A stretch of DNA of 64,000 nucleotides from Chaetoderma sp. LZ-2023a. Its lineage: Eukaryota > Mollusca > Caudofoveata > Chaetodermatida > Chaetodermatidae. The DNA lies in NCBI GenBank assembly GCA_034401795.1, contig CM067367.1, positions 53,030,269 to 53,094,268 of the forward strand, in the 5' to 3' direction. The stretch's first letter is position 1; each line of letters opens with the position of its first letter. The position numbers and the translations under genes were made by a program. Shown one piece after another: positions 1-64,000 of this stretch. Below the pieces are notes generated by a model. It did not search any database and was not told the DNA's origin. It worked only from the letters and a program-made list of their open reading frames with translations.

Positions 1-640
1 AGGTTAAGGTCACAGAGACTTAATTTATTACATAATATTGCATTTCCATATGATAGCTCGAGTTCTATTGAAGGGATCATTACCAATCTGACGTGGGAGC
101 GTGTCCTTGGTGGTCCTAAGAGCTCTATCGATTTTTGCGCCAAATGGTTAAAGATCACGGTGACCTAATTAATTATGTAATATTGCGTTTCCGGATGATA
201 GCTTGAGTTCTATTGAAGGGATCATTACCAATCTGGCGTAGGAGCTTGTCCTTGGTGGTCCGAAGAACCCTATTGATTTTGGGGTCAAAGTTCATGTAAC
301 CTAATTAATGATGTAGGCGCCGAAGAATCCTATCAATTTTAGGATCAAAGTCACTATGACCTAATTAATTACGTAATGTTGTGTATCCGGGTGATAACTC
401 AAGTTCTATTGAAAGGATCGTTACCAATCTGGCTTGGGAGTTTGTCCTTGGTGGTCCGAAGAACGCTATTGATTTTGAAGTCAAAGGTCAATGTCACTGT
501 GACCTAATTAATGATGTAATATTGCATTTCCGGATAATGACTCGAGTTCGATTGAAGGGATCATTACTAATTAGGACCGGGTACCAGAAGGTGTGAAGGC
601 CCTATACTAATCACTGCATCTGTCTGTCCATCGATCCATC
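1..640. repeat. Degenerate direct repeats, GTCACNGTGACC family
   Basis: Four imperfect copies of one unit lie head to tail. Each contains a GTCAC-GTGACC dyad, then CTAATTAATTATGTAATATT, then a segment with GAAGGGATCATTACCAATCT, then a GAA(C/T)CCTAT(C/T)GATTTT block. The last block recurs near 111, 258, 318 and 454, so spacing is irregular (about 147, 60 and 136 bp). A further piece of the same block is at 3172-3215. No protein is supported; the 71-codon open frame at 381-596 follows the repeat and has no recognisable domain. The element class is unknown. Confidence 0.7.
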
Positions 641-659
641 TGTCCATCCACAAGATCTC

Positions 660-1125
660 GTAAACAGCATATCATACAGAGCGGTTTCAGATATTTTATT
701 ATGAAACTTGGTGTATGACTCACTTATGATACGCAGATGTGCCTTTTGAAGAATTCACCTTTATATGTTCAATATTTTTGTTGAAAATGGCATTTTTAAT
801 TCAAAAACATGATTTTTGTCAATTTCCTCGTAATATCATACACTTTTATAGGTCTAAGATTTTGGTTGAAAATAGGCTTCTTAATGCAAAAATCACGATT
901 ATTATCAATTTTCTCATAAACACCGTATCATACAGAATCGCTTAAAATAATTTAATGAAACTTAGCAGGTAGCTTGTTCATGATGAGTAGAGGTGCCTTT
1001 TAGAGGATTCACCTTTATATGTCCAAGATTTTGGATGAAAATGTGTTTTTTTAATGCAAAAACTTAAAATTTTTGATAATTTCCTTGTTTTTAAAACAAA
1101 TTTTATTCCTTTTTGTTTTTATTTC
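660..1125. repeat. Short direct repeats, TTCACCTTTATATGT family
   Basis: A block containing GTGCCTTTT(G/A)(A/G)AG then ATTCACCTTTATATGT, followed by a T-rich run and TTTAATGCAAAAA, occurs at about 737-826 and 992-1086. A partial middle copy lies around 850-920. The CGTAAACAGCATATCATACAGA segment at 658 recurs in altered form near 920. No coding potential is seen. The block abuts the head of the next repeat at 1129. Confidence 0.55.
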
Positions 1126-1128
1126 TCT

Positions 1129-3022
1129 TAGCTCACCTGGCCTGAAAGGCCAAGTGAGGTTATGCCGTGGCAACCATCTTTCATGTGTCTGTCCATTGTC
1201 CGTCCATCCGTCAACTTTTCCTTTAAAGGACTTCTTCTCAAGAACTACTGGGCAGATTTCAATATATTTGACAGGAAGCATCCCTAGGGCATAGCGATCC
1301 AAGTTTGTTCAAAGGAAGCTGATTGGCCAATTTGGATTTTGGCCGATTTTTAGAAATGTCGAAAAATCTCCACTTGGAAGATTGATGCAAACCTCATGAA
1401 ATATGATCTAGGGCAAGAGCTGAACCAAGTTTGTTCAAGGGAACTTGATTGGTCAAATGGTTCGGCGGCCATCTTAGTTGACCTAGTTTTAGAGAAAACG
1501 ACTTCTCCAGAACCGCTGAACTGATCGGGCCGAAATTTGACAGATTTGATTAGGGACTAACGGCCATTAAAGTCTGTTCAAGGAAAGTTGATGCGTAAAA
1601 AACCATGACCAGTATGAACCAATCAAAATGTAGCGTGTTTGGTGGCCATATTGGATATTTTTATTTGACAGATTTTGGAGCCAAAATTAGTTTTATATAG
1701 GTTTTTGGTTATTCTGACTTCAAATTTGCCGTTTTCGAAAATGTCGGATAAACGGTTTGGTGACCATCTTGGAATGTTTTCCTGCCAAAAGCTCCCATAC
1801 TAAAGCAATGGGATTTCAAGTATATTTAACCGGAAGCATCTATAAGCCATAGGGATCCAAGTTTGTTCAGAGAAAGCCGATGGGCCAATTTGTCTGCCAG
1901 CCATCTTGGATTTTAGCCAATTTTTGGAAACGTCTTTAAAAATCTCCGAAACCGCTTGGGGGTTCAATTGCAAACCACATGAAATATTATCTAGGGCAAG
2001 AGCTGAACCAAGTATGTTCAAGGGAACTTGATTCGCCAAATGGTTCGGCGCCATCTTGGATTACCTAGTTTTCGCGAAACTACTCCAGAACTGCTGAACG
2101 CGAAAAAACTACTTCTCCAGAACCGCTGAACAGATCGGTTGATCCATCAGAATACATGGCCGCCGTGGGCTAATCAAAATGTAGCGTGTTTGGTGGCCAT
2201 ATTAAATATTTTTATTTGATGGATTTTGAAAATGAAATTGGTTTTATATAGGTGTTTGGTACTCTGATCTCAAATTTGTCATTTTCAAAACCGTCAGATA
2301 AGTGGTTTAGCGGCCATCTTGAATCTTTTTCCTGCCAAAAACTCCCATACTAAAGCAATAGGAAATTTTAAATGTCTTCTCGAGAACTATCTAGCTGATT
2401 TCAAATATATTTGACAGGAAGCATCCTTAGGGGTAGGGATCCAAGTTTGTTTAAAGGAAGCCGATCGACCAATTTGGCTAGCAGCCATCTTGGATTTTGG
2501 CTGCTTTTTAGAAACGTCTTTAAATATCTTCTCGGAAACCGCATGGGGATCGATTCAAAACTCATGAAACATCATCTGGAGCAACAGCTGAGCCAAGCTT
2601 GTTTAAGGGAACTTGATTGGCCAAATGCTTATGCAGCCATCTTGGATGACCTAGTTTTCGCGAAAACTTCCAGAACCGCTGAATGGATCAGGCCAAAATT
2701 TGAGAGATATGATTATGGCCTAAGCGCCAATAAAGTTTGTACATGGAAATTTGATACACATTATCAAAAAAACATTTCCGCCATGAATCAATCAAAATTT
2801 AGCACTTTTGGCGGACATCTTGTATTTTTATGCAAATTTCTGGGAAAATCATAAAACGAGTACTTATTAACCGCTGGGCCAATTTTAATAAATCTTGGCT
2901 AAACCTTCTTCACAGAGATTAGATTGGTCAATTTTTTCCAGTGGTCATCTCATTTCGTTCGTTTGCGACAGTGACCAATAATTCCATGTTAGCGATACAT
3001 GTCCCTTGGGCCTCTTGTTTGT
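1129..3022 (+). repeat. Long interspersed repeat, GCCATCTTGGAT type, copy 1
   Basis: It starts with a dyad-bearing head (CACCTGGCCTGAAAGGCCAA) and a TGTCCGTCCATCC run, and ends in GGGCCTCTTGTTT near 3021. Inside, long subunits repeat: the GGGATCCAAGTTTGTTCA segment recurs near 1290, 1853 and 2438, about 550-600 bp apart. Each subunit has one or more (C/G)GGCCATCTTGGAT blocks and an AATCAAAATGTAGCGTGTTTGG block. The 147-codon frame at 2411-2854 lies wholly inside the repeat and looks fortuitous. A second copy with the same head and tail is at 4902-6076. I recall similar sequence as abundant in bivalves. No transposase or RT is visible, so the class is unknown. Confidence 0.7.
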
Positions 3023-3039
3023 TTTTTATACTTTATTTT

Positions 3040-3145
3040 TAACGATATGAAGCCTTTGAATAAAATTGCTAGCTACTACATAGAGAAAGGTAATTCCAGT
3101 GATTGCGGGGGCCCTCTGAGTCAAACAAAGTTTTCTAGTCTTGGG
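3040..3145. repeat. Interspersed repeat shared with 23830-23935
   Basis: The sequence around CTACTACATAGAGAAA, then TTCCAGTGATTGCGGGG, CTCTGAGTCAAACAA and GTTTTCTAGT is found again, mildly diverged and in the same orientation, at 23830-23935. Both copies follow AT-rich sequence with TTTAA(C/T)GATATGAAG-like text. At 3172-3215 the GAACCCTATCGATTTTGG block of the first repeat family follows directly, which suggests that the two belong to one larger dispersed element. Confidence 0.55.
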
Positions 3146-3215
3146 TGGGGGGAGTTGTCTTTGGTGTTTTGAAGAACCCTATCGATTTTGGTGTCAGCGG
3201 TCAAGTCACGGTGAC

Positions 3216-3900
3216 CAATCTTTGGTGCGAGGTTGTGTTTGGCAGAACTGGGGTCATACTTTAGCAATCTGTGATTGCCGTTCTTGTTATATTTCAAAAT
3301 ATTCAACAAATTATTCTTAAAGTGCAAATGAGTTTTTGGATTCCGTATTTCAGTTAATTAATTAGCTTCGAGTCATTTTAAAATGTTTATTTGTTTGTGT
3401 ATTGTTATGGGACATACTGGATGCACAGTGATATCTAGACCAGATATTACAAATTCTTTTACAGTCTATGAAGTAAACTGCTGAATATATTCAAAATAAT
3501 CTCACATGAAGTTGTTGCAGGCTGTTAAATTAATTTTGTAATATTTCATATGGAATAACTGCTTAGCAGTATTAGAAATTTGGATTTCCAAAAGGAAGTG
3601 TTTATGTTATACGATTTGTCAAATTCTCTTATCCCATACATGTGTAAAGGTATGTGGTGTTGATTCTGATGGCAGGGTTGTTGTTGCTTGTCTTATGCAA
3701 CACTAGTACCATATTTCTCATATTAGAGGCCTATGCCTTAAAGGGGAACACAAGAAGGGTCACCATAGATTACATAAATCATGTAGTTCTATTGTAGAGC
3801 CCATATTTAAGCTACTGTGTAAAAATTTCCTGTGACATTTAATTATAAATCCGATTAAAATTGTGTTAAAAAGCGCTATGTTGCTCTAATTTTCTGCGAG
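3216..3900. other. AT-rich stretch, no gene seen
   Basis: No open frame with recognisable domains, no clear splice-bounded exon and no clear repeat are seen here. The sequence is AT-rich intergenic or intronic DNA. Confidence 0.5.
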
Positions 3901-3903
3901 TTA

Positions 3904-3931
3904 ATTCAACCTATGACGTCATAGGTTGAAT
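3904..3931. promoter_or_regulatory. Perfect 28-bp palindrome centred on a CRE octamer
   Basis: The 28 bases read identically on both strands, with TGACGTCA (3914-3921) at the exact centre. The left 20 bases (ATTCAACCTATGACGTCATA) occur again at 4034-4053, 130 bp downstream, where the right arm is lost. TGACGTCA is the established CREB/ATF binding consensus. The perfect dyad could equally be the core of a small foldback element; no nearby gene is available to regulate. Function is therefore unproven. Confidence 0.6.
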
Positions 3932-4033
3932 CCCGTCCGAAAAAGACCACAATAACGTTGGAGAGAAACCCCCTGATAAAACGCAATTCGCAACGTTATT
4001 GCAATAGCGCTGTTGGACGACGGCGAGAAAACC

Positions 4034-4057
4034 ATTCAACCTATGACGTCATAACCT
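4034..4057. repeat. Second, half-palindromic copy of the CRE dyad
   Basis: ATTCAACCTATGACGTCATA repeats the left arm and centre of the palindrome at 3904-3931. The octamer TGACGTCA is at 4044-4051. The 100 bp between the copies contain AACGTTATTGCAATAGCGC-type text. Confidence 0.6.
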
Positions 4058-4901
4058 AGTTCTCGAATAGAAATTTGGCTAACGTTTCACGTATTTAACT
4101 AACAAATATATCCACTTCTAATTTGAGCACAGAGCTTATAATTATATCTTTAAAAACGTTGTGTCCTCTAGATTAATTTTATATAATGTATTATAGGGGG
4201 TCTGGTGATTCCCTTTAATAGAAGTCTACCCCCAAACTCAGCAATGTCAGTCCTTAGATTTTCTTAGGACTTTGAAAATGGGAAAAAAACTTAATACAAG
4301 CCTACCCTCAAACGCGGCATCTTGGTCCGATAAACTTTTTCCAAATATTGACATTAATAAATAATTTATTGTTTTTACTTCAAAATTCGTCATAAAAGAA
4401 AAAAATTGTACAAAAAATAACACAAAATTAGAACACATCTTCAATTTTTCACGATAGAAATTCATACTATCTTACGCCTATGCTTAATGTATACCTTATA
4501 TCCATCATTGCTGGAGTAAAATTATTAATTGGGACACTGTTTATTTCATCAAAATTAATCCAAAGTTTGACATAAAATGGCGTCGAGAAAATAGAAATCA
4601 TGTGATGTATTAGGCTATAGGACGAGTTTAGGTTGTTACCTGAGTAGCGTGAAGATGCTAATGGTATTACCCATTTAGAGACTTGCATAATCCACAAATT
4701 GGAGGGAAGTTTCCTCTAGCTACGAGAGTCACGACATAAATTCGTCCTATAGCTAATTAATACGCCAATTAATACTCGGTAGAATGTAATGTAACCAAGT
4801 CGGCCGGAACGAAAACGCCCAAGTGAACAAAAATCTCACCAGTAAATATACTGCCGGATACATTTACTGATTAGCTAATAGTGAATTTATTGCTCAAATT
4901 G
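4058..4901. other. AT-rich stretch, no gene seen
   Basis: No supportable gene. A short repeated phrase (AGAAGTCTACCCCCAAACTC near 4205, AAGCCTACCCTCAAACGC near 4300) recurs inverted and diverged near 6620-6645, so part of this stretch is probably old repeat. Confidence 0.45.
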
Positions 4902-6076
4902 GTAGCTTACCTGGCCTGAAAGGCGACCGTCCGTCATGTGTCCGTCCTCCGTCCATCCGTCGTCCGTCAACTTTTCCTTTAAATGACTTCTTCTCAAGAA
5001 CCACTGGGCCGATTTGAATTATGTGGCAGGAAGCATCCTTAGGGCATAGGGATCCAAGTTTGTTCAAATGGAGCCGATCGGCTAATTTGGCCGGTGGCCA
5101 TCTTGAATTTCGTCCGACTTTAGGAAATGTCTTTAAAAATCTTTTCCGAAACCCACTTGGGGAATCCATTCCAAACTCATGAAACCTCATCTAGGGAAAA
5201 ACATACGCCAAGTTTGTTCAAGAAGACATGATTGACCAAATGGTTCGGCGGACATCTTGGATGACCTAGTTTTCCCGAAAACGACTTCTCCAGAACCACT
5301 GAAGGGATCAGGCCGAAATTTAAGAAATATGATTAGGGACTAAGCGCCATTAAATTTCTTCAAGGGAAGTTGATCTGTCAAAAAACATGGCGGCCGTGAG
5401 ACAATCAAAATGTAGTGTGTTTAGCGGCCATATTGGATTTTTTTATTTGATGGATTTTGAAGCCGAAATTGGTTCTATATGTTTTTGGGTATTGAGAGCT
5501 CAAATTTGCCATTTTCGAAATTGTTGGATAGACGGTTTGGCGGCCATCTTGGATTATTTTCCCGCCAAAGGCGCCCATACTAAAGTAATTGGAACTTTAA
5601 CATGTCTTCTTTAGAACTGCTATGCCAATTTCAATTATATTTGGCAGGAAACATCCTTAGGGCATGGAGATTTAAATTTGTTCAAACGAAGTCGATCGAC
5701 CATTTTTAGAAATGTCTTTAAAAATCTTTGCCGAAACTGTTTGAGCGATTGATTCAAAACTCATAAAATATCATTTAGGGCACGAGCTGAACCAAGTTTG
5801 TTCAAGGTAGCGTGATTTGCCAAATGGTTGGGTGGCCATCTTGGATGGCCTGGTTTTCATGAAAGCAACTTCATCTCCAGAGCCATTGAACCGATTCAGC
5901 TGAAATTTGGGAGATATGATATTGATGACTAAGGGCCATTAAAGTTTGTTTAAGAGAAGTTGATACATAAAGAAACATGGCCTCTGTTTTCTTGTTACAA
6001 GTTTGCTCAACTCATTAGATTTCTACTTATTGTTAATGATCTTTCTAGTTGAGATGCCTGTGGGCCTCTTGTTTTA
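4902..6076 (+). repeat. Long interspersed repeat, GCCATCTTGGAT type, copy 2
   Basis: It has the same head (CTGGCCTGAAAGGC, then a TCCGTCC run) and tail (GGGCCTCTTGTTTTA) as the repeat at 1129-3022. The GGGATCCAAGTTTGTTCAAA segment at about 5050 recurs diverged near 5668, giving a subunit of about 620 bp. It is one subunit shorter than copy 1, so copy number of the internal unit varies. The open frames at 5387-5614 and 4894-5190 are internal to the repeat and are not genes. Confidence 0.7.
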
Positions 6077-7315
6077 AAAACATCTGTATATATTTATTAT
6101 TAATTTACGATATTGGCATTTGCGATGTTGCAAAATCTGTTTTTATTTGGGAGGTCTCCTTCTATCAAGATAAAGTTCAGTGGAAAGCCTCCAATCACAA
6201 AAGAGCTTTAATTTGTTTTGGATCAGTTTATGTTGATTTACGACAATACATACATGTACAATGACTTGTCGGTTTGAGTTTTATTTCATCATTTAAGAAT
6301 GATACACGTAAGATTTACAAATATTACATAGAATACAATTATTACAGACAATATAGCCCACAATATTGGTTATTGCAATACGGCAAGAGGAAATACATGT
6401 AGTGGTTTCTCGTTGATGATATCCCATTTTTGGGCTGAATTGTACATCAGGGAGGCCATTCTGATCCAAAATTCTGAGCCCAAAAATGTGATAAAAGTTT
6501 ATACTAATGCACAATGTACACCCCCCCCCCCCCCCCCCCCCCCCCTTCTGGCCTGGAGCAAAATGAGCAAAAAAAATTGCGCAATATAGACACGAAATTA
6601 CAGTAGACGTCTAACATGAGCTTATTAGAAGTGGGTTTGGGGGTTGACTAAACATTTTTTGTGGAAAACTGTCTAATAGAATCTCGGACATTCTGCTGGT
6701 GAAATTTCCTCATCACTCCTAATAGAAGCCTAGGCTTCTAATAGGAGGAATACGCTATGAAGCAACACTGTTTTTTAGCATTAACACCATTTAGCTTTCG
6801 AGATTGAATGGGATAGTGCACATTATATTTTATTTTTAATTTACAGTATAGCTCGGAAATAATGTCAAATGTTTCCAAAACAAAAAGAGAAACATGTTAG
6901 TGCAATTTTGAACATAGTGTTCTAAATGTTCGATTGAATATTTGCTGCATTTCAGCAGTCTTCCAATCCAAATATGTTCAAAATATTCAACAGTTGATTA
7001 TATTTAGTTTTTGGAAGCACGTTAGGTTATTTCTGATCTGTACTGTATATACTACTGGATTCCCTAGAAATTATTCTCTTTTCTTTTTTTATAGGTACTG
7101 GAAAATAAGCATCGGTTAAAATGTGTTCAGTTGTTTTCCTGACGATAATCTGACAAACCAATACACTACTGAGGCATATCATGTTTGAGTAATGTGTCTG
7201 TAATTCACCAACTCACTGCTATGATTTAGTGTACATATGAGATATATAATAAAGTCTTTCCATTGTTAACTTCCAGTCAAATTAGATTTTAAATGTTATT
7301 ATCTATCTTGTTCAG
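6077..7315. other. AT-rich stretch with a poly-C run, no gene seen
   Basis: No gene is supported. The stretch holds a 25-base C homopolymer (6521-6545) and a 16-base palindrome AGAAGCCTAGGCTTCT near 6724. Short open frames (for example 6049-6264 and 6934-7119) have no domain and no splice-site support. Confidence 0.5.
6521..6545. repeat. Poly-C homopolymer
   Basis: Twenty-five consecutive C. Homopolymers of this length are unstable in cloning and sequencing, so the exact count should not be trusted. Confidence 0.9.
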
Positions 7316-7575
7316 GTGAAATTAAGATACTGGCAATTCATTGTCGAAAGGTTTAATGGTCAAGAAAATTTCAATTTTCTCACAGAAAAATTTCCAATTG
7401 CAGACCAATTCGAACAATTTTGGCACGGGAATAACTGGCTCGATTATCGAAGCTGCGATTCAACTGTTAAAATTTCAAGAGTATTTTCTTGGCCTGCAAA
7501 TGTGCATATCACAGAGGCCAGTGACTGCAAGGAATATTTTGGCTGGCTTGTCCATTGAGGGTTTACGTATATCTT
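7316..7575. repeat. Degenerate foldback element, old copy
   Basis: It shares GGAATAACTGGCTCGATTATCGA, CTTGGCCTGCAAATG(T)GCAT and a TTTTGGCTG...GAGGGTTTA end with the better-preserved foldback copies at 7737-7925 and 31004-31190. The arms no longer pair well. The open frames running through it (7316-7558, 7341-7577) are by-products of the repeat. Confidence 0.5.
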
Positions 7576-7736
7576 AACGCATCAAGAAAATTGAGATCTG
7601 TCGTTTTATTTCTCTGTCATGAGCATTATTAAATAGACACGTCACATTCTTTCCAGCCACCTGTCTGCTTTGAAGACTGGAAGCTGCTGTTAACAAGCAC
7701 AGTTAACCATCGAATTTATTAAAAAAAGAATTTTCA

Positions 7737-7925
7737 TTGAAAATGTCCATTTTCAGAAGTCTATCTTTTAAAATTTACCACTGGAATGATTGGCTCAGTT
7801 ATCGAGCCAGCCATTCCAGTGGTAAATTTTCACAGATAGACTTCTCTTGGTCTGCAAATGGACATTTCTTAAGAACACTGCAGAAGCCATTTTTGGCTGA
7901 TATGAGTATTAAAGGGTTAGCAGAT
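7737..7925. mobile_element. Foldback MITE-like element, copy with long arms
   Basis: Two arms of about 55-60 bp face each other around a GGCTCAGTTATCGAGCC turn. The left arm runs through AAATGTCCATTTTCAGAAG and AAAATTTACCACTGGAATG. The right arm runs through CATTCCAGTGGTAAATTTT and CTTGGTCTGCAAATGGACAT. A short unpaired tail ends in TTAAAGGGTTA. A second copy at 31004-31190 has the same arms, turn and tail. There is no internal gene, so it would be non-autonomous. The superfamily is not determined because target duplications are not clear. Confidence 0.7.
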
Positions 7926-8221
7926 ATTTACTATATATGTATATTATTGTTTATTTAATGTAACCGAGTCCAGAAGATGGATAGAGTTTTGAACTGTTCC
8001 TTTAGGCATGTTAAGTGATGAAGATACACCTGTTTGTTAAGGTATTGTTAAATAGAAAACAATCTTGTTGGCGAGCAATAAATCATGATGCCATAAACAC
8101 ACAATGGAGCTTTCCAGTTTTAGTTATGCCCTCTCATCTCAATCTAAGTTCCACACACACCACGTCCATGTTGGATCGATCTGAACTCCCTGACTACCAA
8201 TTTCTCGAAAACTACAGGTAA

Positions 8222-8465
8222 GCTGTTGAATATTTTGAAACTAATTTGCCTGTGTGCTGTTGTTGCAACAGCGCCCAGTGAAATTAGTTTCAAAATATTC
8301 AACATAATGTTTATTAAATGGTAAAGACATACAATTCGTACAATGTGTCAGACTATTAAGCTTTAAAGATGGACTATTGCGAATCATTCATGACGTCATG
8401 GTTATGACATCATCCTACTCATCACATAGGTGATTATGACATCATATGATGGATGAATAAACTTG
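8222..8465 (-). mobile_element. CRE-hairpin MITE-like repeat, copy 1
   Basis: A hairpin module has arms GTTGAATATTTTGAAACTAA and TTAGTTTCAAAATATTCAAC around a CTGTTG...CAACAG loop. It is followed by a spacer and by a cluster of CRE-like motifs: TGACGTCA at 8391-8398 and TGACATCA near 8405 and 8437. The far end is AAACTTGGAAAGGTCCA. The same two-module unit occurs at 14045-14252, 32850-33078, 35126-35365 and 62325-62580; the hairpin alone is at 24808-24895. The recurrence shows a dispersed element; there is no coding sequence. Confidence 0.7.
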
Positions 8466-8511
8466 GAAAGGTCCATTATGAGTTAGTAGACTCAAAATAT
8501 TACACTTCTGG

Positions 8512-8645
8512 GTAGTGGTGTAGTGGCAAATCTTAATGAGCCGAGGAGCGCAGGGAGGTAGCTACAATACTTTTCCTATGGGCCGGGGCAGGTCTGCAAG
8601 CAGCAGGAGCTCCGGTCTTCCATCCAGTGCACACCAGTAACAATA
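8512..8645. mobile_element. Decayed hAT-type MITE related to 9313-9447
   Basis: It begins (G)TAGTGGTGTAGTGGCAA and shares AGCGCAGGGAGG, ACAATAC and GGAGCTCCGGTC with the intact MITE at 9313-9447. The right terminus is no longer clear. It is probably an older copy of the same family. Confidence 0.5.
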
Positions 8646-9312
8646 CACCAGTGCTACTGGGTCTATTACATTAGTATGGACTTAATAAGCCTGAATGACA
8701 AACTCATAAATCCTCCCAATACAATTGTCATGCCCGCATATATCTGTCACCAAACGGCTGGGGACGTATCATTTGGAAGACAATGCCATGATTGTGGGGG
8801 CATACCAGGTACCCACAGAATTAAAGACAAAGCTGCCCCCATTAGGCAGTTTACACAACTGTCAAGTCAATGCATCCGGAAGCCCTATTGCGCATGCGCA
8901 GACTGACAAATTACTTTGCTAATAAATTGCCTTAAAACAGATCTCATATTTAAGAGTTCTTGTGGGGTTTTAAAATTTAATTAGGATTTGTGATAAAGCT
9001 AGGCATAATTGTTGATTATAGAACCATTATCATCCTCCACGTCGGATGGTTCTACAGATGTACTTCAGCCAAATGTGTAATTGCGAAACAATATATGAGA
9101 GATGTTATGTTTGTGACACCAGTTTTCGAGATTGTTCAAAACGTAGTTTTTTGTCATATTTCTGTATCAATATGACTAAATTTGGTTGGTTTTTGTGTAA
9201 TCTTGTTTCGTAGTCATATGTGAAGGGTATGTGAAAGGTAGTAAATTCCCCTTTCTTGCAACCGCTGTATCCTAGCTCCACTTAGGTAGAGATATTTGAG
9301 ACATAGTACGGG

Positions 9313-9447
9313 CAGTGGTGTAGTCGCAATGTTTGAGCGTCAGGAGCACTGGACAGCAGCAAGAGCGCGGGGAGGGGTGACAATATTATTTCTACTGGGC
9401 AGGTGTCTGAGCAGGCGGAGCAAAGCTCCGGTCCCACTACACCACTG
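9313..9447. mobile_element. hAT-type MITE with intact ends and 8-bp target duplication
   Basis: The 135-bp element has perfect 12-bp terminal inverted repeats, CAGTGGTGTAGT (9313-9324) and ACTACACCACTG (9436-9447). It is flanked by the perfect direct repeat AGTACGGG (9305-9312 and 9448-9455). An 8-bp duplication with CA...TG ends is characteristic of the hAT superfamily. It is too short to encode a transposase, so it depended on one supplied in trans. Perfect ends and duplication suggest a fairly young insertion. Confidence 0.9.
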
Positions 9448-9459
9448 AGTACGGGTCTG

Positions 9460-12400
9460 TAAACGAAACCAGTACATCTCTCTGCCCTTGGACAAGCCTC
9501 TCTAAACTGTTCACACATCGTTAGATCTCCTAGTATAGGTGAAACCTCTCGGCTGATTGTGTGCATGAAAGTTTGGTGGATACTAATAATCATTCTTTAT
9601 TATATCTGGGAATAAGTAAATTTTATTTGATTATTATCCATTAAGCAGTATTGCTCCAAAAAGGAAAATGTCATAATTAACTTAATTACGTAATAATCAT
9701 TCTCATTATTGACTATGCAACTTCCTCTTACGTTGTTTTTGATTTACTTTCTTTCATTGCTCATATGACTAAAAACTAATTGTAAGTCTGTGTCAGTTCA
9801 GATTAATGTACCGGACTGTCCCGTATGTCACCGATTTGTGAACACACGTTTTTTGGGCACGAGTGCTTCAGGTGTAGCACATGTGACTTTCTTGCTTGTG
9901 TAACACCTGTGATCAATGGTCAGATATACTACTTCTGGGGTTCCTCAGTCTCCAGGATCAAGATAAGAATAATGAAAACCTTAGGAAAAAAAGGCTTTCA
10001 GTTGTAAAAGAAAGGCCTCTACGCCCATGCTTCAACATCTACACTCGAGCAAGGTTTCCCTGCCTCTGCTTCTGATTCTTCCTGTAGGGGTGTAAGCCAA
10101 AGCCTGTTGCAGATGATTGCATGGCTTTAGGTGAGGATGCGCTGACTATCCCAGTCTGACACAGGACCCATTTGCTCTAACGCCATGCACTGTGGATTCG
10201 GAGGAGTGTGAGCGTGGCTATTTCTTCCATCTCACAGGTCTCAAACCTGCTACAAGGGGTAGTTGCGGCCTCCACTTCCTGCTAGCCATCTATTTCAGTC
10301 CAGAGAGCCATACAGGATGGCATCAACGTGTCTCTGGATTATCTTATGCGCAGTGTCACTAGGATGTTCCGGATGAGGCACAAGTTTGCCTTTGACAACT
10401 TGTGTCCGTCACAGGAACTCACCAAAAGGCTCCTGTGCTTATTGTGGGTCTTGGTCTCTTTGGTAGTGAAGGGTGCAAGCACATCAATGGGTCATCCTGG
10501 TCAATAACAAGATGGCACTACGTGAGCAATTTGAATTGTTCAGACGCATTCATGTAGCGCCCACTGTTAGTCCAGCAACCTCTCAAAAGATATATTTTAA
10601 AGAAGTAATTATAGGTCTGTAGGAAAGACAGGACCAATACTATAGAGCCAGTACCAGTTTCCGGAAGAACAATAGAGAGGACCGAAAGGCCAGAACTAAT
10701 TAAAAACTAGATCAGTAATAAATAAAGAGAAGTGGACAACATAATGTCACAACCAACAGGAATAAATGAACAGGACAGGGGACAGATTGTTGCCCAGGGG
10801 TCATTTGCTTATGTCATGGCCCACATCGTATCTAGTGATACAATGGCCAAAGTCTGTAATTCTATTAGGACTATAGCCTTCTGGCAGTTGTTATACCTGC
10901 AAGTTCTGCCTCTACTCTGACTACCACAGAGGAACAAAGCAACCCCAGTAGGAGAACAGAAAAGGTAGAGTTGATCCCTCAAGCATCTCAACAAACTATC
11001 CCGAACGAGTCCTGGCTAAGATTACAAATGAAAGGAGAGATGAAACAGGTAACCAATTAGTTTCGAAACTTGTGTGAGCTATATGATTCGATAGAAATGC
11101 ACAAACCTTATGTGCCTATAAGGAAATGTATTTAATTTTCTGTGTTTCCTAGTCAGTAATTTTGGTATCATTACTTATTAATTTATGCAAACATCTTACT
11201 ACCACGGTATGTCGCTAGTTCTTTTTTACCGGGATCATCAATGATCAGATAACAGATAATGATTTATAAGTTTCATGTCACTGATTATAAGGTTAGTTCT
11301 ATGACAGCTTCTTAACAGGACAGCATTAAGCATGCAAATAAGGATAGTGGACACACATTATACTTATCACATTTTATTTGTGAAGAAGTTATTAAACTGA
11401 TGATAAGGTTCGAAATGGCAAGGTTTCTATATCTGTATATTTTCCCCTGACATATCTCATACCTACCAACAGAGGTTTACCATCCGCATTGTCTTGCCAA
11501 CTGGCAGGTCATACTTATGCTCAGTCACACGGGCAAGAAAATAGCTGAGATAGATCTGAACTTTCTCCTGGAAAAGAAGAAAATACCCATTGTGGATTGC
11601 CATGGCCAGTCTTATGACAACGTAAGTATATATGGCAGGAGATTTTGACACATTTAAAAGAATAACTGTCATGAGTAAATCTGCAAGCCACACCAATCCA
11701 ATTCTGATCAATGACTATAAACCCTAGATCCAACACTATATGCTGCAATCAAGCCACACATGAACAATCATAACAGATGTCCTGTGATTAGTGACAGTCG
11801 GCAAGTTATGAATGATCGTAGCTGGTCACCATGGAAACTAAACATTGTACATGCATACTGAAATAGCATTATGACAAAGGACATCTTGATCTGTTTCATT
11901 AACATGTACTTAGAGGGGTTACCCAGCCCCCCCCCCCCACCTCAATATGCTCGGCGACAAACTATTATTAAATATCAAATGAAATAATTGCAACTAGCCA
12001 TTCTTCAATTCTGTAACGATCAAGTATAATTTTTCTTAAAAAATGGATTAATCAGAAATCTGTCTTGTTCTTGAACTTTGAGTCTTTGACCTGTGATGTG
12101 TACAAGGGAACAATCAGTATTGCATTTATATACAATAGTGGTGTACTTCACAGTGATTTTAGTGTCTATGTGCATGGACTTGGAGATATTGATTCCTGTA
12201 AACCAGATATAGGCTATCATTCCATTTGCTGAACTCTTATCATGTTAAATAATGTAATGTGTGTGTGAATAGTTTGGCTGATTATTACTATCCCTTGTCA
12301 ATTTCTCCTAGCCTCGCACTAGCAGGCTAGTGTTAATTTCATTCCCCGATAAACCAGAGTGATAGGTAGGCATTTTCTGTGTATTTGTAGTAACGGAATG

Positions 12401-12540
12401 CCATTAAATTTCTTCTCACAGTCATGCCACCAATTATTCATGTATTTTGGCAATGTGCTCAGACTGAATGCTGCATACCATAAGATGGGGTTATTTTGCC
12501 ATAAGGAGGTAACTTCAGCACCTAGTCGAACATCACAAGT
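9460..12540. other. Largely unassigned stretch with a coding-like relic
   Basis: No gene is supported. Between about 10020 and 10560 base composition rises and one frame reads sensibly for about 60 codons (…AIQDGINVSLDYLMRSVTRM…) but is bounded by stops and matches nothing I recognise; it may be a worn retroelement or gene fragment. Small open frames elsewhere (9825-10007, 10732-10920, 12020-12220) lack domains, codon-usage signal or splice support. Confidence 0.35.
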
Positions 12541-12542
12541 GC

Positions 12543-13422
12543 CAGCCATTCGCCATCACTGTCACACATTCCCTCCCCCATCCACCCACTGGCTCATACA
12601 TCCACTTAGATACCCTTCCCAACTCACACACACCCAGTCAGTGGCACCATTCACTCACTCACCCACACACTTAGGGTCATCTACCAACCCACCCGTGCAT
12701 CGAATGATACAAAAATGAGTCTTACCGGGTAGCTTAGTAATTCAGTAGAATTTCAGCATTTATGCAAGTGCACCAGTCATATATGGCCATGTATGTTGAT
12801 TGCACTATGAAAACTGGAAGTGGTCGCGATCTAGAAAAAAAGGAATTCTGAAATCTTTGATATAATATTCAAATGCTGCTTTTAATGAGGAACATTCTGG
12901 CACTGAAAATGTTTATAAAATTTAAAGAACAGAAATTTTGACACGAGAACAAAAACAGGTGATATTACAGTATGTACAAACGAATATGCAATCCTACTGC
13001 CTAGCGAGTCATTAATATGAAAGTAAACCGCAAAACGTTCCCTTGTACATGTCACAGGTCAAACATCACCGTAATTTTTTTACAAGCAGATATCGCTCTT
13101 TTATCACATTTATTGTGTTGTTTATGTTAATTATTTAATTTGGAAAGTGTTATCTGGTTTTGAATTAGTAAATGGTGCATATATATCATGCATTATTAAC
13201 TATGTTAAGGAGACCACTGGGTACACCCTTTAAGAGATCTACTTTTGAGAAACTTCTTGAAGTGTCCTTGTGAAAATGGCTAATGCTAAATGACCGCTAC
13301 GACATATATGTTAATGTATGTAAAGTAATTTCAATGTTTCTTTCATTTCATCGCATGATTGGATCATAATGGTGGTTAGGGACACTAGTCAATTATTTGA
13401 AGTAAAATTGTGATAATGTGGT
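12543..13422. other. C/A-rich low-complexity patch then AT-rich DNA
   Basis: 12570-12710 is made of loose CAC and CCCA repeats, which explains the open frame 12359-12718. The rest is AT-rich with no recognised feature. Confidence 0.5.
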
Positions 13423-13522
13423 GCTAAATGTCACTTATATAATCTATATTTAATTATTCTCGTCATCAGTGTGAGAAATTGTATAAAAATGATGGTTTTC
13501 TACTGATTCACAGCGAGTTGGT
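13423..13522 (+). repeat. Direct duplicate of 15666-15788, first copy
   Basis: The segment from CTAAATGTCACTTATATAAT through TTAATTATTCTCGTCAT and TGTATAAAAATGATGGTTTT to GATTCACAG(C/A)GAGTTGG recurs at 15666-15788 with few differences. The 2.2 kb between the copies contains a CRE-hairpin repeat and the host-like coding remnant. This may be a local segmental duplication or two copies of a dispersed repeat. Confidence 0.65.
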
Positions 13523-13639
13523 GTGGTATCCCACCAGTTACATCTTGAGTAGAATGTTGTTATCTTGACTGCAGAAACTTATGATCTGTGAAGAAGAAAT
13601 ATATAATATAGTAACAATTGCCTTGTTGTCTTCCTGTTA

Positions 13640-13860
13640 AAAGTGAAAGTTAAGCTAATCAGCATAGTCGGTTAGTCAGTGAAGAATACTACAGTCGGTC
13701 AGTCTATCATCCAGTCTGTCATTCAATCTGTCCATCAGTGAATATGTGTATCAGTGAATATGTGTAGAGAACTGTCATTGAGATGTCTGTCAATTAATCT
13801 GCCAATCAATCATCCGGACAAGACTGTCGATTATATTCATCCATTGGTCGATCATTCCAT
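13640..13860. repeat. Short imperfect tandem patch (CAGTC/TCAGTGAATATGTG)
   Basis: A run of GTCAGT, GTCTATCATCCAGTCTGTCA and two adjacent TCAGTGAATATGTGTA units. It is low complexity with no other function seen. Confidence 0.45.
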
Positions 13861-14044
13861 CATCAGACTAATTCATAGCTTCTCCCCTAGGCCTAGATAG
13901 AAACACATTTGCCATATTTGGTGGACGGCAGAAGATGCCTAAGTAAACTTCATAGGCATACAATCCTGAACCTCTTGTGCCAAACGTGTGACTTTGCGTA
14001 TATATTATAGACAAGTCGTATTTGATGAACTATAAATCAACGAA

Positions 14045-14252
14045 ATCAAGATGAATGGACCTTTCCAAGTTTATCCATCCATCATATGACATCATAATCA
14101 ACTAAGTGACATCATGAATGATTCGAAATAATCCGTCTTTAGCGCTTAATAGTATGTCTTTACCAATTAATAAACATTCTGTTGAATATTTTGAAACCAA
14201 TTTGACTGGACGCTGTTGCCACCCAGTCATTAGTTTCAAAATATTTAACAGC
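14045..14252 (+). mobile_element. CRE-hairpin MITE-like repeat, copy 2
   Basis: It starts TGGACCTTTCCAAGTTTATC, carries two TGACATCAT motifs, a spacer with TTTACCAATTAATAAACATT, and then the hairpin GTTGAATATTTTGAAACCAA ... TTAGTTTCAAAATATTTAAC. Order is CRE cluster first, hairpin second, i.e. inverted relative to the copy at 8222-8465. Confidence 0.65.
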
Positions 14253-14950
14253 TTGCCTGTATATTTTTCTGGAAATTGTTAGTCAGGGAGTTCAGGGAGC
14301 AATTTATCCCAACACGAGCAAGGTGTGGGCAGATTATTCAGGGATGGGCAGGGCATAACAAAAGCTGGAAACGTCCATTCTAATTTTCGAGCTTTCCCCC
14401 ATCACAGTAATAGAGAGTATGGACACCCGGCTGCTAGCCATCACCATTGTCATGAATATGTGTCATCAGGGATACAATAGCATCAGACGTACAGCATCTG
14501 GACCAGAAAGACATAATACCGCATATGTCGGAAGGAGCCACGTTTGCACAAGATGTAACCTAATGAGTGATAATCATTATGAAACTTGTCATTATAAAAC
14601 TTATGCGAAGTTTAAATGATGCTTCTTTTGCCATCGACAGAACCATTTGCTAAAATTTTGTTTCTTCAGACAAAGCTGTTTGTTACCAAGGTAACAGAAG
14701 AAAATCAAACTATGCGATTTATACATTTAGGAATTATAAAAGTCCCAGCCTTTTGCTCCAAAATAATAATTCAGAATTAAACATGATATAACACTCAGGT
14801 AATTTATTTTCAAACAGTTTTTTGTTCAGCTTGAGAGTAACCATCAGCATGCTGGGTTATACCCATATTCAAACATGCATAGATCTGCACCAAATTCATT
14901 ATATCGTGATGCTGTTAAAATGCATCCACCTTTTTCAAATTCTGTATCAG

Positions 14951-15569
14951 GATATTTTGAAAGTAACTGCACAGACTGTGAGTGTATGTAAATTGGAGAG
15001 CAGTGTGAAAAGGGCTAAACAAAACTCAAAATGTAAAACAATGAATTCATCTAAAATGATGCACCATGGTAGCGATAGAAATAGTGTTGTAGAATATTTA
15101 GAATCTGTAAAGAACAAGTTGCCCTTTGCAACAGTTGATCAAGTTGTATTTCATGATTTAATGGAGCTAGTCTCTTCATTCAAGACTGAGTTTAAACCTG
15201 GGAAATCAAAATTGAGACATGCAAATAATCAGGTAAAAATCAGTCTAAAGTTATATGTAATCATGATGTAGTGGTATAACTGACTTACTTAAAGAGTGCC
15301 AGATGGAAAGTATTTAAACAGTGCCTGTGAGTGAGAATGAAAACGGTTAGAATGACATACATGTAACTGTCGAAAGTTTGAGAAATTCTTTATTGGAAAG
15401 TGAAATAGAGCTCACAAAATTAAGTGAGGAAGTAAAGCTTCATAAAGATACTATTTTTACACAGGAAACTGAAAACATTATGCTGAAAGAAGAAAACAGT
15501 AAAATGAAAGTCAATATAGATAATCTTAAAAAGTTGAGCAGTGAAAAAGATAGCAACAAGAGTTTCTAG
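14951..15569 (+). pseudogene. Possible host exon pair or gene remnant, basic then coiled-coil
   Basis: I do not recognise the gene. A coding-like segment follows a fair acceptor (TTTTTCAAATTCTGTATCAG, ending 14950) and ends at a fair donor (CAG/GTAAAA, exon end 15232). It reads as a Lys/Ser-rich stretch then NSVVEYLESVKNKLPFATVD and FHDLMELVSSFKTEFKPG. A second open segment, about 15351-15569, encodes a strongly charged heptad-like coiled coil (LRNSLLESEIELTKLSEEVK ... MLKEENSKMKVNIDNLKKLS) and ends at TAG. An acceptor at 15350 would keep phase 0, but its pyrimidine tract is poor. A LINE lies immediately downstream. It could be the 3' end of a real gene, a remnant, or chance. Confidence 0.3.
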
Positions 15570-15665
15570 TAATGCAACATACCAAAATTCAGTTTGAAAT
15601 CCTGTACAATATTGTATTAAGCCAGACAGCTTATGGTCAAAGAAAAGCTTCTGGATAATGTGTTT

Positions 15666-15788
15666 CTAAATGTCACATGTCACATGTCACATGTCACTTA
15701 TATAATCTATATTTAATTATTCTCGTCATGATGGTGAAAAATTGTATAAAAATGATGGTTTTATATTGATTCACAGAGAGTTGGTTGG
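15666..15788 (+). repeat. Direct duplicate of 13423-13522, second copy, with 7-mer expansion
   Basis: Same sequence as 13423-13522, but its first part carries an expanded ATGTCAC heptamer run (about four units, 15670-15697). The LINE begins immediately after its end, so the LINE may have inserted at the edge of this repeat. Confidence 0.65.
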
Positions 15789-15789
15789 T

Positions 15790-18420
15790 TATCTATATTG
15801 ACTTTCAAACTAGAAACTGCTCGACATCCTCAGACGAGGCGATTTTCCCAGGAGCCTACCATAGCCACGTGGAATGTACGTGGTCTGACTGCAACATCAA
15901 AGAGGCAAACCTCAGGTGCAGACTGTGAACACTATAACATCGATATTACATGCATTCAAGAGGCGAAAGTAGCTACCCACTCAGAGCAACAACTTCCGAC
16001 AGGCCATAAGCTCGTACTAATGAAGCAGAAACAGGCCACATACCAGTGTTTAGGGTTCGTAATCGGACCAAGGCTCTTGGACCATGTCATTAGTTTTGGA
16101 TACGTCAGTGATCGCGTTGCATTCATCGACCTGGCTATACCTACGCGAAAACACACCACTAAGTGTCGCATAGTCAATCCATATGGCTCAACCACTGCAA
16201 AGGCCAAAGAGAATCCAGCAATATTCGATTCCTTCTATGCAGAACTGAGCTCCGCCATTACCATCCCAGCCAGATGGCATCTGTTCGTGTGTGGAGGTTT
16301 AAGCTCCAAACTAGGTAAACTTGGTAATGCGGACAAAAATTCATGACTTGCTCTGTGCATGGGATCATACAGAGAGTGTATATGCAACAGCAATGGAGAT
16401 GCGCTCGTGGCATTCCTTAGTTCCAATGGTGTATTTGCTACAAATACGGCTTTCAAATACCCATGCCATCACCGGATAACATGAACAGGATACATTGATG
16501 GTCGCGAAGCCCTAAAGGTCTCTAAGGCTACGACAGGAGTCTTCAACCAAATAGACGTCATACTATGCAAAACAGAAGCAACACCCCTGCTTCGGGATGC
16601 TCGTTCTTATGGAGGTGTAGACCTCAATCTGACCATAAGCCAGTCATTGCACGCCTTCAGATGAACTATCTCTACCTATTGTATAAACGTCATACCCGGA
16701 CGAGGTATACTGATGACCCTGAGGTAGTAAAACTATGAGCAGAGCAGAAAGCATTACAGCTGCGCATCTAGCAAAGTGGCCAAAGTGAAGACCGCACCAC
16801 ACTATGCAGGGAATGCAACAACATTCTGCGACACAGCGAATGCTTAAAAGAGCTTGCTATTCAACAAGCAGACTTCCTAGCAGATGAAATCACTGCCACA
16901 GATGACTGTCAAAAAATGTTTCATGCAGCCTGAACCCTGAGAGTTATTGACTATACATCTGAAGGACACTATCAGGACTGACAAGGGCAAGGCCGAGGCA
17001 AGCGAGAACGTACAAGGAACAGTTCACTGGCCACGATGATCAGCCCTTGCACCCATTCTCAGGCGACCCCAGGCAATTACTAACACCAATTAAAACAGCA
17101 GAAGTTGAGAAGGCACTCAAAGTCGTGAAAAAGGGACATGCATCCGGACCTGATGGAATGAGCAATGAACTATTCAAATACACAAGTGACATCTCAAAAC
17201 GAATCACACACCTAATCAATTCAGCTTTTATGCACCACCTTCCCATCGATGATGTAGACTAAGGCACCCTTATCGTACTACCCAAGCCTAAGAAGCCACC
17301 ATGCCCCAAGCCAATTTGTGGCGCATTGTGCTCCTCTACAGCATATGGAAAATCCTGTCCAATGTTACTCTATGCCGCATCCGAGACAAGAACGATGACT
17401 TCATTGGATCATGTCAAAATGGTTTTAAATGTGGACGCAGCTGCGCAGACATTGTATGTGCTCAACTCATGCGCGTGTCAGTAGTCATGTCCAAGCACTG
17501 GAATTTCCACAAAATGGGCAGTGACATGTCACGAGCCTTCGACACAATTAAACACTAAAGATCCTAGATGTAGTATGCTATGACTAGTGAGACTACAACT
17601 TGCAAGCATCAAGTTGAGAGCATGAGACAAGTCAGTGAAGTCTCCAGAGTTTGAGACATCAATCGGCTCCCCACAGGTAGATGGTCTATCCCCTGTGATT
17701 TTTACCTGTTACCTGTTACCTATCTACAAAGCATGTAGCGAAAGAAAATGACCATCCACTTCATGGCGGCAAACCATGGAGGGAAAGTAAAATCCTAGGC
17801 TCACTCTTTTGAAGTACTGCGGACATTGCTTCACGCTGCGTCATGGGGAACATAGCTTTCCAGTCCTGGAAGCTAAGGATTCGTAGATCAAAGATGCCCT
17901 TAACAAAAAGACTACGTTTATGTAATGCAACCTGCGTTTTGTTGATGCTCTATAGCTGTAACAGCTGGCTAGCTCCAAGGGCAGCTCTAGACAAATGTAT
18001 TGCCTGCCACCGCAAATACCTACGCACCATCACTGGGCACCGATGGCCAGACAGCATAATTTCCAATGATGCACTTTGTGTAATATATCACGGCTGTCCA
18101 TAAAAGTCGCCCAGCAAAGATGGTCCATGTTTGGCCATGTGCTAAGGATGGCAGCAGACACACCAGCACAGTTTTGGAACATGCCCCACTGGGAACCAGC
18201 AAATACAAAGCCAGGACAGAACGTCATAGCATAAATACGTTAAGCATGCTGCGAGGTGACCTCAAGAAAGCAGGACTTGGTACAGTCAAATCAAGAATGG
18301 CCCTGAGGGAGCTTAAGCTGTTGGCTGAGGACAAGACAGTGGGCGAAAGCGAAGGACTGCTTGCAGCTGTAGGATGTTTCTACTACAGCCGCAGAATACA
18401 GTAATCATACATACATACAT
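15790..18420 (+). mobile_element. Non-LTR retrotransposon (LINE), worn but with EN and RT parts
   Basis: The 5' part encodes an AP-type endonuclease, about 15798-16450: TIATWNVRGL, then ITCIQEAKV, and FVCGGLSSKLGKLG (normally GDFN in the family; here GGLS). RT-like text follows: KKGHASGPDGMSNELFKY near 17130, ILSNVTLCRIRDKNDDFIGS and QNGFKCGRSCADIVCAQ near 17350-17470, and MGSDMSRAFDTIKH near 17520. The C-terminal part has YSCNSWLAPRAALDKC and CHRKYLRTITGHRWP near 17950-18045. The 3' end is a CATACATACATACAT run at 18406-18420. Coding is split over several frames with multiple stops, so it is dead. The clade is not assigned. A second copy lies inverted at 21655-23575. Confidence 0.85.
15798..16346 (+). 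pseudogene. LINE endonuclease domain, 182-codon remnant
   Basis: This is the longest open piece of the LINE. It starts just before TIATWNVRGLTATSKRQ, the first endonuclease strand with the metal-binding Asn. The Glu of the next metal site is seen in CIQEAKV. SAITIPARWHLFVCGG aligns with the D-x-N strand, but the Asp and Asn are replaced (GGLS for GDFN), so this copy could not nick DNA. The inverted copy keeps FVCGDFNSKLGKL at the same place (minus strand, about 23095-23070), which confirms the alignment. Confidence 0.8.
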
Positions 18421-18464
18421 TAGATTAAACAATGCCTTGTGCTGTGGCGTTGTTTAATCTAATA
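18419..18464. repeat. 18-bp-arm hairpin
   Basis: ATTAGATTAAACAATGCC (18419-18436) is the exact reverse complement of GGCGTTGTTTAATCTAAT (18447-18464), with a 10-base loop. It starts at the 3' tail of the LINE. It may be the end of another small element; it does not look like a terminator because this is nuclear animal DNA. Confidence 0.75.
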
Positions 18465-18599
18465 GAGAACATTAATGCCTACCTTGTGGCATATACCCTT
18501 GTGGCATATACTCATCGCTGGAAAAACACTGAGTTGTTGCTGATAAATGTGCATTGTCATACACATGTTGGCCAACACTGACTGCTCTTAGTGAAAGAT

Positions 18600-19190
18600 G
18601 CAATTTTGTACCCAAACTGCAGAAACTAGGGATGAAACATCTGGGGGTTTTCAAGCAGTTGAAATAAGTTGAAACGGCCATTTTGCTGCAAGTCTGCCAG
18701 ACACCTTTGGATAGATTCCATAAAACAAATTCGAAATTGCAAAAGGCTGGTCTGTCTCTTGACACAGCTGTATAGATATTTGAGTCTCTTGAAATGGGTT
18801 GAAAACATAGGTCTGCGGAGAAATTGGGTCTTTTTATAAGCATGATAAACAATGCATTCATAAGACATGGCACCCTGGTGAGTTGGTCACGGCATAGGAT
18901 GTTCAACTATCACCTAGACATAAGCTTAGAGAGAGTGCCTATCTTGTCATCATCGATCAACTTTGTGCTGCATTGAATCAACGTCTTCAAGCATATGTAG
19001 TCCCTTGAGAAATGTTTGTATTTCTATTAAATATCCTCAGTTTATCAACATATGATCTCAGAGAAGCAACGGCTATCTTTGTCAAATGCTATCCACATGC
19101 CCTGGAGAAAGGCTCGGAGAAATATGCAAAAAGTTCAGCCACTGTTTACATAGACCTATATAGGCCTCCACAGTCGCCGCAGATGATGAT
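18600..19190 (+). pseudogene. Decayed hAT-like (zinc-finger MYM/ZMYM1-type) transposase fragment
   Basis: On the + strand the translation DRFHKTNSKLQKAGLSLDTA (about 18710-18770), followed by an IFESLE segment, resembles the region of hAT-type transposases that precedes the RNase H insertion domain. A second piece in another frame reads ESAYLVIIDQLCAALNQRLQ near 18938-18995, which resembles the Y-x5-LD-x-L-x2-L-x2-RF segment of the same family. Frames shift and stops interrupt it, so it is dead. The open frames on the minus strand (18472-18906, 18626-18868) are shadows. Family assignment rests on motif memory only. Confidence 0.45.
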
Positions 19191-19385
19191 GATGACGACG
19201 ATGACGACAGTAGTTATTAGCTGAAAATGTTCGTTCTCCTTGCATTTTCATCAGTATTTGCTTAATCCAATTAACGAGCTATCGACATTGAAAAAGATGG
19301 TTAATTTGTTCATTTTAGACAACGGCATGTGTTAAACTTAGCAAATATGAAGTAAAGTGTACTATGGCCGTTGTGCCCTTTATTA

Positions 19386-20496
19386 GTCCCCTACAGGTAA
19401 AAACGCCAGGGGGTGGCCAGGGTCACTATAGGTTTACACTTCGTCTGTCTGTCCATCTGTCGCAGTTGGTTTTCCCGCACTTTCAGGTGTATGCGTCAAT
19501 TTTTGATTGAGTTATGCCCCCCTTTCGACTTAAGAAATATGAAAAATATCAGTTATCCGCACTTTTTCGCACTCCAGATATTTAAGGGAAAATCGATACA
19601 TCACTTTAGTATAAGGAGTTACAGAGCAAGTTCGAGTTTCAGACATGTTCGTCAATTTTACATGGAGTTATGCCCCCTTTCTACTTGGAAAATATCAGCT
19701 TTACGCACTTTTTTCGCACTCCAAGGTATTCAAGTGAGAACTGGTCGGTTGCTTTTTTATAGCGTATTACAGAGCAAGTTCGAATTTGAGACATTTTCAT
19801 AAATTGTTCATGGACTTGCCTCCTTTCGACTTATGAAATACACAAAATATTAGTTTTCCCACACTATTTTTCGCAGTCTTTCAAGATATTCAACTGAGAA
19901 CTGGTGCATTGCTTTGTTGTGAGCAATTGCTGCGCAAGTTCGAGTTTCAGGAGTTTGCGTCATTTTTGATGGATTTGCGTCCCATTTCGACTTAGGAAAT
20001 ACGAAGAAATATCCGTTTTCCACACTTTTTTGCACTGCTTCAAGGGATTCAAATGAGAATTGGTAGGTTGCTTTATTATAGGGAGTTATATAGCAGGTTT
20101 GAGTTTCAGACATTTTCGTCAATTTTCCATGGAGTTATTGGCCCCTTTCGACTTATGAAATACAAAAAATATTAGTTTCCCACAATTTTTTTAGCATCCC
20201 TTCAAGATATTCAACTGGCAATTACTACATTGCTTTGTTGTGAGAAATTACAGCGCAAGTTCAGGTTTCAGGCTTTTGCGTCAATCTTTGATGGCGTCAT
20301 ATCCCCTTTATCCCCAAGTTATTATATCAGCTTTCAAGACGTTTTCGTTCTCCTTCACCATATATAACTGAAACTTGGTATATTGCTTTGTTATAAGAAG
20401 TTACAGATCAAGTTCGAGTTTCAGCTGCTTCTGTCAATTTTTAATGGAGTTTTTTTACTGTAAATCTCTAAACATTTATATCACCAGGTAGGGGAC
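19386..20496 (+). repeat. Seven-unit tandem repeat element, about 155-bp unit, with 9-bp inverted ends
   Basis: A GGAGTTATGCCCCCTTTCGACTT-like block recurs near 19502, 19660, 19808, 19970, 20131, 20290 and 20440, i.e. every 148-162 bp. Each unit also has GCAAGTTCGAGTTTCAG and CGCACTTTTTCGCACT(C)C blocks. The array is bounded by GTCCCCTAC (19386-19394) and its reverse complement GTAGGGGAC (20488-20496). The head carries GTCTGTCTGTCCATCTG, seen in other bivalve-type repeats. No protein is encoded. The frame at 19413-19802 is a by-product. Confidence 0.75.
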
Positions 20497-20576
20497 ATGT
20501 ATTGCAAAACAATACTTACAGAATGCTTGTTCATTTTATTTTATTTTTGTTTGTGCTTTTTTTTTTCTTTTTTTTT

Positions 20577-21486
20577 TATGCTCCCCGAAAAATTTGGCAG
20601 AGCATATAATGGCTGCTTTGTCCATCCGTTCACCCTATACAAGCTTGTCCCGGCCATAGTTTCAAGACTTATATGTATGATCATGAAACTTGGTATGTGG
20701 ATGCCCTTATGGAGACGATGTGCAGTGTGTGAAAAGTAGGTCTGCATGACCTACTTTTGACCTACTTTAAACGGTTCACTGAACATTACAGTCTGCAAGT
20801 TTGTCCAGACCATAGTTTCAAGACGTTTATATGTACGATCATGAAACTTGTTATGTGGATGCATCTTGTGGAGAGGATGTGCAATGTGTCCAAAGCACTG
20901 ACCTACTTTTGACTTAATTTTCAGGGTTTATTAAATATTACCGAAAATCTTTGTCCGGGCTGTAGTTTTGAAGGTTTTTGGCATACAGGAACTAAACTTG
21001 ATATATGGATGCATCTTACGGGGGAGGAAGTATGCAGTGTATGAACTGTGGGTCAGCGTGACCTGCTTTTGACCTACCTTTCACACTTTACTGAACATTG
21101 CCAAAAAAAAATTTCCGTGCTGTAGATTCAACGGTCTTTGGTATTTCGGAACTAAACTTGATATGTGGATGCATCTTAGTGAGGAGGTGTGCAGTATATG
21201 AAAAGTAGGTCAGCGTGACCTAATACTGTTCATGGTTCATTGAACCTTACAGAACATGTTAGTCCGGGATATCGTTTCAAAAGTTTTTGGCATACTGAAA
21301 CTAAACCTGGTGTATGGACGTATTATACGCTGAACGTGTGCCGCATATGAAGTTGTGACCTACTTTTCATGGTTCATTGAATATGCTTTTGGCCTACTTT
21401 TCATGGTTCAACGAACATTACAGATAATTTTTGTCTGGACCATAGTTTGTAGAGTGTCCCTACTGAGTATGCCTTTGGGGAGCATA
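20577..21486 (+). repeat. Six-unit tandem repeat element, about 157-bp unit, GAGCAT ends
   Basis: The block GTCC(C/G)GRCCATAGTTTCAAG recurs near 20648, 20808, 20954, 21112, 21272 and 21432, spaced 146-160 bp. Each unit also has ATGAAACTTGGTATGTGGATGC-like and GACCTACTTTTGACCTACTT blocks. It is bounded by ATGCTCCCC (20578-20586) and GGGGAGCAT (21477-21485), a perfect 9-bp inverted pair. Fragments of the same family occur at 34370-34600 and 35380-35720. It lies 80 bp from the unrelated 155-bp array. No gene. Confidence 0.75.
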
Positions 21487-21654
21487 CATCAGTTTACTGA
21501 TATGCCTTGTTGGTTTTTGTTTCCCTTCAATTCATCATCGCTACACAGAATAATTACCTGATGTTTATCAGATTGTATGCTTTGGGAACTCAGAAGACAA
21601 TATTTCATGGCTCTGGCTCGTGTAGTGAATGCGTTAATCAGAACTGGGTTCACG

Positions 21655-23575
21655 TATGTATGATGTATGTATGATTACTGTATTCTGCGGCTGTAGTAGT
21701 AGAAACATCCAACTGCTGCAATCAGCCGTTCTTCGCTTTTGCCCACTGTGTCTTGTCCTCAACCAAAATCCTTAGCTTCCTCAGGTCCATTCTTGACTTA
21801 AGTGTACCTAATCCTGCTTTCTTGAGGTCACCTCATAGCACGCTTAGCAGATTTATGCAATGACGTCCTCGCCTGGCTCTGTATTTGCTGGCTCCGAGTA
21901 GGGCGAATTCCAAGGCTCTGTGCTGGTGTGTCTTCCTGCATCCTTAGCACATGGCCGAACATGGACCATCTTTGCTGGGCGACTTTTACAGACAGCGGCG
22001 GAGTATTACACATCTTGTATAGTGCATCATTGGAAATTATGCTCTCTGGCCATCAGTGTCCAGTGCTGGTGCGTATGTGTTTGCGGTGGCAGGCGTCAAG
22101 TTTATCTAGAGCTGCCTTTGGAGCTGCCCAGCTGTTACAGTTATACATCATCAAGGATACGCAGGTTGCATTGTATAAACGTAGTCTTTTTACCAAGAGC
22201 ATCTTTGATCTACGAATCCATAACTTCCAGAAGGACTGGAAAGCTATGTTCCCCATGATGCAGCGTGCAGCAATGTCAGCAGTACTACAAAGCAGTAAGC
22301 CCAGGATTGTACTTTTCCTCTATGGTTGAGTGAATCGTCATTTTCTTTAGTTTCATGCTTTGTAGATAGGTATATGTGGGTGAACTCTGTTTTCAAGCAT
22401 TCGCTGATGTGGCGCAGAATGTTATTGCGTTCCTGGCGTAGTTTGGTGTGATTTTCACTTTGGCCACTTTGATAGATGCGCAGACGTAACGCTTTCTGTT
22501 CTGCTGACAGTTTTACTATGAGAGGGTCGCCAGTATACCTAGTTCTGTTGTTTTTTAGAACACATATGGTGCTAGTAGCTGATGATTCCATAGATATCAG
22601 TATTTTGGTTAGGGCTTCGTTTGGATCGCAGCTGACATCGATGTTAGCTATCTGCTCCCCGAGGGCCTTTTTGTATGACATTTGAGACTCTACCCTCTTG
22701 CCTTGTATGGCGTTTATACATTAGGTAGAACTGGTTCATATGGAGGCGTGTAATAACTGGCTTATGGTCAGAATTGAGGTCTGTGCCTCCATAGGAACGA
22801 GCATCCCGAAGTAGGAGTTTTGCTGCTGTCTTGCATAGTATGAAATCGATTTGGTTGAAGACAGCTTTTGTAGCCTTAGAACGTTTTGGGGCTTTGTGAT
22901 CAGCAATGTGTCCAGTCCATGTTGTCCGGTGGCGGCATGGATGTTTGAAAGCCGTATTTGTGGCAACTATGCCATTGGCACTAAGGAATGCCACCAGTGT
23001 ATCCCCATTGCTGTGTGCCCTCTCCATACGATCCTATGCATGAGCCAAGTCCTGAACTTTTGTCCGCAATGGCGAGTTTACCCAGCTTGGAGTTGAAATC
23101 GCCACACACGAACAATTGCCATCTAGCTGGTATAGTAATGGCGGAGCTCAGTTCTGCATAGAAGGAATCTAATATTGCTGGATTCTCTTTGGCTCTTTCG
23201 GTAGTTGGTCCATATGCATTGACTATGTGACACTTAGTGGTGGTGCGCTTTCGCGTTGTTATAGCCAGGTCGATAAATTCAATGCGATCATTGACGTATC
23301 CAAAACTAATGACATCGTCCAATACCCTTGGTCCGATTACGAAGCCTAATCCACGGTAAGTGGCCTATTTTTGCTCCATGAGTACTAGCTTATGGCCTGT
23401 CTGAAGTTGCTGCTCTGAGTGTTTAGCTACTTTAGTCTCTTGAATGCATGTGATATCGATTTTATAGTGTTCACAGTCCGCACCTAAGGTTTGCCTCTTT
23501 GATGTTGCAGTCAGACCACGTACATTCCACATAGCTATGGTAAACTCCTGCGAAGATTGGGTTGTCCGAATATGT
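21655..23575 (-). mobile_element. Second LINE copy, inverted, lacking the RT core
   Basis: Reading the minus strand from 23575: the endonuclease start (GGAATGTACGTGGTCTGACT) and ITCIQE-type text, then MDDVISFGYVNDRIEFIDLA (near 23320) and FVCGDFNSKLGKLAIADKSS (near 23090), then KATKAVFNQIDFILCKTA (near 22850). The spacer (KLSAEQKALRLRIYQSGQSE, near 22500) runs straight into MGNIAFQSFWKLWIRRSKML (near 22250), which in the + copy lies some 850 bp further on. So the RT core present at about 16860-17715 is missing here. The C-terminal text (CNSWAAPKAALDKLDACHRK; RWSMFGHVLRMQEDTPAQSL) and the CATACATACAT tail (21660-21680) are kept. Broken in several frames. Confidence 0.85.
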
Positions 23576-23829
23576 CGAGCAGTTTCTTGTTAGAAGGTTA
23601 GACATAGTCAGAGTTGCCTCTGTATGCGGATGTCAGCCCACAGTCCTTGATGACTTAGTTTCCCAACAAAGTTGGTACTTACAGAATAGACCGGCGTGGA
23701 AGTGTCATCTTTCTCCCCGTCATCTTTCTCCCCGTCAAATATAAGAATAATATCTGTCACTATGGAAGATTTCCATGGTGATAGATCGCTTCAAAGTCAG
23801 GTATAGCCTCACTTTTGTGATGTCATTTT

Positions 23830-23935
23830 GGTTTAAATTTTAATAATATGAAGACTGAATACTATTGCTACCTACTACATAGAGAAATGTATTTTCAGTG
23901 ATTGCATGGCGCTCTGAGTCAAACAACGTTTTCTA
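23830..23935. repeat. Interspersed repeat shared with 3040-3145
   Basis: CTACTACATAGAGAAA(T)G, TTCAGTGATTGCATGG and CTCTGAGTCAAACAACGTTT match 3040-3145 in order and orientation. Confidence 0.55.
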
Positions 23936-24745
23936 GTTAAGTATTGAACCGTATGGGGGAAAATACATCAGTGGAACGTTTCGTCAATTGTTAATGGATT
24001 TAAGCAAGAGTTGGAAGAACTGTTCCTTTAGTACATTTGACAATGTCATGGATGGCTGCCCCATTAATCAATGGTATTTTCCCCATTGATCAATAATGTC
24101 AAGGATGCCAGTATTCTTGCATTTCCTCATCCACATTTTTTACTGTTACCATTGCCCCTTTGGTAAATTTTAGTGTTGGGAGACTTGAACCATTGGTCAA
24201 TAGTGCCAGGGTGGCTGCCCCATTGACCAATGGTACTGTTACCTTTGGTCAATGGTATCAGGTACACGACTATTTTGTATTACCGGCTTATAATGATATG
24301 GACCCATAGGTATATGGAAACAGTTATGCTTGCACGATTAACAAATGGTTCATGCTGCATATTAATTATTGTAAACATATTTACAGTTCCTCATCAACCA
24401 GGTCACCACTATGACCCTTTAGCCCATTCATTCTTCATTGCAAATCTAGTTCTATATCACGTTATGAATAAATGTATGGCAGTAATTACTTGAATATTAT
24501 TGACATTTAACTTTCCAGAATTATGCAATGATTGTCCCTGGCAATGTTAACTGCCTGAAAAAAATGTTATTTATCTCATACCGAAAATTATTCTACAGAA
24601 TACTTTTAAAATACACCTTATTGAAATATTATTGCTCAACATTCCATCAGATTAAAATTTCAAACATAGAAAAGAAATAATTTGTAGCCTCTGACTACCA
24701 ACCTTTAAAGGTGTTTAAACACTGCACTCTAGAGTCTTAGTATTT
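23936..24745. other. Palindrome-rich stretch, CCATTGACCAATGG motifs, no gene
   Basis: Between 24050 and 24260 variants of CCATTGAYCAATGG occur several times in both orientations, including an 11-bp inverted pair CCATTGACCAA (24220-24230) and TTGGTCAATGG (24245-24255). No gene is supported; the open frame 24230-24493 begins inside these motifs. Confidence 0.45.
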
Positions 24746-24748
24746 AAA

Positions 24749-24789
24749 TTCCAAGGCAACCATAGGCAATGTGTATGGTTGCCTTGGAA
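24749..24789. repeat. 16-bp-arm hairpin
   Basis: TTCCAAGGCAACCATA (24749-24764) pairs perfectly with TATGGTTGCCTTGGAA (24774-24789) across a 9-base loop. It sits 20 bp before the hairpin module at 24808. Confidence 0.75.
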
Positions 24790-24807
24790 ATTACGCGAGT
24801 ACACATA

Positions 24808-24895
24808 AGCTGTTGCATATTTTGAATCAAATTCGGGATGAATATATGGCAGCAACAGCTTCAAGTCAAATTACTTTCAAAATAGTCAACATAAT
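24808..24895. mobile_element. CRE-hairpin MITE-like repeat, hairpin module only
   Basis: CTGTTGCATATTTTGAATCA ... TTACTTTCAAAATAGTCAAC is a worn copy of the GTTGAATATTTTGAAAC hairpin found at five other places. The CRE cluster is absent on both sides, so it is either truncated or an old hairpin-only form. Confidence 0.5.
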
Positions 24896-25679
24896 ATTTC
24901 CTACATTATAGATTTATTGTTTTGGTCTTTCTGGTTCAGAGTGTTAAACAGATTATGCATTCACCCATATAGTCGCACACGTGAATAACTATGTTCCTGC
25001 TACACAGTAATCCATTACTATTATGAATGTAAATTATTTTATTTATTGAAACCCGGTATAATACTAATAGTCAGGTCAATATATGGCGTGAGCCCAAAAA
25101 ATTGCTCCAAAAGGTTTTTACGGCTTTGTGGTAGGGATTGGTGTACTAAAGAACATAGTAAAAGTCTATCGCAATCTGACAACCGGAAGTCATTATTTTC
25201 AAGATGGTGTCCAAGATGGCTGCAAAACCATAAAATAAGTCATTAACTATTCATACCAAACTGGCGATTTTAGTGTCTACCCCTAGGTTCATGGTACCTA
25301 GCAAGACATTAAGACCAGGCAGAATGTCATGGGGTTATTAGATATTTGAGAAATCCAACATGGCATTCAAAATGGCCACTAAAACCCTAAAAATGGCAGA
25401 CCAGGTAAAATGCCATGGGGTTATAAGATATCTGAAAAATTCAGTATGGCTTCCATGATAGCCATATTCCCAGGTATTGTTTATACAATAATAACACATA
25501 GACTGGGGTAATTTTAGAAAATGGTCTATTAAGTAAATACAAAATCATTGAGAAAAAGAGTAAATGAAAATTCATTTTGACTGTGTTGTCTGTAGCACTA
25601 TCTATTTTTTGTTGTTGTAATTGCTTGTGTTATTCTGCTAACCTATCTCGTCATTCAATTATTCCTTTTGGTCTAACAA

Positions 25680-27990
25680 TAAGTACAGCCAGTGTCAGCC
25701 ATGAAATCTGTCCCATCTGCAAAGAGAAAATTGAAGATACCTGTGATATAGTTGAAATTCGTCGAAAAGGAGCTGATGTGATCAATGCAGCAAGTATACA
25801 AAAAGGTGATGTTGTTGTGACAGCTGGTGATAAAGTGCATCAGAACTCATAAACAGTATATAAACCCAACAGATATACGAAAACAACTTGTAAAGAAATG
25901 TTGACCCTCCATAGAAGCTAAGAGAAGCACCAGAGCGTGCTTTTGATCGCAAAACTGATTATTTTTTCTGTGGGTGTAGGATCACGATAGAAGGCACAGA
26001 CTATAGTTGTGTTAAGACGGATTCTTTTGTAAAGACCGTTCTGGAGTATTGTGGTAGTCGTTCAAATGATTAGGCTTTCACTGTGAAAGATCGGGTTGAA
26101 TACTATGGTTGTGATCTACATGCTGCAGATTGGTTGTATCATTATTCATGTAGCACACATTTTCGGTCTGGACTTGACGTGTCCATTCACTTTCGGAACA
26201 TTCCTAAGTGTAAGCGCAAAATGTCTGGCCGACCCAAAGACGAAGACCAGGAGCAAGCGGTTTTGAAAATGTGCTCTTACCTCGAGCTGAAGAACAACAG
26301 ACTGTTTCAGTTTTGGGCCAGAAAATGAAGGAATTTCTGTCTGGTACGGATTCTCTTCCATATGACAATCAGTATCTCAAGCGCCAGTAACAAGAATGGC
26401 ATGGAAACGTTATTCATTTTGCAGAAAATTACAACCTTAATGATACTGTGACAAAGCATCGCACATATTGAGGTATATTCAAACAAACAGGCCAGGAGAG
26501 TGATGAAGAATCACAAATATGGCAATCATTGAAACTGCTACGAGGCTGATTAAAAGTGGCTTTAAGTCTAATGTTCCATTTATTGCAAATCAGTACCCAA
26601 GTGCTTAGACACTTGCGCTTGATTCCGACTTGGCATTGAATATCCTGTTTGAGGGTACAGATACTAGACGAAAGGTTGCAGGCATAGGTCAAGCAATCAT
26701 TCAAGCAGTTTGGCCACGTGTAGTCCTTGCTCCATTACAAGTTTGTCTTGCTGTGCAGATAGCATTTGTATCTTTCTAAATTCATCATAGACACACTTCA
26801 TGAGATGGAGTTTTGTTCCTCATATGGGGAAATCCTGCCATTTGAGAGCAATACCGTTGATTGTGTTTCTCTAGACATGTTAGGTGGCGACATTGATTTG
26901 TTAGACAATGCACTGCTCTTTGCTGTAGACAATGTGGACCATAATATTCTTACAATAGATGGTAAATGGACCTTTTATGGGTTAGGAATTATAGTGGCAT
27001 TGACACCAGGACGCCGGAAAAACCATATGGTTCCTAGGCTAAATATTTCAGAGCTGAGCATTGCAGAAAGGACAAGGATCCTTATCATAGAGCATCGCTT
27101 TGCCAGTCACGTGTGTCGCAACATCGTCTTCAAAACACTTCCGACATGTGCTGCCTATTACAGGAGGGTTGATATCTTTTGGGATGTCTCACTCAACTTC
27201 AAACAAGTCACCTCTCATTGGTAGGGGATGATGCACGTTCTACATCATGGGAATGAGCGCCCAGGTCTATCTTCTGTCACATTCATGCTTATGATGCATG
27301 TGCACTCTGGGGACAAGACCTGTCCTGTATTTCGCCGACTTGGAGTTTGATTACAATATTGTAATTAAACACCATTTTCCGCCTATAGTAACATTTGACC
27401 AGCCTCATTATTGGTAGGCGGCTGAAAATGTCAGTGATGCACCAAAGAATAGTCATCTGAAAACGACCGTTCTTCTGTTGGGATGTTTCTACACGTTCAT
27501 GCCAATGTAATCTGCTAGTGGAAACGATTACCGACCTTGCCAGTCAAGTGATGGCTGTCATGTTTGGTGGAAAGTGCAATGACTCGCTTCCACCCTTGTG
27601 CTACAGTATCTTCAGTAAGAAAGTGGTTTTAGCTAAATCATTTGTAACACCTGAACGTTTTCCTCATATTGTTTTTGCCACTAGCTTCCACTGCCTAAGA
27701 CTTTACTACCAGATCACGGTGTGGATTGATAACGAAAAAGACATGGATGTTTTGAATTGGGGTTGGACGCAAGAGGAAAATCAGTTGGAGCCAGTTATGT
27801 TAAAAATGAATGCCGGTTTGACAAACTTCTACAGATGATCCAGTGCAACTGCTCAGCAGGTTGCAAAACGCCACGTTGCAGTTTTAGAGGATAATGACTA
27901 CCATGTGCTGCTGCCTGTGGAGCATGTCAAAGAGAATCTTGTGACAACCAGCGAACAGCAACCAGGCTATTGGAAAAGAGTTTGGCAGTG
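25680..27990 (+). pseudogene. Decayed gene of an uncharacterised Cys-rich family (VDNVDHN / CNC-CDN)
   Basis: I recognise the family as a multi-copy uncharacterised protein of invertebrate genomes but cannot name it. Visible in order: an N-terminal metal-knuckle-like CPICKEKIEDTCDIVEIRRK with GDKVH (25710-25850); YSCVKTDSFVKTVLEYC (near 26005); EYYGCDLHAADWLYHYSCST (near 26100-26155) and KMSGRPKDEDQE; GTDTRRKVAGIGQAIIQAVW (near 26655); LGGDIDLLDNALLFAVDNVD then HNILTIDGKWTFYGLGIIVA (26885-27000); PIVTFDQPHYW near 27390 (here VTFDQPHYW); VLLLGCFYTF near 27475; and a C-terminal knot CNCSAGCKTPRC ... CAAACGACQRESCDN (27845-27945). Several frameshifts and stops break it, including two in-frame stops inside the C-terminal knot. 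It is the only cargo of the 25093-29332 element. Confidence 0.6.
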
Positions 27991-28402
27991 ATGATTTAAG
28001 TGAAGATTGAATTGGAGTGACGAAAATCGGTCAAATTGAATTGGCTAGGGCCCCACCCCTCCAACAACCATGTAGACAACAACCTAGTCTGCCTAGAATT
28101 TACGCCATCTTGAATTTCCCTATTACGTATTAACCCCAATAGCGTTCTAAGTAATCTTATTTGGTTGCTAAGCGACCAAAATCTAATGGGAGACACCACA
28201 ATTACCAGTCTAGTAGTCTGCTGTGAACAGTTAATAACTGTTGGCAATTTTTATGTTTTTTGGCGGAGTTCTTAGATGCTATGTTGAATTTCTACATATC
28301 TTATAACCCCGTGGAATTTTACCTGGTTGTAATGCCTGTAATGTGTGGTCATAATATGTTTCTAGGCTTCAAAACATGGAGTAGACACCAAAATCACTAG
28401 TC

Positions 28403-29190
28403 ATGCGCCGTTGATTAAATGATTAACGCATAACACAATGGCCATTTACTTACACAATGGCAATTTATTAATACGCTGATCGACCGCCGGTGATTAAGTT
28501 TTTGTCACCTTTTTCTTGAGTAGTCTTGCGTTTATTGTCCAAATTTGCTGGAATCGGTCGGCCGATGTCAAATTCGATAGCTATAATTAATTAAATTTTT
28601 CAAGGATTTTCGCTAGGGGTGGCCGTGGTCAGCAGGCCGCTGCTCGTCAATCACTGGACCAAATTTGATAATCTTTAGATCTTTATATTCGCAGATGAAT
28701 GTTACATTTGCACGGTAACTGGCGTTACTTACAACCATGTAATTATTTATATATCTTTCTTCAAAGTTTCATAACGGCCTCTAAAACCGGCAGAAATCGC
28801 ATATTTCGCTAGAAGGGTGGCCGTTCTCAGCATGTGATTTCTCCGGGATGGGTAGGAATAAGTTAATAATTTTCAGATGGTCCAACTCAGGAATGGACCT
28901 CACATCTGCACAGTGAATTTCCTTCCTGGCGACTATCTGGTTTTGGATATATATTACATGAAGTTGGAACATATGCTTACAAAGACCGCTGTCTCGCTAG
29001 GAGGTGGCCGTTGCCAGCAGGGCATTACCCATAACTCACTGCGTATAATACAATTTCCTTTAGGGCATCATATTCAGGAGGCATTGCGACCTTTGCACAT
29101 CAAATTTGATGACGATCGGCCCAGTGGTTATGGAGATATTCTGCCTCAGACTTCTTTTACTACAGTTTTCCCAATCTGGCTCGCATTTTA
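28403..29190. repeat. Tandem repeat of about 190 bp inside the right arm of the TIR element
   Basis: CGCTAGGGGTGGCCGTGGTC (28611), CGCTAGAAGGGTGGCCGTTC (28806) and CGCTAGGAGGTGGCCGTTGC (28994) mark three units of roughly 185-195 bp. Each is followed by a CAGCA(G/T) and a CAAATTTGAT(A/G)-like block. The stretch separates inner and outer right arms and has no counterpart in the left arm, so it looks like a later insertion or expansion. The open frame 28877-29218 is a by-product. Confidence 0.55.
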
Positions 29191-29354
29191 TACCCAACCA
29201 TCTTGGACGCCATGTTGAAAATAATGACTTTCCGATGGTCAGATTGTGGTAGACTTTTAGTTAGTATGTTCTTTAGTACACTAAACCCTACCATAAAACG
29301 CTGAAAAACCTTTTGGAGCAATTTTTGGTGGGTAAGGTGGTTATTTTTCATATA

Positions 29355-30921
29355 CACCTGTGCAAAAGTTAAGCACCACCCTATTTTTACGCACATGCGA
29401 GGGTATATTCATGTGCTATGAAGAAAGCAATAGCATAAACATTTATGTACCCATCCATCTTAGTGCAAGAGGTAATAATGCAACTAGAGGAATGCTGATT
29501 ATGATGGTGGGGAAACACTATGTTTTTGTTTGAACTTGAAAACGAGGCCTGAATATGGTTACGTTGACACAACTGACAACTATTGCCCTACAGTTGACAC
29601 ACGTGGCTAGATTGTCATTAATGGTGTCTGAAAACGAAGTTTAACATATGTGCACGAGTTTGAGACTGTCATTATTAATACCGGGTATATCCACCTTGTG
29701 CCTGGATGACGGCCTGGACACGACGTCTCATGCTGGTCACCAACCGACTGATACGCCATTGTGGTATTCGTTGCCATTCAAGATGGAGTGCGTCTGTTAA
29801 TTCCTGTAGGTTCTGCACAGGAGGATCCCTCCTTCTCACCATGTTTCCCAGAATGTCCCAGATATGCTCAATAGGGTTCATGTCAGAGCTCCTTGCTGGC
29901 CATGGTAGGGTTTCGATGGCATTCTGGCGGAGGTATTCATGCACAGCTCTAGCACGATGTGGTCGGGCGTTGTCATCCATGAATATAGGGTGGGTTCCAG
30001 GTGCATGATTTACAAAATGAGGGACCACAACTCTATCCAGTATGGAATCTTGATATCTTTGTCCATTTAGTGTTCCAGGTACAGTCAACAGATCCAGCTT
30101 ACAATCAAATGAGATGCACCCCCATATCATAGCGGAACCTCCACCAAATGGAACTTCTTCCATGATGTTACGTTGGTCGTACGCCGTGCGTCTGGACCTC
30201 CATACACGAGTTCGACCATCTGTGGCATGAAGCAGGAACCGACTTTCATCGGACCAGTGCACCCGTCTCCAGGATCTCATGTTCCAGTGTCTTCTTTCGT
30301 TGCACCACCTCAGACGCTCCTCTTTGTGGTGTGCAGTGAGGAGAGGACGTCTGACAGGTCTCCTAGCTTTCATGCCAGCAGCATACAGTCTCCTTTTGAC
30401 GGTAGACATTGACACTCTATTGCGCGTTTCCCATTGCTGGCTGAGCACTCTGCTGTTGGTGAATGGAGATCTCCTAACAAGGCGTACTAGGGCTCGATCA
30501 TCGCGGGCAGTAGTCTTCTTCGGTCTTCCAGATCTAGGCCTGTCCTTCACCTCGTTAGTTTGCCCATGTTTTGCAATCAAACGACTGATTACAGTATGGT
30601 TAATGTTCAGCTGTCTGCCAATCTCTCTGCATGACATACCAGTGGTATGCATGCCTATGATTTGCCATTTCACACGATCACTTAACCTTCGTCTTGCCAT
30701 AGCGGTTCACAATCAAGAGCTAATTCTCTCTGTACAAATAAACCACGGTCATGAACACAAAATTCCTAATCTTGTCGCCTAAATCTGTATGTAATGTTCT
30801 ACACCTCAAACTGGACTTTTACATAACTGAACACGTGTGCTGTTTCCCGCTAAGCACGGACATCAAGCGGCGTGAAGTCATGCATGCATGTGCATTTCGT
30901 ACTTGGAATTATGTCAGCTAA
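29355..30921 (-). mobile_element. Tc1/mariner transposon, one end lost
   Basis: The retained end is CACCTGTGCAAAAGTTAAGC at 29355 after a TA (29353-29354), identical to both ends of the copy at 57936-59589. Homology to that copy runs to TGTCAGCTAA at 30921 and stops there; the last 86 or so bases, including the second TIR, are absent. The transposase frame is intact. The element therefore could make transposase but could not itself be excised at both ends. The TIR-proximal region lies 22 bp from the end of the 25093-29332 element. Confidence 0.9.
29675..30700 (-). CDS. Tc1-family transposase, intact 341-residue frame
   Basis: The enzyme cuts and pastes Tc1 elements at TA dinucleotides. Residues 1-60 form a first helix-turn-helix (MSCREIGRQLNINHTVISRL) followed by an AT-hook-like RSGRPKK (56-62). 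Residues 65-120 form the second DNA-binding domain. The DDE catalytic domain follows with D151 (VHWSDESRF), D243 (MDDNARPH) and E278 (NPIEHIW). There are exactly 34 residues between the second Asp and the Glu, the DD34E signature of Tc1. The GGGSAMIWG motif at 186-194 is typical. Length (341) is normal for the family. The start MARRRLSDRV matches the other copy. No stop or frameshift is present. One residue, S272, differs from P in the sister copy. Confidence 0.95.
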   Translation of the reverse strand: MARRRLSDRVKWQIIGMHTTGMSCREIGRQLNINHTVISRLIAKHGQTNEVKDRPRSGRPKKTTARDDRALVRLVRRSPFTNSRVLSQQWETRNRVSMSTVKRRLYAAGMKARRPVRRPLLTAHHKEERLRWCNERRHWNMRSWRRVHWSDESRFLLHATDGRTRVWRSRRTAYDQRNIMEEVPFGGGSAMIWGCISFDCKLDLLTVPGTLNGQRYQDSILDRVVVPHFVNHAPGTHPIFMDDNARPHRARAVHEYLRQNAIETLPWPARSSDMNPIEHIWDILGNMVRRRDPPVQNLQELTDALHLEWQRIPQWRISRLVTSMRRRVQAVIQAQGGYTRY

Positions 30922-31003
30922 CGCCACTCCGCTCGCGCACCCTGAGCCATTAGTTATTTAACCATTTAACACTCAAATTTGTTCAAGAAAAATTGTCTTA
31001 CAG

Positions 31004-31190
31004 AAAATGTCCATTTGCAGACCAAGAGAAGACGGTTTTTGACAATGTACCACTGGAATGACTGGCTCGGTGATCGAGCCAGTCATTCCAGTCGTAAATT
31101 TTCAAAAATAGTTTTCTCTTAGTCTGTAAATGGACATTTCTCGAGAACATTGCAGACGCGGTTTTGGCTGATATGAGAGTTAAAGGGTTA
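31004..31190. mobile_element. Foldback MITE-like element, second good copy
   Basis: Arms AAATGTCCATTTGCAGACCA / TGGTCTGTAAATGGACATTT-like text (AGTCTGTAAATGGACATTTC on the right), then GTACCACTGGAATGACTGGC / GCCAGTCATTCCAGT, around the turn GGCTCGGTGATCGAGCC. The tail GAGAGTTAAAGGGTTAA matches the 7737-7925 copy. No coding sequence. Confidence 0.75.
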
Positions 31191-31199
31191 ACACTTGAA

Positions 31200-31559
31200 C
31201 AAAAGAACTCTTGCACTCAGGCGTGAGTTTGAATATGTTTATGTCAATAATAATGTGCCACCCACTACTCACCCTTCCTGTATAAGCTGACATGTTAATG
31301 CAGATTAAGTTTGGTTACTATGAGAATACCAGAATGCCCAGTCTTAAAGCAAGTCTTTAGCAAATGTGAACTTTTTGGGTGTAAGCTTGATTTCAACGAC
31401 GTATTCAAAATCGTATTGCTGTATTTTTGCCGGTAAGCAATTGTATGTATTTATTTTCATTCGTTCGTTCGCCCGTTTTCAAGAACCATTATGTAGATTT
31501 AAGACAGATTTGTTAGGATACATCGTTTGTTCATAGAGATCTAATAATGTTCACACTTT
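31200..31559. other. AT-rich stretch, no gene seen
   Basis: Nothing supportable. A TTCGTTCGTTCGCC patch lies near 31462. Confidence 0.5.
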
Positions 31560-32540
31560 CTCGATTTGTGCGGCGACCATCTTGGATTCTGCGTTACTTG
31601 TTTTAACAGTAACTTTGCTTGACCGATTGATTTGAAACTCAGATCCTCATTGATCGATTTGTTTAGTGACCGTATTGGATGACTTATTTCCCGCTAAAGT
31701 GACATCTCGGGAACCGCTGAACGGATCTGGCGAATTTTGGAAACATGAGCGCGAAATAAGCGCCATTAGGTATAAGGTTTGTTCGAGGAAAAGAAAGTTG
31801 ACACATGAAAAAACATGCTCGCCATGGATCAATCAAATCTTACTGTTTGGCGGCCATGTTGGATTTTTGTATGTGATAGATTTTGAGAGAAAAAATTTCT
31901 TTATATATATGTTTATAGCCATGACGATGTAAATGTTATATTTTCGCTTTTTGTAAGATAAACGAAATGTTAGCCATCTTGGATTATTTTGCCGCTAAAA
32001 CACATATGGGAAAGAAGAATAGGAAGCTTCATCTATGGCAATACCTGAACCAACTTTGTTCAAGAGAACCAGATTGGTCTTATTTGTCTAGCCACCATAT
32101 TGGATTTCCAAACATGTCCAGGATATCAGTTAAAAGATTACTCCACATTAGCATTTGAGCCGGTTTCAACCTAACTTAATCGGAAACCTTCAGAAAATGT
32201 ATACAGAAATTTGATTGGTCAGTTTTCTGGCAGCCATCTTCAATTTCCGAATATGGCAAGGAAATCGGTTAAAAGAAGACTCATCACTAATGAGTAAACC
32301 TATTTCAACCAAACTTGAAGCTTGAAGGACGTTATTGTCGTAGGCTTAAAAAACTTATCTCGAAATTTGATTGATAGTGTTTTTCCGTTGACCATCAGTT
32401 CAGTCAGTTCCGTAATTCCCGCCTTTTCATTCTTTGATTCTAGAAAATGTTCGCGAAATCGTTTTAAAATATTAACCCTAGAATGCCGTGCCACAATTTA
32501 TTATATGCCATCTTTGATTTTCTGAAAATGTTCAGAAAAT
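31560..32540 (+). repeat. Headless relic of the GCCATCTTGGAT repeat family
   Basis: GGCGACCATCTTGGATTCTG, GAACCGCTGAACGGATC, GAAATAAGCGCCATTAGGTA, AACATGCTCGCCATGGATCA, GGCGGCCATGTTGGATTTTT and TAGCCATCTTGGATTATTTTGCCG follow the order seen in the copies at 1129-3022 and 4902-6076. Neither the CTGGCCTGAAAGGCC head nor the GGGCCTCTTGTTT tail is present. It is more diverged, so older. Open frames in it (31666-31932, 31967-32158) are not genes. Confidence 0.6.
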
Positions 32541-32849
32541 AACTTGCCAGCCTGGCTCTCCCAGCTTCAAGTTTAAATCTTCTCAAGTTCACTTCTTTAC
32601 ACTCTGACCAACTCTGTTTTCAGGTGTGAGTGACTTAAACAGGAAGTTACGGGTTGATACTTATTGGTCAAATGCCTCCACAAGACGCCACTAAACCCGC
32701 AATCGCCTGCTCTGCATTGCGCGAAAACTTTAGTGGATTATCAAATATGAGAATTCATCACGCCGCGTTAGAGGCAGAATGAATGAGTGCTCTGGAATTG
32801 CCTGTAGATGGACTCCCCGTAGAGGTGAGGACCGGGGTGATTCACAATG
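32541..32849. other. No feature seen
   Basis: Mixed-composition DNA without a supportable gene or repeat. Confidence 0.5.
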
Positions 32850-33078
32850 TAATTCACCTTTCCGGACTATCCATGATCCATCTATCATCTGACGTCATAC
32901 TCAGCTAATTGGCGTGTAGGATGACGTCATTATCATTATGTCGTAAATGATTCTGTTTGGCCCGTCTTTAACTCTTAATAGCCCGACACGTTGTACGAAT
33001 TGTATGTGTCTACTATTTATTAAACATGCTGTTGAATATTTTGGAACTAATTTGACTGGACGCTGTTGCTGCCATAGG
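32850..33078 (+). mobile_element. CRE-hairpin MITE-like repeat, copy 3, cut within the hairpin
   Basis: It begins TTCACCTTTCCGGACTATCC and has two perfect CRE octamers (TGACGTCA at 32890-32897 and 32922-32929). Then come GTACGAATTGTATGTGTCTA and the left hairpin arm GTTGAATATTTTGGAACTAA with GACGCTGTTGCTGCCATAGG. The right arm is missing; the sequence changes at about 33078. Confidence 0.65.
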
Positions 33079-33234
33079 CAAGGTCCATTGAATGCGTTAA
33101 TCAGTGATCATCTATCATTATCCATAATGTATCGATCAGATACGGTTTTATTATACTGTCTGAAACCACGATCAGAGTACCGCGAGTGACAGGAAGTATC
33201 ACAGGAGTATGGCGTAAGATCAGCCGTAAACTAG

Positions 33235-33330
33235 AGCTGGGCGGTCTGACGGTAGTACCGTGAGGACCGCGGTATACCGTGAACCGATACCGTGACCGTT
33301 GACATTTCCAAATACCGTGAATACCGTCCA
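33235..33330. repeat. ACCGTGA/ACCGCGGTA dyad patch, probable MITE terminus
   Basis: AGAGCTGGGCGGTCTGACGG starts a run of ACCGTGA, ACCGCGGTATACCGTGA and ATACCGTGAATACCGT repeats. I recall GAGCTGGGCGGTATACCG-type sequence from the ends of hAT-family MITEs. The other end was not found, so the class is tentative. Confidence 0.4.
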
Positions 33331-33919
33331 TAATGTTTGAGCAATATTTGAGAAATATATTCATAAAATCTGACTTGACCAAGGGTAAATAGGTGCTAAT
33401 AGTAACAAAAATACAGGCATCCCTAACTATAAGCCGAATTGAGGTGAAAGGGTCGTTGTAAAAACAAACATCAAGACGTCAATTACAAAATAATAACCGG
33501 CAGAATTGTATGTCAAACGTACGTCTTGAAAGTCTTACGGTAAAATTGCTTTATTTAAAACAGCTAAACTCATTCTCTGGCCGTCCGCCGGTTGTAATTA
33601 CACTGTAATATATTCCCTATTCCCGTTTCTATTATTTGTAATTTATTAGTCCAAGCATTTTGTCACGGAACAAACACGCTAGAATAACAAAATAACATAC
33701 AAACTGCGTGCTATTCAAACACAACAGCAACTCGCAGAGACATATCTGATTGGTTGTTCATGAACTAGACCGTGGGAAAATACATTACTATGCTGAATTT
33801 ACGGCGTAAACGACATTTTTTTTCATGGCTCTCATAATATTCTTAAGTATAGGGACCAACGGGATAGTGGAATATTTTGTCATATATAGATCTATGGACT
33901 ATAGTTTCGTGTCTGTATG

Positions 33920-34333
33920 CAGGGCCGTATTTAGATATGTGGGGGCCCTGGGGAAAAGAATGAACTGGGGTGGGGGGGGGTGGGGGGGGGGGTCCTTCCC
34001 CAGAAAATATTTTACATCTAGGTGCTCTGAGACGGCCAGAGAGTCTACTTTTATGGCGCTTTCTTTCGTTGTAAAATTATTTTATTTTGCAAATTTTCTT
34101 AATTAACATTGTTGCCGAACACCAAACAAGAATTGGGCCCCCACAAATATTAGAATATAATTAAATGCATGATTAAGAGTTCTAAACTAATAAAGTTTGC
34201 TTTAAATATCCTATAACTTCCAAAAAAGTGCATAATTTTTTTTTTCATTTTTAAATTGTTGGGGCCCCTTGCTTGTGGGGGCCTCGGGGCTTTTGCCCCG
34301 CTTGCCCCCCCCCCACCTTTAATTAGGGCCCTG
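33920..34333. mobile_element. hAT-type MITE, GGGCCC ends, near-perfect 8-bp target duplication
   Basis: Left end CAGGGCCGTATTTAG (33920), right end AATTAGGGCCCTG (34321-34333). The flanks TCTGTATG (33912-33919) and TCTATATG (34334-34341) are an 8-bp duplication with one difference. Inside are G-runs (GGGGTGGGGGGGGGTGG near 33970) and the complementary TGGGGGCC / GGGCCCCC pairs near 34135-34285. No transposase is present; the reverse-strand frame reading GGGGASGAKAPRPPQA is the usual by-product of such MITEs. Confidence 0.75.
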
Positions 34334-34369
34334 TCTATATGTTTTGTAGGTGTGTCATAGATGAGCACA

Positions 34370-35720
34370 CGTTACCTTTTCACGGTGCACTGAACATAAT
34401 AGAATGTTCTTGCCCGGACCATAGTTTCAGGCCCTTTTCAAGATCCTGTATGGATTCTTTATAGCGTACATGTGTTCCAGGTATAAAAAAAATCTATCAG
34501 TCCTACATATATGTCACGTTTTGCTGAATATACTTCAGAATTCTTGTATGGAATGTGATTTTAAGAGTTTTCGTATATAGTAACCAATGGAGGAATCCAG
34601 TTTTAGCTCATCGTCCTATTGCACGATCCTCGCCCTCCCACTACGTTCCCGTATCGAGTACCGTGCTTGCATTAATGAACTGGGGTCGGTCAACTTGCGC
34701 CAATGAGATTGCTCGATAAGAAATCAGGAAGCAGACAAATTTACATAGTGTGTGTAAACCAAACTAGCGGTTTTTGTTACCGAAAACCAATCTACACATT
34801 TTCTGTTCCTCAGATAACTTGTTTAGAGCAAAACTATTGCAAACTTTTGCAAATGTTTCTTTCCAGATCAACAGAGTTGATCGCCGTTGTTTTTTGTGAT
34901 TGTAAATTAGGTCACCAGACGAACTCTCGCCTATCGCGTGAAGTAGGCAGAAAGCTGATTGGCTACCTCCAGTCCACTAGCGTAATGTTACTTCACATAG
35001 CGAGAAATCACAGATCTGCAAGTACGGCCTCGAACTACGTAGCTATGTGAATGCCACGCTTTGACTATGTTGGGACCAATCGATCTATGCACTCTCAATC
35101 TTAATTTTCAGAAAACTGTACAGGTTAGCTGTTGAATATTTTGAAACCAATTTGACTGGGTACTGCTGCTGCCTATGGCAGCAACAGCGCCTTGTGAAAT
35201 TAGTTTCAAACTATTCAATGGAATATTTATTAAATAGTAGACACAATTCGTGCAACAACGCTTAGTCCGTCATCAATTACGCATTAGTGACGAACTTGAA
35301 ATTGGTTATGACGTCAGCCTACGCGTGACAGTTGATTATGGCGTCATATGATTGACTGAGAAACTGATTCATAAATTTTGTTATAGACGTACTGTATGCT
35401 AAAGGTGTGTCAGATATCAAATGTAGGCAAACGTGATCTACTTTTCAACGTTTGCTAGAATGGCGTAGACTGACAGACTCGTGAATCTGTGGGTTCAGAA
35501 CCAAGGCTGGGAGTCGTGCTAGCATAACAATAACTGATGTTAGGGTAGCGCCTAGCTAAGCGATTAATTAACCGAACATCATAGAATTTTGTTGTCCGGG
35601 CTGTAGTTCAAGAATATTGCGTATATAGTACCCAGACTTGGTGTATAGATGACTCTTGAGCTGAACGCGTGTCCTGTAACAAACGTAGGATGGCTCTGAA
35701 TTTTTTCCCAGTTAAAAGAA
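34370..35720 (+). repeat. Fragments of the 157-bp GAGCAT array, split by later DNA
   Basis: GGTGCACTGAACATAATAGA then TGCCCGGACCATAGTTTCAG (34385-34430) and TTGTCCGGGCTGTAGTTCAA then CCCAGACTTGGTGTATAGAT (35590-35650) match units of the array at 20577-21486. Between them lie about 900 bp with a CRE-hairpin repeat (35126-35365). The 115-codon frame 34703-35050 is in the intervening part and shows no domain. Confidence 0.5.
35126..35365 (-). mobile_element. CRE-hairpin MITE-like repeat, copy 4
   Basis: Hairpin arms GTTGAATATTTTGAAACCAA and AATTAGTTTCAAACTATTCA around GCTGCTGCCTATGGCAGCAAC, then ATTTATTAAATAGTAGACAC, a perfect CRE octamer (TGACGTCA, 35309-35316) and variants TGGCGTCATATGATTGACTG. 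Same order as the copy at 8222-8465. It lies about 800 bp upstream of the zinc-finger exon, so the CRE is positioned where it could influence that gene. Confidence 0.65.
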
Positions 35721-36140
35721 CATCATATAAATTGTAGTCCATTCACTACGGTCGACACTCTGCCACATATGGTCATTAAACTCATGTATGGTTAGATCGT
35801 TGGCCAACAGTGTGACGTTGATAAAAGGTTGTGTACGTTTCATTGTTCGCGCAACATTACAGGAAAATTAAGTTTGACATTTGCAGCGGTATTCTCCGGT
35901 CTGGGATGCAGCGCATCACAAAGGTTCTAGTTTTGTTATTAGAGCCAGAAACATCCACTCATCAGATTTTCAGCTATTTAGACGAAATATATTAGAATTA
36001 AGTGCATGTAATGCATGTATGCTCGATAGCCATCATTGGTAGTTATAGCTGGGTATCGGGGCAGTGAGCATCTTGTAATATTCTTGTCAAGTTAAGTCAG
36101 ACAGCTAGTTGTTTAATTCTTTTATTGTTTCCATTTACAG

Positions 36141-36324
36141 TCGTTGGCTCACATCCGGGTATCAGCTGGCTCTCATTCTCTTTACAGACATCGGCTGGTC
36201 GCTTCGTCGTTTTCATCTGATGTTGAATTTAAGTATTCTCAAACGGGAGGCGTTGCTGAAACTGCAGGCACCATAGAACTGAATAACTGAGTAAATTTGG
36301 TCGAAATTGAAGGCGTAGTTTAAA
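36141..36324 (+). other. 5' untranslated part of the zinc-finger gene exon, with uORF
   Basis: Two acceptor-like sites precede the coding start: GTTTCCATTTACAG ending 36140 and CTCATTCTCTTTACAG ending 36187, the second with the better pyrimidine tract. Either makes this a non-first exon, so a further 5' exon and the promoter should lie upstream. An upstream ATG at 36220 opens an 18-codon reading frame that stops at 36274-36276, 48 bp before the main start. uORFs of this kind commonly lower translation of the main frame. Confidence 0.5.
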
Positions 36325-37282
36325 ATGGAAAGTGACATTACTTGTATGAAGCTATATTATGAGCAGTACTTAGATATCGATAGTCTGCCAGACATTGTTA
36401 GGTCTGCGTCACCGCGTTCAACTGCGACATTAGATAGCCCTCGTGTTAAGCTATGTGAAAATGAAGAAGTTGATAGAAACCTGTGTAATGTTGGTATTCC
36501 TCACAGCGTAGTGAGCACACATTGTAATGTATACACTGCACATTGCACTGAGTTAGTGGAATGTAATGCCATGGATAATGCGTTATTATCACTGCACGAG
36601 TATGGAATGAGAGAAGACCATGCTAACAGTAGGCAGGCAGAAATGATGTCCATAAAAGCAGAACCGAATTCATGTATAAGTAATGATGTAGCTGTTAAAA
36701 TTGAACTAGCGGATGAATTTACATCGCGGTTGCAGAGCAATAAGGTGTTAAAGATTGCGGGAATGTCTTATTCTGGTCAAGTACTGAAGAGCGAGGCAAA
36801 TGACAATGATGAAATCTCGGTACATGAACATATAGATACATACTGTTTCAGCAGCAATAATACTAATACAATTATACCAGACGACTATACACTCGTTAAA
36901 CAGGAGATTATTGATTACGATTTCGATGCTAACGGTGAAGCTGTCAAAGCTCCATGTTTATTTGAAGATTTTCACATCGTTAAACTTGAGCGAGAGTTAC
37001 ATGCAGAAGACAAATGCTCACCCATGACGACTAGCAATATTCATAGTAATATGGACAACGTTTGTCCGAGTACTCAGATATATGAACAATCCGTAAAGCC
37101 ATTCGAAATGGTAAGCATTAAAGATAAAATTGATGATGCGTTGAACATAGCCAAACTTATGTGCGAGTACAGTGATGAGGACAGTAACCAGTGCACATAC
37201 CAAGCCGTTACACATCCTCATTCAAATGAACAGCCATTTGTTGAAATAGAAATTATCAAGGATGAGCTAGGGAAGTGTACTG
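36325..37282 (+). CDS. Zinc-finger protein, N-terminal acidic exon with six SUMO motifs
   Basis: The start ATG has a good context (AAAATGG). The exon encodes 319 residues plus one base. It is rich in Asp, Glu, Ser and Cys and has no membrane segment, signal peptide or known N-terminal ZF-partner domain that I can see (no KRAB, BTB or ZAD pattern). Six copies of the SUMO consensus psi-K-x-E are present: IKAE 110-113, VKIE 124-127, LKSE 154-157, VKQE 191-194, VKLE 219-222 and IKDE 311-314. Several have acidic residues after them. If unspliced the frame would stop after 324 residues at 37297-37299. The donor TG/GTAAAT at 37283 lies five codons before that stop and joins in phase (G+AG) to the finger exon at 62881. 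Role inferred: SUMO-regulated nuclear transcription factor. Confidence 0.7.
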
Positions 37283-37514
37283 GTAAATCGGCCATATGAG
37301 CTTTTCGTTTAATATGTCACCAGGGTAGAATGGCAACATGCTTGTGCCGTCTACTGATATCGACATAATGGCCCAGTTGTCGGGATAATAACATGATTAA
37401 GTGGAATTCTCGAGTTAAAGCAAATTTTCTCAACATTATAAGTACTAACTCGCCCAAGAGTAAATGATGTTGTCAACTTCTTCAGCGGGCGTGTATGTGG
37501 TGTGGTGTGTGTGG

Positions 37515-37515
<1 letters not shown>

Positions 37516-37567
<52 letters not shown>
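37516..37567. repeat. 52-base poly-G homopolymer
   Basis: Fifty-two uninterrupted G, preceded by GTGTGGTGTGTGTGGC. It begins 233 bp after the inferred splice donor. Such a run can fold into G-quadruplexes and is hard to sequence; its length may be an assembly artefact. Confidence 0.9.
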
Positions 37568-37568
<1 letters not shown>

Positions 37569-37942
37569 GCATTTAATTAACATTATGCTGACACTAGTTA
37601 AGAGGTATACATAATATTGTGATCGTTGCTGCTATGTCGACATACTACGCGCGATATGTTTACTTTATGTAATGTATTGTCAACATCTGCTTGGCTTATT
37701 ATGTCGACATTAAATGAGAATGTGACGGTAAAAGTAAGCAATAACACGTTCTGTGGCGAGCTGATACTTATTATATCGACACAAAGTACTATTATATGTC
37801 AACAATTTTAACAAGAGAAATCAGAGATTGCATACCCTCGCGCTCTCGTTTTTGTCACGTAAAAGGTTTTGAGATTCTTTTCCTATTTTCCTAATTTTTT
37901 CGGATTTTCCAGATTTCTTCGGATCATGCCCAAAATTGTGGA
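37568..37942. other. AT-rich stretch before DIRS element A, no gene seen
   Basis: Three GTCGACAT(A/T) hexamer-type words (near 37635, 37700, 37775) are the only regularity. It is probably host intron. Confidence 0.45.
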
Positions 37943-38110
37943 TTCTCCTTCGATCAATACTCACCATTCTATTACTTCTGATACAGTTAGCCTGGATAGC
38001 TGGGCCCTAGGACTATAGACTTAGCAAGCTTTACCGACTCCTGGAACCGGGTACTCGGATCCCAACTGCCGAGTACCCGTTTGCCATGAAGCACATTCTT
38101 GTTTGCATAG
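37943..38110 (+). repeat. Left inverted terminal repeat of DIRS A
   Basis: It opens TTCTCCTTCGATCAATACTC ACCATTCT and contains GCTTTACCGACTCCTGGAAC and GCCGAGTACCCG. It pairs with the right repeat at 60015-60180 on the opposite strand. Confidence 0.85.
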
Positions 38111-38482
38111 CAACAAGAGACACATGCTTTTTTGCAGTTGGAAGTCTTGAGATTATATTAAGTCTTTTTTCTGTGTAATTGTGATAGCTTTGTGCGCTCT
38201 CTAACGATATATTGGATTACCATGGATGGAGCCGATGATAACCAGGTTGTATAATTCCATGTTATTCCATAGTTAAAAGATTTAGGTCGTCAAATTTCGT
38301 CTGTGTCGCATGTTCCAATTTCTATCCCCAAAGAATCTGGGACGTGTTAACAACGAAATATGCCAGATGCTCGCCTTCCTTCAAACCCCAACAAGCGATC
38401 GGCAGATATGAAATAGGTGTTGGCTTTACAGTGTTTTAACACGAAAATCGGCTGACGTCGTTCTCCGTAAGATCCGAGCGGG

Positions 38483-38490
38483 TGACGTCA
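38483..38490. promoter_or_regulatory. CRE octamer in the DIRS leader
   Basis: TGACGTCA within GCGGGTGACGTCACAC. The same octamer and context are at 42460-42467 (B) and 48037-48044 (C), always about 540-560 bp from the element's left end and upstream of gag. This is conservation among copies of one family; promoter use is inference. Confidence 0.45.
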
Positions 38491-41400
38491 CACCGTGTTA
38501 CTCGGATGTTTATGTGACAAAAATGTTTCATTAATTCGCGCATCTGATTCTAGGTGCTGCGTACTTTAATTGGTACCAGAAAAACATTGGAATTTTCAAG
38601 TTTTGCGTGTTATCACGATCTGTTTGCAATGATCAGTGGTTTCAAAATTCTTGATTTAGATGTGTGGCCTGCGCGGTATCTTGACAGTAGGCGTAACGTT
38701 TGCGCAGTGTGGTCGGTCGATATGATGCTTAAGTTCCTTGCCCAGAAGGACTTGGCAGTGTCTGATGCGGGGTCAGGCGGTCCGAAAGTAAATCGTGGAG
38801 CGTCCGTTTCGGCCCTTGGGGGTGTTCCACATCTGCAACCAGAGGTAGCGGAGATGGCACCGCCAGCGTGGCTTGGTCCTGCTATGCAAGGCTTCTTGCA
38901 TAGCGTTCTTCCCACGCTGGTGTCGTCCCTGCTGCCAAAAGTTGTAGGGCAGTCTCTCCACGTGTTTGATTCGGACCCTGTCCTTGGACAGGGTTCTGGA
39001 CTGGCCACTGAGGGAACCGTCTCGTACGGCCACCTGACAGTCCCGTCGAGCTCCAGACTGATGGGCTCTGTCTCTCTGCGGCTACCTCCGGGTGGTCCAG
39101 TAGCAGTGGCCGGTCCGTCAGGCATGGGAGCCATCCGCCAGGACGGCTCCACGGTTTCCTCATCTAGTGACGACTCTTCGGGATCTGAAGATGAGGAAGC
39201 CGAGGAGGAGAGATTGCTGCGGCCTGTGATGCCGCGGGTGGAGAGCATGGAAGTCGATTCCATCCTGGACGGAACCGTCCTCCACCTGTCTGGCTTGGCG
39301 CAAGCCAGGGCAGTGGCTCCGCTTGTGGTTGAGGCCACTCCGGGACCGGGCACCCGTGTTTGGCCACAGTTCTTCAACCGCTATGGGTCGCATGGTTTTC
39401 CGTGCGGGCCTACTTCATGGACTTGTGTGTTCCATGGGGTGGTGGCGGAACCGTACGGTACCGGAGGAGTTTCTGACATATCAGCAATGGCTCCTAGCCG
39501 GGAGGCCGTTGCTGGTAGGGCCGTGAACATGTCAACGAGTGACGTGTTCACGGGAGTGTCCTCCTCAGAGACAGATTGGTCTAAGGCTATGGCTTGGCTA
39601 GCCAGGGGAGACCTGTCTGTGGTTCCGACCACAGCCGAGGAGGATGCACCCCATCCATCGGTGGCATCGATTACGATGGGGATCTTGCCCGCATCCCGGA
39701 TCCAGTCTATTGGACTGGATCCAAGGTTTATGGAGTTGCTTGATGCTATTTATAGCAAACAACTCCTGACCAAGGGCTAGCTTCCTGCGGCCTCCAGGGA
39801 GGTGCGGGCGAGGTGTCGCATTCGACGGGGGAATACGACAGGTATGGTGTTGTCCCGTCGGTCACCAAGGATGACCGCTGGGTACTGGGTGTCCAGAGTG
39901 CTGGAGCGGGTGTCCCCACCCCGGCACTGGTGGACAAGGCTGAGGTACACCATGATGAAGTCCTGTCCCTAGGGGGTGAGGGCAGCAATGAGTGCTGTCA
40001 ACCACTCTTATCGCCGTCTTCAGTCGGTGTGGGCTGAAGCGGGGGCAGGCCACCCTGTGCCACCTATGGCACTTTCGTGCGTTAATGACGGCCTGGTGCT
40101 GTCTATGGACGCATTGACAATGGTGCAGGCACGTGTGACTAAGTCCAGGAGGCAGATGGTCCTTGACCATATGCGTCCAGCTACTGCCGTCAGAGAGCAT
40201 CTTCTTGGGATGCCCCTGACAGGCCCTAGCATCTTTGGTGGCCAAGCGCGGGCCATCTTAGAGGACACGGCCAGAATTGCGCAGAATCGGTTGGTGGTTA
40301 ATCTGCAGCTAGAGCTAGTGCGTCAAGCGCACGCACTAGGGGCTGTAGCCAAGCCGCTGAGCGGACAACCTTCTAAGAAGCAGAAAAAGCACAAAAGCAA
40401 GGCGATGTGCTGCTTCTACTGGGTTTTCTCAGCCGCCTTCGGCGAAGAAAGCCAAGAAGGTTGTGGAGGCCCCTACCCTCCCCAATGTTTCTCCTTATCG
40501 CCCGGGAGGTGGGAAGGGGAAGGGTAAGTCCTCAACGGGCAGAAGGAAAGGAGCGAATCGTACCTGAGGGTATGAGGGCTCCCTTCGTATCTGCCTGGAC
40601 CGCACCTGTGCGACAGGAACAGCGGTGCCAGTTAGACCAGCCAAGGCAAGACCAAAATGGTTCTCACTCTCTCGTCAAGAGAGGGGGGGGGTGGTCGGGG
40701 GTGGAGCAGATCGTGAGCCAGACACCCCTATTAGGCGTCGATGTGTCTATAGCGGGTGGAAGGCTCATGCATTTCGTCGAGGATTGGCGAGGTGTGACGT
40801 AAGACAGTCTGGTCCTGGGATGGTTATCCCAGGGGTACATGCCAGAGTTGTGGGATTTTCCACCACAGAATCTGTCTTTGGCACCTGTCTGGACACCCGT
40901 ACCAAGGGAACCAGACAAGTTAGAAGCCATTCAAAACGAAGTGCCAGGTTTGCTTCTGAAGGGAGCAATAAAACCAGCAAACCGGAACACTCCAGGCTTC
41001 TATTCAAACATGTTCCTTGTCCCCTAGAGCACAGGGGGATGGAGACCGGTACTCAATCTCAGGCCATTAAATAGGTTTTTCCATACGCCTCGGTTTCAGA
41101 TGGAAACTCCGAGGTCAGTAATGGCAGGACTGAGGAAGGGAATGTGGTGTGTATCGATCCATCTGAAAGATGCATATTTCCACATTCCAATGAACAGGAG
41201 TTGTCACAGGTTTCTGAGATTTGTGTTTCAGAATCAAGTGTGGGAGTTTGTAGTCCTCCCATTCGGCCTGTCGTCAGCTCCACGGGTTTTCACCAGAGTG
41301 GTCCTTGCGGTGACAGCATTTCTCAGAAAAGAGAATGTGGCGCTTCACACCTACATAGACGATTGGCTGATCAAAGCAGACACATCAGCCAGGTTAGAGG

Positions 41401-44400
41401 TGGATACTGCTCTGACTCTGAAGTTGCTTTCAGATCTAGGCTTGATAGTCAACAACGAGAAATCCGAGTTGACACCCACTCAACATTTCATTTATTTAAA
41501 GATGCGATTCGATCTCGAGGATGGCAGGATTTACCCGTCAGAGCCCAGAGTGGTGTCTCTCTTAGCCATCCTCAAGAGTTTTCGATTGGGAAACCACATT
41601 CAGGCGAGGTGGTTTCTTCAGATGCTGGGCATGATCATCTCCATGGAGCAGGTAATCCCGTACGCTGCTCTGATGCGAAGACCTATCCAGTTCTATCTGA
41701 TGTCTCTGTGGAAACAGAGAACAGAACCCCTGTCAAAACTGGTGCCAGTTTTCGAGCCAATAATGTCGCATCTTGTATGGTGGAAAAAGCGTCAGAATCT
41801 CCTAGTAGGAGTTTCGCTGCACCTACCCCACCCCCAGCTGTCCGTGTACACGGATGCATCGCTGGATGGATGGGGGTGGGGCCTGCCTGGGAGAACACCA
41901 GTTCTCCTTCGATTAATACTCACCATTCTGTTACTTTCTGATACACAGCTGGCCCTGACAGCTGGCTCTAGGACTATAGACTTAGAAAGCTTTACCGACT
42001 CCTTGGAACCGGGTACTCGGCTCCCAACTGCCGAGTACCCGTCTACCATAGAGCTCATTCTTGTTTGCATAGCGACAATAGCCGTCCATGGGGTTTTTTT
42101 TGCAGGAGAAAGATTAAAGTTTTTGAAAAGAAATCTAAGTCTTTTATACTGTGATTTGATAGTTTGTGCGATCTTGAAAGGATCTAACTGGATAAAATGG
42201 AGAATACCGCCAATGATGACCAGGTTGTATTATTCCTTATTATCCATAGTTAAAAGACTTAGGTCTGTAAATTTCGTTGTGTCGCATGTCCCAATTTCTG
42301 ACCCCATAGAATCTGGGACGTGTGCTAACAACGTGATATGCCAGACTATCGCCTTCTTTAAATCCCAACAGGCGATCGGCAGATATGAAAATAGGTGTTT
42401 GCTACGGTATTTCTAACACGAATATCGGCTGACGTCGTTCTCCGTAGGGTCCTAGCGGGTGACGTCACACCCGTGATGCTCGGATGTTTATGTGAAGAAA
42501 GTTTTTTCATTAATTCGCGCATCTTGTTCTGGGTGCTGCGTACTAAAAATGGTACCAGAAAACTTTGGAATGGTCAAGTTTACGTGTGATCACGATCGGT
42601 TTGCAATGATCGGTGGTGTCAAAATTCTTGAGTGATGCGTTGTCTGCGGTTTTACCGTGTGCTACAGCAGTTTGTTTACATTTTGTTGTTTCTTCACATA
42701 TCGTGTCGGCTTTCGTTAGGAGTATAATTTATATTGATTGGTAAATATACCCCGAATGCTATGCGATATGATTCCTGATTCCGTTATACATCCTGGAAGA
42801 TCAATTTATGGGTGTATTTATGCCCGCTTCGTTCTTGTCGTCATAATCAATGCGATCTTTGCTGTAACGTTGCGGGGTGGGGTGCGGGAGGGTTTGCAGT
42901 TAATTTATGGTCAAATTATTTGAAAATTAATTGTCTGCCTTCCACTTTTGTTTCGTTCCGCTGGCTTATTGTAGGTTTGGTTTATAGGCCAAGCCATCCC
43001 CGCCATCATGTGTCGAGTGCCACATATCGTACGGGTTCTATACAAGGACCATGTCTGTTTCCACTGTACTAAGTGTAGTCTTGACAGTAGGTGTAACGTT
43101 TGCGCGGTGTGGTCGGTCGATATGATGCTTAAGTTCCTTGCCAGAAGGACTTGGCAGGGTCTGACGCGGGGTCAGGCAGTCCGAAAGTAAATCGTGGAGC
43201 GTCAGTTTCGGCCCATGGGGGCGTTCCACGTCTGCAACCGGAGGTGGCGGAGATGGCACCGCCGGCGTGGTTTGGTCCGGCTAGGCAAGGTGTCTTGCAT
43301 AGCGTTCTGCCCACGCTGGTGTCGTCCCTCCTGCCAAAAGTTGTAGGGCAGTCTCTCACCATGTTTGATTCGGACCCTGTCCTTGGACAGGGTTCTGGAC
43401 TGGACACCGAGGGAGCCGTTTTGTACGGCCCCCTGGCAGTCACGTCGGGCTCCGGCCTGATTGGTTCTGTCTCTCTGCGGCCACCTCCGTGTGGTCCAGT
43501 AGCGGTGGCCTGTCCGTCAGGCATGGGAGCCGTCCGCCAGGACGGCTCCACGGTTTTCCTTGTCTAGTGACGACTCTTAGGGGTCTGAAGATGAGGAGGC
43601 TGAGGAGGAGAGTGTGCTGCGGCCTGTGAGGTCGCGGGTGGCGAGCATGGAGGTCGATTCCGTCCTGATGGAACCCGACCTCCATCTGTCTGGCCTGGCG
43701 CAAGCCAGGGCAGCGGCTCCGCCCGTGGTTGAGGCCACTCCGGTACTGGGCACCGGTCCCGTGATGGTTGGTTTGCTGCCAACCGCCACGGTGACGGGTG
43801 TGGCCGGCCAGGCATGGTACTCACCTATCTCGCCTGGTCCGGCGGTCAGACATGGGGTGCCGTTGGCGCCCGTGTTTGGCCACGGTTCCTTAACCGCTAC
43901 GGGTCCGCACGGTTTCCGTGCAGGCCTACTCCATGGACTGGTGTGTTCCATGGGGTGGCGGCGGAACCGTACAGTACCGGAGTTCCTGGCATATCAGCAA
44001 TGGCTCCTAGCCGGGAGGCCGTTGCTGGTAGGGCCGTGAACATGTCAATGGGTCTGAGGCTCTGGCTTGGCTAGCCAGGGTGGACCCGTCTGTGGTTTCG
44101 ACCACGGCCGAGGAGGATGTACCCCGTCCATCGGTGCATCGATTAGGACGGGGATCTTGCCCACAGCCCTGATCCAGTCTGTTGGACTGGATCCATGGTT
44201 TATGGTGTTGCTTGATACTATGTATAGCAAACAACGCATGAACAAGGGCCAGCTTCTTGCGGCCTCCATGGAGGTGCGGGCGAGGGGTCGTATTCCACGG
44301 GGGGAATACGACAGGTATGGTGTGGTCCCGTCGGTCACCGAGAATGACCGCTGGGTACTGGGTGTTCAGAGTGCTGGAGCGGGTGGCCCCGGTCCGGCAC

Positions 44401-47400
44401 TTGTGGACAAGTCCCAGGCACACCAGGATGAAGTCCTGTCCCTATGCGATGTGGGTGTGAGGGCAGCTATGAGTGCTGTCAACCAATCGTATCGCCTTGT
44501 TCAGTCGGTGTGGGCTGAAGCGGGGGCAGGCCACCCTGTGCCACCTGTGGCGCTTTCGTGCGTCAATGACGGCTTGGTGCTGTCTATGGACGCACTGGCA
44601 AGGGTGCAGGTGCGTGTGACAAAGTCCAGGAGGCAAATGGTTCTTGACCATATGCATCCGGCTACGGCAGTCAGGGAGCGTCTTCTTGGGACACCCCTGA
44701 CAGGGCCTAGCATCTTCGGTGGCCAGGCGCGGGCCATCCTAGAGGACACTGCCAGCATTGCGCAGAATCTGTTGGCGGTAGGCCTACAGCTGGAGCGAGT
44801 GCGTGCGCTTGCACACACTAGGGGCTGTAGGGAAACCGTTAGCTGTCCAAATTTCGAAGACGCAGAAGAAGCAGAAAGGCAAGGCGAAAGCTAAGCCTAC
44901 TGCGACTTCTGCTTCGTCTGGATTTTCTCAGCCGCCGCCGGCTAAGAAAGCCAGGAAGGTTGTGGAGGCCCCTACCCTCCCCACTGTTGCTCATGATCGC
45001 CCTAGAGGCGGGAAGGGCAGGGGGAGGGGTAAGGGTAAGTCCTCCAAGTGCGGAAAGAAGGGAGCGGATCGTACCCGAGGGTACGAGGGCTCCCTTCATA
45101 TCCGCCTGGACCGCACCTGTGCGACAGGAACAGCGGTGCCGGTTATACCTGCCGAGCCAAGATGGAAATGGTTCTCTCTCGTTAAGAAAGGGGGGGGGGT
45201 GAGCGGACCGCGAGCCGGACAACCCCATTAGACATCGAGGCGTCTGTGGTGGGGGGAAGGGTCATGCGTTTCGTCGAGGCCTGGCGAGGTGTGACGTCAG
45301 ACAGTCTGGTCCCGGGATGGTTATCCCAGGGGTACATGCCGGAGTGGTGGGACTTTCCACCGCAGAATCTGTCTTTGGCACCTGTCTGTACACCCGTACC
45401 ACGGGACCCAGACAAGTTAGAAGCCGTTCAAAACGAAGTGTCGGGTTTGCTTCTGAAGGGAGCAATAAACCCAGCGAACCAGAACACTCCGGGCTTCTAT
45501 TCAATTATGTTCCTTGTCCCCAAGAGCACGGGGGGATGGAGACCCATACTCAATCTCAGGCCATTGAATTGGTTTATCCATACGCCTCGGTTCCAGATGG
45601 AAAAACCGAGGTCTGTAATGGCAGGATTGAGGAAGGGAATGTGGTGTGTGTCGATCGATCTGAAAGATGCATATTTCCACATTCCTATGAACCGGAGTTG
45701 GCACAGGTTTCTGAGATTTGCATTTCAGAATCTAGTATGGGAGGTTACTGTTCTCCCGTTTGGCCTGTCGACAACTCCGTGGGTTTTCACAAGAGTGGTC
45801 CTTGCGGTGACAGCGTTTCTCAGAGAAGAGAACGTGGCGCTACACACCTACATAGACGACTGGCTGCTCAAAGCAGACTCTGCAGCCAGGTTGAACGTGG
45901 ATACTGCTCTGACTCTGAAGTTACTTTCAGATCTAGGCTGGATAGTCAACAAGGAGAAATCCGAGTTGACACCCACTCAACATTTCATTTATTTGGGGAT
46001 GCGATTCAATCTCGAGGAGGGCAGGGTTTACCCTTCAGAGCCCAGAGTGGTGTCTCTGTTAGCCATCCTCAAGAGTTTTCGAGTGGGAAACCACATTCAG
46101 GCGAGGCGGTTTCTTCAGATGCTGGGCATGATGGTCTCCATGGAGCAAGTGATCCTGTACGCTGCTCTGATGCGAAAACCTATCCAGTTGTATCTGATGT
46201 CTGTGGAAACAGAGAACAGAACCCCTGTCAAAACTGGTGCCAGTTTTGGAGCCGATAATATCGCATCTTGCATGGTGGAAGAAGCGCCAGAATCTCCTAG
46301 TAGGTGTTTCGCTGCACCTACCCCACCCCCGGCTGTCCGTGTACACGGATGCATAGCTGGAGGGGTGGGGGGCCTGCCTGGGAGAACACCAGGTCTCGGG
46401 CACATGGGCTTTCCAAGAGAGCCAGCTGCATATCAATCTGTTGGAAATGATGGCAGTGGAACTGGCATTGGAAAAGTGTCTTCCAAAAGTCAGGGGCAAG
46501 GTGATATTGATACGGTCGGACAACTCGACAGTAGTATCATACATAAATCGCCAAGACAGGACCAAGTCACCCACACTATGTTTGAAAGTGTGGCACTTGA
46601 TTCAATGGTGCAGGAATTACTCGGTTGTTTTGAAAGCAGCTCATATTCCTGGGCGATTGAACATTCTGGCGGATGCTTTGTCTCGCAGACAGAGAATTCT
46701 GCCAACAGAATGGTCTCTCAACCCTCCAGTTCTTCACAGGATCTTCGAGCATTGGGGCAAACCCAATGTGGACTTGTTCGCCACAAGGGAAAATGTTCAA
46801 ATCATGACTTATGTCTCGCCGATTCCAGATCCTAATGCCGTCGATACAGATGCTCTGGCGTTAAGCTGGAGAGGGATGCACGCTTACGTGTACCCACCCA
46901 CCATTCTTCTACCGAAGATATTGGTGAAGATCAGGGAGGAACCGTGCCTGGTCCTGCTAATAGCGCCATTTTGGCCCAGCAGGGCGTGGTTCACGGATCT
47001 TCGAGATCTGCTGGTGGAAAATCCAGTGCAGTTACCAGAGATTCCGAACATAATCTCCCAGGCCAAGGGACGCTTCCTACACGAGCATACCGCATTGTTC
47101 AAATTGACTGCGTGGATGTTATCAAACAAGGTTCCACGTCGGAGGCCTTTTCTCGACAAGCTGCAGATTTCATCACAGCTGCGAGGAGGTCAACATTCAA
47201 GTCATATAACAACAAGGTTAACAGATTTGCAGACTGGTATGAAGAAAAGGGTATTGATACCTTTCATTCCACTATTCAGCAAGTAGCAGATTTTCTCTGT
47301 GAGCTGTTCTTTTTAGGACTAGCTCCTGTCACAATTGCTGGATACAAGTCCGCTTTAGGCCCAGTTAAATGTGATGGTGAAGTGAATAAGCAATCTCCGA

Positions 47401-47497
47401 CCGAGACAACTGGTAGTCATTCCAGCCTGTCTATCTTTAGTGCTTAATGTACTGGCCAAGCACCCTTTCCAACCGTTGCGTTCGGCTAGTCTAAAGC

Positions 47498-47665
47498 TTC
47501 TCCTTCGATCAATACTCACCATTCTGTTACTTCTGATATACAGCTGGCCCTGACAGCGGCTCTAGGATTATAGACTTAGAAAGCTTTACCGACTCCTGGG
47601 AACCGGGTACCCGGCTCCCCACTGCCGAGTACCCGTTTACCATAGAGCTCATTCTTGTTTGCATA
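47498..47665 (+). repeat. Left inverted terminal repeat of DIRS C
   Basis: It pairs with 54415-54570 on the opposite strand: GCTTTACCGACTCCTGGGAA, CCGGGTACCCGGCTCCCCAC and GCCGAGTACCCGTTTACC are mirrored exactly. The outermost 12 bases (TTCTCCTTCGAT) are unique to this side, as in other DIRS elements. Confidence 0.9.
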
Positions 47666-48620
47666 GCAACAAGTGCAATACATGCTTTTCGCATTAGGGA
47701 TTTTAGTGTTTTTTAAAAAGATTCTAAGTCTTTAATCGGTGATAGTTTGTGCGCTAAAGGAATAACTAAGGACTATGGAGAATACCGCCCAAGATAACCA
47801 GGTTGTATTGTTCTTTATATCCATAGTTAAAAGACTTAGGTCTCTAAATTTCGTTGTGTCGCATGTTCCAATTTCTAACCCCATAGAATCTGGGACGTGT
47901 GCTAGCAACGATATATGCCAGACGATCGCCTTCTTTAAACCCCAACAGGCGATCGGCAGATATGAAAATAGGTGTTTGCTACGGTATTTCTAACACGAAT
48001 ATCGGCTGACGTCGTTCTCCGTAGAATCCGAGCGGGTGACGTCACACCCGGTCACTCGGATGTTTATGTGAAGAAAAATTTTTTCATTAATTCGCGCATC
48101 TTATTCTGGGTGCTGCGTACTAAAAAATGGTACCGGAAACTTTAGAATGATCAAGTTTTTCGTGTGATCACGATCGGTTTGCAATGATCGGTGGTTTCAA
48201 AATTCTTGAGTAGATGCGTGGTCTGCGGTTTTACCGTGTGAGACAGCAGTTGTTATACATTTTGTTGTTTTCTTCACATATCGTGCTGCGTTCGTTAGGA
48301 GTATAATTTATATTGATTAGTAAATATACCCTGAATGCTATGCGATATGATTCCTGGAGCCGTTACACATCCTGTAGGATCTATTATGGGTGTGTTGTGC
48401 CCGCCGCGTTCTTGTCGTCATAATCAATGCGATCGTTGTTGTAACGTGGCGGGGTGGGGTGCGGGAGGTTACGGTTAATTTATGAGTCAAAATATTTGAA
48501 AATTAATTGTCTGCCTTCCATCCGTGTCTCGTTCCGCTTGTTTATTGTAGGTTTGTGCTTATTTTATAGGCCAAGCCAGCCCCGCCATCATGTGACGACT
48601 GCCATAAGTTTGTCCGTGTT

Positions 48621-50702
48621 ATGTTCAAGGACCATGTCTGTTTTAGGTGTGCCCTGTGTAATATAGATCATAGGTGTAATGTTTGTGCAGTGTGGTCCGT
48701 CGAAACGATGGTTAAGTTCCTTGCCCAGAAGGACTTGGCTGGGTCTGACGCGGGGTCAGGCGGTCCGAGAGGAAATCGTGGAGCGCCCGGTTCGGCCGGT
48801 GGGGGTGCTCCACGTCCCCAGCTGGAGGTGGCGGAGATGGCACCGCCGGCGTGGTTTGGTCCGGCTATGCAGGGTTTTCTGCATAGCGTTCTGCCCACGC
48901 TGGTGTCGTCCCTGCTACCAAAGGTTGGGGGGCAGTTTCTCCCCATGCCTGGTACGGATCCTGTCTTCGGACAGGATTCTGGACTGGTTACCGAGGGGGC
49001 CGTCTCGTACGGCCCCCTGGCGGGTCCGTCTGGCTTCGGCCAGACGGGTTCTGTCTCTCTGCGGCCACCTCCGGGTGGTCCAGTAGCGGTGGCCGGTCCG
49101 TCAGGTGTGGGAGCCGTCCGCCAGGACGGCTCCACGGTTTATTCGTCTAGTGACGGCTCTTCGGAGTCTGAAGACGATGAGGCCGAGGAGGAGAGGTTGC
49201 TGCGGCCCGTGAAGCCGCAGGTGGAGAATATGGAGGTTGATTCCGTCCTGGACGGAACCGGCCTCCATTTGTCTGGTTTGGCGCAAGCCAGGTCAGCGGC
49301 TCCGCCTGCGGCTGAGGCCAATCCGTTACCGTGCACCGGTTCCGCGCGGCTTGGTTTGTCACCAGCCGTTAGGGGAACCGGTGTGCCGGGCCAGGCGTGG
49401 TACTCACCTATCTCGCCTGGTCCGGCAGCCGGACATGGGGTGCCGTTGGCGCCCGTGGCCGGCTATGGTTCCGCGACGGTTACGGGTCCGTACGGTTTTC
49501 CGTGCGGACCTACCCCATGGACCGGAGTGTTTCATGGGGTGGCGGCGGAACCATGTGGTAGCGGAGTGCCTGGCGTGTCAGCCGTGGCTCCTGGCCGGGA
49601 GGCCATGGCTGGCAGACCCGTAAACATGTCAACGGGTGACGTGTTTGCGGGAGTATCTTCTTCGGAGTTAGACTGGTCTGATGCTCTGGCGTGGCTAGCC
49701 AGAGTTGACCCGTCTGTGGTTTCGGCCACGGCCGATGAAGATGCGCCCCGTCCGTCGGTTGCGTCGATTAGGACGGGGATTTTGCCCGCGGCCCGGATCC
49801 AGTCAGTGGGACTGGATCCACGGTTCATTGAATTGTTGGATGCTATTTATAGCAAACAACTAATGACCAAGGGTCAGCTCCCTGCGGCCTCCAGGGAGGT
49901 GCGGGCAAGGTGCCGTATTCCGCGGGGTGAATACGACAGGTATGGTGTAGTCCCGTCGGTCACGGAGGATGACCGATGGGTACTGGGCGTCCAAAGTGCC
50001 GGTTCGGGTGGTCCCGGTCCGGCACTAGTGGATAAGGCCCAGGTACACCAGGAAGAAGTCCTGGCCCTATGCGATGAGGGTGTGAGGGCAGCCATGAGCG
50101 CTGTCAATCACTCCTATCGTCTACTTCAGTCGGTGTGGGCTGAAGCGGGGGCAGGCCACCCTGTGCCACCTGTGGCGCTATCGTGCGTTAATGACGGCTT
50201 GGTGCTGTCAATGGACGCATTGGCAAGGGTGCAAGCGCGTGTGACGAAGTCCAGGAGGCAAATGGTCATTGACCATATGCGTCCGGCTACGGCAGTCAAG
50301 GAGCGTCTTCTTGGGACGCCCCTGACAGGGCCTAGCATCTTTGGTGGCCAGGCGCGGGCCATCTTAGAGGACACCGCCAGCATTGCGCAGAATCGGTTAG
50401 CGGTGAATCTCCAGCTAGAGCTGGTGCGGCAAGCGCACGCACTAGGGGCTGTGGGCAAGCCGCTAACCGGACAGCCTTCTAAGAAACAGAAGAAGCATAA
50501 GGGCAAGGCGAAAGCCAGGCCTATTGCGGCTTCTGTTTCGGCTGGGTTTTCTGAGCCGCCGCCGGCAAAGAAACCCAGGAAGGCTGTAGAGGCGCCTACC
50601 CTTCCCAATGTTGCTCCTGACCGCCCTAGAGGTGGTAAGGGCAAGGGGAAGGGTAAGGGTAAGGCCTCAAAGGGCGGACAGAAGGGGCCGAAGCGTACCT
50701 GA
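48621..50702 (+). CDS. DIRS C gag-like ORF, 693 codons
   Basis: First ORF of the element, in the usual gag position. The N-terminus has closely spaced cysteines (CFRCALCNIDHRCNVC). The middle is Pro/Gly/Ser/Ala-rich. An acidic serine patch (SSSDGSSESEDDEAEEERLL) lies near residue 185. A later alpha-helical region contains AAMSAVNHSYRLLQSVWAEA and SKRQMVIDH-like text. The C-terminus is a Lys/Gly-rich basic tail (PRGGKGKGKGKGKASKGGQK), suited to nucleic-acid binding. GC content is visibly higher than in the flanking host DNA. Function as a structural RNA-binding protein is inferred from position and composition; no capsid fold can be proved by eye. Similar text lies in A and B. Confidence 0.75.
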   Translation: MFKDHVCFRCALCNIDHRCNVCAVWSVETMVKFLAQKDLAGSDAGSGGPRGNRGAPGSAGGGAPRPQLEVAEMAPPAWFGPAMQGFLHSVLPTLVSSLLPKVGGQFLPMPGTDPVFGQDSGLVTEGAVSYGPLAGPSGFGQTGSVSLRPPPGGPVAVAGPSGVGAVRQDGSTVYSSSDGSSESEDDEAEEERLLRPVKPQVENMEVDSVLDGTGLHLSGLAQARSAAPPAAEANPLPCTGSARLGLSPAVRGTGVPGQAWYSPISPGPAAGHGVPLAPVAGYGSATVTGPYGFPCGPTPWTGVFHGVAAEPCGSGVPGVSAVAPGREAMAGRPVNMSTGDVFAGVSSSELDWSDALAWLARVDPSVVSATADEDAPRPSVASIRTGILPAARIQSVGLDPRFIELLDAIYSKQLMTKGQLPAASREVRARCRIPRGEYDRYGVVPSVTEDDRWVLGVQSAGSGGPGPALVDKAQVHQEEVLALCDEGVRAAMSAVNHSYRLLQSVWAEAGAGHPVPPVALSCVNDGLVLSMDALARVQARVTKSRRQMVIDHMRPATAVKERLLGTPLTGPSIFGGQARAILEDTASIAQNRLAVNLQLELVRQAHALGAVGKPLTGQPSKKQKKHKGKAKARPIAASVSAGFSEPPPAKKPRKAVEAPTLPNVAPDRPRGGKGKGKGKGKASKGGQKGPKRT

Positions 50703-52917
50703 GGGTACGCAAGCTCCCTTCATATCCGCCTGGACCGCACCTGTGCGACAGGAACAGCGGTGCCAGTTATACCCGTCGTGCCTAGAACGAAATGGTTCTC
50801 ACTCTCTCTCGTTAAGAAAGAGGGGGGGGCGGACTGCGAGCCGGACAACCCCGTTAGACGTCGAGGCGTCTATGGTGGGTGGAAGGCTCATGCGTTTCGT
50901 CGAGGCTTGGCGAGGTGTGACGTCAGACAGTCTGGTCCTGGGATGGTTATCCCAGGGTTACATGCCGGAGTGGTGGGACTTTCCGCCGCAAAATCTGTCT
51001 TTGGCACCAGTCTGGACACCCGTACCAAGGGAGCCAGACAAGTTAGAAGCCGTTCAAAAGGAAGTGTCGGGTTTGCTTCTGAAGGGAGCAATAAAACCAG
51101 CAAACCGGAACACTCCAGGCTTCTATTCAAACATGTTCCTTGTCCCCAAGAGCACGGGGGGATGGAGACCCATACTCAATCTCAGGCCATTAAATTGGTT
51201 TATCCATACGCCTCGGTTCCAGATGGAAACACCGAGGTCGGTAATGGCGGGATTGAGGAAAGGAATGTGGTGTGTATCGATCGATCTGAAAGATGCATAT
51301 TTCCACATTCCGATCAATCGGAGTTGGCACAGGTTTCTGAGATTTGCGTTTCAGAATCAAGTATGGGAGTTTACAGTTCTCCCGTTTGGCCTGTCGACAG
51401 CTCCGAGGGTTTTCACAAGAGTGGTCCTTGCGGTGACAGCGTTTCTCAGAAAAGAGAACGTGGCGCTACACACCTACATAGACGACTGGCTGCTCAAGGC
51501 AGACTCGGCAGCCAGGTTGAACGTGGATACTGCTCTGACTCTGAAGTTACTTTCAGATCTAGGCTGGTTAGTCAACGAGGAGAAATCCGAGTTGACACCC
51601 ACTCAACATTTCGTTTATTTGGGGATGCGATTCGACCTCGAGGAGGGCAGGGTTTACCCGTCAGAGCCCAGAGTGGTGTCTCTGTTAGCCATCCTCGGGA
51701 GTTTTCGAGTGGGAAACCACATTCAGGCGAGGCGGTTCCTTCAGATGCTGGGCATGATGGTCTCCATGGAGCAGGTTATCCCGTACGCTGCTCTAATGCG
51801 AAGACCTATCCAGTTGTATCTGATGTCTCTGTGGAAACAGAGAACAGAACCCCTGTCAAAACTGGTGCCAGTTTTGGAGCCGATAATATCGCATCTTCTA
51901 TGGTGGAAACAGCGTCAGAATCTCCTAATAGGGGTTTCGCTGCACCTACCCCACCCCCAGCTGTCCGTTTACACGGATGCATCGCTGGAAGGGTGGGGTG
52001 CCTGCCTGGGAGAACACCAGGTCTCGGGCACATGGACTCTCCCGGAGAGTCAGCTGCATATCAATCTGTTGGAAATGATGGCAGTGGAACTGGCGTTGGA
52101 AGAATTCCTTCCGATGATCAGGGGCAAGGTGATATTGATACGGTCGGACAATTCGACAGTAGTATCATATATAAATCGCCAAGGAGGGACCAGGTCGCCC
52201 ACCCTGTGCATCAGGGTGTGGCACTTGATTCAATGGTGCAGGAATTACTCGGTTGTTTTGAAAGCAGCTCATATTCCTGGCCGATTGAACATTCTGGCGG
52301 ATGCTTTGTCTCGCAGACAGAGAATCCTGCCAACAGAATGGTCCCTCAACCCTCCAGTTCTACGACGGATCTTCGAGCATTGGGGCAAACCCAACGTGGA
52401 CTTGTTCGCCACAAAGGAAAATGCTCAAATCATGACATATGTCTCGCCGATTCCAGATCCAAATGCCGTCGATACAGACGCTCTGGCGATAAGCTGGAGA
52501 GGGATGCACGCTTACGCGTATCCACCCACCATTCTTCTACCGAAGGTATTGGTGAAGGTCAGGGAGGAACCGTGCCTGGTCCTGCTAATAGCGCCGTATT
52601 GGCCGAGCAGGGCGTGGTTCACGGATCTTCTAGATCTGCTGGTGGAAAATCCTGTGCAGTTGCCCGAGATTCCGAACATAATCTCCCAGGCCAAGGGACG
52701 CTTCCTACACGAGCGTCCCGAAATGTTCAAATTGACTGCGTGGATGTTGTCAAACAACGTTCCACGTCGGAAGGCTTTTCTCGACAGGCTGCTGATTTCA
52801 TCGCGGCTGCGAGAAGGAGGTCAACCTTCAAGTCATATAACAACAAGGTTAACAGATTTGCAGACTGGTGTGAAGAAAAGGGTATTGATACCTTTCAATC
52901 CACTATTCAGCAAATAG
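50608..52917 (+). CDS. DIRS C reverse transcriptase / RNase H ORF, 769 codons
   Basis: The frame overlaps the end of gag by 95 bp. RT motifs run in order: KPANRNTPGFYSNMFLVPKS, GWRPILNLRPLNWFI, CVSIDLKDAYFHIPI, FTVLPFGLSTAPRVFTRVV and the catalytic box YIDD at 290-293. RNase H follows with VYTDASLEGWG (first Asp 457), LLEMMAVELALEE, RSDNSTVVSYINRQ and ADALSRR. The last 150 residues (DLFATKENAQIMTYVSPIPD onward) are the extension typical of DIRS polyproteins. It copies element RNA into DNA in the element's particle or nucleus. The start used is the first ATG; true initiation could differ, and gag overlap suggests recoding or internal initiation, as known for DIRS elements. Confidence 0.9.
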   Translation: MLLLTALEVVRARGRVRVRPQRADRRGRSVPEGTQAPFISAWTAPVRQEQRCQLYPSCLERNGSHSLSLRKRGGRTASRTTPLDVEASMVGGRLMRFVEAWRGVTSDSLVLGWLSQGYMPEWWDFPPQNLSLAPVWTPVPREPDKLEAVQKEVSGLLLKGAIKPANRNTPGFYSNMFLVPKSTGGWRPILNLRPLNWFIHTPRFQMETPRSVMAGLRKGMWCVSIDLKDAYFHIPINRSWHRFLRFAFQNQVWEFTVLPFGLSTAPRVFTRVVLAVTAFLRKENVALHTYIDDWLLKADSAARLNVDTALTLKLLSDLGWLVNEEKSELTPTQHFVYLGMRFDLEEGRVYPSEPRVVSLLAILGSFRVGNHIQARRFLQMLGMMVSMEQVIPYAALMRRPIQLYLMSLWKQRTEPLSKLVPVLEPIISHLLWWKQRQNLLIGVSLHLPHPQLSVYTDASLEGWGACLGEHQVSGTWTLPESQLHINLLEMMAVELALEEFLPMIRGKVILIRSDNSTVVSYINRQGGTRSPTLCIRVWHLIQWCRNYSVVLKAAHIPGRLNILADALSRRQRILPTEWSLNPPVLRRIFEHWGKPNVDLFATKENAQIMTYVSPIPDPNAVDTDALAISWRGMHAYAYPPTILLPKVLVKVREEPCLVLLIAPYWPSRAWFTDLLDLLVENPVQLPEIPNIISQAKGRFLHERPEMFKLTAWMLSNNVPRRKAFLDRLLISSRLREGGQPSSHITTRLTDLQTGVKKRVLIPFNPLFSK

Positions 52918-53759
52918 CAGACTTTCTCTGTGAGCTGTTCTTTACAGGACTAGCTCCCGTCACAATTGCTGGATACAAGTCAGCTTTGGCATCAGTTATC
53001 CCTTGTCTAGCCAACAGGGATAGTCCAGAGGTGGCCCAGTTAAACGTGATGTTGAAGGGAATGAGCAATCTCCGACCGAGACAACCGGTAGTCATTCCAG
53101 CCTGGAGTCTATCTTTAGTGCTTAATGTACTGGCCAAGCACCCATTCGAACCGTTGCGTTCGGCTAGTCTAAAGCATTTGACTCTAAAGGCGGTCTTTCT
53201 ATTGGCAGCTTCCTCAGCTAGAAGGCGCAGTGAGATCCATGCGCTTTCGGCAGAGAGGAACCGATTTATTGTTTCTGGAGAAGGTCTGCGTCTTCTGCCA
53301 AGAGCAGAATTTATGTCAAAGAACCAATCTTTGAGATATCCCGGCAAACCGATCATTATACCGAAGTTAACCAGGTTTGATCGTGATGCCAGTGTCTGGT
53401 GCCCGGTCCGTGCTTTGACTAAGTACAAGAAACGGACTGACTCGTTACGGTCGAACGATAGACATCTGTGGATCTGCCATAAAAAGCCTTATGGCGCCGC
53501 ATCCATGGATACTATCTCTCGTTGGGTGGTCGAATGCATTCAAACTACTCATGAGATGGCGACTGGGCACCAGGTGCAGGGCGTAAGGGCACACGATGTT
53601 AGAGGAATAGCCGCCTCGACCGCCCTTTACAATGGTGTTCCGTTAGAGGACATCATGGCCGTTGCACAATGGCACTGTGAGTCCTCATTTACGGATTACT
53701 ATATGAGGGATGTGTCAGACTCAGCCAATCCACTCGCTTTAGCTGTTTTGAAACGATAG
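50760..53759 (+). CDS. DIRS C tyrosine recombinase ORF, open for 999 codons
   Basis: The recombinase domain occupies roughly residues 680-999: SAM-like N-terminal text (STFKSYNNKVNRFADWCEEK, ADFLCELFFTGLAPVTIAGY), then the catalytic set R (ARRRSEI, about 821), HxxR (HDVR, 945-948) and Tyr (SSFTDYYMRDV, 980-981). The enzyme is thought to insert the circular DNA form without target duplication. The preceding 2 kb of the same frame overlaps the RT ORF in another frame; large RT/recombinase overlap is known in DIRS elements, but whether that part is translated is unknown. The domain itself closes at the stop 53757-53759. Confidence 0.85.
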   Translation: MPVIPVVPRTKWFSLSLVKKEGGADCEPDNPVRRRGVYGGWKAHAFRRGLARCDVRQSGPGMVIPGLHAGVVGLSAAKSVFGTSLDTRTKGARQVRSRSKGSVGFASEGSNKTSKPEHSRLLFKHVPCPQEHGGMETHTQSQAIKLVYPYASVPDGNTEVGNGGIEERNVVCIDRSERCIFPHSDQSELAQVSEICVSESSMGVYSSPVWPVDSSEGFHKSGPCGDSVSQKRERGATHLHRRLAAQGRLGSQVERGYCSDSEVTFRSRLVSQRGEIRVDTHSTFRLFGDAIRPRGGQGLPVRAQSGVSVSHPREFSSGKPHSGEAVPSDAGHDGLHGAGYPVRCSNAKTYPVVSDVSVETENRTPVKTGASFGADNIASSMVETASESPNRGFAAPTPPPAVRLHGCIAGRVGCLPGRTPGLGHMDSPGESAAYQSVGNDGSGTGVGRIPSDDQGQGDIDTVGQFDSSIIYKSPRRDQVAHPVHQGVALDSMVQELLGCFESSSYSWPIEHSGGCFVSQTENPANRMVPQPSSSTTDLRALGQTQRGLVRHKGKCSNHDICLADSRSKCRRYRRSGDKLERDARLRVSTHHSSTEGIGEGQGGTVPGPANSAVLAEQGVVHGSSRSAGGKSCAVARDSEHNLPGQGTLPTRASRNVQIDCVDVVKQRSTSEGFSRQAADFIAAARRRSTFKSYNNKVNRFADWCEEKGIDTFQSTIQQIADFLCELFFTGLAPVTIAGYKSALASVIPCLANRDSPEVAQLNVMLKGMSNLRPRQPVVIPAWSLSLVLNVLAKHPFEPLRSASLKHLTLKAVFLLAASSARRRSEIHALSAERNRFIVSGEGLRLLPRAEFMSKNQSLRYPGKPIIIPKLTRFDRDASVWCPVRALTKYKKRTDSLRSNDRHLWICHKKPYGAASMDTISRWVVECIQTTHEMATGHQVQGVRAHDVRGIAASTALYNGVPLEDIMAVAQWHCESSFTDYYMRDVSDSANPLALAVLKR

Positions 53760-54256
53760 TTAGTGACCACACTGCTTTTCCCCTTTTTTCACTTTGGTAA
53801 GAAAAGAACCTAAAGCAGGCATGGTCAAGCGAGAGGATGTCAACCAGATTGTGTCACTGATGGCCGAACCGGTGAATGGTTGTAGGCGGTACGTCTGAAG
53901 TCCTGTTATCATAAGGTAATTCAACAAGTGAGAGTTTTTTGTATTATGTATATGTATCATGTTCATTCATCGTATATATTCATGCTCATTCCAGGCTAAT
54001 ACAAGCGATATGCAGGGAGTAGTTAACCCTCTTGGCATATTGGTGTTTTCAGGCGAGATACATGTTCGTTAGTTCTCTCCCTTTTCTTAGGAGGAAAAAG
54101 GGGGGGGGGCTGTGACGCGAATGTGATTCGGTTCCGTGAACTTGACGGTCCTTTTAGGTCTCCGTTAGTCAAGTTTGAAGTCTAAAATCTTTCTCCAAGG
54201 GGCAAAATTAGCATGTATGGCTTGCCCCTTCCCACCAGGTGACTGATCAAATCTGG

Positions 54257-54360
54257 TGTATATCAGAAGTAACAGAATGGTGAGTATTGATCGAAGGAGA
54301 ATGCAGGAAATGTCAATTTCCCTTTCTCCGAGATCTAACAATACTCACCATTCTGTTACG
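54257..54360. repeat. Internal complementary region of DIRS C
   Basis: TATCAGAAGTAACAGAATGG through GATCGAAGGAGAA is the reverse complement of the element's left tip. It is joined directly to TGCAGGAAATGTCAATTTCC through GAGATCTAACAATACT, the reverse complement of its right tip. The region therefore reproduces the joined ends of a circular form, which is the defining DIRS feature used as template for completing the ends. Equivalent regions are at 55672-55776 (B) and 59872-59976 (A). Confidence 0.92.
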
Positions 54361-54399
54361 GACCCAGCCTCCCAGCCCCACGGAGGCAAGCCATAGTTT

Positions 54400-54607
54400 T
54401 CTCTTGTTTGGTGGCTATGCAAACAATATGAGCTCTATGGTAAACGGGTACTCGGCAGTGGGGAGCCGGGTACCCGGTTCCCAGGAGTCGGTAAAGCTTT
54501 CTAAGTCTATAATCCTAGAGCCGCTGTCAGGGCCAGCTGTATATCAGAAGTAACAGAATGGTGAGTATTGTTAGATCTCGGAGAAAGGGAAATTGACATT
54601 TCCTGCA
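54400..54607 (-). repeat. Right inverted terminal repeat of DIRS C
   Basis: The reverse strand matches the left repeat; the outermost 38 bases (GTTAGATCTCGGAGAAAGGG and on to CCTGCA) are unique to the right side. The same right tip ends B (56021) and, as CCTTCA, A (60219). Confidence 0.9.
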
Positions 54608-55671
54608 ATTTGACTCTAAAGGCGGTCTTTCTATTGGCAGCTTCCTCAGCTAGAAGGCGCAGTGAGATCCATGCCCTTTCAACAGAGCGGGGCCGATTTA
54701 TTGTCTCCGGAGAGGGTCTGCGTCTACTGCCAAGAGCAGAGTTTATGTCAAAGAATCAATCTTTGAGATATCCCGGCAAACCGATCATAATACCGAGGTT
54801 AACGAGGTTTGATCGTGATGCCAGTGTCTGGTGCCTGGTCCGTGCTTTGACTAATTACAAAAAATGGACAGACTCGTTACGGTCGAATGATAGACATCTG
54901 TGGATCTGCCATAGGAAGCCATATGGCGCCGCATCCATGGATTCTATCTCTCGTTGGGTAGACGAATGCATTCAGACTACCCATGAGATTGCGACTGGGC
55001 ACCAGGTGCAATGCGCAAGAGCACACGATGTTAAAGGAATGGCCTCCTCGACTGCCCTTTACAATGGTGTTCCGTTAGAGGACATCATGGCTGTTGCACA
55101 ATGGCACTGTGAGTCCTCTTTCACGGATTACTATATGAGGGATGTGTCAGACTCCGCCAATACACTCGCTTTAGCTGTTTTGAAACGATAGTTAAACGAC
55201 CACACTGCTCTTCTCCCTTTTTTGGCATTTGTAAGAAAGATTTAAGAAGCAGACATGGCCAAGCGAGAGGATGTCAACCAGATTGTGTCACTGATGGCCG
55301 GACAAGTGAATGGTTGGATGCTCCACATCTGGAATCCAAATATCATGAGGTAATTCAAGATTGAGAGTTTTTTGTATTATGTCTATATATCATGTTCATT
55401 CATCTTATATATTCATGCTCATTCCCAGGCTGATATATGCAAAGAGCAGTTAACCCTCTTGGCATATTTGTGTTTCAGGCGAGATGCATGTTCGTGAGTT
55501 CTTAGGAGAAAAAGGGGTGGGCGGCAGTGATGCGAATGTGATTCGGTCCCTTTAACTTGACGGTCCTTTTAGGTCTCCATTTGTCAAGTTTAAGTCTAAT
55601 CTCTTTCTCCAAGGGGCAAAAGTAGCAATTGATGGCTTGCCCCTTCCCACCAGGTTACTGTCTAAATCTGG

Positions 55672-55776
55672 TGTATATCAGAAGTAATAGAATGGTGAGT
55701 ATTGATCGAAGGAGAATGAAGGAAATTTCAATTTCCCTTTCTCCGAGATCTAACAATACTCACCATTCTGTTACGG
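55672..55776. repeat. Internal complementary region of DIRS B
   Basis: Same layout as in C: left-tip complement ending GATCGAAGGAGAA, then right-tip complement starting TGAAGGAAATTTCAATTTCC. The right inverted repeat of B follows, to 56021. Confidence 0.85.
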
Positions 55777-57935
55777 ACCCTGCCTCCCAGCCCCACGGAG
55801 GCAAGCCATGGGTATCTCTTGTTTGGTGGCTATGCAAACAATATGAGCTTCATGGCAAACGGGTACTCAGCAGTTGTGATCCGGGTACCCAGCTCCAGGA
55901 GCCGGTAAAGCTTACTACGTCTATAGTCCTAGAGCCAGCTATCCAAGATAGCTTGTATCAGAATTAATAGAATGGTGAGTATTGTTAGATCTCGGAGAAA
56001 GGGAAATTGAAATTTCCTGCAGTCTCGGGTACATGGACTCTCCAAGAGAGCCAGCTGCATATCAATCTGTTGGAAATGATGGCAGTGGAACTGGCATTGG
56101 AAAAGTTTCTTCCAAAGGTCAGGGGCAAGGCGATATTGATACGGTCGGACAACTCGACGGTAGTATCATATATAAATCGCCAAGGCGGGACCAAGTCACC
56201 CACACTATGTATCAAAGTGTGGCACTTGATTCAATGGTGCAGGAATTACTCAATTGTTTTGAAAGCAGCTCACATTCTTGGGTGATTGAACATTCTGGCG
56301 GATGCTTTTTCTCGCAGACAGAGAATTCTGCCAACAGAATGATCTCTCAACCCTCCAGTTCTTCACAGGATCTTCGAGCATTGGGGCAAACCCAACATGG
56401 ACTTGTTCGCCACAAGCAAAAATGCTCAAATCATGACTTATGTCTCGCCGATTCCAGCTCCAAATGCCGTCGATACAGATGCTCTGCCGATAAGCTGGAG
56501 AGGGATGCACGTTTACGCGTACCCACCCACCATTCTTGTACCGAAGATATTGGTGAAGATTAGGGAGGAACCGTGCCTGGTCCTGCTAATAGCACCATTT
56601 TGCCCCAGCAGGGCATGGTTCACGGATCTTCTAGATTTGCTGGTAGAAAATCCAGTGCAGTTATCCGAGATTCCGAACATAATCTCCCAGGCCAAGGGAC
56701 GCTTCCTACACAATGTTCCACGTCGGAAGGCTTTTCTTGACAAGCTGCAGATTTCATCGCAGCTGCGAGAAGGATGTCAACCTTCAAGTGATATACCAAC
56801 AAGGTTAACAGATTTGCAGCCTGGTGTGAAGGAAAGGGTATTGATACCTTTCAATCCACTATTCAGCAAATAGCAGACTCTCTCTGTGAGCTGTTCTTTT
56901 CAGGACTAGCTCCTGTCACAATTGCTGGATACAAGTCAGCTTTGGCATCAGTTATCCCTTGTCTAGCCAACAGGGATAATCCAGAGGTGGCCCAGTTGAA
57001 TGTGATGGTGAAGGGAATGAGCTATCTCCAACCGAGACAACCGGTAGTCATTCTAGCCTGGAGTCTATCTTTGGTGCTTAATGTACTGGCCAAGCACCCT
57101 TTCGAACCATTGCGTTCGGCTAGTCTAAAGCATTTGACTCTAAAGGCGGTCTTTCTATTGGCAGCTTCCTCAGCTAGAAGGCGCAGTGAGATCCATGCAC
57201 TTTCAGCAGAGAGGGGCCGATTTATTGTCTCCGGCGAGGGTCTGCGTCTACTGCCAAGAGCAGAGTTTATGTCAAAGAATCAATCTTTGAGATATCCCGG
57301 CAAACCGATCATTATACCGAAACTAACTAGGTTTGATCGTGATGCCAGTGTCTGGTGCCCAGTCCGTGCTTTGACTAAGTACAAGAAACGGACAGACTCG
57401 TTACGGTCGAATGATAGACATCTGTGGATCTGCCATAAGAAGCCATATGGCGCCACATCCATGGATTCTATCTCTCGTTGGGTAGTCGAATGCATTCAGA
57501 CTACCCATGAGATTGCGACTGGGCACCAGGTGCAATGCGCAAGGGCACACAATGTTAGAGGAATAGCCGCCTCGACCGCCCTTTACAATGGTGTTCCGTT
57601 AGAGGACATCATGGCTGTTGCACAATGGCACTGTGAGTCCTCTTTCATGGATTACTATATGAGGGATGTGTCAGACTCCGCCAATCCACTCGCTTTAGTT
57701 GTTTTGAAACGATAGTTATATGACCACACTGCTCTTCTCCCTTTTTCGGCATTTGTAAGAAAGAATTAAGAAGCAGACATGGTCGAGCGAGAGGGTGTCA
57801 ACCAGATTGTGTCACTGATGGCCGGACAAGTGAATGGTTGGAGGGGCCACGTCTGGAATCCAAATATCATGAGGTAATTCAAGATTGAGAGTTTTTTGTA
57901 TCATGTCTATATATCATGTTCATTCATCTTATATA

Positions 57936-59589
57936 CACCTGTGCAAAAGTTAAGCACCAGCAAAAACAATAGAACGTAGAAACATGATGGTACAACTAGG
58001 CTGCCATACTTTTTGTCCCCGCATTAGCTGACATAATTCCAAGTACGAAATGCACATGCATGCATGACTTCACGCCGCTTGATGTCCGTGCGTGGCGGGA
58101 AACAGCACACGTGTTCAGTTATGTAAAAGTCCAATTTGAGGTGTAGAACATTACATACAGATTTAGGCGACAAGATTAGGAATTTTGTGTTCATGACCGT
58201 GGTTTATTTGTACAGAGAGAATTAGCTCTTGATTGTGAACCGCTATGGCAAGACGAAGGTTAAGTGATCGTGTGAAATGGCAAATCATAGGCATGCATAC
58301 CACTGGTATGTCATGCAGAGAGATTGGCAGACAGCTGAACATTAACCATACTGTAATCAGTCGTTTGATTGCAAAACATGGGCAAACTAACGAGGTGAAG
58401 GACAGGCCTAGATCTGGAAGACCGAAGAAGACTACTGCCCGTGATGATCGAGCCCTAGTACGCCTTGTTAGGAGAGCTCCATTCACCAACAGCAGAGTGC
58501 TCAGCCAGCAATGGGAAACGCGCAATAGAGTGTCAATGTCTACCGTCAAAAGGAGACTGTATGCTGCTGGCATGAAAGCTAGGAGACCTGTCAGACGTCC
58601 TCTCCTCACTGCACACCACAAAGAGGAGCGTCTGAGGTGGTGCAACGAAAGAAGACACTGGAACATGAGATCCTGGAGACGGGTACACTGGTCCGATGAA
58701 AGTCGGTTCCTGCTTCATGCCACAGATGGTCGAACTCGTGTATGGAGGTCCAGACGCACGGCGTACGACCAACGTAACATCATGGAAGATGTTCCATTTG
58801 GTGGAGGTTCCATTATGATATGGGGGTGCATCTCATTTGATTGTAAGCTGGATCTGTTGACTGTACCTGGAACACTAAATGGACAAAGTATCAAGATTCC
58901 ATACTGGATAGAGTTGTGGTCCCTCATTTTGTAAATCATGCACCTGGAACCCACCCTATATTCATGGATGACAACGCCCGACCACATCGTGCTAGAGCTG
59001 TGCATGAATACCTCCGCCAGAATGCCATCGAAACCCTACCATGGCCAGCAAGGAGCCCTGACATGAACCCTATTGAGCGTATCTGGGACATTCTGGGAAA
59101 CATGGTGAGAAGGAGGGATCCTCCTGTGCAGAACCTACAGGAATTAACAGACGCACTCCATCTTGAATGGCAACGAATACCACAATGGCGTATCAGTCGG
59201 TTGGTGACCAGCATGAGACGTCGTGTCCAGTCCATCATCCAGGCACAAGGTGGATATACCCGGTATTAATAATGACAGTCTCAAACTCGTGCACAGATGT
59301 TAAACTTCGTTTTCAGACACCATTAATGACAATCTAGCCACGTGTGTCAACTGTAGGGCAATAGTTGTCAGTTGTGTCAACGTAACCATATTCAGGCCTC
59401 GTTTTCAAGTTCAAACAAAAACATAGTGTTTCCCCACCATCATAATCAGCATTCCTCTAGTTGCATTATTACCTCTTGCACTAAGATGGATGGGTACATA
59501 AATGTTTATGCTATTGCTTTCTTCATAGCACATGAATATACCCTCGCATGTGCGTAAAAATAGGGTGGTGCTTAACTTTTGCACAGGTG
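57936..59589 (+). mobile_element. Tc1/mariner transposon inserted in DIRS A, both ends intact
   Basis: Both ends are CACCTGTGCAAAAGTTAAGC followed by ACC(A), in inverted orientation, 1,654 bp apart. They are flanked by TA (57934-57935 and 59590-59591). B keeps the empty site CATCTTATATATTCATG, confirming a TA duplication. The gene inside is nearly identical to the 29355-30921 copy but carries one frameshift, so this copy has good ends and a broken enzyme. It inserted after A had already integrated. Confidence 0.95.
58245..59269 (+). pseudogene. Tc1 transposase with one frameshift
   Basis: Residues 1-214 match the intact 341-residue enzyme (29675-30700, minus strand) with only a few substitutions. 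At about 58886-58890 one A is missing relative to that copy (GGACAAAGTATC against GGACAAAGATATC). This shifts the frame and ends the first reading frame at 58934. The rest, with D243 (MDDNARPH) and E278 (NPIERIWD), is open in the next frame to 59269. The DNA-binding half and the first catalytic Asp are thus separated from the other two. Only about 2 percent difference separates the copies, so the break is recent. Confidence 0.93.
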
Positions 59590-59871
59590 TATATATTCAT
59601 GCTCATTCCCAGGCTAATATATGCAAAGAGCAGTTAACCCTCTTGGAATATTTGTGTTTCAGGCGAGATGCATGTTCGTGAGTTCTCTCCCTTTACTTAG
59701 GAGAAAAAGGGGGGTGGGTGGGGGCAGTGATGCGAATGTGTTCGGTTCCGTTAACTTGATGGGCCTTTTAGGTCTCCATTAATCAAGTTTAAGTCTAGCT
59801 CTTTCTCCAAGGGGCAAAAGTAGCAATTGATGGCTTGCCCCTTCCCACCAGGTTACTGTCTAAATCTGGGG

Positions 59872-59976
59872 CATATCAGAAGTAATAGAATGGTGAGTAT
59901 TGATCGAAGGAGAATAAAGGAAATTTAAATTTCGCTTTCTCCGAGATCTAACAATACTCACCATTCTATTACGGAC
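59872..59976. repeat. Internal complementary region of DIRS A
   Basis: Left-tip complement ending GATCGAAGGAGAA, then TAAAGGAAATTTAAATTTCG and CAATACTCACCATTCT. The right inverted repeat of A follows, to 60219. Confidence 0.85.
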
Positions 59977-60219
59977 CCAGCCTCCCAGCCCCACGGAGGC
60001 AAGCCATGGGTATCTCCTGTTTGGTGGCTATGCAAACAATATGAGCTTCATGGCATACGGGTACTCGGCAGTTGGGAGTCGACTACCCGGTTCCAGGAGT
60101 CGGTAAAGCTTACTACGTCTATAGTCCTAGGGCCCAGCTATACAGGCTAGCTGTATCAGAAGTAATAGAATGGTGAGTATTGTTAGATCTCGGAGAAAGG
60201 GAAATTGAAATTTCCTTCA

Positions 60220-60425
60220 ATCTTATGCGGATCAGCAGTTTCCGCGATATTCAGATCCAGAAGTTGATCCGATCTGGATCTGGGTTCTTTTATCTGGATT
60301 GTGACCAAAGGCTGGAAATGGTCCTGCATGGCAAGCTCCTCCCTTTGTTAAAATTTGAGCCAAATGAGACCAGTAGGGTTTTTGTCTTGCCTGGGAAGCA
60401 GAAAGCCCGACGACGACGGCGATAG
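60220..60425 (+). other. Short coding-like tail after DIRS A, unidentified
   Basis: After the right end of A an open frame continues for about 65 codons to a stop at 60423, ending KQKARRRRR. I do not recognise it. It may be the end of a repeat unit (GACGACGACGGCGATAGCG resembles text at the margins of bivalve-type repeats) rather than a gene. Confidence 0.3.
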
Positions 60426-61370
60426 CGTCAACAATGTTACGTTTTTGCGTTTAGTAAAACGTATCAGCTTAGATTTCAGGATTAGTTAATCCTATTGGGA
60501 CTAAACTTGGATACATTATTACCTATGATGTTAGAAAGCAGCGTGTTGACACTGAGGTCACAAGGGCATGGTCACATTGATACAAACTCTGTTTTTTCAA
60601 CATTACGTTTTTGTGTTTAGCAAAACTTCTCGGTTTGTATTTCAGGATTGGTTACATTGTTACTTATAATGTTAGGAAGCAGCATGTTGATACTGAGGTC
60701 ACATGGTCAAAGGTCACGGTAACTGTGACCTTGATCCAAAACTGTTTTTTAATGTTAACTTTTTGCGTTTAGCATAACTTCCGCTTGTCTTTTAGGATTG
60801 GTTACTCTTATTGAAACTAAACTTAGATACTTTGTTACCTATAATGTTAGGAAGCAGCATGTTGACATTGAAGTCACAATGTCGAAGCTCAAGGTCATTC
60901 TGACCTCTACAAAACATTTTTATCATGTTATATTTCGGGATTGCTTAACCCTAATGGAACACAACTTTGGTACATGGTTGCTTATGCCAAGAGGTTACAG
61001 GATGGTGACATGCAGGTCACCAGGTCAAAGGTGAAGGCCATTCCAATATTACTATTTGAACTCTGATTTTTCAACCTTAAGTTTTTCCATTCAGCAAATC
61101 AATTATATTTCAGGATTGGTTAATCCCAATCCATATTGGAACTAAAAGTTAATATATGGTTACCTATAATGTTCGGAAGCAGCATAATAACTCGGAGGTC
61201 ACAAGGTCAAACGTCAATGTCACTGTGACAAACGGCGCACAGGCGAGACATTTAATTCCGCGGAATTCTTGTTTGGATACACGCTCGCTCGCACGCACGC
61301 ACGCATGCACGCACGCACGCAATACCCTCTTCCCCTTACGGGGCGAATGTAACTAGATAAGCCGATATAA
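60426..61370 (+). repeat. Tandem repeat field, average unit about 160 bp, ending in CGCA microsatellite
   Basis: TACCTATAATGTTAGGAAGC-type blocks recur near 60522, 60662, 60837 and 61161, with a worn one near 60983, so five units span 640 bp (mean 160). Each unit also has TTTCAGGATTGGTTA(A)TCC, CACAAGGTCAAAGGTCA-like and TTTTGCGTTTAGCAAAACTT blocks. The field ends in an (ACGC)n run (61282-61322) and TACGGGGCGAATGTAAC. The GGTCACGGTAACTGTGACC dyads recall the repeats at 1-640. No gene; frames 60798-61034 and 61156-61356 are by-products. Confidence 0.65.
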
Positions 61371-62324
61371 TCAAGCTATTAAGTCGACCGTCTTTGAAAC
61401 CGTTTATCACAACTTCACAAGCTCAGTGACTAATTGTTGTTACGGAAAATAATAAATAATAATAATAATCACACACTATCGCATGAGGAGACATAATGGT
61501 TGCCATCACTGTTCAACATTTACGGAATATTTCAAAGCAGATAATTGTGCTACAGATACGGGAATGTGACAGGATATGAATGATGTGGAATTTATAAACC
61601 ATAATCTACCGGTGTAATACACCATTTGATATGAGATTAGCATCCCTTTAAGGATTTCTCACTAATTTCGGGTATTTTGTTCGTGGTATTATCTTTATTA
61701 CTAATTGATGTTAGCAATCAACATACCCCCTGAATCGAATTTAGGGCGTATTCTGTAATACTGTTGTCTATCTATCCAGTCATCTGTCTAGATAGTCTAG
61801 ATGTTTTCCAAAGATGCATTCAACAAACCCCTAATAGATTTCTTTAAAATTTTGCACACTTAATCCCCACCATTGGAATCTGTATACCGGTAACTATCAT
61901 GTTGATTGGCGCGATTATCAAATAGTAATTTTCTGGCCATCTGGCCATCTTGATTTTCTATGTGTTCTACATTTGTCACGGACCTACTGTGACGCATGTA
62001 TTGTACTGCTATGTTGGACGAGCTCTGATTAGGGGGACAAAATTAACCTATACATTTCTTGTAGAACAGGAGGAAGGGGTGTGGTTATACGCCTTTGGCT
62101 TAGTTCTAGTTTGGATCTACTTTGAATAGATGCCTCCAGAAAAAATAACTGCAAATCATTCAACAGAACCTTGTATCTGATATGTAGTGGTCTTCAGTTG
62201 AACGTGTTTAACGGGTGATGAATGATCATACATGTGTCCATGTCATTTAATCATAACAGTGGCTAAAAGAGTATGTATTTGTCAAAGAAAACGTGTAGTT
62301 GGCTAATATATTTGCTAATTCACC
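61371..62324. other. AT-rich stretch, no gene seen
   Basis: Nothing supportable except an AATAATAATAATAAT patch near 61450 and a CATCTGGCCATCTTGATTTTC phrase near 61940 that echoes the GCCATCTTGGAT repeat family. Confidence 0.5.
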
Positions 62325-62580
62325 TTTCCAGAGTATCTACTGTCTATGACGTCATATTCAACTACGTGATGTGTAAAATGACATCATAATGAATGACGTC
62401 GATAAGTACGTCACGAACGCATATTTGAAGACGGGCTATACGGTGTTGTACAGTACAAATTCTATGTCTACTATTTAATAAATATTCCGTTGAATATTTT
62501 GAAAATAATTTGACTGGGCGTTGTTGCTGCAACAGCACCCAGTCAAATTAGTTACAAAGTAGTCAACAGCTTCCCTGCAT
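62325..62580 (+). mobile_element. CRE-hairpin MITE-like repeat, copy 5
   Basis: It starts CACCTTTCCAGAGTATCTAC and has a perfect CRE octamer (TGACGTCA, 62347-62354), TGACATCAT and further ACGTCA halves (near 62395 and 62412). Then come GTACAGTACAAATTCTATGT and the hairpin GTTGAATATTTTGAAAATAA ... TTAGTTACAAAGTAGTCAAC around TTGTTGCTGCAACAG. It ends 300 bp before the zinc-finger exon. Confidence 0.65.
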
Positions 62581-62880
62581 AGTCTGTCTGTGAATAAAAA
62601 ATGATTGGCTGGACTTTCGGCATATCGACTGAGAAGTACTTAATCTATAAATAATTGGGAAAGAGATTGGTTGGTTATTAATCCTGATAGAAACGTACGA
62701 GGTTTGTGTAAAACCTGATAACAGGTTTGAAATAGTGGTTGCAACACTAGGTTACATCTGATTATATGATTTACATCACTTTAATAAATAACAGTTAACT
62801 CTGTCATATACAAACTTATAGACTGTATATATGTTGTGTATCGTACCGCATCCTATCTTACTATCTCTTGTATTTGCCAG
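62581..62880. other. Intron 3' end, AT-rich
   Basis: No repeat recognised. It ends in the acceptor TATCTCTTGTATTTGCCAG. Confidence 0.5.
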
Positions 62881-64000
62881 AGTTGAACCAGACCAACGCA
62901 TTGGACAAGACAACACGATGCGTAAAGCTCTCATCTGATGGCATGCCAACGACTGAATCCATGAAAATTGTATCTAGTACAAAGCGGAAACTAAAAGATG
63001 GACAAAATACTATCAAAAAGTTCGCGTGTACAGAATGTGATAGCTATTATTTCAGCAAATCTGGATATGTAAAGCATAGGATAGTGAAGCATGGCGACAG
63101 CGGATCATATAAATGTGGAAACTGTTTCAAAATATCTGCAACCAGGTATGACCAGGAAAGACATTCTAAGTCTTGTGTTAAAGGACATTGTAAATCCAGT
63201 AGCAAAGATCATAAGAATACTCTGCTCCCGTGCACTGAATGTGGTACAGCTTTTGTCGGCAAGCATAGACTTGACAGACATATGATAATTCATAATAAAT
63301 TTGAAACAGGAATCTGTGTTGCCTTTCAAGATGGCTTTAGCAATGAGACAGCAACGGTTATTAGAACAAAAACTACTAAGAAATCCACAGTATCTGTACA
63401 TTCTATAAAATCACATAAGATATATAAATGTATTGTTTGTGGGAAGATACTGTCTAGTGAGCATAACTTGAATCAACACACACGTTTACATACTGGTGAA
63501 CGACCGTATAAATGTACTATTTGTGGCAAAACATCTACTCAGAAAAGAGCACATGATGTACACATGATGATCCATACCGGTGAAAAACCTTTTAATTGCT
63601 CAGAATGTCTACGGTCATTCCGTTACTTACCTGATTGGAAAAAGCATTCATTAGTTTGTAGTCAAATAGAATGTGTTACGTGTGAGCACTGTTCAAGGAT
63701 TTTTTCGAATCAGAAAGCTTACGAGGAACATCTGCGAATGCATGCCAAACATCGGCCTTACCAATGTACAAAATGTGAAAAATCATATCTATCAGTAACT
63801 CATTTACAGCGGCATCAGTTAGTCCATACATCAAAGAAAATTTATCAATGTTTTATTTGTGAGCGTTCATTCGGCCACAGCCATCATTTACACAGACACA
63901 TGAAAAGCCATCATAATGAGAGTATTGGACTCGCTAGGCATTCCTGTCACTTATGTGGAAAAGAGTTTGATGATCTTGAAACATTTAAAGAACACCAGCG
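62881..64000 (+). CDS. Multi-C2H2 zinc-finger protein, finger exon, open to window end
   Basis: The frame (full codons from 62883) is open for 372 codons and leaves the window without a stop. Residues 1-48 are a basic linker (VSSTKRKLKDGQNTIKKF). Ten fingers follow: CTECDSYYFSKSGYVKHRIV; CGNC with a final Cys (C2HC type); CTECGTAFVGKHRLDRHMII; CIVCGKILSSEHNLNQHTRL; CTICGKTSTQKRAHDVHMMI; CSECLRSFRYLPDWKKHSLV (C2HC type); CEHCSRIFSNQKAYEEHLRM; CTKCEKSYLSVTHLQRHQLV; CFICERSFGHSHHLHRHMKS; CHLCGKEFDDLETFKEHQ (cut by the end). TGERP and TGEKP linkers join fingers 4-5 and 5-6, typical of sequence-specific DNA binding. Acceptor phase matches the exon ending at 37282. An alternative start is the ATG at 62943 if this exon is used alone. 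Confidence 0.88.

What the first reader, a model, noticed from the sequence alone, without database searches (positions are those of the whole stretch)
37943..60219. Three DIRS retrotransposons nested one inside another, with a Tc1 on top
A is split by B and B by C. At each joint the outer element stops and resumes at the same base: GAGAACACCAG/GTCTCGGG for B in A, and GTCTAAAGC/ATTTGACTC for C in B. The order of insertion is therefore fixed as A, then B, then C, with the Tc1 after A. All three belong to one family and share orientation. Repeated self-insertion into coding parts of relatives may be chance in a crowded intron or a preference of the recombinase.
Basis: seen in the sequence. Interest (0 to 1): 0.85.

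Follow-up and report, generated by a model that had tools for sequence, protein, structure and literature searches.

The report
Three nested DIRS retrotransposons with Tc1
Three related copies of a jumping gene have landed one inside another, in a genome of unknown host, each joint being exact to the base; this is a clean example of a self-stacking habit already known for this kind of element, and it lets one read two of the landing sites precisely.

Summary
A (37943-60219) is split by B (41902-56021), and B by C (47498-54607). Both inner insertions are lossless, without target-site duplication, and match undisturbed sister copies base for base. A Tc1 (57934-59591, TA duplication) sits in A. 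The elements are DIRS1-like: inverted terminal repeats, an internal region spelling the circle junction, RT/RNase H and tyrosine recombinase; the methyltransferase match is weak. C keeps three long open frames; A and B are broken. Termini against internal template: C 0 mismatches of 103, A 3 of 99, B 6 of 103, consistent with C last.

Best mechanism: recombinase-mediated insertion of a DNA circle at non-homologous points, not homologous recombination.

The exact empty sites add one thing. The published model asks for a 3-bp target identical to the junction (here ATT). The targets of B and C were GGT and CAT, matching only at the third base. In a published table 8 of 26 elements deviate compatibly.

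Self-insertion by DIRS elements is in print. Whether it exceeds chance here cannot be tested without the genome. New member of a known kind; modest interest.

The parts
37943..41901 (+). Element A, left part: left terminus, damaged gag, start of pol (to RNase H)
41902..47497 (+). Element B, left part: left terminus, broken gag and pol, start of the recombinase domain
47498..54607 (+). Element C, 7110 bp, uninterrupted
48621..50702 (+). C: first open frame, 693 codons (gag position; no Pfam match)
50608..52917 (+). C: pol frame, 769 codons: RT (RVT_1 E=6.5e-22), RNase H, weak Dam-like methyltransferase
50760..53759 (+). C: tyrosine-recombinase frame, 999 codons, overlapping pol; recombinase domain in about the last 320 codons
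54257..54359 (+). C: internal complementary region; its reverse complement is the circle junction ...CCTGCA/TTCTCC...
54608..56021 (+). Element B, right part: end of the recombinase gene, 3' region, internal complementary region (55672-55774), right terminus
56022..57933 (+). Element A, middle part, up to and including the left TA of the Tc1 duplication
57934..59591 (+). Tc1-like transposon, 1658 bp, inverted ends TACACCTGTGCA, flanked by TA/TA
59592..60219 (+). Element A, right part: internal complementary region (59873-59972) and right terminus
41901..41902 (.). Joint, B in A (left); partner joint 56021/56022; empty-site triplet GGT
47497..47498 (.). Joint, C in B (left); partner joint 54607/54608; empty-site triplet CAT

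Best explanation
Three successive insertions of one DIRS1-like retrotransposon family. Each new copy was reverse transcribed, its ends were completed from the internal complementary region, the DNA closed into a circle with the junction ...CCTGC-ATT-CTCC..., and the element's tyrosine recombinase exchanged that junction with a short unrelated target. The exchange lay between the first and second base of the ATT core, so the target's first base stays on the left, its second and third on the right, and nothing is duplicated. B entered A in the RNase H part of pol; C entered B in the recombinase gene; a Tc1 entered A's 3' region. SHOWN by sequence: boundaries, lossless joints, empty sites of B and C, the internal junction copy, C's open frames. 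INFERRED: circle intermediate, recombinase catalysis, order in time, activity of C, A's own target.
For: Boundaries and undisturbed sister sites. The internal complementary region equals the reverse complement of the left end followed by that of the right end; C matches at 45 of 45 and 58 of 58 positions, A and B with a few mismatches. RT/RNase H and recombinase domain (PHROG integrase E=2e-9 over residues 6-288 of a 320-residue piece; Phage_int_SAM_1 7.1e-5, above its cut-off for that piece). Ends of the element are joined to internal, non-homologous positions of the resident (element positions 4523/4524 and 5678/5679), which speaks against homologous recombination as the joining step. Age order: mismatches between termini and template C 0/103, A 3/99, B 6/103; frames open in C, broken in A and B.
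Against: B is a mosaic: its closeness to A and to C changes along its length (range statistic reached by 0 of 5000 shuffles and 1 of 5000 block shuffles), its two terminal repeats differ by 26 of 163 bases against 11 of 159 in the older A (p = 0.014), and one shift lies within 500 bp of the C joint (AB/BC sites 8/12 before, 22/6 after, p = 0.014, uncorrected). So B's two halves could have different histories, or conversion or template switching took place. B's divergence is not lower than A's, though B must be later. The right ends of A and B each differ by one base near the tip from what their own internal regions predict. No reads and no second genome were available.
Confidence: 0.93

Rival explanations
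1. Assembly artefact: three dispersed copies of one family misjoined by the assembler.
For: The copies are 87-95% identical, B is mosaic with one shift near the C joint, and no reads are held.
Against: A misjoin would be expected in shared sequence. Here all four inner joints fall at the termini whose position the internal complementary regions predict, and the outer element resumes at the very next base at both sites, which a misjoin would hardly do twice.
Confidence: 0.04
2. Homologous recombination of a DIRS circle with a resident copy, as suggested in print for DIRS-1 clusters (PMC5006619, passage).
For: All elements lie in the same orientation; insertion of DIRS-1 into its own copies is ascribed to recombinase-mediated homologous recombination in that passage.
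Against: Homologous exchange would join like to like and give tandem copies. Here the element's first and last bases are joined to unrelated internal positions. The one place with strong homology to the circle junction, the internal complementary region of about 100 bp (element positions 6760-6863), was not used.
Confidence: 0.02
3. C entered B elsewhere and the B+C composite later moved into A as one unit, so the order is C in B, then B+C in A.
For: The topology alone allows it; B could be moved in trans.
Against: C is younger by its template match (0/103 against 6/103, p = 0.029); a 14-kb composite passing through RNA is unlikely (inference).
Confidence: 0.03
4. The nest shows a targeting preference of the recombinase for sister copies, rather than chance in sequence free of selection.
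For: Self-preference is reported for DIRS-1 (PMC5006619, PMC5633606, passages) and said to occur in zebrafish (PMC5941688, passage). Two of the two later family insertions in the window went into a sister copy, both in the same orientation.
Against: The window was chosen for the nest, so the count is biased. No long motif shared by the target sites was seen, and no stretch of homology to the element's ends. Retention bias in harmless sequence gives the same picture.
Confidence: 0.35

Closest known systems
DIRS1-like retrotransposons of animals (e.g. the elements in Table 3 of Piednoel et al. 2011, PMC3266345; section 10 and passages read)
   Same: Inverted terminal repeats with a right extension, internal complementary region with an ATT junction (the commonest in that table), long overlap of pol and recombinase frames (as in half of the 28), no target-site duplication.
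   Different: C is 7110 bp, longer than any of the 28 elements listed (largest 6283 bp). Two target triplets, known from undisturbed copies, match the junction at one of three bases.
DIRS-1 of Dictyostelium discoideum and its clusters (PMC5006619, PMC5633606; passages read; Cappello et al. 1984 and 1985 seen only as cited)
   Same: Copies inserted into copies; circle-junction copy inside the element.
   Different: There they make complex clusters and about half of the centromeric DNA; here one three-deep nest is seen, at an unknown chromosomal place.
Tc1-like DNA transposons (Tc1/mariner)
   Same: Inverted ends, TA duplication; the second copy at 29350-30924 carries a 341-codon transposase frame (HTH_Tnp_Tc3_2, DDE_3).
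   Different: Nothing unusual seen.

Membership tests
DIRS1-like retrotransposon | Reverse transcriptase and RNase H | tested here: met
   RVT_1 E=6.5e-22; RT_RNaseH 2.9e-5, just under its cut-off; Ty3-type RT/RNase H structures matched over about residues 172-577
DIRS1-like retrotransposon | Tyrosine recombinase instead of an integrase | tested here: met
   On the 320-residue piece: PHROG integrase E=2e-9; SAM-like domain 7.1e-5, above cut-off; catalytic-domain match weak (Phage_integrase E=0.18); XerC E=0.0047, far below its cut-off. On the whole 999-codon frame the SAM-like match was 0.0015, below cut-off. R, HxxR (HDVR) and Y can be read in the frame; that motif is recalled. The predicted model was too poor to use (mean pLDDT 36.8)
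DIRS1-like retrotransposon | Methyltransferase domain after RNase H | tested here: inconclusive
   Pfam Dam E=0.0067, below its cut-off; PHROG DNA methyltransferase E=0.085; no match in NCBIfam for that part; model unusable (pLDDT 33.9)
DIRS1-like retrotransposon | Inverted terminal repeats with a right extension, and an internal complementary region made of both ends | tested here: met
   terminal repeats of about 160 bp, 158 of 160 aligned bases identical in C, one gap
DIRS1-like retrotransposon | No target-site duplication | tested here: met
   2 of 2 insertions with an undisturbed sister copy
Published DIRS1 integration rule (PMC3266345) | Target triplet identical to the 3-bp circle junction | tested here: not met
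   Junction ATT; targets GGT (B) and CAT (C); A's target AAT is inferred from its flanks. 8 of 26 published elements with a 3-nt junction also have a start or end that departs from it. This is a model, not a defining feature of the family
PAT / Ngaro-like elements | Split direct repeats | tested here: not met
   Within C the only direct match over 60 bits is 33 bp between the internal complementary region and the right terminus, a by-product of the inverted repeats
Tc1-like transposon | Inverted ends, TA duplication, DDE transposase | tested here: met
   ends and TA on the copy in A; the transposase was tested on the second copy, 29675-30700

The most novel reading that the evidence does not exclude
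DIRS integration does not need a target identical to the 3-bp circle junction. The exchange falls at a fixed point between core bases 1 and 2, and only base 3 (T), perhaps also the T two bases further on, has to match. That makes almost any sequence a target, the element's own genes included, and would explain both nesting and the untidy end triplets in a published table without homologous recombination.
Probability: 0.4. Interest if true: 0.45.

Novelty: new member of a known kind. Interest (0 to 1): 0.3.

Why it matters
Nested sister copies give what is hard to get for DIRS elements: the target site before insertion, known to the base. Two such sites here contradict the strict 3-bp identity model and speak against homologous recombination as the joining step. 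A genome-wide set of such nests would settle the target rule of an integration pathway that two papers, read in passages, call not experimentally demonstrated or not fully proven (PMC5941688, PMC5633606).

Tried and rejected
Own genome: none is held, so no survey of self-insertion rates or of further empty sites was possible. Relatives: an exact 24-base piece of the internal complementary region in viral contigs, 0 matches; pol in viral contigs, 6 pattern stretches, none confirmed; pol in bacterial and archaeal genomes, 18 stretches, none confirmed. The 326-codon frame near A in viral contigs, 1 stretch, not confirmed.

Fold tests: both models (recombinase domain, methyltransferase part) were single-sequence and of very low confidence; no fold search was run on them because it would mean nothing. 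phmmer of the 999-codon frame against solved structures gave nothing up to E=5.

Host gene: 21 of the 86 frames listed were scanned against Pfam; apart from the Tc1 transposase none gave a match above a cut-off. A weak Thg1 match at 63108-63410 (E=0.018) was not supported by solved structures. Rfam: no match at gathering scores.

Considered and dropped: dating by terminal-repeat difference alone, because B's two ends resemble different relatives (left end close to C, right end nearer A), so their difference is not a clock. Extra constraint on the pol/recombinase overlap: third-position change in the overlap (100/701 A-C, 74/701 B-C) is not clearly lower than in the recombinase-only part (31/265, 35/265), so no claim is made.

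Full report
WHAT IS THERE. The window (64,000 bases, 43.4% G+C, no N) holds three copies of one repeat family on the + strand, nested. Self-alignment and the bases at the joints give A 37943-41901 and 56022-60219, B 41902-47497 and 54608-56021, C 47498-54607. Without inserts they measure 6497, 7010 and 7110 bp. Pairwise identity in ungapped columns: left block A-B 88.4%, A-C 86.8%, B-C 88.8%; middle block 93.5, 92.4, 92.5%; right block 94.8, 90.7, 90.1%. A lacks about 400 bp near its gag start. No further copy of the family was found elsewhere in the window by blastn of 36-62 kb or tblastn of C's proteins.

THE JOINTS. All three copies begin |TTCTCC; B and C end CCTGCA| and A ends CCTTCA|. At B in A the outer sequence reads GAGAACACCAG/GTCTCGGG, and both sister copies, in B at 46392/46393 and in C at 52020/52021, have these bases adjacent. 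At C in B it reads GTCTAAAGC/ATTTGACTC, adjacent in C at 53175/53176 and in A at 57131/57132. So 2 of 2 insertions with an undisturbed copy are lossless and without duplication. For A's own site no undisturbed copy was found in the window. The Tc1 (57934-59591) has TACACCTG ends and a TA duplication; with one TA counted once the site is CATCTTATATATTCATG, which is what B has.

WHY THE BOUNDARIES ARE REAL. Near its right end each copy holds an internal complementary region that is the reverse complement of its left end followed by the reverse complement of its right end: C 54257-54359, B 55672-55774, A 59873-59972. In C the match is 45 of 45 and 58 of 58 bases, and the region spells the circle junction ...CCTGCA/TTCTCC.... 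In A and B the position of the ends is predicted as well, with one differing base near the right tip (A: CCTTCA against a predicted CCTTTA; B: CCTGCA against CCTTCA). A misassembly would hardly hit these termini at four joints.

WHAT THE ELEMENTS ENCODE. C has three long open frames: 48621-50702 (693 codons, gag position), 50608-52917 (769 codons, RT and RNase H) and 50760-53759 (999 codons, overlapping pol in another frame, recombinase domain at its end). The recombinase match is good when the last 320 codons are scanned alone (PHROG integrase E=2e-9) and weak on the whole frame. A methyltransferase after RNase H is only hinted at (Dam E=0.0067, under its cut-off; PHROG methyltransferase E=0.085). 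A and B hold stops and frame changes in these genes. In C's numbering B entered A at pol codon 471 (RNase H domain) and C entered B at about recombinase-frame codon 806, in the recombinase domain.

ORDER AND AGE. Topology gives A before B before C. Because the internal region is thought to template the ends (model in PMC3266345 and PMC5633606, passages), mismatches between them serve as a rough clock: C 0 of 103, A 3 of 99, B 6 of 103, leaving out bases beyond the matching edge and one gap in B; with those counted as aligned they are C 1 of 104, A 6 of 102, B 7 of 104 and a gap. On the trimmed counts C against B is p = 0.029; A against C (p = 0.12) and A against B (p = 0.50) are not distinguishable. 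The long terminal repeats differ by 2 of 160 (C), 11 of 159 (A) and 26 of 163 (B). That B exceeds A goes against a simple clock.

B IS A MOSAIC. Of 904 informative sites in 6328 three-way columns, 360 group A with B, 319 B with C, 225 A with C, and they are not evenly mixed: 0 of 5000 shuffles and 1 of 5000 block shuffles reach the observed range. B's left terminal repeat is nearest to C's left (8 mismatches), its right one nearer to A's right (15) than to C's right (22). Template switching before insertion or later conversion would both do this. One shift lies within 500 bp of the C joint (p = 0.014, uncorrected) and a weaker one near the B joint (p = 0.06); I read them as part of the general patchiness because shifts also occur far from any joint, but this is the main result that does not fit a simple history.

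HOW IT WORKS. The published model (PMC3266345, passages) closes the ends into a circle over a 3-bp junction and recombines it with an identical 3-bp target, leaving no duplication. Here the junction in all three internal regions is ATT. Written as core triplets, the left/right/target values are: B GTT/AGT/GGT, C CTT/AAT/CAT, A ATT/AAT/AAT (the last target inferred). In each, the left triplet is target base 1 plus junction bases 2-3, and the right one is junction base 1 plus target bases 2-3. Core base 3 (T) is shared between target and junction in all three, and it is the only shared core base in B and C; the T two bases on is shared too, as is one base ten to the left. Two or more fully matching columns among the 12 nearest arise in 297 of 20,000 random triples of window sites, a post hoc figure. 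In the published table 26 of 28 elements have a 3-nt junction; 8 of the 26 depart from it, at end base 2 (6), start base 1 (1) or end base 3 (1), none at start bases 2-3 or end base 1. A fixed exchange point between bases 1 and 2 predicts this; if all six positions were equally likely it would be 1 in 256. The one departure at end base 3 (BmDIRS1) goes against a strict need for base 3. Caveat: the way those authors delimited the overlap may favour this pattern by definition.

HOMOLOGY-DRIVEN OR NOT. Homologous recombination is disfavoured as the joining step: element ends are joined to unrelated internal positions 4523/4524 and 5678/5679, while the internal complementary region at 6760-6863, about 100 bp of perfect homology to the circle junction in an intact copy, was not used. 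This says nothing about how the circle found a sister copy.

WHAT IS KNOWN. DIRS-1 preferring its own copies is stated in PMC5006619 and PMC5633606 (passages; the latter adds 'without apparent sequence preference', citing Cappello et al. 1984, which is not held). PMC5941688 (passage) says that many DIRS1 elements appear to insert into pre-existing copies in zebrafish. PMC6387122, PMC9210276, PMC4157794 and PMC2996953 were read in passages only; the passages shown held no list of empty sites. My searches listed no title or abstract start that announces DIRS empty sites from nested copies, but they are full-text word searches of an open-licence library. The 1984 paper, a 2009 centromere paper and a 2020 paper under the DOI I recalled are not held; the 1985 paper was not looked up. 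So absence from print is not claimed.

VERDICT. Preference against chance cannot be decided here.

Noticed in passing
29350-30924 (- strand): Second Tc1 copy, 99.0% identical to the one in A over 1575 bp, with an intact 341-codon transposase frame; the match stops about 87 bp short of one end of the copy in A, so one inverted end appears to be missing.
   Followed up: partly
36319-37299 (+): 326-codon open frame ending about 640 bp upstream of A, with IKxE-like motifs, no Pfam match; may be a host exon.
   Followed up: partly
37516-37567: Run of 52 G between that frame and A; also a run of 25 C at 6521-6545.
   Followed up: no
54580-54603, and the same place in A and B: The right extension outside the terminal repeat holds a small palindrome (GGAAAT-TGAC-ATTTCC in C, TGAA in the centre in A and B; read); at the circle junction GGAGAA and TTCTCC also face each other, as in a recombinase binding site.
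   Followed up: no
41902-47497 and 54608-56021: B is a patchwork of stretches closer to A and stretches closer to C, and its two terminal repeats resemble different copies.
   Followed up: partly
19492-20294: Tandem array of about five 160-bp units, 71% matches.
   Followed up: no
60433-61229: Diverged tandem units about 140-180 bp apart just right of A.
   Followed up: no
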